A DNA stretch of 35,055 bases, taken from positions 1-35,055 of the forward strand of contig MGGS01000003.1 of the NCBI GenBank assembly GCA_001792535.1, read 5' to 3'. Within the stretch, counting starts at the first letter, position 1, and every line of letters begins with the position of its first letter. This document shows, piece by piece, positions 1 to 35,055 of the stretch. The notes under the pieces are model-generated. The model made no database searches. It was not told where the DNA came from and saw only the letters and a program-made list of their open reading frames with translations. Source of the stretch: Candidatus Woesebacteria bacterium RIFCSPHIGHO2_02_FULL_42_20. Lineage in GTDB: Bacteria > Patescibacteriota > Microgenomatia > UBA8517. The position numbers and the translations under genes were made by a program.

Positions 1-78
1 GGTATGGTAAAGCTTGAAAGAGTGTCCGATAAAAGTTTTAGGCTTGATAAGTTTGATGCCAAACCTCAAATTAGTTAG
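1..78 (+). CDS. C-terminal end of an unidentified upstream gene (partial)
   Basis: Frame 1 is open from the first base to a TAG at 76-78 and reads GMVKLERVSDKSFRLDKFD and a few more residues. It overlaps the likely start (56) of the next gene by 23 bases, the same kind of overlap seen between the operon genes later in the window, so it is probably the tail of a preceding co-transcribed gene. Only about 25 residues are visible, charged and without a membrane segment. No family can be named. It could also be a chance open stretch. Confidence 0.4.
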   Translation, partial: GMVKLERVSDKSFRLDKFDAKPQIS

Positions 79-1516
79 AAAACATGCTTGGATTATGGCG
101 ATTATTTTGGTGGGGATTTTTTTGCGCGCCAATGGAGCTGTTGAAAATTTTCTGTATTCGCATGACCAGGATTTGCTTGGCTGGTTTGTCCGCGATGTGG
201 TCGAAAACAGCCATTTGCGCTTGATCGGCCAGGAAACATCGCAGCAAGGGGTCTTTGTCGGCCCGGTTTTTTATTATTTAATGGTCCCGTTTTATTTGCT
301 GTTTGCAATGGATCCTGTTGGTGGTCTGATTGGTGTAATTACGCTTTCTGCTTTTACACTAGGCAGTTTGTATTTTGTGGTGTCGAAAATATTTGGCAGG
401 CAAGTCGGGATCGGCATTGCTTTTCTTTACTCGGTAAGTCTCTATTCAATTTTAAACGATAGAGAAGTTGTTCCTACCGGGCCTATTGTTTTATGGACTG
501 TGTGGTTTTTGTTTAGCTTATATTCGATACTCAAGAAAAATTCAAAAGGCTTTTATTTGGCTGCCTTTTTGTTGGGACTTGCTTGGAACATTAACTTGTC
601 ATTAATACTTTTTGCGCCACTGGTTTTTATGGCATGGTACTTTTCAAAAGCCAAGCTCAAACTTCCCGTGATTATTAAAACACTGGCAATAACACTAATT
701 ACTTTTGCTCCATATATTCTGTTTGATCTGAAACATGGATTTCGCCTAACCAAAGCAATTTTACTAAGGTCGACGACATCACAAATAATAGTTGAAGGAA
801 GTGGTGGTGATTTTGAGCGCGTGATAATCTTGCTTTCAAAGAACATTGCAAATATTTTAGGTGTCATTAACCTTGACATTAAACATCAATTTTGGCTGGT
901 TGCTGTGCTTTTGGTTTTTGTTTTGTTAATTAAACAAAGAATCTTTAGTAAAAAACTGGCTATCTTACTGGTAACTTGGTTGGTTACCCCAATTATATTT
1001 TTTTCGCTCAATCCGATTATTTTGTCCGAATACTACCTGAATGGATTGACTTTGTTTTGGTTTCTCGTTTTGGCAGTTTTTGTTGGTAGCCACAGGAGAC
1101 TCGGGATGGTTGTTTTTATTGCGTTTGCTTCAATAAATTTACTTCGCTATAGCAAGTTGCCGGTTAACAAAAGCGGCTATCTAGAGCGCAAGGAAATTGT
1201 GCACTTTATTAAGAACGACTCGATTGCCAAGGGCTATCCTTGTGTTGCGATTTCCTATATTACAAAGCCGGGGTACGATTTCGGCTACAGATACTTTTAC
1301 TATTTGGAAGATTTTCATGTAAACAGTCCAAAAAGTGGCAGCCCTGTTTATACGATCGTTTACCCTTTACGGCAGGACATTACAACTGACAAAACCTTTG
1401 GCGCAATCGGCTTGATCTTACCTGATTATCAAAGATATGGTAGGGAAGAAATTAATAAAAGTTGTAGTGGCGAAAACTCCAATTTAACCGATCCAATGTT
1501 CGGTTTTCCGCAGTAG
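56..1516 (+). CDS. GT-C fold membrane glycosyltransferase (ArnT/PMT-like)
   Basis: An integral membrane protein of about 486 residues with some ten hydrophobic segments and a soluble C-terminal tail of roughly 110 residues. After the first membrane helix comes the loop motif HDQD (about residues 36-39), in the place where GT-C enzymes carry their catalytic acidic residues. By family knowledge such proteins move a sugar from a polyprenyl-phosphate donor to an acceptor on the outer face of the membrane; the sugar and acceptor are unknown here. The ORF track starts at a TTG at 14, but the ATG at 56 leaves a more usual short basic leader (MPNLKLVRKH) before the first helix and fits an overlap with the upstream gene. 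It converges with the next gene with four bases between the stops. Confidence 0.75.
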   Translation: MPNLKLVRKHAWIMAIILVGIFLRANGAVENFLYSHDQDLLGWFVRDVVENSHLRLIGQETSQQGVFVGPVFYYLMVPFYLLFAMDPVGGLIGVITLSAFTLGSLYFVVSKIFGRQVGIGIAFLYSVSLYSILNDREVVPTGPIVLWTVWFLFSLYSILKKNSKGFYLAAFLLGLAWNINLSLILFAPLVFMAWYFSKAKLKLPVIIKTLAITLITFAPYILFDLKHGFRLTKAILLRSTTSQIIVEGSGGDFERVIILLSKNIANILGVINLDIKHQFWLVAVLLVFVLLIKQRIFSKKLAILLVTWLVTPIIFFSLNPIILSEYYLNGLTLFWFLVLAVFVGSHRRLGMVVFIAFASINLLRYSKLPVNKSGYLERKEIVHFIKNDSIAKGYPCVAISYITKPGYDFGYRYFYYLEDFHVNSPKSGSPVYTIVYPLRQDITTDKTFGAIGLILPDYQRYGREEINKSCSGENSNLTDPMFGFPQ

Positions 1517-1520
1517 TCAG

Positions 1521-3077
1521 TTATCTTGTTACTGTAATGTCCGGGGTTACTTCTCCTTTGGCGGAGATGACAATTCTTCCGGTTGCTTGGTTTAAATATA
1601 TTGTGTAATTGGAGTTCTCCAGAGAGCCATTAAGCGGATCGTAGGGTAATTGAGCAATATAAACCGGGACGATTGTATCTACTGTGCCTGCGGCAGACAA
1701 ATTAAAGCAGGTCGGTGAAGTCCCTATGCAAGTTGGGCTGGTAGGAAAGTCGCTTGTGGAGTTATTGTTGTCAGTGTCGGGCAAGTTGCCACCATGTTCG
1801 GCTGCAAATTGGTAGATGGCGTTTGATATCGCAGAAAGATCAGCGCGGCGCTGGGTGTCCCTTTCTTCCGCGAATTGTTTGGAGGGATTAATAGCACCCA
1901 GAATTCCGCCGATGCTGTCAAGGTAATTGCCCAGTTCTTTTTCGATTACGTTCCAAATGTCCTCCCAGTCTGAAAAATTATCGGGGACGCTGACCAAAGT
2001 AGCTTTGCCAAAATCTTTGAAACTGACCGTGACTATCCTGACTAAAGGAATGTTTTGGTTGGCGCGCAATTCTTTTTCGAGTTGTGCCCTGTAATATTCG
2101 TCAGTGAGGGCTCGGAAAAATAAATTCGGTGGCTCGGTGTTTTTCAGACTGGACGTAGTGCTTATTTTGCCTAAGTCCGGCAAATTGATGTCGATGGAAT
2201 ACAAGTTTCCGGTTTTTTTGTCGATTACTATCTCGAATAAGTTTTGATCCCAATTTACAGCGTCAATTGCTCCCTTGATCTCTTTGGAATACGACCGCGT
2301 TATATCATTTCGGATTACTTTATCCACTTCGTTGACAAATTCAGTGAGCTTAGCTTTTTCCAGCCCGGCCACTATTCTATAAACCTTTAATCCGTTTTGT
2401 TCGGCATTCTTGTCAAAAGATTTGATTGTTACGGCTTCGGCAAATTTTTGGGCAAGTTTCTGGATGTCCTCCCCTTTGATGAGGTTTTTGTATTTTTCTT
2501 TCAGTAAACTTGCTGCTTCGCTAGAGTCGCCTGAATTTTTGAAAAGTATCCACTTTTCACCTGCCACGATTGGTCTAAGTATTTTGTAAGATTCGCTTTG
2601 GGCAATCTCCGGAGCCTCTTGGAGAATTTCACTTTCCAACAGTGAAAATGAGCTGATAAAAGGCTTTATGTAAACCTCCTGGTTATTAAATATCAAGTCC
2701 AATATGACTGTTTGTTGGAGTTCGTCAGTATCGGTGGTTGTGAAATCGAGTTTTATCTTGGAGTAGAGCTGGCTGTTTTGATTGATTGTGCCGGACAGTG
2801 TCAGTTTCCCAAAGTCATCCAGCCCGTAAAATTGTGACTCAAAACTGACAGAATCGCTTTTGGAGAGTTTGCCGAATGCGTTGGAGATCAATAGTTTAGG
2901 ATCTTTTATTATTAAGTTGGGAAAAAACACCAATATAACCACGAATACGGAGATAAACGCCAAGACAATTCTTAAAATGATCAGTGGTTTTCGTTTGCTC
3001 TTAGTTTCGTTCGACGAAGAAATGTCTTGACTACTGTTGTTTAGTCCAGGACTGGTTACCACATGCACATCGTCCAT
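1521..3077 (-). CDS. Membrane-anchored extracellular protein with pseudopilin-like C-terminal domain
   Basis: 518 residues. A cytoplasmic N-terminus of about 30 polar residues is followed by one membrane helix (about 32-55), then a large extracellular part. Residues about 60-380 are rich in beta-type strands with phrases such as GKLTLSGTINQNSQ and GEKWILF, which resemble LppX/LolA-like lipid-binding folds (weak inference). From about residue 400 the sequence RDTQRRADLSAISNAIYQFAAEHGG followed by YIAQLPYDP and GRIVISAKGE matches the globular part of type II secretion/type IV pseudopilins. The usual N-terminal prepilin helix and cleavage site are not next to it. A Cys pair (TCIGTSPTC) could form a disulphide. 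It is divergent from the VTT-domain gene, with a leaderless-type promoter (TAACAT 7 bases before ATG). The function of the whole protein is unknown. Confidence 0.7.
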   Translation of the reverse strand: MDDVHVVTSPGLNNSSQDISSSNETKSKRKPLIILRIVLAFISVFVVILVFFPNLIIKDPKLLISNAFGKLSKSDSVSFESQFYGLDDFGKLTLSGTINQNSQLYSKIKLDFTTTDTDELQQTVILDLIFNNQEVYIKPFISSFSLLESEILQEAPEIAQSESYKILRPIVAGEKWILFKNSGDSSEAASLLKEKYKNLIKGEDIQKLAQKFAEAVTIKSFDKNAEQNGLKVYRIVAGLEKAKLTEFVNEVDKVIRNDITRSYSKEIKGAIDAVNWDQNLFEIVIDKKTGNLYSIDINLPDLGKISTTSSLKNTEPPNLFFRALTDEYYRAQLEKELRANQNIPLVRIVTVSFKDFGKATLVSVPDNFSDWEDIWNVIEKELGNYLDSIGGILGAINPSKQFAEERDTQRRADLSAISNAIYQFAAEHGGNLPDTDNNNSTSDFPTSPTCIGTSPTCFNLSAAGTVDTIVPVYIAQLPYDPLNGSLENSNYTIYLNQATGRIVISAKGEVTPDITVTR

Positions 3078-3100
3078 ACGACTAATGTTATACTTTTGCA
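3078..3100. promoter_or_regulatory. Overlapping divergent leaderless promoters
   Basis: The 23 bases between two divergent start codons contain both promoters. Plus strand: TGTTATACT (extended -10, 3086-3094) ends six bases before the GTG at 3101. Minus strand: TAACAT (complement of 3085-3090) ends seven bases before the ATG at 3077. The two -10 elements overlap, so both mRNAs would begin at or beside their start codons and both promoters probably cannot be occupied at once. The core GACTAATGTTA (3080-3090) recurs at the divergent promoter at 28011-28021. Confidence 0.6.
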
Positions 3101-3745
3101 GTGAAAATTAAAAGGTTACTTCCGTACGTTTTTATCTTAACTTTTGTTGGACTAACAGTCTATTTACTTAGCGAAAGCATTAGCTCTGATAAAGTTGCTG
3201 ATATTGTTAAGTCAACAGGGCCACTTGCGCCATTGGTTTTTATTTCCCTTTTTGCTTCAACGCACGTCCTTGCGCCACTAAGTGCATCTCCATTGTTATT
3301 TCCTGCATTTTTACTTTTTGGAGCTAAACCAACTGTATTTTATATGTATTTGGCAACCGTTATTTCTTCTTTCACAAATTTCTGGATATCAAAACAGTGG
3401 GGTAGAAGTCTGGTGATTAAATTGGTAGGAAATAAAAATATGCAGAAAATAGACGAATTCACAGAGTACTACGGTGTCGGTGCCTTAATATTTTTACGTC
3501 TCTTTAGTGGTTATATGACGGATTTTGTATCCTATGCTTATGGTTTAACAAAAATTAAATTTTCAGTGTATTTTCTAATTTCTATTCTAGTTCCAATTCC
3601 ATGGCTTCTCTTTTGGCAACTTTATGTTGGAAATAGGGTTGATGGTATAAAAGATTTCGCAGTTTGGGTATACATTCCCATAATACCTTTTGTGTTTATC
3701 ACATCTTTATTTATTTATAAATTTAAAAAGAAGCGTTCTAAGTGA
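3101..3745 (+). CDS. VTT/DedA-like (SNARE-associated) membrane protein
   Basis: 214 residues with about five hydrophobic segments: a helix at 8-24, a re-entrant type stretch around 45-75, and helices near 80-95, 150-175 and 187-206. The order of a hydrophobic hairpin, then ISKQWGRSLV, then YYGVGALIFLRLFSG and a second hairpin is that of the VTT domain (PF09335; DedA, TVP38/TMEM64). Members of that family include undecaprenyl-phosphate flippases and phospholipid scramblases, so recycling of a lipid carrier for the surrounding glycan pathway is an attractive but unproved role. The GTG start lies six bases after an extended -10 box; there is no room for a ribosome binding site of its own. The gene stands alone, followed by 121 noncoding bases. 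Confidence 0.75.
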   Translation: MKIKRLLPYVFILTFVGLTVYLLSESISSDKVADIVKSTGPLAPLVFISLFASTHVLAPLSASPLLFPAFLLFGAKPTVFYMYLATVISSFTNFWISKQWGRSLVIKLVGNKNMQKIDEFTEYYGVGALIFLRLFSGYMTDFVSYAYGLTKIKFSVYFLISILVPIPWLLFWQLYVGNRVDGIKDFAVWVYIPIIPFVFITSLFIYKFKKKRSK

Positions 3746-3852
3746 CTGCTTGCTGATTAATCGATGAATCGGAGAAAGGTGTGCTTGATATGACCGTGAT
3801 AGTATGGGTGTGGATCTCGAAGTGAGTGCTTTATTTGTTTGAGCTGTGAGTA

Positions 3853-3858
3853 TATAAT
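3853..3858 (+). promoter_or_regulatory. Promoter of hicBA, leaderless type
   Basis: A perfect TATAAT ends eight bases before the ATG of hicB (3867). No clear -35 box is visible at the normal distance. The rest of the gap 3746-3866 contains no gene that I can support; it has one 16-base imperfect palindrome at 3754-3769 (GATTAATC/GATGAATC) about 100 bases upstream of hicB. Confidence 0.6.
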
Positions 3859-3866
3859 CTCTTTGT

Positions 3867-4106
3867 ATGACTAAAAAATTAGACTATCTTATTAAACTTA
3901 TATATGACAAAGATTACAAAGGCTATGTTGCCGATGTTGTAAATTTGTATGGCTGTATGTCTCAGGGAAAGACTAAAAAGGAAGCTTTGGCCAACGCAGA
4001 GAAAGCAATAAAGGCATACATGAAAGTAATAAGCAGGAGCAGAAAAGCAAACTTTGTCGGTTTCGCTAAAAGAGCAGTTGATATTTCACTTCCAGCATTT
4101 AACTAA
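3867..4106 (+). CDS. hicB: HicB-family antitoxin
   Basis: 79 residues. The pattern of an N-terminal strand (YLIKLIYDKDYKGYVADVVNLYGCMSQGKTKKEALANAEKAI) is the HicB partial RNase H-like fold, which binds and neutralises the HicA toxin. The protein ends about 20 residues after this domain, so the C-terminal helix-turn-helix or ribbon-helix-helix DNA-binding domain of longer HicB proteins is missing and self-repression through HicB itself is doubtful. The start is set by the TATAAT box eight bases upstream and by the match to the family N-terminus. It abuts hicA directly (TAA then ATG), in the order antitoxin then toxin. Confidence 0.85.
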   Translation: MTKKLDYLIKLIYDKDYKGYVADVVNLYGCMSQGKTKKEALANAEKAIKAYMKVISRSRKANFVGFAKRAVDISLPAFN

Positions 4107-4337
4107 ATGCCCAAGTTTGCGAATATCTCAGGAAGAAACGCTGTAAAAGCGTTTTTAAAATCCGGCTATAAACATGTTCATACTTCCGGTGATCATGCGA
4201 TACTGCAAAAGTCTGGCTGTCCATCGCTGTCTATTCCGCTGCACAAAGAAATCGCCCCGTTTCTCTTGAAATCCCAAGTAAAAAGAGCAGGACTAAATGG
4301 GAATGAGTATTTAAAATTACTAAAGCAAAGATCGTAA
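4107..4337 (+). CDS. hicA: HicA-family mRNA interferase toxin
   Basis: 76 residues. It has the HicA double-stranded RNA-binding-like fold: SGRNAVKAFLKSGYKHVHTSGDHAIL, then PSLSIPLHKEIAPFLLKSQVKRAGLNGNEYLKLL. The conserved histidine that follows the glycine in HicA toxins is present (SGDH, about residue 29), so the RNase is probably active; when released from HicB such toxins cleave mRNA and stop growth. The length is normal for the family. It directly follows hicB with no gap, so the two are translationally coupled. A new promoter for the next operon lies within the 38 bases after the stop. The pair may serve stress response, phage defence or simply local maintenance. Confidence 0.88.
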   Translation: MPKFANISGRNAVKAFLKSGYKHVHTSGDHAILQKSGCPSLSIPLHKEIAPFLLKSQVKRAGLNGNEYLKLLKQRS

Positions 4338-4359
4338 AAGTGAACGAGATCTCCTTATC

Positions 4360-4368
4360 TGCTAAAAT
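4360..4368 (+). promoter_or_regulatory. Extended -10 promoter of the polyprenyl-sugar/GT-C operon
   Basis: TGCTAAAAT, an extended -10 element, ends seven bases before the ATG at 4376. The -35 position (about 4340, GTGAAC) is only a weak match. Transcription would start at or just before the start codon. Confidence 0.6.
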
Positions 4369-4375
4369 CTAGGAT

Positions 4376-5143
4376 ATGGGTGCAATGCCTTATCTTTCTG
4401 TTGTTATTCCTGCTTACAATGAGGTTGAGAACATAAAACGAGGAGTTTTGGGGAGCGTTTACGACTATTTAAAGCAACAAAAATATACTTGGGAGGTGTT
4501 GCTTGCAAACGACGGGTCAACCGATGACACATCCAAAATGCTTCATAAATTTGCCGACAAGCATAAGGGATTTAGAGTTCTAGATGAACCACATAGAGGG
4601 AAAGCAGGTATTGTTATCGCGGGAATGCTCAAAGCTGCGGGTGAAATTGTTATTTTTACCGACATGGATCAAGCGACACCTATTGACCAGCTTGAAAAAA
4701 TGCTTCCCAAGTTTGCCGAAGGTTATGCATTGGCTATTGGTGTACGCAGTGGCAGAAAAGGTGCCGGACTACAACGGCTGGCAATGGCATACGGTTTTGC
4801 TGTTCTTCGCTTTGCGATACTAAGACTTCCCTTTAAAGATACTCAATGCGGCTTTAAAGGCTTCACAAACAAAGCGGCAAAAGAAATTTTCAGGCGGATG
4901 CAGGTGTTTCGTGATGGCCAAGCTTCCAAGGGGTCGGCAGTCACCGCGGGATTTGATTTAGAAGTGTTATACATTGCCAGAAAGTTGGGTTACAAAGTGG
5001 CCGAGGTCCAGGTTGAATGGTCGGACTCCGGGGAACGAGGAAAACACGGAGTAAACCCCATCAAGGATTCCTGGGAAGGCCTTAGAGATTTAATCCGTGT
5101 GCGTGTAAATGCAGTGCTTGGAAAATATAAAGTTCAAGAATGA
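4376..5143 (+). CDS. GT2 polyprenyl-phosphate hexose synthase (ALG5/DPM1-like)
   Basis: 255 residues, soluble GT-A fold. Visible motifs: LSVVIPAYNE at the N-terminus, NDGSTDD (about 45-51), TDMDQATP (95-102) containing the metal-binding DxD, and DTQCGFKGF (about 155-163), which is characteristic of dolichyl-phosphate glucosyltransferases (ALG5). It should transfer a hexose from a nucleotide sugar to polyprenyl phosphate on the inner face of the membrane. The N-terminal membrane anchor of eukaryotic ALG5 and the C-terminal helices of some DPM1 relatives are absent. It is first in an operon of GT-C enzymes, which use exactly such donors, and overlaps the next gene by ATGA. The leaderless-type promoter places the start at 4376. 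Glucose versus mannose specificity cannot be read. Confidence 0.85.
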   Translation: MGAMPYLSVVIPAYNEVENIKRGVLGSVYDYLKQQKYTWEVLLANDGSTDDTSKMLHKFADKHKGFRVLDEPHRGKAGIVIAGMLKAAGEIVIFTDMDQATPIDQLEKMLPKFAEGYALAIGVRSGRKGAGLQRLAMAYGFAVLRFAILRLPFKDTQCGFKGFTNKAAKEIFRRMQVFRDGQASKGSAVTAGFDLEVLYIARKLGYKVAEVQVEWSDSGERGKHGVNPIKDSWEGLRDLIRVRVNAVLGKYKVQE

Positions 5144-6678
5144 AAAAAGTGTTTCGTAAATGGTGGAAAACAGTTGCAGCTTTAGTTTTTATCCTTCTAC
5201 TTGCTTTTCTTATTAGACTGGCTAATTTGACCATTTTGCCGGTTTTTGCCGATGAGGCAATTTATATCCGCTGGTCGCAAATTATGCACTCCGAGCCGAC
5301 TTTAAGGTTTCTGCCTTTATCGGACGGCAAACAGCCTTTGTTTATGTGGGTTTTAATGGTTGTTATCAGTCGTTTTGACGACCCGTTAATTGCCGGGCGA
5401 TTGGTTTCTGTTTTCGCGGGTTTGGGAACAATAATAGGGGTTTTCTCGCTTAGTTATTTGATATTTAAATCAAACTTGGCTGCATTGGTTTCCTCACTTA
5501 TTTGGGCAATTTCACCCTATGCGATTTTTTTTGATCGTATGGCTTTAGTTGACTCCATGCTTGCCATGTTTGGCATTTGGACAGTCTTTTTTGCGATTGT
5601 AACCGTAAGGACCTTGCGCCTTGACTTTGCTATGATAACCGGATTTTTATTAGGTGCAGCCCACCTGACGAAGTCTCCATCAATCTTCTTTGTCATGATG
5701 CTCCCTGTAACCTGGCTTTTCCTAAAGAAATTTGACAAGAGACACTTGGTTAAACTTGTTGGCTTAAGCATTGTGTATTATGCAATTAGTTTCATTATTT
5801 ATAACATTCTTCGTCTAGGTCCAAATTTTCAACTAATTGCGAGTCGGAATTTTGACTATGTCTATCCTGTCACTCGACTTTTTAATAACTGGAGAGACCC
5901 TTTGATTTCTCATTTGGGTATGTTTTGGGACTGGCTGGTTAAGCTTGGACCCTGGCCCTTAGTTTTGTTAGTAATTACCGGTGTAACAATTAGCTTTAAA
6001 AAATATACAAAGGAGTTATTAGTTATTGGTTTATGGTTCATTGTGCCGGTACTTATTCAGGCCGAATATGGAAAAGTTTTCGCAGCCCGTTACGTTTTCT
6101 TTTCGATTCCTTTCATGGTTATTTTGGCAGGTGCCGGTTTTGTAAAAAGAAAAAGTATTTCTGTTATATTACTTTTGGTTTTTGTTGCAGCGTCCTTAGG
6201 CTCTAATTTCCATTTACTTACTAAGCCAGCAAAAGCTGCCTTGCCCGAAAGCGAAAGAAATGGCTATTTGGAAGAGTGGACTTCGGGTATAGGAATAAGA
6301 GAAGTGGCTGAGTTTATAAAACTCCAAAACTCCAAAAGTCCAAACCTTCAAATAGTGGTTGGCACGGAAGGTTATTTCGGGACGTTGCCTGACGGACTGC
6401 AAATGTATATCGAAGACTTGCCAAACGTGAATGTAATTGGGGTGGGAGTGGACCTAAAGGAGGTGCCGACTTCCTTGGTTGAATCGAAAGTTTCTGGCAA
6501 TAAGACTTATCTGGTGATTAATAAAAGCAGACTTCTGTTTGATCCAGCAAATTTCGGACTAGAACTCATTGCTGCTTACCCAAAGGAGCCGCGTAAACCA
6601 GACACCTGGCATTATACTTTAAAGGGTTCGCAAGAGGTGCTTTATTTATTTGAATTAACCGGAGACTATGCTGACTAA
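5140..6678 (+). CDS. GT-C membrane glycosyltransferase (GT39/GT83, PMT_2-like)
   Basis: 512 residues: about eleven hydrophobic helices, then a soluble region from about residue 370. The first outer loop reads PVFADEAIYIRWSQ with the Asp-Glu pair (38-39) that is catalytic in ArnT and protein O-mannosyltransferases. It should transfer a sugar from a polyprenyl-phosphate donor on the outer face of the membrane. It overlaps the ALG5-like gene by ATGA, consistent with using its product. The soluble region contains an odd low-complexity stretch, KLQNSKSPNLQ, encoded by four copies of an 8-base repeat (6321-6352). Acceptor unknown. Confidence 0.8.
   Translation: MKKVFRKWWKTVAALVFILLLAFLIRLANLTILPVFADEAIYIRWSQIMHSEPTLRFLPLSDGKQPLFMWVLMVVISRFDDPLIAGRLVSVFAGLGTIIGVFSLSYLIFKSNLAALVSSLIWAISPYAIFFDRMALVDSMLAMFGIWTVFFAIVTVRTLRLDFAMITGFLLGAAHLTKSPSIFFVMMLPVTWLFLKKFDKRHLVKLVGLSIVYYAISFIIYNILRLGPNFQLIASRNFDYVYPVTRLFNNWRDPLISHLGMFWDWLVKLGPWPLVLLVITGVTISFKKYTKELLVIGLWFIVPVLIQAEYGKVFAARYVFFSIPFMVILAGAGFVKRKSISVILLLVFVAASLGSNFHLLTKPAKAALPESERNGYLEEWTSGIGIREVAEFIKLQNSKSPNLQIVVGTEGYFGTLPDGLQMYIEDLPNVNVIGVGVDLKEVPTSLVESKVSGNKTYLVINKSRLLFDPANFGLELIAAYPKEPRKPDTWHYTLKGSQEVLYLFELTGDYAD
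6321..6352 (+). repeat. 8-base tandem repeat inside a GT-C gene
   Basis: ACTCCAAA, ACTCCAAA, AGTCCAAA, CCTTCAAA: four imperfect copies in a row inside the coding sequence, giving KLQNSKSPNLQ in the soluble part of the protein. It looks like an in-frame insert tolerated in a loop. Confidence 0.6.
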
Positions 6679-7915
6679 ATACAAAAAAATATTAGTGATA
6701 GGGATTTTGTTGAGAGTTGTCTTGATGTTTTCCACATTCCATCCAGACCTTCAAGGCCATTCTTCGGTTACCTACTTTTTTACTTATGAAAAGAAACTGG
6801 ATATTTACCAGCACTTAGCGGCGCTACCCGTTGATCATCCATTGGTTAAAAACCTTGGGGTGGGGGACATTTTTATTTACCCGCCGCTTTCCTATTTTAC
6901 CTTAGGTATTGCCCGGACGGTATTATCTCCGTTTGCAGATCCGAACTTTACGCCGTGGATATGGGAAAACTTGGATAAAGTTGAAACATTCCCGGGATTT
7001 CATTTTCAAATTTTTCTTCTAAAAATACCTTATTTGTTTGTAGACGTATTGGCGGCTGTATTTTTGGCAAGATTGTTTGATAAAGAAAGCAACCAAAAAA
7101 AGGCGTTTGTGTTCTGGCTGTTTAACCCTTTGACGCTATATTCGACCTTTATGCTGGGGCAACTTGACTTGCTACCGACTTTTTTTGTAATACTTTCTAT
7201 TTATTTTGCAAAAAAGAAAAAATATTCTTTGTCTCTTGTGGCACTGGGAATCGGCGGTAGCTACAAGATGTTTCCTTTGCTTTTTATACCGGTAGCCGCG
7301 TTTTTGTTTTCAAAGTCTATAAGAGGCAGAGTAAAAAACCTATTTATTGGGTTTGTGCCTTTTGTAATTACAATACTACCTTTTTTGGGCTCACTGGCTT
7401 TCAGGCAAATGGTCTTATTCAGTCCCAAATCTCAAAAAATGCTTTTTATGAACTGGCCCGTTTCGGGGGCTGAAGGTATTTATCCGTTTGTTTTTATTTT
7501 AGTGCTATTGTATCTACTAGCATTTTATGGTCAAAACGCAAGGCTGCTTTTATCGTATTTTTTAAGCATTCTTCTTCTTACCTTTTCGGTGACCCATTAC
7601 CATCCACAATGGTTTCTGTGGATTACTCCGCTTTTGATAGTCGACCTCGTCAAAACTCGTAAACGCTGGGTCTTGGTTACAATCCTTATTGGGTGTTGGC
7701 TTGTGATAACGTTATTCTTTGAACCGTCGCTTTCCTATGGGTTGTTTTATCCGGTGTTTCCCGACCTAAAAAACGTTGTGGGCTTGACCGAGATTCTTTC
7801 TAAATATACCGAAGTGTTTAAGTTAAAGAGCATAATAAGGAGCCTTTTCGCTGCAGCTGCTTTTTACTACGCGTTTGACGTAATTAGGTCGAAGGTTAAG
7901 TTAAAAACTCAATGA
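6668..7915 (+). CDS. GT-C-like membrane glycosyltransferase, HPDL type
   Basis: 415 residues with about ten membrane helices. The first outer loop carries STFHPDLQGHS (His25-Pro-Asp27) instead of the DE pair of its neighbours, and a later loop has NPLTLYSTFMLGQLDLLPTFF. The gene at 33061 has the same arrangement (HPDL at exactly residues 25-28, NPVVWYNSSVWGQTDS), so the two are paralogues of one GT-C clade, perhaps near GT87 or the PIG-M/GT50 mannosyltransferases (inference). The role would be sugar transfer from a polyprenyl-phosphate donor. It overlaps the previous gene by 11 bases and the next by ATGA; a GGAG lies just before the ATG. Confidence 0.68.
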   Translation: MLTKYKKILVIGILLRVVLMFSTFHPDLQGHSSVTYFFTYEKKLDIYQHLAALPVDHPLVKNLGVGDIFIYPPLSYFTLGIARTVLSPFADPNFTPWIWENLDKVETFPGFHFQIFLLKIPYLFVDVLAAVFLARLFDKESNQKKAFVFWLFNPLTLYSTFMLGQLDLLPTFFVILSIYFAKKKKYSLSLVALGIGGSYKMFPLLFIPVAAFLFSKSIRGRVKNLFIGFVPFVITILPFLGSLAFRQMVLFSPKSQKMLFMNWPVSGAEGIYPFVFILVLLYLLAFYGQNARLLLSYFLSILLLTFSVTHYHPQWFLWITPLLIVDLVKTRKRWVLVTILIGCWLVITLFFEPSLSYGLFYPVFPDLKNVVGLTEILSKYTEVFKLKSIIRSLFAAAAFYYAFDVIRSKVKLKTQ

Positions 7916-9561
7916 AACATCGGATTTTTATTTTATTGCTTGTGTTAATCATACCTTCGTTTGCGAATCTGCTTCGCCCGGGATATTTTCCAATGCAGGA
8001 TGACTTACAGGCAATGCGGCTACACCAAATGGATAAGTGTTTTAGAGATTTTCAGATTCCCTGCCGTTGGGTGCCGGACATGGGCTACGGCTACGGCTAT
8101 CCTCAGTTTAACTATTATGCACCTGGAGTATATTACCTGGGAGAAGTTTTTCATTTAGTAGGCTTTCAGTTTGTTGACGTAGTTAAAATTCTTTTCATTA
8201 TAGGCTTCGTTCTCTCTGGCATTTTTATGTATGTCTTGGTTCGAGAGATCTTCGGTGAGTTACCGGCACTGGTCGCAAGCCTTTTTTATGTATACGGACC
8301 GGTTAGGGCGGTACAGGTTTACGTTAGAGGATCGCTTTCGGAGTTTTGGGTGGCAGTTTTTTTCCCGCTGGTTGTTTGGGCGGCAATTAAATTGGTTAAA
8401 TCGCAAAAGAATAACCACTTGGTACTGTTTTCTTTGTCTGTTGGCTCAATGTTTGTTATCCATAATCTGCTGCCATGGTTTTTCTTGCCGGTTTCGCTGT
8501 TTATAGCGTTATTCTTTTTACCCAAGAAAAATAAACTAAAATCGGTTACCAAGCTTTTTTGGGGTATAGTTTTGGCTTTCGGTCTGGCCGCCTTTTTTTT
8601 GATTCCGGTGTTTTTGGAAATCGGATATGTACACACAGAAACCCTACTCGGGGGGTATTTTGATTACCGGCGGCACTTTGTTTCCATCAAGCAACTTTTC
8701 TTGGCGAATAATTGGGGTTTCGGGTCGTCGGATATCGGTTCAGGCGACGAGTTAAATCTGGCACTCGGGCTGCTGCATTGGCCCGTTGCATTTCTTGGAA
8801 TCCTGGTTCTTTTAGCCAAACGAAAGTTGGACGGAATAGCAAAGCTCGTTATACCAACCAGTCTGGCATTTTTGGTCTTTGTATTTTTGATTCACTCCAG
8901 ATCCCATTTCGTTTGGGAAATGTTTGCAGTGCTTGCCTATTTACAATTTCCCTGGAGGTTTTTAGTGTTGACCAATTTTCTTTTAGCGCTCCTTGTAGGA
9001 ATTTCTGCTTTCTACTTTTCCGAAAATAAAAAAATTGCTTTTGTACTCGTTGGGTTGGTTTTTGTTTTCTATGGCTCGTTTTTTGCTCCAAAAGACTGGT
9101 TCCCGCTCTCCGATCGCGAAAAATTCAGCGGCAGCAATTGGGAAAGACAGCTTACAATTAGCATATTTGACTATCTGCCGGTTTCCGCCAGTGCTCCACC
9201 AGAGTCTAAAGCTTCGGAATTGCCGGAAGTGCTTGAAGGTGAAGCAAGCCTTTTGTCGTATACAAGAGGTAGTAACTTCCAAGAAGGAAAAGTGGTATCG
9301 ACCGGTAAGTCGTTGCTGAGAATTCCTATCTTTGACTTTCCCGGAATGGTAGCCAGTGTTGACGGCTATGAAGTTCCTGTTTTAAATGACTGCAGGGGAC
9401 AAAAAAATTGTTTGGGTTTAGTTACGATAGAAGTTCCAAGCGGCGAACATATCGTCAAAGTAAGGCTTACAGACACGTTGCCCAGAACTTTGGGCAATGT
9501 GATTTCGTTGGTTAGTCTTATTTTTTTGGTTGGCATATGGAAAAAATCGAAAAGTTTGTAG
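7912..9561 (+). CDS. GT-C-like membrane protein, PTPS-related (PF10131) family, copy 1
   Basis: 549 residues. It has about twelve helices and an extracellular C-terminal beta-type domain (about 400-525) with a closing membrane helix. A DD pair (30-31, PMQDDLQ) sits in the first outer loop, followed by CRWVPDMGYGYGYPQFNYYAP, the hallmark of the membrane family misleadingly named '6-pyruvoyl-tetrahydropterin synthase-related'. The C-terminus (IPIFDFPGMVASVDGYE, then VPSGEHIVKVRL) is like the YfhO end domain. It is one of three tandem paralogues; its first loop is nearly identical to that of the copy at 11161. Function is probably glycosyl transfer at the outer face. ATGA overlap with the gene upstream. 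Confidence 0.75.
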   Translation: MKHRIFILLLVLIIPSFANLLRPGYFPMQDDLQAMRLHQMDKCFRDFQIPCRWVPDMGYGYGYPQFNYYAPGVYYLGEVFHLVGFQFVDVVKILFIIGFVLSGIFMYVLVREIFGELPALVASLFYVYGPVRAVQVYVRGSLSEFWVAVFFPLVVWAAIKLVKSQKNNHLVLFSLSVGSMFVIHNLLPWFFLPVSLFIALFFLPKKNKLKSVTKLFWGIVLAFGLAAFFLIPVFLEIGYVHTETLLGGYFDYRRHFVSIKQLFLANNWGFGSSDIGSGDELNLALGLLHWPVAFLGILVLLAKRKLDGIAKLVIPTSLAFLVFVFLIHSRSHFVWEMFAVLAYLQFPWRFLVLTNFLLALLVGISAFYFSENKKIAFVLVGLVFVFYGSFFAPKDWFPLSDREKFSGSNWERQLTISIFDYLPVSASAPPESKASELPEVLEGEASLLSYTRGSNFQEGKVVSTGKSLLRIPIFDFPGMVASVDGYEVPVLNDCRGQKNCLGLVTIEVPSGEHIVKVRLTDTLPRTLGNVISLVSLIFLVGIWKKSKSL

Positions 9562-11186
9562 CAAAATATTATTTGGCAATAATAATTTTGGGATCTATCC
9601 CGGCAATTCTTGCGCTATTTGTCGAGGGTTACTACGGCGCCTCGGATGACTTGCATGTGGCGTGGCTTGGTTTATTCAATGAAACAGTAAAACTCGGCCA
9701 ATTTCCGCCAAGATATGTACCGTCCTTGAGTTTCGGATTTGGCTACCCATTGTTTAATTTTGTCTTTCCGCTGCCTTTTTATATCGGAGAAATTTTTGTC
9801 TTGCTGGGATTCGGGTTAGTGGGAAGTATTAAGTCAGTTTTTGTAGTTAGCTTTGTTGCCTCGAGCATTGTTATGTATAAATTTTTAAGAACGTTGGTAA
9901 AGCCGTTGGTATCGCTTGCTGGCGCTGTTGTTTACCTTTATGCGCCCTATCGTGCTACGGAAGTTTATGTCCGTGGTGCAGTCGGTGAGGCATTAAGTTT
10001 TGTATTTTTGCCGCTTTTATTTTTGGGTTTTGTAAAGATACTGAAAAATGAAACGAAAAAAGGAATTTGCCTTACGGCTTTGGCATTGGCGTTTTTAATT
10101 CTAAGCCACAACATAGTATCGTACATGTTTCTCGGGTTTTTAGTTCTAGCACTTGTTTTTTTCAGGCAAAAATTTGTACAAATTATAACTGCCGGCATCT
10201 TGGGACTTGTGGGTAGCTCTTTTTTTTGGGTCCCGGCTTTGCTTGAATCAAATCTTGTTAAGTACGATACGGTCTTTAGTTACTTCGACCACTTTCCGAC
10301 ACTAAAACAACTTATTACACCGTATTTTGGCTACGGTGCATCAGTCCCCGGACCCGGCGACGGTATGTCTTTTTTCTTGGGGGGAATAAACATTTTGCTG
10401 GTGTTGACTTCGACTTATGTTTTGATTAAGTCTTTCAGAAGAAAACTTGACCTTAGTAAAACATTTTTACTTTTCTCTTTTGCCGCTTTTTTAATCTCGG
10501 TTTTTATGATGAATCACCGCTCGAGCGTAGTTTGGGACGCACTGCCTCTCCTGCCCTATTTTCAATTTCCTTGGAGGTTTTTGACGGCAACAACCTTTTT
10601 TACTACCCTGATGGTTATAAGCTTGTCACGAGTTAAAAAATCTGGCGTACTTGCCTTGTTTATTCTGGTGTTTGTGGTAGTTTTAAATTTTTCCTTTTTT
10701 AAACCCCAAGATAACTTGGGTCGGGGAGATGACTATTATTTGACTAGATACACGACATTAAACGGCACAAGCCCGGAATATAAATCGACAAAAGAGGAGT
10801 ATTTAAGACTTCCTGAAAATAGCGAAGCGAGACCTGCCACGCTGTACCCGGATTTTTATGGCGACAACATCATTGTCTTAAGTAATACTAAGATGAACTT
10901 ATTGGAGTACAAAGCTTTGGTTAAATCAAATGGCGGGGTAGTAAGCGTCAATAAATATTACTTTCCGGGTTGGGAAGTTAATGTGGATGGTCAAAAAGTA
11001 GATATTGTTTCAGGACAGCCATTTGGCCAAATTTCCTTTGATATTCCGGCCGGTGAGCATACACTTCATTATTTTTACAGTGAACCTTTGTATAAACGTC
11101 TGTTAGACGTAGTCTCGTTTGCGACACTTTTGTCCCTTATGTTAATTTTAGTAAGCAAAGATGCTAAAAAAGATAGTCAAAACTAA
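9537..11186 (+). CDS. GT-C-like membrane protein, PTPS-related (PF10131) family, copy 2
   Basis: 549 residues, the same length as copy 1. The first outer loop has GASDDLHVAW (Asp37-Asp38) and then VPSLSFGFGYPLFNFVFPLPFY. About twelve helices follow, then a C-terminal beta-type domain with YFPGWEVNVDGQKVD and IPAGEHTLHYFY, and a last helix. It is the most divergent of the three paralogues, since it lacks the KCFxDFQIPCRW sequence of the other two, so it probably has a different acceptor. It overlaps copy 1 by 25 bases and copy 3 by 26 bases, which points to strict translational coupling. No clear ribosome binding site precedes its ATG. Confidence 0.75.
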   Translation: MEKIEKFVAKYYLAIIILGSIPAILALFVEGYYGASDDLHVAWLGLFNETVKLGQFPPRYVPSLSFGFGYPLFNFVFPLPFYIGEIFVLLGFGLVGSIKSVFVVSFVASSIVMYKFLRTLVKPLVSLAGAVVYLYAPYRATEVYVRGAVGEALSFVFLPLLFLGFVKILKNETKKGICLTALALAFLILSHNIVSYMFLGFLVLALVFFRQKFVQIITAGILGLVGSSFFWVPALLESNLVKYDTVFSYFDHFPTLKQLITPYFGYGASVPGPGDGMSFFLGGINILLVLTSTYVLIKSFRRKLDLSKTFLLFSFAAFLISVFMMNHRSSVVWDALPLLPYFQFPWRFLTATTFFTTLMVISLSRVKKSGVLALFILVFVVVLNFSFFKPQDNLGRGDDYYLTRYTTLNGTSPEYKSTKEEYLRLPENSEARPATLYPDFYGDNIIVLSNTKMNLLEYKALVKSNGGVVSVNKYYFPGWEVNVDGQKVDIVSGQPFGQISFDIPAGEHTLHYFYSEPLYKRLLDVVSFATLLSLMLILVSKDAKKDSQN

Positions 11187-12879
11187 GAATTTTTGGCCGG
11201 TTGTAGTTATTACAATCTTGGCTTTACTGGCTTCGCGAAGGCTTTTTGTGCCGGGCTATTTTATCATGCACGACGATTTGCAAATGATGCGGACCTTGGA
11301 AATGGAAAAGTGCTTTAAAGACTTTCAAATTCCCTGCCGCTGGGTGCCGGATATGGGCTATGGATTTGGCTTCCCATTGTTTAATTTCTATCCGCCACTG
11401 CCTTACCTTTTTGCAATGGTTTTTCGGCTGCTTGCTTTTCCGTTTACTGCAACTGTCAAGTTGACCTTTGCATCTGCCTTTTTACTGTCTGGGGTGGCAA
11501 TGTATTTTTTTGCCAGGAAATTTTTCCTGCCTGCCGGCAGGCAGGCGGCAAATATCGGCGGGGTGGTTGCTGGGATTTTTTACATATGGGCACCATATCA
11601 TGCCGTTGATATCTATGTGCGGGGTGCGATGAATGAAGCCTGGGCTTTTGTATTTTTTCCCTTAATTTTGCTTTTTTCGTATCAACTAATCACTAGTCAC
11701 AAAAATTTAATTCTCCTTTCCCTTTCCTGGGTTGGTCTTCTTTTGGCCCATAATCTGATGGTCTTAATTTTTACGCCGGTTTTTGCTCTTTGGTGTTTAC
11801 TCTGGATTGTCAAATCCAAAAAAATATTGAGTATTAAGTATTTAGTTTTAAGTGGCATTCTCACTTTTGGCCTCGCAGCCTTTTTTACCCTGCCTGTCTT
11901 AGTCGAAAGCAAACTTGTCTACGTTAATCTGTTGACTCAAGGCTATTATGATTTTGCTGGCCACTTTGCGACTTTAAGACAGCTTTTTATTTCAAGATTC
12001 TGGGGCGACGGACCGTCTACTTTTGGCATTGGGGACGGTATGGCTTTTCCAATAGGTCACATTCATTGGATCGCAGTTGCCGTAAGCGGCTTGGTTTTTG
12101 TTTACTTTTGGTGGAAAAGGAAAAAGCTTGAAGTTGCCGATTTTGTTTTTGTCTTTTTTATGGCTGTAGGCCTTTTTAGTGCTTTTATGGCGCACGGAAG
12201 GTCTACTCCAATTTGGCTGGCAATCCCCGTACTTAAGTATGTCCAGTTTCCTTGGAGGTTTTTGACTTTGGCGAGTTTAGGTTTTTCGTTTGCAGCCGGC
12301 TGGCTGATTTGTAAATTGGAAAAATTCAAAAAGCAGCCTTTGTGGTTGGTTATTATAATGGTTATTGCTGTTGTTGTTTGGAATTGGGAGTTTTTTGCGC
12401 CTGTTCGTGAAGGCCCGGTAACTGACACTGAAAAGTTTGCAGGCGAGGCCTGGCGAATCCAGCAAGCGGCCGGGATTTACGATTATTTACCCAATACCGC
12501 CAAAATTGCGCCGGACTCAAAAAGGACAGTTTTAGCCGAAATTATTGAAGGTAAGGGGATTATCTATTTTGAGAATCATCCCGAGCGCACCAACTGGCTT
12601 ACTTTTGACGCCGATATCAAAGAAGGTGGCGCGGTCGTACGAATTAATGTCCTGGCTTTTCCCGACTGGAAGGTGTTAATAGATGGAAACCAAGTGCCAA
12701 CGTACATTGACGAAGTTGAAGAGTGGGGAAGGCTGTATGTAGATATCCCGGAAGGCAAGCACTTTGTCTACGCCAGACTTTACAATACACCAATCAGAAA
12801 TATCGCAAATGGCATTTCGCTTGTTACCTGGCTCGGCTTTTTATCGTTTCCTTTGGTTAAAAAGTTTCGCCGGCAATGA
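11161..12879 (+). CDS. GT-C-like membrane protein, PTPS-related (PF10131) family, copy 3
   Basis: 572 residues. The first outer loop reads IMHDDLQMMRTLEMEKCFKDFQIPCRWVPDMGYG and closely follows copy 1, with the acidic pair at 38-39. The C-terminal domain contains AFPDWKVLIDGNQVP and IPEGKHFVYARLY, as in YfhO-like proteins. Two things lengthen it: a perfect 20-base palindrome at 11526-11545, read as LPAGRQA between two helices, and a 7-base tandem repeat at 11830-11853, read as LSIKYLVLSG. Both look like neutral in-frame inserts. It is the last gene of the operon that begins at 4376; 84 noncoding bases follow before the flippase gene. Confidence 0.75.
   Translation: MLKKIVKTKNFWPVVVITILALLASRRLFVPGYFIMHDDLQMMRTLEMEKCFKDFQIPCRWVPDMGYGFGFPLFNFYPPLPYLFAMVFRLLAFPFTATVKLTFASAFLLSGVAMYFFARKFFLPAGRQAANIGGVVAGIFYIWAPYHAVDIYVRGAMNEAWAFVFFPLILLFSYQLITSHKNLILLSLSWVGLLLAHNLMVLIFTPVFALWCLLWIVKSKKILSIKYLVLSGILTFGLAAFFTLPVLVESKLVYVNLLTQGYYDFAGHFATLRQLFISRFWGDGPSTFGIGDGMAFPIGHIHWIAVAVSGLVFVYFWWKRKKLEVADFVFVFFMAVGLFSAFMAHGRSTPIWLAIPVLKYVQFPWRFLTLASLGFSFAAGWLICKLEKFKKQPLWLVIIMVIAVVVWNWEFFAPVREGPVTDTEKFAGEAWRIQQAAGIYDYLPNTAKIAPDSKRTVLAEIIEGKGIIYFENHPERTNWLTFDADIKEGGAVVRINVLAFPDWKVLIDGNQVPTYIDEVEEWGRLYVDIPEGKHFVYARLYNTPIRNIANGISLVTWLGFLSFPLVKKFRRQ
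11526..11545. repeat. Perfect 20-base palindrome CCTGCCTGCC/GGCAGGCAGG inside a gene
   Basis: A perfect inverted repeat without a spacer within the copy-3 gene, translated as LPAGRQA. I recognise this peptide and palindrome as a recurrent insert in CPR proteins (from memory, not searched). Its GC content is far above that of the surrounding sequence. Confidence 0.8.
11688..11701 (+). repeat. Two copies of a 7-base repeat (AATCACT/AGTCACA)
   Basis: Two adjacent imperfect heptamers in the copy-3 gene, coding for part of QLITSHKN. The same heptamer occurs four times in a row at 15004-15031 in another GT-C gene, so this is probably a shorter member of the same repeat family. Confidence 0.4.
11830..11853 (+). 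repeat. 7-base tandem repeat (AGTATTA x3.4)
   Basis: AGTATTA, AGTATTT, AGTTTTA, AGT in a row inside the copy-3 gene, coding for LSIKYLVLSG between membrane helices. It is another short-period repeat inside coding sequence. Confidence 0.45.
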
Positions 12880-12948
12880 CTTGTTTTTGATTTACTACGC
12901 CACTACGTATGGGAGTATATCTTCGAGTTTTAACAACAATCAATATAA

Positions 12949-12957
12949 TGGTAAAAT
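12949..12957 (+). promoter_or_regulatory. Extended -10 promoter of the flippase gene
   Basis: TGGTAAAAT ends six bases before the GTG at 12964. A second, perfect TATAAT at 12944-12949 lies 14 bases before the same start and could be an alternative -10 box. TTTAAC at 12929-12934 is a weak -35 candidate, 17 bases from TAAAAT. The rest of the 84-base gap 12880-12963 has nothing else that I can name. Confidence 0.55.
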
Positions 12958-12963
12958 TTTAGT

Positions 12964-14457
12964 GTGGTGAGGCAGGATATTGGAGAACATTTAAACCCGA
13001 CCGATGAAATTACGCTCGAGGCTGTAAAGTCAAGAGCTGTTAAGGGTGTTGTCGCATTGACCGGCCGCACGTTGGTGCTTAATATTATTTCGCTTTTCGC
13101 TCAAGGTCTTCTTTGGGCGTTTTTAAGCCCGGAACAGTTCGGAGTATTTTTGATTGTTTCTGCAACCATTAATTTTTTGAGCTATTTTGCGGATATTGGC
13201 TTGGGAGCGGCGTTGATTCAAAAAAGGGAGAAGCCAACTGAAGCGGACTTTAAGACGGTATTTATCGTTCAAGAAACATTGGTTGTTACGATTACGCTAT
13301 TGGTTTTTTTGATTAGCCCGGTGCTTGCCCGTACACATAACCTGACTTACGAGGGTATAGCGCTTTTGTATGCGCTAACCATTTCGTTTTTCTTGGCGTC
13401 TTTAAAAAACATTCCCTCAATAATTTTGGAACGCAAGCTGGAATTTGGCAAATTTATTATTCCTCAAGTTGTCGAGCAGGTTGTCTACAACGTTGCGGTT
13501 GTGTTTTTTGCCTGGAGGGGCTTTGGGATAACAAGTTTTACGTATGCAGTTTTGATTCGGGGGGTTATTGGAGTTGTGACGATTTATATCCTTCAACCGT
13601 GGAAACCGGGGCTAGCATTTTCTAAAGCTTCGCTCAAAGGCCTTTTGAGATTCGGTATTCCCTACCAGCTCAATAATTTTCTGGCAACAATTAAAGACGA
13701 TGGTATGACAATTGTCTTGGGAGGGGTACTGGGGAGCGCGGGACTGGGAATTTTGGGAACTGCCCAGAAACTTGCGCAATACCCACTGCGGTTTTTTATG
13801 GATAATGTAACCAAGGTTACCTTTCCCGCATTTTCCAGGATGCAGGATGACAAAACCTACTTGGAAAGGAGCTTGACCAGATCGCTATTTTTCATTTGTG
13901 CACTTGTCTTTCCGAGCCTAGTCGGGCTATCGGTGTTGTTTCCGGTCTTGGTAACGGTCATTCCCCGCTACGGCAAGTGGGCGAGTGCATATATTCCCTT
14001 CTTATTAATCTCCATTAATTCTATGTTTGCGGCTGGTTCCACCCAATTGACCAACTTACTCAACTCGATTGGCAGGATCAAAACAACATTCAAACTTATG
14101 GTTATGTGGACAGTTCTTACTTGGGCAATTCTGCCCTTTTTGTCGATTGTTTCTGGCGCCCAAGGCGCGGCCCTCGGTTATGCCGTCGTTGGTGCAAGTT
14201 CGGTAGTAGTCTTTTATTTAGTTAAACGAGTTGTCAACTTTTCATTTTACTATTCCGTGGTAAAACCTTTGTTTGCCTCAGGCATTATGGGTGCTGTTTT
14301 GCTGGCCGCAAGGGGTCTATTTTCCTGGAGTTTTTTGGGAATTGGTATGATGGTGGTTATTGGTATTACTTTTTATGCGCTGGTGATTTATTTGTTAGTG
14401 GGTAAATCTGCCGTCGAAGATGTTAAAAAAGTTTTTGCGACTTTTAGCAGAAAATAA
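12964..14457 (+). CDS. Wzx-type lipid-linked oligosaccharide flippase (MOP superfamily)
   Basis: 497 residues with 12-14 predicted membrane helices and no large soluble part. The N-terminal pattern VKSRAVKGVVALTGRTLVLNIISLFAQGLLWAFLSPEQFGVF, then ADIGLGAALIQKRE, is typical of polysaccharide biosynthesis/WzxC-like flippases (PF01943/PF13440). These turn undecaprenyl-linked oligosaccharides from the inner to the outer face of the membrane. In this locus it would link the cytoplasmic GT2/GT4 enzymes with the outer-face GT-C enzymes. The start is a GTG GTG doublet; the first GTG is chosen because it lies six bases after the -10 box. It overlaps the next gene by 38 bases. Confidence 0.85.
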   Translation: MVRQDIGEHLNPTDEITLEAVKSRAVKGVVALTGRTLVLNIISLFAQGLLWAFLSPEQFGVFLIVSATINFLSYFADIGLGAALIQKREKPTEADFKTVFIVQETLVVTITLLVFLISPVLARTHNLTYEGIALLYALTISFFLASLKNIPSIILERKLEFGKFIIPQVVEQVVYNVAVVFFAWRGFGITSFTYAVLIRGVIGVVTIYILQPWKPGLAFSKASLKGLLRFGIPYQLNNFLATIKDDGMTIVLGGVLGSAGLGILGTAQKLAQYPLRFFMDNVTKVTFPAFSRMQDDKTYLERSLTRSLFFICALVFPSLVGLSVLFPVLVTVIPRYGKWASAYIPFLLISINSMFAAGSTQLTNLLNSIGRIKTTFKLMVMWTVLTWAILPFLSIVSGAQGAALGYAVVGASSVVVFYLVKRVVNFSFYYSVVKPLFASGIMGAVLLAARGLFSWSFLGIGMMVVIGITFYALVIYLLVGKSAVEDVKKVFATFSRK

Positions 14458-16105
14458 GCTGGCATCGCTTTTGATTTTTTTAGGATCGCTTTCGTGGTCA
14501 ATTCCCTTGGTTAAAAGTGGGATTGGTTACGACTTCGGAGTTGGTTTTTGGGGGCCCAATGGTCACGATGGTATTTGGCACATTGCTTTAGCTAATTCAC
14601 TGGCCCGTGGATCTTGGGAGATGCCTGTTTTTGCCGGCTCCTTTCTGCAAAATTACCACATCGGCTTTGATTTGTTGCTTGCTTTGGCTGCTAAAATTTC
14701 AGGCGTTTCTACGAGTATTATCTATTTTCAAATAGTTCCTCCGGTTTTGGCCATTTTGGTAGGGCTTTTGACATATCGCTTGGTTGCGACTTGGAAAAAA
14801 AGTAAAAAAGAAGCTTTGTGGAGTGTGTTTTTTGTATATTTTGGAGGCAGTTTCGGTTGGTTGGTCACTCTTTTAACAAGCGGTCAATTAGGTGGAGAAT
14901 CAGTTTTTTGGTCCCAGCAAGCGGTATCAACTTTAATTAATCCACCTTACGCCCTTTCGTTAGTTTTGTTGTTACTCGGATTGATATTTTTAATAAAGTC
15001 TCCAATCACTAATCACCAATCACTAATAACTATTTTTATTTTTGGAGTGCTTTTCGAAGTTAAAGCTTATGCGGGATTGTTGGCACTTTTTGGTTTATTT
15101 GTTGTCGGAGTTTATGAGTTTGTAAAAAACAGGGATATAAAGGTGTTAAAAATATTTTCCGGGTCATTTGCTATAACACTATCATTGTATTTATTTTTAA
15201 ATCGCGGGTCGCAGGACCTGCTGGTTTTTCAGCCGTTTTGGTTTTTGGAAAACCTGATGTCACCGGACAGACTTAATTGGTCTAAATTGGGCGAAGCCTT
15301 AGTAAATTGGAGACTCGGTGGTCTTTATTACAAGTCTGCCTTTGGTTATGTGCTGGCATTTATACTTTTTGTGTTTGGGAACTTGGGAACAAGACTGGTG
15401 TCAATTTTTTCTTTGTCCAAAAGAATTGACTTGTTAAGTGTCTTTATTTGGGCGGTTATATTAGCCGGGATTACCGTCCCGATGGTTTTTTTACAAAAAG
15501 GCACTTCTTGGAATACTATTCAGTTTTTTTATTACAGCCTTTTCTTGTTAGCAATTTTGTCCGGTGTGGGGCTAGTTAAATTAGGAAAATTGTTAAAAGT
15601 ATCTCTGGTTTATGCTGTAGTTTTGCTAGTTACTTTGCCGACGACTTTTTCCACACTCTACTACCATTATTTACCCGGCAGACCCCCTGCAAAGATCTCA
15701 ACCGAGGAACTTAGGGCATTGGACTTTTTGAAAGATCAGCCCGAAGGAGTGGTTTTGACTTATCCTTTTGACCGTGAAGCGGCAGATGCGGCGGTTGACA
15801 ATCCTCCCAGACCGCTTTATTTATATGAATCGACAGCTTACGTATCGGCTTACACCGATAAACCAGTTTTTCTTGAAGATGAAGTTAACCTTGATATCAC
15901 CGGTTATGGTTGGAGTACCCGCCGCGAAGAGATTGTTAGATTTTTTAGTACGAGTGACCAAAACGCCGCTCATAGATTTTTGGAAGATAATAATATTAAA
16001 TATATTTATTTGCTCAAAGGTCAACAAGTAAGTCTGAATTTTCAAGAGCTGGGAGCGAAAAAAATCTTTGAAAACAATATTTCCTTAATATATTCAATAT
16101 CGTGA
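14420..16105 (+). CDS. Large GT-C-like membrane protein with HDG loop motif
   Basis: 561 residues with about twelve membrane helices and a C-terminal soluble region from about 430. The first outer loop carries FWGPNGHDGIWHIALANSL (His49-Asp50) and then FLQNYHIGFDLLLA. The layout is that of GT-C enzymes, with an acidic residue after helix 1, but it does not clearly belong to GT39/83 or to the PF10131 group; DUF2298-like membrane proteins are a possible relation (weak). A 7-base tandem repeat at 15004-15031 inserts PITNHQSLITI between helices. It starts inside the flippase gene and converges with the CARF-HEPN gene, 14 bases between the stops, with no terminator hairpin visible. Confidence 0.65.
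   Translation: MLKKFLRLLAENKLASLLIFLGSLSWSIPLVKSGIGYDFGVGFWGPNGHDGIWHIALANSLARGSWEMPVFAGSFLQNYHIGFDLLLALAAKISGVSTSIIYFQIVPPVLAILVGLLTYRLVATWKKSKKEALWSVFFVYFGGSFGWLVTLLTSGQLGGESVFWSQQAVSTLINPPYALSLVLLLLGLIFLIKSPITNHQSLITIFIFGVLFEVKAYAGLLALFGLFVVGVYEFVKNRDIKVLKIFSGSFAITLSLYLFLNRGSQDLLVFQPFWFLENLMSPDRLNWSKLGEALVNWRLGGLYYKSAFGYVLAFILFVFGNLGTRLVSIFSLSKRIDLLSVFIWAVILAGITVPMVFLQKGTSWNTIQFFYYSLFLLAILSGVGLVKLGKLLKVSLVYAVVLLVTLPTTFSTLYYHYLPGRPPAKISTEELRALDFLKDQPEGVVLTYPFDREAADAAVDNPPRPLYLYESTAYVSAYTDKPVFLEDEVNLDITGYGWSTRREEIVRFFSTSDQNAAHRFLEDNNIKYIYLLKGQQVSLNFQELGAKKIFENNISLIYSIS
15004..15031 (+). repeat. 7-base tandem repeat (AATCACY x4) inside a GT-C gene
   Basis: AATCACT, AATCACC, AATCACT, AATAACT: four copies in a row; the 12-mer CCAATCACTAAT occurs twice (15002 and 15016). 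It codes for ITNHQSLIT in a loop between membrane helices. A two-copy relative lies at 11688-11701. Confidence 0.65.
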
Positions 16106-16119
16106 AACTAAATATTTAA

Positions 16120-17496
16120 TCATAATTTTTCCCCTATTTTTATAAATTTGGCGTCTTCCGTGCTTATCTCATTTAAATTATGCTTATTTTTATAGCTCTC
16201 AACTATCTCTTTTGTTATTTTAAGAATTAATTTATATTGCTTTTCATTTCCAGCTTCATCTCCATGTTCTATTATCAACGAATTTCTGAATTTAGAAACC
16301 TCCCAGACTTTTTTTATGTCAAAAATACCCTTTTGGTCTAGAGCTTTTAAAAGGGTAGCAGATTGCATTAGTCCTATTCTTTCATCTTGTTTTGCTTGAC
16401 CTCCGGTTAATTTTTGCCATTCTTTTGAGTAAAGTGCAACAACTTTCGAAGATAATTTAGACCACTCAATGTTCCATGGATTTATTTTTCTTAATACCAA
16501 GTCCGATTGGAAGATGATATCCATGCATCGATAGAGATAAATGATAGCGAACATAAAACTGTTTTCATCTGCGGCGTGACTTGCCCTAATGTTTAGCTCA
16601 TAAACAAATGAGAGGACGTATTTAGGAGACTTTAACTTGCTAATAAAGTTTGACGGGTTACTTAACGTATTTAAAAATCTTAAATTCTTTTCAACTAAGT
16701 TTACTAATTTGGGATTGAACCGTGAGCAGAGCTCTTTGGCCTCTTGGATAAAAACACTTGCTGCTCTAAATTCGTATTTTTGCCAGTGTAGGTAGCCTTT
16801 GGTGAGAGTTTCCAAAAACAAAACTTGCTCTATTCTCATGGTTCTTCGCTTAATGTTGTCTAGTATTTTGATCACATCCCTGAACATTTGTTTATTAAAT
16901 AGAGAAACAGCTTTCTCGAGTTCCAAATCTCCGTAATATTCAATAGGATCCTTTAAAGATTTGACAACTCTTTGTAAAGGGTCAGCCTGTTTTATATTCA
17001 TGTCGTATTTGCCCCATTCCTGGTATAAAACGCTAAATTCAAAATATCTTGCCACCATAATGAGAGGTGCGCTTAGAGAAGTTGATCCGGAAGATATGTA
17101 TACTGCAGTTTTCGCCAGTCTGTCTTCCTCCCAAATTTCCCGGACTATTTTGTGTACGCTAAACGGGTCGTTTATAACTACTTTATGTACCCTAATCATG
17201 GAAGGTTTTAAATAAGTAAGTTTAGTTAGAGTGTCTAAAGAATCGAAACTCTCTTTTGTTCCTATTAAGAAATGATATTCATCGGCTTCTACTGTTTGGA
17301 TAAGAAGAGCGAGTTTGTCAACTGCTCGACCAAGTGGAACGATGATTCTACTAAATTTTTTATAAAGATCTTTATTTTTGGATAGAGTTGGCAAGATATG
17401 TTTTACCCAATGCTCGTCGGCTTTATTTCTTCCTTTAGTGTTAAGAATTTTGAGCCATTCAGATACAACTGTTTCAGATTGTTTCAGACCTTTCAT
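16120..17496 (-). CDS. Orphan CARF-HEPN protein (CRISPR-associated TIGR02710/Csm6-like)
   Basis: 458 residues, soluble. Residues about 50-83 (RIIVPLGRAVDKLALLIQ, then EYHFLIGTKES) and 131-165 (AVYISSGSTSLSAPLIMVARY, then LYQEWGKYD) follow the two conserved blocks of CARF sensor domains, with SSGST where relatives have TGGTK. The middle (ELEKAVSLFNKQMFRDVIKIL, then GYLHWQKYEFRAAS) matches the helical middle of TIGR02710 proteins. The C-terminal domain ends with FRNSLIIEHG: Arg404-Asn to His411 is the RX4-6H motif of HEPN ribonucleases. Known relatives bind cyclic oligoadenylate and then cut RNA in type III CRISPR immunity, yet no CRISPR or cas gene is in this window. It is a single gene, divergent from a glycosyltransferase operon, with its own extended -10 promoter. 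Identification is from motifs read by eye. Confidence 0.7.
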   Translation of the reverse strand: MKGLKQSETVVSEWLKILNTKGRNKADEHWVKHILPTLSKNKDLYKKFSRIIVPLGRAVDKLALLIQTVEADEYHFLIGTKESFDSLDTLTKLTYLKPSMIRVHKVVINDPFSVHKIVREIWEEDRLAKTAVYISSGSTSLSAPLIMVARYFEFSVLYQEWGKYDMNIKQADPLQRVVKSLKDPIEYYGDLELEKAVSLFNKQMFRDVIKILDNIKRRTMRIEQVLFLETLTKGYLHWQKYEFRAASVFIQEAKELCSRFNPKLVNLVEKNLRFLNTLSNPSNFISKLKSPKYVLSFVYELNIRASHAADENSFMFAIIYLYRCMDIIFQSDLVLRKINPWNIEWSKLSSKVVALYSKEWQKLTGGQAKQDERIGLMQSATLLKALDQKGIFDIKKVWEVSKFRNSLIIEHGDEAGNEKQYKLILKITKEIVESYKNKHNLNEISTEDAKFIKIGEKL

Positions 17497-17503
17497 AATT
17501 GGG

Positions 17504-17512
17504 ATTATATCA
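17504..17512 (-). promoter_or_regulatory. Extended -10 promoter of the CARF-HEPN gene, leaderless type
   Basis: On the minus strand TGATATAAT (perfect TATAAT with TG extension) ends seven bases before the ATG at 17496. No good -35 box is visible; the TG extension may make up for it. It shares a 68-base divergent region with the promoter at 17548. Confidence 0.65.
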
Positions 17513-17547
17513 AATTTTGGCTATTTTATTTATAATTATCGATTTCG

Positions 17548-17556
17548 TGTTAAAAT
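17548..17556 (+). promoter_or_regulatory. Extended -10 promoter of the large GT2/GT4 operon
   Basis: TGTTAAAAT ends eight bases before the first GTG (17565) of the GT2 gene. A TATAAT at 17531-17536 on the same strand is too far from the start to fit the pattern of this window, but could be a second promoter with a short leader. Confidence 0.6.
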
Positions 17557-17564
17557 TTAGAGCA

Positions 17565-18482
17565 GTGGTGAAAATCAGCGCAATAGTCACAGCAACTCCG
17601 GGTTACGATGACATTGCTAAACTTGAAAAGTGCTTGGAGTCGATTAGGTATTTTGCCGACGAGATCATTTTTGTAATTAACGGGGAATCGGGCGAATTGG
17701 AAAAAGTTGCGGGCAGGTTTAAAGCAATAATATATAATCATAAATTTCTTAATTATGTCGAGCCGCTAAGAAACTTCGGAATAGCGAAAGCGAGTCACGA
17801 GTGGGTTTTGATACTTGATCCGGATGAGTTGCTTGGGAGTGCTTTAATCAAAAAACTCAGGTCGGTAATCAAAGATAGTACTCTAAACTACTGCCTCATT
17901 CCGAGAAAAAATATGGTTTTTGATAGTTGGCTTAAGCACTCACGCTGGTGGCCGGATTTTAATGTGAGGTTTTTTAGAAAAGGTAAAGTTACATGGAGCG
18001 ATGAGATCCACATACCGCCGGCTACCGTTGGTAAAGGTTACGAATTTCCTGTTAAGGAAGAATTTGCGATTAGCCATAATCACTACAATAGCGTTGAGGA
18101 GTATCTTGAAAGGTTGAATAGATATACGTCGGTTCAGGCGGAGGGTAGGATTAGTGAGGGTTACAAATTCAAATGGCAAGACTTGCTCCGTTTTCCGGCA
18201 AGTGAATTTTTGAGTAGGTATTTTGCCGGATTTGGTTACAAGGACGGATTGCATGGTTTGGTGTTGTCCGTGCTTCAGGGTTTTTCCGAATTTGTGGTTT
18301 ATGTTAAGGTTTGGCAAAAAGAGGGCTTTAAACACATAGATGTTGATCCAGCGGAGTTTATAAAGCAGTCTAAAAATCAAATTAAGGAATACAACTGGTG
18401 GTGTATACAAACACTTCTTAAAAGTGCGTCGGTTCCTAAAAAAATACTTCTTAAAACATACCGGAAGTTATTTTTGAGATGA
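17565..18482 (+). CDS. GT2 glycosyltransferase, WaaE/KdtX-like (copy 1)
   Basis: About 305 residues, GT-A fold. The sequence runs KISAIVTATPGYDDIAKLEKCLESI, then ILDPDELLG in place of the usual DxD/DADE, then RWWPDFNVRFFRKGKVTWSDEIHIPP, the block that aligns with GQWPDYAKRLFKRGKF and VHEEP in the WaaE-like gene at 19399. WaaE relatives add a beta-glucose to a core sugar on the inner face of the membrane. The ORF track begins at 17499, but that start would lie upstream of the promoter; the GTG GTG doublet at 17565 matches the first strand of the fold. First gene of an operon running to 25757; ATGA overlap with the next gene. Confidence 0.75.
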   Translation: MVKISAIVTATPGYDDIAKLEKCLESIRYFADEIIFVINGESGELEKVAGRFKAIIYNHKFLNYVEPLRNFGIAKASHEWVLILDPDELLGSALIKKLRSVIKDSTLNYCLIPRKNMVFDSWLKHSRWWPDFNVRFFRKGKVTWSDEIHIPPATVGKGYEFPVKEEFAISHNHYNSVEEYLERLNRYTSVQAEGRISEGYKFKWQDLLRFPASEFLSRYFAGFGYKDGLHGLVLSVLQGFSEFVVYVKVWQKEGFKHIDVDPAEFIKQSKNQIKEYNWWCIQTLLKSASVPKKILLKTYRKLFLR

Positions 18483-19405
18483 CGAGAGTTTTTGTTGTAA
18501 TTCTGAATTGGAATAGACCGGGGGATACGATCGAGTGTTTAAAATCTGTTGGCCAGTCACAGGTTACAGGTTACGAATTAAATGTGGTTGTAGTTGATAA
18601 TGCATCTGACGATAATTCAGTTGATTTAATAACACGTAAAACAGAAAGCGCAACTCAAAAACTGAGTGGCTTGAAAATAATTAAAAACAAGGAAAATTTG
18701 GGCTACGCAGGAGGTAATAATATCGGCATTAGTTACGCCCTCAAGGGCGGTGCAGATTATGTGATGGTTTTAAATAACGACACACTAGTTGATGTTAATT
18801 TAATTAGTCGGTTTGTTGAAATGGTCCAGAAACATCCCGATGTCGGAATTTTTTCTCCAAAAATTTATTTTGCCAAAGGCTTTGAGTTTCACAAAGAGTG
18901 GTATAGAAAGAGTGAATTTGGGAGAGTGATCTGGTATGCGGGTGGTACTATTGACTGGCATAATGTTTATGCAACAAATTTAGGAGTCGACGAAGTTGAC
19001 AGGGGCCAGTTCGCTAATAAACGTGAGATCGACTTTGCGACCGGAGCATGCATGTTCATAAAAGCTGAGAGTCTAAAAAAGACGGGTATCTTCGATGAGC
19101 GCTATTTCATGTATTTTGAGGATGCAGACCTGTCTTTACGGATGAAGAAGTTTGGGTGGAAGGTGTTATTTGTACCAAAAGCAATTCTTTGGCACAAAGT
19201 AGCTCAAAGTTCCAAGATAGGCAGTGACTTAAATGACTACTATATTCACAGGAATAGGTTATTGTTTGGCATTCGCTATGCTCCAATGCACGCGAAGCTG
19301 GCATTATTGAAAGAAAGTGTTAGGTTTTTGTTTTTTGGTCGGCCCTGGCAAAAAAAAGGAGTTAGGGATTTTTATTTAGGAAAGTTGGGGAGAGAATCGT
19401 GGTGA
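18479..19405 (+). CDS. GT2 glycosyltransferase, rhamnosyltransferase (WbbL)-like
   Basis: 308 residues. Motifs: VFVVILNWNRPGDTIECLKS, VVVDNASDDNS, ENLGYAGGNNIGI, LNNDT (the DxD equivalent), ATGACMFIKAESLKKTGIFDERYFMYFEDADLSLRMKKFGWKV with the ED catalytic base. These are the features of WbbL-like rhamnosyltransferases, which use dTDP-rhamnose and a polyprenyl-linked acceptor; donor identity is inferred only from the family. A short 7-base tandem repeat (18559-18574) codes for QVTGYE between the first strand and the VVDN motif. It overlaps its neighbours: ATGA at the start and seven bases at the end. Confidence 0.8.
   Translation: MTRVFVVILNWNRPGDTIECLKSVGQSQVTGYELNVVVVDNASDDNSVDLITRKTESATQKLSGLKIIKNKENLGYAGGNNIGISYALKGGADYVMVLNNDTLVDVNLISRFVEMVQKHPDVGIFSPKIYFAKGFEFHKEWYRKSEFGRVIWYAGGTIDWHNVYATNLGVDEVDRGQFANKREIDFATGACMFIKAESLKKTGIFDERYFMYFEDADLSLRMKKFGWKVLFVPKAILWHKVAQSSKIGSDLNDYYIHRNRLLFGIRYAPMHAKLALLKESVRFLFFGRPWQKKGVRDFYLGKLGRESW
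18559..18574 (+). repeat. 7-base tandem repeat (ACAGGTT x2.3)
   Basis: ACAGGTT, ACAGGTT, AC within the GT2 gene, coding for QVTGY in a surface loop position. Short, but of the same period as the repeats at 11830 and 15004. Confidence 0.4.
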
Positions 19406-20184
19406 AACTAAGTGCTATTGTCGCAACAAGGAACGAGGGGAAAATGCTAGGTCCTTGCCTGGAATCCCTTGGTTTTGCTGATGAAATAATAGTTGTGGAC
19501 ATGGAATCTTCAGATGACACACTCACGGTTGCCAGGAAATTTAATGTGACAATAATCAACTATCCTTGGAAAAGATTCGATTATTCAGGACCCAGAAATA
19601 AAGGATTTGAAAAATCACAAGGCGAATGGATTTTATATATAGATGCTGATGAGAGAGTAACACCCTTACTTCGTAAGGAAATAATTCGATCAATTAGCCT
19701 GCCTGCGCAAGCAGGTAATTCTGAAAATCAGTATTCTGCTTATGCTATTCCGAGAAGAAATATAATCTTTAATCAAGAATTTAAACACGTTGGTCAGTGG
19801 CCGGATTATGCAAAAAGGCTTTTTAAGAGGGGTAAGTTTCAAAAGTTTGAAGGTGCTGTACATGAAGAGCCTGTATTTGATGGTGTATTAGGGCATTTGA
19901 CTAACTCAATGATCCACAACAAGCATGAGAATATAAGTGAAATGATTGAAAAAACAAATCAATGGTCTGACATTGAAGCGCGCCTTATGTTTGAAGCAAA
20001 ACATCCACAGATGAATATTTTCAGGTTCGCCTCTGCGATAGTTAGGGAATTTTGGCTTAGGATGATAAGCCAGCGGGCATTTCTTGATGGGACAAAAGGC
20101 ATGATTTACGCTCTGTATCAAGCGTTTAGCAGATATGTTAGTTACTCAAAGCTCTGGGAATTACAAATAAAAGATAAAAAATGA
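19399..20184 (+). CDS. GT2 glycosyltransferase, WaaE/KdtX-like (copy 2)
   Basis: 261 residues. LSAIVATRNEGKMLGPCLESLGFADEIIVVDMESSDDT, then YIDADERVTPLLRKEI and KHVGQWPDYAKRLFKRGKF with AVHEEPVFDG, are the hallmarks of the lipooligosaccharide beta-1,4-glucosyltransferase (WaaE) family. The metal-binding DADE is intact, unlike copy 1 at 17565. A near-palindrome at 19698-19715 inserts SLPAQAGN after the REI helix, in a loop. GGGGAG six bases before the start is one of the few clear ribosome binding sites here and fits an operon-internal gene; GTG GTG is again a doublet start. Overlaps the next gene by four bases. Confidence 0.8.
   Translation: MVKLSAIVATRNEGKMLGPCLESLGFADEIIVVDMESSDDTLTVARKFNVTIINYPWKRFDYSGPRNKGFEKSQGEWILYIDADERVTPLLRKEIIRSISLPAQAGNSENQYSAYAIPRRNIIFNQEFKHVGQWPDYAKRLFKRGKFQKFEGAVHEEPVFDGVLGHLTNSMIHNKHENISEMIEKTNQWSDIEARLMFEAKHPQMNIFRFASAIVREFWLRMISQRAFLDGTKGMIYALYQAFSRYVSYSKLWELQIKDKK
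19698..19715. repeat. 18-base near-palindrome CCTGCCTGC/GCAAGCAGG inside a gene
   Basis: One mismatched pair in nine. It is translated as SLPAQAG and resembles the perfect palindrome at 11526-11545 (same CCTGCCTGC left arm), so it probably belongs to the same family of CPR palindromic inserts. Confidence 0.65.
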
Positions 20185-21209
20185 AAGCTGCGATTTACAG
20201 CCCGTATCTTGATACTCTTGGGGGTGGAGAGCGCTATGTGCTCTCAGTTGCCAGAGCATTAATCGAAACTGGTTGGAACGTGGACATTGAATCTAGCGAC
20301 CAGAATCTGGGTCAAAAAGTTAAAAAAAGATTTGGGTTTGATTTGGTTAAGGCTAATTTTGTCGAAAGCGTTCAACGGGGTAACGGTTACGATTTGTGTT
20401 TTTGGCTGAGTGACGGGAGTGTCCCGACGCTTTTTGCCAGATGTAATGTTTTACATTTCCAAAGGCCATTTAGTGGTGTGGACGGAAAGAGTTTGCTTAA
20501 TAGGATGAAGTTTTTTCGAATAAATTCAGTTGTTGTTAACTCTGTGTTTACTAAAAAATGGATCGACACTGAGTATCCTAAAAAAAGTATTGTTGTCTAT
20601 CCGCCTGTGGACATTGACAAGCTAAAAGCTGGGCGGAAAGAGAATATGCTTCTATATGTGGGAAGGTTTTCACAACTCGAGCAATCTAAAGGACAGGACG
20701 TGTTAGTTAAAAATTTTATAAACTTAATAGAGGCCGGCCTTAGAGGTTGGAAGCTGGTATTGGCCGGAGCAAGTAATGTTGGTAGGACAGGTTTCGTTGA
20801 TAGTTTAATTAAAGAAAGTGTTAATTATCCAATAACAATTATTGAAAATGCAGCTTTCAGAGAAATTGTCAAGTTATATTCAAAAGCTAAGATATTTTGG
20901 TCTGCTGCAGGGTATGGGGTCGATGAGAAAAGTACGCCGGAAAAGATGGAACATTTTGGAATAAGCGTTGTTGAGGCAATGGCTAGTGGTGCTGTACCGA
21001 TTATTTATGATGGTGGGGGACATGGAGAAATAATTGAAACCGGAAAGACAGGGTATACTTGGAGGAAAGAAAAAGAGTTATTAACTACCACTTTGGAATT
21101 AACTGAAAACAAAAAGAGGCTCGGTGAATTAGCTATGCATTCCATTGAAGCTTCGCAAAAATATTCGTATGAGAGATTTAAAAAAGAAATTATTAACCTT
21201 CTTGGTTAA
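20181..21209 (+). CDS. GT4 family glycosyltransferase (GT-B fold, ALG11-like)
   Basis: 342 residues. The N-terminal half has YLDTLGGGERYVLSVARAL, the nucleotide-sugar and acceptor side of GT4 enzymes. The C-terminal half has LLYVGRFSQLEQSKGQDVLV, LVLAGA, and EHFGISVVEAMASGAVPIIYDGGGHGEII with the EX7E motif. Resemblance to ALG11-type mannosyltransferases is seen in LGGGERY and in the long SAAGYGVDEKSTPEKMEHFGI segment. It should extend a lipid-linked glycan in the cytoplasm, retaining the anomeric form. It lies in the operon between a WaaE-like enzyme and a YfhO-like protein, overlapping both. Confidence 0.82.
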   Translation: MKAAIYSPYLDTLGGGERYVLSVARALIETGWNVDIESSDQNLGQKVKKRFGFDLVKANFVESVQRGNGYDLCFWLSDGSVPTLFARCNVLHFQRPFSGVDGKSLLNRMKFFRINSVVVNSVFTKKWIDTEYPKKSIVVYPPVDIDKLKAGRKENMLLYVGRFSQLEQSKGQDVLVKNFINLIEAGLRGWKLVLAGASNVGRTGFVDSLIKESVNYPITIIENAAFREIVKLYSKAKIFWSAAGYGVDEKSTPEKMEHFGISVVEAMASGAVPIIYDGGGHGEIIETGKTGYTWRKEKELLTTTLELTENKKRLGELAMHSIEASQKYSYERFKKEIINLLG

Positions 21210-23436
21210 AGAAAAATTTTTGGTGTTAACTCTTTTAGTCTGTTTTGTTTTCTACTTCCCTGTTTTTTTTCAGAATAAAGTTGCTCTACCCGTAGATGCG
21301 TTGGTTGGCGCGCATTTACCTTGGACGGAAGTAAATTGGCCAGGCTACCCCACAGGTGTTCCCATAAAAAATTTAGAAATAACAGATGCGATTTCGCAGT
21401 TTTATCCGTGGAGATCTCTTGCTGGCGAGTTTTGGCGAAATTTAACTGCGCCTTTGTGGAACCCCTATATACTAAACGGTACCCCGTTTTTAGCAACACT
21501 TCACTCTGCGTCGCTATACCCGTTAAATGTCGTCTATTTGCTATTTGGCAATATTGATTCTTGGAATATCCTGGTTATGTCACAAACCTTTTTAGCTGCA
21601 ATTTTTACTTATCTGTTATTAAAGAAACTAAACTTGGATCGGAAAGCATGTTTTTTAGGCGCGGTTGCTTTCGCCTTTAGCGGTTATATGATCGCATGGT
21701 TAGAGTTTGCAACCGGGCCGCATGCAGGTCTTTGGTTGCCGCTGTTACTATATTTTTTACTTGTTTTAAAAGAGAAAAAAAGTGCTCTTATTCCTATTTC
21801 GGTGATTGTCTTTTTTGTCTTTAGCGCCGGAGACTTTCAAGTTCCGTTGTATGTGGCTGCTATTTATTTTTGTTTTTCGCTTTCTATTTCCCGGGAAAGC
21901 AGTTTTCTATTAAGGTCGGTTTTCGCATTTATTGTCGGTTTGCTACTCTCAGCTGTTCAATTGCTTCCGACATTAGAGCTGTTTGCCAACTCGATACGAG
22001 GTGATGATCCATATATTAGTGACTATTTTTATGGCATATTGCACTGGGAGAAAATTGTAAATTTTATTTGGCCGGATTTTTTCGGAAATGTGGTGACGGG
22101 CAATTATTGGGGAAAATTCGGCTTTCACGAGTACATGGGCTTTGTCGGGGTAGTTGCTCTTATATTTGTATTGTTCTCCCTTTTTACAAGAAAACAAAAA
22201 TACGAAAAGTTTTTTGTGATGACCTTAATTGTTACTCTCTTGTTTTTGTTTCCTTTCCCTACAGCACTTTTGCCTTATAAGTTGAAATTACCCGGTTTAT
22301 CGACAAGTTCGGCCAGTAGGCTACTTTTTGTTGCAGATTTTTGCCTGTCGGTACTTGCGGCCTACGGCTTGACCAAGTGGATACGGATTAAAAAACAAAG
22401 TTTGAATAAGATAGTGACTACTTTGCTGATATTGACTGTAGTTGTGGGTGTTATGGTTATTGTCTTGGCTAAAGTACAACCTGAACAAGCGAAAAATCTG
22501 GCTGTTGCTCTTAAAAATATGATACCCGCGACTTTTGTTTTGATAACAGTTTTTGTGTTCTCTCGCAACAAAAAAATTGGGGTGTATTTATTCATTTTTT
22601 TGGCGGTCTGCGAGATGCTTTGGTATGCACGTAAAAATACGCCTTTTTCACCGCGACAATTTGTTTTTCCTCAAACCCAAACAACAAAGTTTTTACAGGA
22701 AAATTTGAGTGAATATCGTTTTGTAAGCGGAATACCTCTTAATTTGCATATGCCCTATAAATTAAATTCTCCCGAAGGTTATGATCCAATATATCCGAGG
22801 GCTAATGCCCAGTGGCTTTCGTTGGTTAATTTTTCAAATAAGGAAAATCTGAGCCGAAGGTATGGAATTGTTCACTATTTTGATTCTGAATTTCTTGACT
22901 ATGCAGGTGTAAAGTATGTGCTTGACTATAGAAAAAATCAGTACGGGGCTCCGGCTGAAAAAGGGGACTATGCGAAAGGAATTGAGACAAATAGGTACAA
23001 AGAAGTATTTAAGGAAGGGCGTTTGAGTATTTTTGAAAATATGAACGTTTTACCTAAAATTTGGATTACTCCTAAGTTTGAATTTAAAGACGATCAGCTT
23101 ATTTTAGTTCCACAACAAGATGTAGTTTTCGAGGTAACTGATTTTAAACAAGGTTTAAATGAAATGGAGTTTAATATTAGTACGAACAAAAACGGGTATC
23201 TATTCCTCTCAGAAACTTTCTATCCCGGTTGGAGAGCTTTAGTTGATGGGATAGAAGTTGAGATAAAAAAAGCAGACGATTTATTTCAATCAGTAGAGAT
23301 CCAACAAGGAAATCACTCAGTAGATTTCCAATATTACCCTAATTCTTTTAAAATAGGAAAGTATCTGTTTATTTTTGGTGCGTTACTCATCTTTTTATAT
23401 TATTTAAATGAGAAAAGGACAGAAAAGCGCGAGTAA
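21169..23436 (+). CDS. YfhO-like large GT-C membrane protein
   Basis: About 755 residues, some twelve membrane helices. The first outer loop contains PVDALVGAHLPW and ITDAISQFYPWRSLAGEFWR, then APLWNPYILNGTPFLATLHSASLYPLN, the classic signature of the YfhO family (PF09586). The C-terminal extracellular domain has YPGWRALVDGIEVEIKKADDLFQSV and QGNHSVDFQYYPNSFKIG. In Firmicutes YfhO-type proteins are needed to glycosylate teichoic acids on the outer face of the membrane. The track start (TTG 21145) is replaced by ATG 21169, giving MRDLKKK before helix 1. The gene starts inside the GT4 gene (41-base overlap) and overlaps the methyltransferase gene by 29 bases. Confidence 0.82.
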   Translation: MRDLKKKLLTFLVKEKFLVLTLLVCFVFYFPVFFQNKVALPVDALVGAHLPWTEVNWPGYPTGVPIKNLEITDAISQFYPWRSLAGEFWRNLTAPLWNPYILNGTPFLATLHSASLYPLNVVYLLFGNIDSWNILVMSQTFLAAIFTYLLLKKLNLDRKACFLGAVAFAFSGYMIAWLEFATGPHAGLWLPLLLYFLLVLKEKKSALIPISVIVFFVFSAGDFQVPLYVAAIYFCFSLSISRESSFLLRSVFAFIVGLLLSAVQLLPTLELFANSIRGDDPYISDYFYGILHWEKIVNFIWPDFFGNVVTGNYWGKFGFHEYMGFVGVVALIFVLFSLFTRKQKYEKFFVMTLIVTLLFLFPFPTALLPYKLKLPGLSTSSASRLLFVADFCLSVLAAYGLTKWIRIKKQSLNKIVTTLLILTVVVGVMVIVLAKVQPEQAKNLAVALKNMIPATFVLITVFVFSRNKKIGVYLFIFLAVCEMLWYARKNTPFSPRQFVFPQTQTTKFLQENLSEYRFVSGIPLNLHMPYKLNSPEGYDPIYPRANAQWLSLVNFSNKENLSRRYGIVHYFDSEFLDYAGVKYVLDYRKNQYGAPAEKGDYAKGIETNRYKEVFKEGRLSIFENMNVLPKIWITPKFEFKDDQLILVPQQDVVFEVTDFKQGLNEMEFNISTNKNGYLFLSETFYPGWRALVDGIEVEIKKADDLFQSVEIQQGNHSVDFQYYPNSFKIGKYLFIFGALLIFLYYLNEKRTEKRE

Positions 23437-24058
23437 ACTTCACAAAAATGTGCCACCGGACTGGTATTGGCGGTCTATAAAGGAAAATGTTTTTCAAAAA
23501 TATTGGCATGGTTGCAGATTCGAAGAGGTTGGTAAACTTGTCGAATCCTCAGGCGGCACTATCCTTGACATAGGAAGCGCCGACGGCGTTTTTACGAACG
23601 AGATCTTAAAAAAGTCTAATGCAAAACAAATCATCGGTATTGATGTACTAAAGTCTTCGGTTGACTGGGCAAATAAGCATTGGAAAGATCCAAGGTTAAA
23701 ATTCATAGTTGCCGACGCGCATAATCTTCCCTTCAGAGCGGGTAGCTTTGACGCGGTTTTCGCGCTCGAAGTGTTGGAACACGTGTTCGAACCGATGGAA
23801 GTTTTTCGTGAAGTAAAACGGGTGCTGAAAAAAGAAGGCTACGGCGTATTTTTGGTGCCATCGGATAATTTCCTTTTCAAAAATATAGTTTGGCCGGTTT
23901 GGACTAAGTTTCGCGGTAAAATTTGGGTCGATACACATATCCAGACTTACAATAACGATTTTTTGAGAAAAATGGTTGAGCAAATAGGGTTTAAAGTTGA
24001 ACAGAATAAAAAATTTATTTTGGGTATGTTAAATGTTGTAAAAGTCAGGAAAGTATGA
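23408..24058 (+). CDS. Class I SAM-dependent methyltransferase
   Basis: 216 residues. ILDIGSADGVF (about 53-63) is the SAM-binding glycine motif, IIGIDVLKSS the acidic end of strand 2, VADAHNLPFRAGSFDAVFALEVLEHV motifs II-III, and REVKRVLKKEGYGVFLVP motif IV, together a Methyltransf_11-type fold. It has no membrane segment. In the glycan operon it could methylate a sugar, for example as a chain-terminating O-methyl group, but a lipid or small-molecule target is equally possible. It overlaps the YfhO-like gene by 29 bases and the next GT2 gene by ATGA. Confidence 0.82.
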   Translation: MRKGQKSASKLHKNVPPDWYWRSIKENVFQKYWHGCRFEEVGKLVESSGGTILDIGSADGVFTNEILKKSNAKQIIGIDVLKSSVDWANKHWKDPRLKFIVADAHNLPFRAGSFDAVFALEVLEHVFEPMEVFREVKRVLKKEGYGVFLVPSDNFLFKNIVWPVWTKFRGKIWVDTHIQTYNNDFLRKMVEQIGFKVEQNKKFILGMLNVVKVRKV

Positions 24059-24939
24059 GGGTTTCTGTAGTTGTTGTAAATTGGAGCGGGATAGAATTAC
24101 TCAAAAAAAATTTTCCGTATTTAATTATTTCTGCTAACTACACAAAAAATTTAATTTATGAGGTGATTGTTGTTGACAACGGCTCAACAGATGATTCAGT
24201 TAGTTATCTTAGAGGGTTAAATTTTTCTAAATTAAAAATAATTGAGAATAGAAAGAATTTTGGCTTCACAGCCGCTGTAAATCAGGGGGTTAGGCTTGCG
24301 ACAGGCGAAATTATCTGTTCGCTTAATAATGATGTCAGGCCGACAAAAAATTTTCTTGAAAAAGCTCTGAACCTTTTTTCCGATAACCGTGTTTTTGCGG
24401 TAAGTCTTCATGAGAAAGGCGAGGGCCCACCACAAGGCAAATTTGAACACGGGTTCGTAGAATTTACGCGCGGACAGGAATCTAATGAAATACAAAACAC
24501 TTTTTGGGTAAGCGGGGGCAGCGGCTTATTTAGAAAAAATGTTTGGGATAAGTTGGGAGGTTTTGCCAAAATGTTCACACCGGGTTATTGGGAGGATTTA
24601 GACATTTGCTTTCGGGCAGTTAAGCGGGGATATAGTCTGTTGTGGGCGCCGGAAGCACTCGTTTATCATCAACATGAATCTACTTCGAAAAGACTTAGCA
24701 AGTCCTATATCGACTTAATAAAAGAAAGAAACCAATTGCTTATGATATGGAAAAATGTCACCAGCGTACGACTTATAAATTCACATCTTTTTGGCTTGTT
24801 AAGGCGGCTATTTAGCCATCCAGGTTACGCTAAAGTAGTTGTTTTTGCAGCGCTTAAATTACCTGTAGTTTTTAAATGTCGGAAAAAGGAAAAGAACGAA
24901 TGTATTGTGACAGATGAGGAAGTGTTGGGAATTCCATGA
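24055..24939 (+). CDS. GT2 glycosyltransferase (WbbL-like)
   Basis: 294 residues. VSVVVVNWSGIELLKKNFPYL, VIVVDNGSTDDS, KNFGFTAAVNQGVRLATGEIICSLNNDVRP, WVSGGSGLFRKNVWDKLGGF and YWEDLDICFRAVKRGYSLLWAPEALVYHQHEST give the full set of GT2 motifs: DxD equivalent NND and catalytic ED. It should add one sugar in the cytoplasm to the growing glycan. The C-terminal 60 residues are basic with a hydrophobic patch and may lie against the membrane. ATGA overlaps at both ends show tight coupling with the methyltransferase and the next GT2. Confidence 0.8.
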   Translation: MRVSVVVVNWSGIELLKKNFPYLIISANYTKNLIYEVIVVDNGSTDDSVSYLRGLNFSKLKIIENRKNFGFTAAVNQGVRLATGEIICSLNNDVRPTKNFLEKALNLFSDNRVFAVSLHEKGEGPPQGKFEHGFVEFTRGQESNEIQNTFWVSGGSGLFRKNVWDKLGGFAKMFTPGYWEDLDICFRAVKRGYSLLWAPEALVYHQHESTSKRLSKSYIDLIKERNQLLMIWKNVTSVRLINSHLFGLLRRLFSHPGYAKVVVFAALKLPVVFKCRKKEKNECIVTDEEVLGIP

Positions 24940-25757
24940 AGGTAGATTTATCGGTAATAATAGTTAATTTTAATACTCCCAAATTGGTAAAGGAGTGTGT
25001 TAAATCGGTATCGACTTTAGGAACAGAATCAAATTTTGAAATTATTGCCATTGATAACGCTTCGCGTGAACCTATCGGTAACCGAGATCTTCACCTTTAT
25101 GACGTATCTGTCATACAGAACAAGATAAACTTAGGCTTTGCTAAGGCTGTTAATGTTGGGATAAAAGCTTCTCGGGGTAAATACATATTGCTTTTAAATT
25201 CTGATACTAAGGTTCAAAAAGGTGCAATCGACGAACTTTATCACTTTGCGAAAATTACTCCTGATGCTGGAGTTGTCGGAGCCAAATTACTGAACACAGA
25301 TGGAAGTACTCAGGAATCTTGTTTTAGATTCCCGACGTTATGGAGGACTGTTAAGCAGTATTGGTTGGGTCAGCAAGGAGTGCTGGACAAATACGCACCC
25401 AGTTCTCAAAAAACTGTTGAGGTGGAGGCTGTTGTTGGTGCAGCATTTTTAATTACTCCGAAAGCTAGGGAAAAAGTAGGTTTGCTTGACGAGAGATATT
25501 TTATGTTTTTTGAAGACCTGGATTATTGCAGGAAAATAAGGAAGGCAGGTCTTAAAGTTTATTATTTGCCGACGGCTCATGTTTTTCATTTTCATGGTGC
25601 AAGCGGAAAAAAGTTGGCGGATAGGGCAAACCAATGGCGACGCCTAGTTCCTTCCAGTAAAATATATCACGGCATAATAATGCACTACTTAATTTTCTTA
25701 GTTACTTGGACAAGTCAAAAAGTTTCAACTATATGGAATAAAAAGCCGTTATTGTAA
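24936..25757 (+). CDS. GT2 glycosyltransferase, rhamnosyltransferase (WbbL)-like
   Basis: 273 residues. LSVIIVNFNTPKLVKECVKSV, IAIDNASRE, NLGFAKAVNVGIKASRGKYILLLNSDT, EAVVGAAFLITPKAREKVGLLDERYFMFFEDLDYCRKIRKAGLKVYYLPTAHVFHFHG are typical of WbbL-like rhamnosyltransferases; the NSD and FED catalytic motifs are intact. It is the last gene of the operon that starts at 17565. Its final 43 bases overlap, tail to tail, the end of the GT-C gene on the minus strand, so each coding end is read on both strands. Confidence 0.8.
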   Translation: MKVDLSVIIVNFNTPKLVKECVKSVSTLGTESNFEIIAIDNASREPIGNRDLHLYDVSVIQNKINLGFAKAVNVGIKASRGKYILLLNSDTKVQKGAIDELYHFAKITPDAGVVGAKLLNTDGSTQESCFRFPTLWRTVKQYWLGQQGVLDKYAPSSQKTVEVEAVVGAAFLITPKAREKVGLLDERYFMFFEDLDYCRKIRKAGLKVYYLPTAHVFHFHGASGKKLADRANQWRRLVPSSKIYHGIIMHYLIFLVTWTSQKVSTIWNKKPLL

Positions 25758-27382
25758 GGATAAACTTTTTCTAATATTTGTGACTCTTCTGACTTGATGT
25801 CTTTTTCCGGCAAACGCTCCGGGGGACCTATAAATAATGTTTTAGTAAGATATCTATCTTCCGGCCAATAAATGGCTCGGAATTCGTAATTATCATAACC
25901 CCCGCCTTCCCCCAGAGTGTCGGATCTGTTGCCAAGTAATCTTGCTTGGCGTTGATATTTTTGCGGGGGATATTTTTCATAAAAAAGGTAAAAAATATAT
26001 GGACCCTGATACGAAGTGTCGATTATTATTTTATTAAATGAACCTTTATATTTTTGGGTTGCGGTAACTACCTCTTCATATCCGCACTGCCAACCGGATG
26101 GTCCGACTGCAGTTCGCTTGGAAGTGAAGACATAATAGCTTGCAAAATAAAATGCTACAAAATAAATAAAGCTTGCGGCAAACACCGAAGCAAGTAATAT
26201 TTTGATAAAACTATTTTTTAGTTTGCCGATAATCAGTATTAAATAATACATCCCGGCGCCGGTAATTATCGAAAGTGGCGCGGTCAAGGCCAGGGCTCTT
26301 CTGGCATGAACAGGATCTCGTGTAATGGCCGAAGTGATAGGAGAAACTAAAATCCAAAATAGAATGAATTTTTTGTATTTGGTAGAGATTTTGCTTTTGT
26401 ATAAAAATGCGGCTCCGAAAATAATTAAAACAATATCGGTTAAATACAACATTCCCATTCCCCAGATATATTGTCTTCCGTCTTCAGTCGGTCCTTTGAC
26501 AAATAAAAAGTCCGGGGAAAAGTGGTTTAAAAAGTGGTTAATAAAAGAAAGGCCGTTTTCTAAAGTTGCGGAATGGAAAATATTAACTGTCGGGTTACTG
26601 TCGCCCTGGGCTTTGAGTTCAAACACATATTCGTCGGGTCGTCTATAACCAAAGATCGTGGTTTTTGCAAATTTTTCGCCCTGACCAATGGAAACGACGC
26701 TAAGTAAAATTGGAACTAATAGAAAAAGAGTTAAGATTGCAGTCTTGGCCAACTTTCTCCCTTTGGCAATAATTTCTTTTTTAAACACGAAAACTGTGGT
26801 TAGTAAAATTAAAGGAATGAATACCCGCTCGCCGAAATAGGTGTACAGTGAAAGAAAAAAGATAATTGCAGGTAACACAAAGCTACCTCTTTTTTCAATG
26901 ACCGCTTTTAATAATAAGTATATGCCGGCAAGTGTGATTGTGTAGGCTATTCCTCCTTCAGTTCCCGCTCTAGTGAATTGGATATGCCAAGGGGAAATTG
27001 CCAATGCCAGAGCAGAAAAAAAGGCGATGACTCTCTTTTGAAGAAGTTTCCGTGTAATGAAATAGAGAAAAATCGGTGCGATTGACCCTAATAGTGATGG
27101 GAAAAATCGTACCGAAAATTCGCTTAATCCCCACAACTTAATTATCGGAACCAGACTATACACGTAAAATGGGTACTTGTAGTCTCCGACCGACTTAAAT
27201 TCCATCGGTAAACTTGTTCCATATTCATCTTTGCCTGTTTGAAGTATCGAATAGGCATTATAGCCAAAACTGGCTTCATCCCAATTTAGACATCTAAAGT
27301 CGTCAAGCTTGTAGAACCTTATAACGGCAGATAGTGTGAAAATTAGTATTATTACTAGAAAATCTCCGGCTTTAAATTTCAT
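25715..27382 (-). CDS. GT-C membrane glycosyltransferase (GT39-like, DE motif)
   Basis: About 555 residues. The first outer loop is LNWDEASFGYNAYSILQTGKDEYG, with the catalytic-type Asp-Glu at 35-36. About eleven helices follow; HFSPDFLFVKGPTEDGRQYIWGMGMLY marks a conserved outer loop shared with the genes at 28033 and 31470 and with the half-size protein upstream. A soluble C-terminus of about 120 residues closes the protein. The track start at 27412 is ten residues too long: the ATG at 27382 forms an ATGA overlap with the stop of the half-size gene. It should transfer a sugar from polyprenyl phosphate at the outer face. Tail-to-tail overlap with the GT2 gene. Confidence 0.8.
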   Translation of the reverse strand: MKFKAGDFLVIILIFTLSAVIRFYKLDDFRCLNWDEASFGYNAYSILQTGKDEYGTSLPMEFKSVGDYKYPFYVYSLVPIIKLWGLSEFSVRFFPSLLGSIAPIFLYFITRKLLQKRVIAFFSALALAISPWHIQFTRAGTEGGIAYTITLAGIYLLLKAVIEKRGSFVLPAIIFFLSLYTYFGERVFIPLILLTTVFVFKKEIIAKGRKLAKTAILTLFLLVPILLSVVSIGQGEKFAKTTIFGYRRPDEYVFELKAQGDSNPTVNIFHSATLENGLSFINHFLNHFSPDFLFVKGPTEDGRQYIWGMGMLYLTDIVLIIFGAAFLYKSKISTKYKKFILFWILVSPITSAITRDPVHARRALALTAPLSIITGAGMYYLILIIGKLKNSFIKILLASVFAASFIYFVAFYFASYYVFTSKRTAVGPSGWQCGYEEVVTATQKYKGSFNKIIIDTSYQGPYIFYLFYEKYPPQKYQRQARLLGNRSDTLGEGGGYDNYEFRAIYWPEDRYLTKTLFIGPPERLPEKDIKSEESQILEKVYPYNNGFLFHIVETF

Positions 27383-28008
27383 GTTTTGTTTAGTAGTTCG
27401 GCCAGAAACCAAGGATAGTGAACGGTATAGTTGTGGAAAAATCTTAATATTTCAAAAAACAAAAAGGCTACCAGAATAGAAAAAATTCTTTTATCTTTTT
27501 CATAAGCCTTCTGGGTTCCAAGCGCTGTTAGGTAAGTTAAACCAATTAGGAACGGTATTCGGGTTAACGTTTCAAAATGGGGTGCAAAAAACGCGGCGGG
27601 CACAGCCAATACAATTAGGAGCAAAATCAGAGGTTTGTTTTTATACGCACCATATAAAAAGAAAGGTAGAAAGCTAAGATAAATTGCACCTGCAAGGTGC
27701 GAGCTTTTTGTTGTTTCAGGGTCGCCTTTAAAAAACAGAAAACTTGGGTCAAAGGACTCGAAATATCTTTGAAAAACCTCTTTTGCAAAAAAGACAGGTT
27801 TGTTTACCAATAGTTTTGAAATCATATTGGTCGGTCCAAGCTCGCCTCGTAAAGTATTTATATTGTCAACAAAGTGTTGATTACTGATAATAAGTCGTGG
27901 TGGTAGAGTGTAGTTGATCATTTGGCTGTTGACCGAAAGCGTGATAAACCAGGGAGAAGTAATAATTAAGCCAAAAAACAAAATTATTCTTAACTTAGCT
28001 TTAGACAC
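27379..28008 (-). CDS. Half-size GT-C relative (209 aa), upstream partner of a full GT-C
   Basis: With the GTG at 28008 as start the protein is 209 residues (MSKAKLRIILFFGL and on). It has one N-terminal helix, an outer region, and then SFDPSFLFFKGDPETTKSSHLAGAIYL followed by about four helices. This loop is the one found in the second half of the full GT-C enzymes here, so the protein corresponds to their C-terminal half without the N-terminal half that carries the DE motif. It is therefore unlikely to be an active transferase alone. The start is fixed by TAACAT seven bases upstream, as in the 3077 gene. It ends in an ATGA overlap with the full GT-C. The gene at 30851 has the same length, loop and position. 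Confidence 0.65.
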   Translation of the reverse strand: MSKAKLRIILFFGLIITSPWFITLSVNSQMINYTLPPRLIISNQHFVDNINTLRGELGPTNMISKLLVNKPVFFAKEVFQRYFESFDPSFLFFKGDPETTKSSHLAGAIYLSFLPFFLYGAYKNKPLILLLIVLAVPAAFFAPHFETLTRIPFLIGLTYLTALGTQKAYEKDKRIFSILVAFLFFEILRFFHNYTVHYPWFLAELLNKT

Positions 28009-28032
28009 CAGACTAATGTTAAAATAAATCTC
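28009..28032. promoter_or_regulatory. Overlapping divergent leaderless promoters (second copy)
   Basis: 24 bases between GTG 28008 (minus) and ATG 28033 (plus). Plus: TGTTAAAAT (28017-28025) ends seven bases before the ATG. Minus: TAACAT (complement of 28016-28021) ends seven bases before the GTG. The 11-mer GACTAATGTTA (28011-28021) is identical to 3080-3090, and both minus starts read TAACATTAGT, three bases, start codon. Confidence 0.62.
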
Positions 28033-29721
28033 ATGAAACACAAGACTGTGTTTTTACTTGTCGTCTTGTTAGCTTCAATCTTAAGATTGTATAAACTTGA
28101 TCGTGTCCCCGTTTCGATGTTTGGTGATGAACTTGACGTTGGTTACCATGCCTATTCCATACTCAAAACAGGCCGGGATTACCAAGGTAACTTTATGCCT
28201 TTGCATTTCCATTCACTGGCTGAATGGCGGACTCCATTGTATCTTTATTCCACCGTTCCCACAGTTGCGATATTCGGAATTAGCCCTTACGGCGTGAGGT
28301 TGCCGGCAGCTTTTTTTGGCATAGCAGGGGTGATTGCGGTTTATTTGTTGGTCAAAAAAGTAACAAAGACGAAGCGGCTGGCAATGTTTGCGGCTTTTCT
28401 TTTAACAGTTTCCCCGTGGCATATTCAGTATTCGAGAGCGGCTTTTGAAGTAACCGAGATGCTATTTTTTCTTTTAATGGCTTTACTTTTTTACTTTAAA
28501 GCAAGGGAAAAGTCAAAGTACTTGTGGGTCGCGGTGTTTTTCGCGATGCTTATGCCCTGGGTCTATAGCACTTCTAAGTTGTATGTTCCCCTTGTGTTAC
28601 TTACAGCAATTTTTATTTGGAGAAAATGGCTAGCATTGATACCGTTGAAGCACAAAATTTTGGCTGTTGGCACTGGTCTTGTTTTGGGATTGCCACTAAT
28701 TGTCGTTACTTTAACAGGCGAGGGTAGCCAGAGGTTCGGCTATGTGAGTGTTTTCAGTGACCCGACTGTTGTTCCCGAAGTCGGAGTAGACAGGTGGGAA
28801 GATGCCAAATCAAGAGGTGAAACTGGCGAAGGCTTGTCTCCGGCAATTGCCGACAGGCTTATTCACAACAAATATACAGTCTGGCTCAAGGTCATAACAA
28901 ATAACTATTTGCAGTCTTTTTCTACAGATTTTTTATTTATGAATGGTGACCCCAATCCAAGGCATTCCATAGACGGGATAGGGGAATTTTATAGGATAGA
29001 CTCGATAATGTTGTTGGTTGGAATAATAGTCTTTTTGAAGTCTAAATTGGAGATTAAGGTCAAAACGTTTTTAGTCATTTTGTTATTACTTTCTCCAATA
29101 TCGGCTGCAATTACCAGAGACGGCGGCAATCACGCGACCCGACTCATTCTAATGCTGCCATTTATTGTTCTGCTTGTTTCCTACGGCTTAAATTGGCTAA
29201 GAAAACATAAAACAGCATTTGTTATGTGTTGTTTGCTGTATGTTGTTAACTTTATTTTTTACCAGCATAATTATTGGGTTCATAACCCGTATCAGTCGGA
29301 GAGATGGTGGCATGCCGGTTGGGGAGAGGCGATTCAATTGATTAAACAAGATGAGAAGAATTATGACAAAGTGATAATTTCAATGGCCGGCGAACCGGCG
29401 TGGATATTTTTTGCGGCCTACATGGAATATCCTCCTGAAGCTTGGCAGGAAAACTTTCCAATAGACAACAAGACATCCCTGCGCGGGTTTGGCGATGTAT
29501 CTCATATAGCCAAGTATTATTTCGGTACAGCGAACGTCGAGGGCGGAATATATTCACTACCTAGTCTTATTGACGGTAAAACTTTGTATCTTGCCAATGC
29601 AAAAGAAGTTGGAGGAAATTTGATTAGAGAGCCAGATAAGACCCCGATTGGCTTAAAGTTAATTGACTCGGTAGCATTTCCTTCCGGCGAGCCGGCTTTT
29701 TACTTATTTACAAAATCATGA
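28033..29721 (+). CDS. GT-C membrane glycosyltransferase (GT39-like, DE motif)
   Basis: 562 residues with about eleven helices. LDRVPVSMFGDELDVGYHAYSILKTGRDYQG gives the DE pair at 32-33 in the first outer loop; SFSTDFLFMNGDPNPRHSIDGIGEFY is the conserved second-half loop. The C-terminus from about 430 is soluble (WVHNPYQSERWWHAGWGEAIQLIK, then YPPEAWQ) and resembles that of the gene at 25715, its divergent neighbour. A polyprenyl-phosphate-sugar dependent transferase of the outer membrane face is the likely role. ATG is set by the leaderless-type promoter. It is coupled by ATGA to an HD-domain hydrolase, an unexpected partner. Confidence 0.8.
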   Translation: MKHKTVFLLVVLLASILRLYKLDRVPVSMFGDELDVGYHAYSILKTGRDYQGNFMPLHFHSLAEWRTPLYLYSTVPTVAIFGISPYGVRLPAAFFGIAGVIAVYLLVKKVTKTKRLAMFAAFLLTVSPWHIQYSRAAFEVTEMLFFLLMALLFYFKAREKSKYLWVAVFFAMLMPWVYSTSKLYVPLVLLTAIFIWRKWLALIPLKHKILAVGTGLVLGLPLIVVTLTGEGSQRFGYVSVFSDPTVVPEVGVDRWEDAKSRGETGEGLSPAIADRLIHNKYTVWLKVITNNYLQSFSTDFLFMNGDPNPRHSIDGIGEFYRIDSIMLLVGIIVFLKSKLEIKVKTFLVILLLLSPISAAITRDGGNHATRLILMLPFIVLLVSYGLNWLRKHKTAFVMCCLLYVVNFIFYQHNYWVHNPYQSERWWHAGWGEAIQLIKQDEKNYDKVIISMAGEPAWIFFAAYMEYPPEAWQENFPIDNKTSLRGFGDVSHIAKYYFGTANVEGGIYSLPSLIDGKTLYLANAKEVGGNLIREPDKTPIGLKLIDSVAFPSGEPAFYLFTKS

Positions 29722-30356
29722 ATAAGGTCGATATAGTTGTTAACGAAGCTAAAAAATTATTGAAAGAGAATCCGTTTGATGTTGGTCATGATTTGAGTCA
29801 CCACACAATGGTTTGGAGATTGGCTAAACGAATCACTAAAAATATAGATGAAAAAATTGATATGGATGCACTTAAAACTGCATGTTTGTGGCATGATGTG
29901 GTTGTTACCAAGTTGCCAACTAAAGACGTATTACTGAAAACAAAAATGACAGATGACTCTTTAGAGTATTTGGTTGTTCTCTTAAAAAAATATAAATTTA
30001 GTAAAGAGTTTATAAATAAAGTTGTTATAGCAAAAAAATACCACCATTTTGATGAAAAGCCGAGAAGTGTAGAAGGTAAAATTTTGTGGGATGCAGATAA
30101 GCTTGGTGTTTTAGGTTTGAACAGGTGGCAGAGATTTATTCAGGCCGAGAAAAACGGGAAAATTCCAAAATCTTTTGTTAGCTACTATGCAAGCACGTTT
30201 AAAGAAAAGTACTTAAAAACAATGCGTAACAGGTTACATTTTAAATACAGCAAAATCTTGCATGATGAAATGATTCTAAGACTGATTAAGAGTAAAGAGG
30301 GAAGGGCAACCGCAAAAAGGTTTAGCTGGGATTTGAAATCAGCCTTACCAAAATAA
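29718..30356 (+). CDS. HD-domain phosphohydrolase (YedJ/YpgQ-like)
   Basis: 212 residues, soluble and basic. The metal-binding pattern of the HD superfamily is visible: GHDLSHHTMVWRLA (His at 24-29), CLWHDVV (His59-Asp60), KKYHHF (about 107-111) and WDADKLG (Asp125/127). YedJ/YpgQ-type enzymes hydrolyse nucleotides, but substrates vary widely in this superfamily and none can be assigned. It overlaps the GT-C gene by ATGA and touches the ASCH gene (TAATG), so the three are co-translated. Whether it serves the glycan pathway, for instance by removing a nucleotide by-product, or is just carried along, is open. Confidence 0.75.
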   Translation: MNKVDIVVNEAKKLLKENPFDVGHDLSHHTMVWRLAKRITKNIDEKIDMDALKTACLWHDVVVTKLPTKDVLLKTKMTDDSLEYLVVLLKKYKFSKEFINKVVIAKKYHHFDEKPRSVEGKILWDADKLGVLGLNRWQRFIQAEKNGKIPKSFVSYYASTFKEKYLKTMRNRLHFKYSKILHDEMILRLIKSKEGRATAKRFSWDLKSALPK

Positions 30357-30748
30357 TGTTCAAAGCCCCTAAAAATACATCTATATTTAAAAAAGAACCA
30401 AAAAATGACAAATATGTCATTCAGTTTGCTCCTGAATTATGCAGGTTTATTAGAGAAAGAAAAAAATGTCAAACTTTTAGGTATGGAGATAAGTATGATT
30501 ATCTGAAAGTTGGGGACAACGTTAAAATTCGGAACGTGATAACAAAAGGAATAATTGGAAAAGCAATAATAACAGATAAAGCTTATAAAATATTTTCAAA
30601 ATTACCGTATAACAATCTTGGTAGTCATGAATCATACAGCAGTAAAGAGCACCAGAAAAAAGTTTTAAGTGGTTATTACACGTACATCGGTCGGGAAATC
30701 TGCGACGACGACCCATTTATAATTTTTGATTTTAAATTAGTTAAATAG
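30356..30748 (+). CDS. ASCH/PUA-like domain protein
   Basis: 130 residues. KYVIQFAPELCRFIRERKKCQTFRYGDKYDYLKVGDNVKIRN, then KGIIGKAIITD, matches the ASCH domain pattern, in which a GxKxxTxR-type motif (here ERKKCQTFR) precedes a KVGD turn and beta strands. The fold is PUA-like; members bind RNA, and YqfB-type members hydrolyse N4-acetylcytidine. A charged insert (NNLGSHESYSSKEHQKKVL) follows. The assignment rests on reading motifs by eye and is moderate. It is the last gene of its operon, overlapping the HD gene by one base. Confidence 0.6.
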   Translation: MFKAPKNTSIFKKEPKNDKYVIQFAPELCRFIRERKKCQTFRYGDKYDYLKVGDNVKIRNVITKGIIGKAIITDKAYKIFSKLPYNNLGSHESYSSKEHQKKVLSGYYTYIGREICDDDPFIIFDFKLVK

Positions 30749-30785
30749 TAAATGTTCCTTGTATTAACGTACTAGTACACTAATA

Positions 30786-30813
30786 CACTTCATACAACTA
30801 GTTAGCTGTAGTG
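30786..30813. repeat. Imperfect inverted repeat just upstream of a promoter
   Basis: CACTTCATACAACT/AGTTAGCTGTAGTG: 10 of 14 positions pair around the centre AACTAGTT. A perfect 10-base palindrome GTACTAGTAC lies at 30769-30778. There is no T-run after either, so a terminator is unlikely; the repeat ends three bases before a -35 box and could be an operator. This is all that I see in the gap 30749-30850 besides the promoter. Confidence 0.4.
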
Positions 30814-30816
30814 TGT

Positions 30817-30844
30817 TTGAAAGGTAGTTTATCGGTGTTAATAT
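30817..30844 (+). promoter_or_regulatory. Complete promoter (-35 TTGAAA, extended -10 TGTTAATAT)
   Basis: TTGAAA at 30817-30822 and TAATAT at 30839-30844 are 16 bases apart, with TGT before the -10. The -10 ends six bases before the GTG at 30851. It is the best full promoter in the window and again of leaderless type. Confidence 0.7.
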
Positions 30845-30850
30845 TGATTG

Positions 30851-31480
30851 GTGAAAAAAATACTGATCTTTATACTGATTGGCTTAGGTAATTATTGGAT
30901 TTGGAGGATTTTCGAGACCAGTTTGATACTTGGTCTTTCCTGTATTATCGCCTCGGTTGGTTTGTCGAACTATTTAATTAATAATAAGCGATATCTATTG
31001 ATACTTTCTTCGGCTCTATTAGTAATTATTGGTTTGTTTCAAATAAAAAAATTTGATATCAGATCGTTTACTGGTACCTCTGCACTAGAGAGAGATTTTA
31101 TTGACAAGCGAATGAGGCTCTATCCAAGCCCTCGAGTTGCTCATTGGCTAGAACAAAGGCCGGAAGCAATCGCTTTTTACAGATTTACTGATAACTCAGG
31201 AGAAGTTTTGGATTTTAATTACTACTTCTTTGCTAACCATCCAAGAGAAAGAGCAGCAGTTACCGAATACGCGAAGTTTCCGTGGTTTTATTTGCCACCG
31301 TTTTTGGGAGGGTTGTATCTGTCTTTAAAACAAAAAAGAAATTTAAAGTTCCATCTGTTATTTATGTTTGCAGTTGTTGTAACAGCCGCCGTTTATCCAA
31401 ACGAGCCCGTTGGATTTGTTTTAGTGTTTCCATTCGTCGTTTCATTGAGTGCTTATTCGGTAAATAATTATGTTAAATAA
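30851..31480 (+). CDS. Half-size GT-C relative (209 aa), second copy
   Basis: 209 residues from the GTG at 30851; the track's TTG one codon earlier is less likely. Three N-terminal helices (about 4-65) precede an outer segment, RPEAIAFYRFTDNSGEVLDFNYYFFANHPRERAAVTEYAKFPWFYLPPFLGGLY, which aligns with KPVFFAKEVFQRYFESFDPSFLFFKGDPE and YLSFLPFFLYGAY of the gene at 27379. About two or three more helices follow. No DE motif and no N-terminal catalytic half are present. It overlaps the full GT-C gene downstream by 11 bases, the same arrangement as at 27382. The two proteins are equally long but clearly diverged. Partner or regulatory subunit is an inference. Confidence 0.6.
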   Translation: MKKILIFILIGLGNYWIWRIFETSLILGLSCIIASVGLSNYLINNKRYLLILSSALLVIIGLFQIKKFDIRSFTGTSALERDFIDKRMRLYPSPRVAHWLEQRPEAIAFYRFTDNSGEVLDFNYYFFANHPRERAAVTEYAKFPWFYLPPFLGGLYLSLKQKRNLKFHLLFMFAVVVTAAVYPNEPVGFVLVFPFVVSLSAYSVNNYVK

Positions 31481-33056
31481 ATTGTCTGTATCTGTACTGT
31501 TAATCTTTTGTGCCTTCTTGTTTTTTTGGAGATTGGATAAAGTCCCACCGGGTTTTTATATCGATGAGTCACTCCATTCTTATAACGCACTTTCAATACT
31601 TGAAACAGGAAAAGACGAATATGGCAAAGGTTTCCCTGTGCTTTTTAGATTTTTCGGCTCCTATAATGAGCCACTTTATGTGTACCTTACAACTATTTCT
31701 ATTTGGTTGTTTGGAGAGACCATTTTTGCAGCCAGGCTCATTTCGGCTTTAGCCGGGGTGTTATCGACAATTTTAATATATTTTTTCATGCTCAAGGTTA
31801 CAAAAAACAGGACGACATCTGTTATTGTTGGCCTATTGGGGGCTATGAGTCCATGGCTATTGCTTTATTCACGCACTGGCTTTGAGGTTTCTTTAGCTTT
31901 CTTTTTGTTTTTGCTCGGACTTTTCACCTTTTACTTAGGCACGAAGAAACCGAAATATATAGCAATTTCTTTTTGGTTATTTTCGTTTTCAACGTATGCT
32001 GCGTATACCGAGCGATTCGTGTCACCGCTTCTTGCGCTTTTACTGATATTTATTTTTAAAGAGTATTTGTTTAGAAAAGAAAATCGAAAGTATTTATTAC
32101 TGGGGACATCTGGCGCGCTATTAATTCAAATTCCCCATTTATTTCTTGTATCCACTCCGGCATTTTTCCCGAAAGGAGACCTATTTTCTTTAGGCGGGTT
32201 TATTGCCCGCTACATTTATTATTTCTCACCCGAAGCACTTTTTTTCAAAGGCGACCCAGACCTGCAGCGGTCTGTTCCGGAAATGGCGGTTTTTCCTTTT
32301 TGGCTGGTAATTCCTTATTTTGTTGGTTGGTATTTTTGTTTCAAAAAAAGATTTTCGAATTTGTCCAAACTGATAATAGCTTCGGCTTTGATATCTCCAC
32401 TTCCGGCGGCATTGACTTCAGATCCTTTTGCAACCCACAGAGCCATGCCACTGCTTGCACCACTTCTACTGGTTATAGGGATAGGTGTTAACAAAATTTT
32501 TGAGATTCTAAAACCGTTTTTGGGTGTTTTTTTGTTTCTGTTAATTTTTATGGTCTCAGCACTTCTTTTATGGAGATCCTTTTTTGTACTCTTACCGGGC
32601 GAGCGGTCGTTTTATTGGGGACAGCAGTATGTGGAATTGGCCAAATTAATTAAGCAAGATCACCAAAACCTTTATTTAATTGACCAGGGGAGACTAAAAA
32701 TTGCTTACGCCACGATAGCATATATAGCCGACATTGACCCTTTGATTTTTCAACAGCCACAAAGCCTGGAAATTGAAGAAAATTACTATTCAGCGTTTCC
32801 TTACAACCCAAGCTATTCGTTTGCAAATGTCGAGCTTCGCTCGCTAGACTGGGAAACAGATATTTACAAAAACCAGATTATAGTTGGTGACAACATTAGT
32901 ATTTCACAAGAACAGGCAAGAGAGCACTTTTTGAAAAAAGAATTTGAGATAACCGATCCTTTGGGTGAAGTGTTACTTTCAGGCTTTAAAACAAGTCCCA
33001 AATCAAAGTGTGAATCCATCAAGTACGAAAATACTCACTGCAAAGGTGTAAAATAA
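31470..33056 (+). CDS. GT-C membrane glycosyltransferase (GT39-like, DE motif)
   Basis: 528 residues. RLDKVPPGFYIDESLHSYNALSILETGKDEYGKGF gives Asp32-Glu33 in the first outer loop, and YYFSPEALFFKGDPDLQRSVPEMAVFP the conserved second-half loop. About eleven helices, then a soluble end of about 130 residues with a Cys pair (SKCESIKYENTHC) at the very C-terminus. It is the full-length partner of the half-size gene at 30851, overlapping it by 11 bases. The likely role is sugar transfer from a polyprenyl-phosphate donor at the outer face. The promoter of the next gene lies across its stop codon. Confidence 0.8.
   Translation: MLNKLSVSVLLIFCAFLFFWRLDKVPPGFYIDESLHSYNALSILETGKDEYGKGFPVLFRFFGSYNEPLYVYLTTISIWLFGETIFAARLISALAGVLSTILIYFFMLKVTKNRTTSVIVGLLGAMSPWLLLYSRTGFEVSLAFFLFLLGLFTFYLGTKKPKYIAISFWLFSFSTYAAYTERFVSPLLALLLIFIFKEYLFRKENRKYLLLGTSGALLIQIPHLFLVSTPAFFPKGDLFSLGGFIARYIYYFSPEALFFKGDPDLQRSVPEMAVFPFWLVIPYFVGWYFCFKKRFSNLSKLIIASALISPLPAALTSDPFATHRAMPLLAPLLLVIGIGVNKIFEILKPFLGVFLFLLIFMVSALLLWRSFFVLLPGERSFYWGQQYVELAKLIKQDHQNLYLIDQGRLKIAYATIAYIADIDPLIFQQPQSLEIEENYYSAFPYNPSYSFANVELRSLDWETDIYKNQIIVGDNISISQEQAREHFLKKEFEITDPLGEVLLSGFKTSPKSKCESIKYENTHCKGVK
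33049..33054 (+). promoter_or_regulatory. -10 box across a stop codon, leaderless type
   Basis: TAAAAT at 33049-33054 shares its last base with the TAA stop (33054-33056) of the preceding gene and ends six bases before the GTG at 33061. The TG extension is absent. It could be chance, as the two genes could also be co-transcribed. Confidence 0.45.
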
Positions 33057-33060
33057 TTTT

Positions 33061-34329
33061 GTGAAAAAGAAATTAGCAATTCTTTTTGGTTTGGCGTTTG
33101 TATTTAGGATGGTCTTGGCTTTCGGGGTTTATCACCCCGATCTTCGGAATCACATGGATTGGGGAATAAGATTTTGGGACTATGGGCCAGAAAAGTTTTA
33201 TACTGCCAACGTTTGGAGCTATACTTGGCCAAATCAACCCCCCGGTACAATATATATATTTGCGGGGGTAAGAAAACTTTTTGAAGCGGTGTTTGGTATT
33301 TTTTGGTGGATAAACACCACTGTCCCACCATTTCCTTCGCAAATGATGTTTTTTTTGGAAAGCAACTTGTACCCGGCACTTTTGAAACTTCCTGCGATTT
33401 TGGCTGACTTGGGAATTGCATTTATAATTTATAAACTCCTTTCGCAATTGAAATCTAAAAGGTTGGGTTACTTTGGCGCATTGGTTTTTCTGGTTAACCC
33501 GGTAGTTTGGTACAATTCCAGCGTTTGGGGACAAACAGACTCGATAATCAATTTTGTTGCGCTTGCCGCTTTTTACCTTCTTTTAAAAAGGCAATTACTG
33601 CTGGCGGTTATGGTTTTAAGTCTATCTCTTTATATAAAGGTATCACTTTTGATATTTGTTCCCGTCTTCGCAATAATTGTTGTAAGACAGAAATACAAAT
33701 TGGTGGAGATTTTGAATGCGGTTGTTTTTTCGCTCTTGGCAGTATTGTTTATTACTCTTCCGTTTGCCCCCGAAGCTCCTCATAATTGGCTCTTTAGAAT
33801 TTACAAAGACAAGGTTTTTGCCCAGCAACTTCATGTTATTACAGCTAACGGGTTTAATATCTGGTCGGCATTAACCGGCATTCATGAACAGCCGGACAGC
33901 CTGATATTTGCCATTATAAATTATCGCACCTGGGGCTACATCATCTTTGCTGGGTTTTTGGTTTTACCTTTGTATAAAATATACAAAAAGCAAAATGCTT
34001 CTTCGGTCTTTACCACGCTAAGTCTTGTGGCCTATTCTTCGTTTATGCTTTTAACTAATATGCACGAAAGATATCTTTATCCTCTATTTCCAGTATTCAC
34101 AATAATGGTTTTATTAAACAATAAATTAAGATCACTGTATTGGATTATTAGTTTGTTGACACTTTTTAATATGTATCATTTTTGGTGGTATCCTGAAATC
34201 GGGTTGGTAAGGTCGATTTTTGAATACGGAGACAGATTGCTTCCAAGAGTGATGGGTGCAGTCAACTTTGTGCTTTTTGTTTCGGTATATAGAAGATTAC
34301 TTTTTGACGGCGACAGAGTCCGTAAGTGA
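33061..34329 (+). CDS. GT-C-like membrane glycosyltransferase, HPDL type (second copy)
   Basis: 422 residues, about ten helices. VYHPDLRNHMDWG puts His25-Pro-Asp27 in the first outer loop, at exactly the positions found in the gene at 6668. Further motifs are FLVNPVVWYNSSVWGQTDS, a Lys-containing loop LYIKVSLLIFVP, and NMHERYLYPLFP near the C-terminus, which recalls the His motifs of ALG6/ALG8 and related GT-C enzymes. Function is most likely transfer of a hexose from polyprenyl phosphate. GTG start. The last 33 bases overlap the gene on the minus strand, tail to tail, with no terminator visible. Confidence 0.7.
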   Translation: MKKKLAILFGLAFVFRMVLAFGVYHPDLRNHMDWGIRFWDYGPEKFYTANVWSYTWPNQPPGTIYIFAGVRKLFEAVFGIFWWINTTVPPFPSQMMFFLESNLYPALLKLPAILADLGIAFIIYKLLSQLKSKRLGYFGALVFLVNPVVWYNSSVWGQTDSIINFVALAAFYLLLKRQLLLAVMVLSLSLYIKVSLLIFVPVFAIIVVRQKYKLVEILNAVVFSLLAVLFITLPFAPEAPHNWLFRIYKDKVFAQQLHVITANGFNIWSALTGIHEQPDSLIFAIINYRTWGYIIFAGFLVLPLYKIYKKQNASSVFTTLSLVAYSSFMLLTNMHERYLYPLFPVFTIMVLLNNKLRSLYWIISLLTLFNMYHFWWYPEIGLVRSIFEYGDRLLPRVMGAVNFVLFVSVYRRLLFDGDRVRK

Positions 34330-35040
34330 CTTTTCTTCTTGTTCATATTTGTAAACTGCACGACCGGCGTGATACCAAATTAGTTTGCCGAGAAGTGTGA
34401 TGTTTAAAACGAAAGTAAAAATCGCAAAAAAGAGATTGAAAGGAATCTCGTAAAACGATGCTTGGGTACCCGATACCAAAACCGACTGATGGATCAGTAG
34501 AGCTATAATTGTCCAGATGAGCTGATGTTTCCATGTGTCATTGTAAAAATGTGACAGTGCGAGCGAAATTCCCAGAACAACGCCATCCAGGGCATATAGG
34601 ATTAAATAGTTTTGCTCAGCCATATTTGTTGGATAGCTTAGTTCGAATAAGCTGATAATTAGTAGTAGGAACACAGCTCCGGAAAAAATCATTACATGAC
34701 TTACCGGACCGTGGAAAAACTCGTTAGTGATGTATTCCAAGACAAATTTCGGGTCAAGGGTTAAGTCCTCTTTGGTGAACTCTTCTTTGATTACCGAAAC
34801 GATGTATATCCCACTGCCGTATGCAACAAACAGACTGGCGATAAAGAATGCTAATACAAATGGCAGGTCATTTTGACTTAAGTCGGCGGAACCCGTCCTT
34901 AGTTTAATGGTAATGAATATCCCAGACATTAAAATTAGAGTAGGCAACATCAGAAGCAAAATGGTTATTGCAATCTTAAAGATCCTTTTTTTAGAGTAAT
35001 AACTCAGAGGGTGTTTTCTTTTTTTTGCTTGCAGGACCAT
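34297..35040 (-). CDS. Integral membrane protein of unknown function
   Basis: 247 residues. A basic N-terminus (MVLQAKKRKHPLSYYSKKR) precedes about six hydrophobic segments: near 24-46, 63-84, 117-133, 147-163, 173-190 and 200-222. The tail is charged (KYEQEEKSLTDSVAVKK). I recognise no family motif and no catalytic residues. The positive N-terminus suggests that end lies in the cytoplasm. Its promoter lies at or beyond the window edge (only 15 bases upstream are visible), so co-transcription with genes further right is possible. It converges with and overlaps the HPDL-type GT-C by 33 bases. Confidence 0.6.
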   Translation of the reverse strand: MVLQAKKRKHPLSYYSKKRIFKIAITILLLMLPTLILMSGIFITIKLRTGSADLSQNDLPFVLAFFIASLFVAYGSGIYIVSVIKEEFTKEDLTLDPKFVLEYITNEFFHGPVSHVMIFSGAVFLLLIISLFELSYPTNMAEQNYLILYALDGVVLGISLALSHFYNDTWKHQLIWTIIALLIHQSVLVSGTQASFYEIPFNLFFAIFTFVLNITLLGKLIWYHAGRAVYKYEQEEKSLTDSVAVKK

Positions 35041-35055
35041 TTTATTGCGAAGTAT

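Follow-up and report, generated by a model that had tools for sequence, protein, structure and literature searches.

Each of eleven start codons in the window, the whole stretch of 35,055 nucleotides analysed here, is preceded by a -10-like hexamer ending only 6-8 bases upstream, and we asked whether these boxes are promoters from which transcription begins at the start codon itself, leaving no room for a ribosome-binding site. The window spans the initial 35 kb of contig 3 in a Candidatus Woesebacteria genome (1.08 Mb, 98% complete) and harbors mostly cell-envelope and glycosylation genes.

Putative -10 elements of the window

Read-out of the window confirmed all eleven hexamers listed in the initial annotation, their distances of 6-8 bases, the seven TGn extensions and the six GTG codons among the eleven starts. 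For scoring, a 9-mer promoter model was trained exclusively on other contigs, and nine of the eleven boxes had p<0.01 against upstream null positions; the Fisher combined p for the eleven was 1.5e-15 against the upstream null and 4.5e-21 against all window positions.

Extended -10 elements on the plus strand were located at 3086..3094 (TGTTATACT, 6 bases before GTG 3101 of a VTT-domain protein gene; p 0.008), 4360..4368 (TGCTAAAAT, 7 bases before ATG 4376, glycosyltransferase; p 0.002), 12949..12957 (TGGTAAAAT, 6 bases before GTG 12964, MOP-family flippase; p 0.0005), 17548..17556 (TGTTAAAAT, 8 bases before GTG 17565; p 0.0015), 28017..28025 (again TGTTAAAAT, 7 bases before ATG 28033, PMT-family glycosyltransferase; p 0.0015) and 30836..30844 (TGTTAATAT, 6 bases before GTG 30851; p 0.008). 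On the minus strand, TGATATAAT at 17504..17512 lies 7 bases before ATG 17496(-), which opens the gene of a CARF-like protein (p 0.0005). A plus-strand TATAAT at 3853..3858 is placed 8 bases before ATG 3867 (p 0.004). The flippase at 12964 has its best relatives in Ca. Woesebacteria (Patescibacteria/CPR).

The two weak boxes are both TAACAT on the minus strand, at 3085..3090 (7 bases before ATG 3077(-); p 0.08) and at 28016..28021 (7 bases before GTG 28008(-); p 0.06), and each is the minus-strand member of an overlapping divergent pair. The first has its central TA in common with the plus-strand box at 3089 and the second shares a TA with the plus-strand box at 28020. For the 28008(-) gene the start is uncertain, 27825 being preferred on coding score alone.

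All eleven had been taken as starts of transcription units, which holds for ten of them. The GTG at 33061 lies 4 bases past the stop codon of the gene 31470-33056, and the -10-like TAAAAT 6 bases before it (33049..33054, plus strand; p 0.005) overlaps that stop codon and is an internal promoter at most. The list is not cherry-picked, because our own gene calls give no evident unit starts in the window other than the remaining ten.

Position of the boxes across the genome

The gene-level sample consisted of 400 kb of stretches plus the window (435 kb, 40% of the genome), in which genes and starts were called by coding potential with a home-made gene finder. Since start calling ignored the upstream sequence, a positional peak in this sample is not circular. 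Alignment of the upstream regions, which had been put forward as the check on the leaderless proposal, revealed a sharp TANNNT/TGnTAnnnT peak 6-7 bases before first genes and little before internal genes. Exactly 6 bases before the start, TANNNT was present in 44/205 first genes (background 7.0, p 6e-21) and TGnTANNNT in 17 (background 0.66, p 1e-18), while the operon-internal genes showed TANNNT in 12/142 (background 3.2) and TGnTANNNT in none. Expectation maximization (EM) refitted at shifted positions drifted to spurious motifs, and fixed models with held-out contigs were used for this reason. The learned model, with the consensus T56 G46 n T A W A A T, recovered 38/205 first genes and 6/142 internal genes, whereas shifted positions yielded 0-7 and 0-2, respectively. 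Upstream of the boxes only weak A/T preferences were detected at the place of a -35 element. The same pipeline applied to 150 kb of E. coli K-12, the single outgroup, gave 0/84 at 6 bases (p 9e-8 versus the window genome).

The box excess outside the window was largest in divergent first genes (~39%), smaller in same-strand first genes (11-21%) and 0-5% in internal genes; these shares are minimum estimates, since a weak box or a miscalled start escapes detection. Roughly half or more of the first genes carry no box at this distance from the start, and therefore other leaders or weak promoters exist. With ~25-40% of first genes detectable, leaderless transcription is probably a major mode of this genome rather than 'the rule', a wording that was too strong.

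Among the confident sites of the genome the spacing was 6 in 30/48 and 7 in 12/48, and spacings of 8-9 were rare. About one third of them, with spacings of 7-9, would allow transcription to start 1-5 bases upstream of the start codon, and in most bacteria the site of initiation varies by 1-2 bases; both points favour -10 elements that produce very short leaders (1-5 bases) instead of strictly leaderless messages. The modal spacing of exactly 6, at which +1 falls on the start codon's first base, argues against such leaders, and we consider them unlikely.

Less probable by some distance is an AT-rich translation signal within a longer 5' UTR, of the S1 or A/U-rich enhancer kind known in Bacteroidota. 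The genome, which encodes IF3, has kept an S1-like protein with three S1 domains, and some A-richness precedes the starts of internal genes. The motif, however, is the sigma-70 extended -10 TGnTAWAAT and not generic AT richness, it occurs at a single distance, before first genes but scarcely before internal ones, and the base at -1 obeys a preference resembling that of a transcription initiator, being a pyrimidine in 45/61 motif genes versus 62/142 internal genes (p 1e-4). That a reader merely picked out -10-like hexamers, common as they are in AT-rich intergenic DNA, would account for the two boxes (3077(-) and 28008(-)) that are no better than p 0.06-0.08 but has a negligible chance of being correct, given the combined p of ~1e-15, the peak relative to other spacings in the same DNA, and the 37 occurrences of TGNTANAAT-N6-RTG in the whole genome, counted with no use of gene calls, versus 2 for the N12 spacing control.

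The GTG excess is a feature of the window. A GTG preference as a leaderless trait did not extend to the genome, where 8/61 genes with the motif and 25/144 first genes without it start with GTG, and the excess at 6-7 bases obtained independently of gene calls was 16.5 for ATG and 2.3 for GTG; three separate tests found no genome-wide link between GTG and leaderless genes. GTG is nevertheless commoner in first than in internal genes (33/205 versus 8/142, p 0.004).

Sigma factor and Shine-Dalgarno signal

Exactly one gene with sigma-70 region 2 is present in the genome. Its product has a canonical region 2.4 and, in region 3.0, the segment 'IPVHMVETI', which in E. coli makes the contact with TGn. 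The gene's own TATAAT ends 11 bases before its ATG, not 6.

The boxes are very probably sigma-70 extended -10 promoters giving leaderless mRNAs, used by a large minority of the units here and widespread in Patescibacteria. As genuine sigma-70-type elements of the form TGnTAWAAT they would be read by the single housekeeping sigma factor, and transcription would start on the start codon or within 1-2 bases of it. The ribosome would then start directly on the 5'-terminal AUG/GUG without Shine-Dalgarno (SD) contact, presumably through the 70S/5'-AUG route. This mode would serve roughly 25-40% of the units, counted as detectable, beside weak SD-assisted initiation inside operons.

The anti-SD at the 16S 3' end is intact in this genome (GGATCACCTCCTTTCT) and would still permit initiation through an SD. 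The SD motif was found before 21% of first genes (control 13%) and 38% of internal genes (control 24%), whereas in E. coli the values were 55% (control 6%) and 73% (control 14%), respectively; strong enrichment of the E. coli type was thus seen in neither first nor internal genes of this genome. The weak SD signal of first genes is compatible with SD-free translation but is not proof of it. Two modes appear to coexist, leaderless starts at the beginning of units and, inside operons, starts that have a weak SD or are presumably coupled to termination.

In the 16S gene of G000 (C15), several hundred extra bases are inserted between the GCCCTTTAATACATACATCG region and the true 3' end; the gene also includes an N-gap of the scaffold, one flank of which is duplicated. 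CPR rRNA genes are known to contain insertions.

Distribution in Patescibacteria

In 287 patescibacterial genomes from 130 families the N6 pattern was counted 5902 times and the N12 control 1389 times, and N6 exceeded N12 in 273/287 genomes and 125/130 families. The gene-level pipeline applied to 13 further genomes gave a peak of varying strength, clear in most of them and weak in families f54, f61 and f51. To judge from these patterns, the messages of many genes, in this genome and in most genomes of the phylum sampled, probably begin at the start codon without a ribosome-binding site.

Comparison of the flippase homologues showed a box 6-7 bases before an in-frame start in 14/18, the shifted-position control being 7.8%. 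Measured on the protein alignment, the start codon is displaced by as much as 30 bases, and the box moves along with it. A congeneric genome keeps both promoters of the 17496/17565 pair; there the extended -10 of 17496(-) reads TGGTATAAT, and the box of 17565 is spaced 7 bases (8 here) from a conserved GTG. This conservation lends no independent support to selection, since the adjacent minus-strand gene is nearly identical there (94% protein identity over 109 residues).

Genome G109 and its relatives (f21) have a very high count of TGNTANAAT-N6-RTG (125 in 0.7 Mb) and a strong SD before other genes; a single genome here makes heavy use of both modes.

Anti-SD sequences of other families

Most of the CPR families sampled keep the anti-SD CACCTCC (GGATCACCTCC). 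Variants were found in f72 (CACTTCC, CATCTCC and similar; GGAACATCTCC, GGAACACTTCC), in f51 (CCGCC; GGAATACCGCC) and in part of f61 (TATCTCT; GGAATATCTCT), and in the f82 genome G132 (16S at C2:205554-207089) GGAATAATTCAATTTG stands in place of the anti-SD. In G132 and in G124, an f22 genome with an intact anti-SD, the SD motif was at or below control and the -10 peak was strong, with 31% and 34% of first genes, respectively. These values, from a small sample, are consistent with an SD system that relaxes where leaderless starts predominate.

A broader proposition is that leaderless initiation independent of the SD plays a far larger part in Patescibacteria as a whole than in textbook bacteria, and that in several lineages this let the SD system decay, the SD being at background in f22, f82 and f72, and the anti-SD carrying mutations in f72, in f51 and in some of f61 and having apparently disappeared from one f82 genome. 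We regard this as tentative, with chances slightly below even.

In f22 (G124, G032) and f82 (G132) the SD did not rise above background, or hardly so, whether before first genes or before internal ones, and -10-like boxes at 6 bases also precede some operon-internal genes.

Comparison with known leaderless systems

In Deinococcus-Thermus the -10 region adjoins the open reading frame (ORF), and leaderless mRNA has been demonstrated experimentally (Zhong et al. 2025, PMC12340547). That system and this genome have in common a TANNNT a few bases before the ORF, no required -35 element, and leaderless expression, predicted in our case, beside SD genes. They differ in phylum, and the consensus here is a TGn-extended TAWAAT in AT-rich DNA. 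According to Zheng et al. 2011 (PMC3160421) and the M. tuberculosis work (PMC3898074), a -10 box ~10 bases upstream of the start marks leaderless genes; the TA-led leaderless genes of Actinobacteria and others favour single genes or first genes of operons and reach a frequency of 20-40%, as predicted for this genome.

A term search showed that the survey of Zhong et al. 2025 (PMC12340547), which covers 'common phyla', does not mention Patescibacteria, and in the 953-genome survey (PMC3160421) the sections consulted name no CPR group and the terms 'TM7' and 'candidate division' are absent. No report of leaderless prevalence or of anti-SD loss in CPR was found in the literature searched, and the GeneMarkS-2 survey of thousands of genomes may include some CPR; priority for leaderless use in CPR is uncertain.

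Under the proposed reading, a trait hitherto associated chiefly with Actinobacteria and Deinococcus-Thermus would extend to another deep branch. CPR, whose ribosomes are small and unusual, account for a large part of the diversity of bacteria, and leaderless genes among them would bear on whether leaderless initiation is ancestral in bacteria. Gene-start annotation would change, as the -10 box can set the start codon; SD-free initiation would become testable in culturable CPR, and CPR families would offer natural cases of an eroding anti-SD.

Divergent pairs with possible shared -10 elements

The divergent genes 3077/3101 and 28008/28033 are separated by only 23-24 bases (3078-3100 and 28009-28032), and the opposed -10 boxes of each pair share a palindromic TA (ATGTTATACT, ATGTTAAAAT), the minus boxes being weak. 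Bidirectional promoters with a shared -10, described by the Grainger group (PMC10268837, PMC12825309) and defined by opposed elements with common bases and divergent starts 7-25 bp apart, resemble these pairs in sequence arrangement. In contrast to those promoters, both directions here would yield leaderless mRNAs of real genes, and the two starts lie 24-25 bases apart, whereas 18 is the commonest distance. As a class, compact divergent pairs (gaps 10-32) were rare, making up 9/169 divergent pairs, in a gap distribution without a clear peak. Similar compact pairs were observed at C1:182504/182527 and C13:80306/80324, and one was observed in G124 (gap 21).
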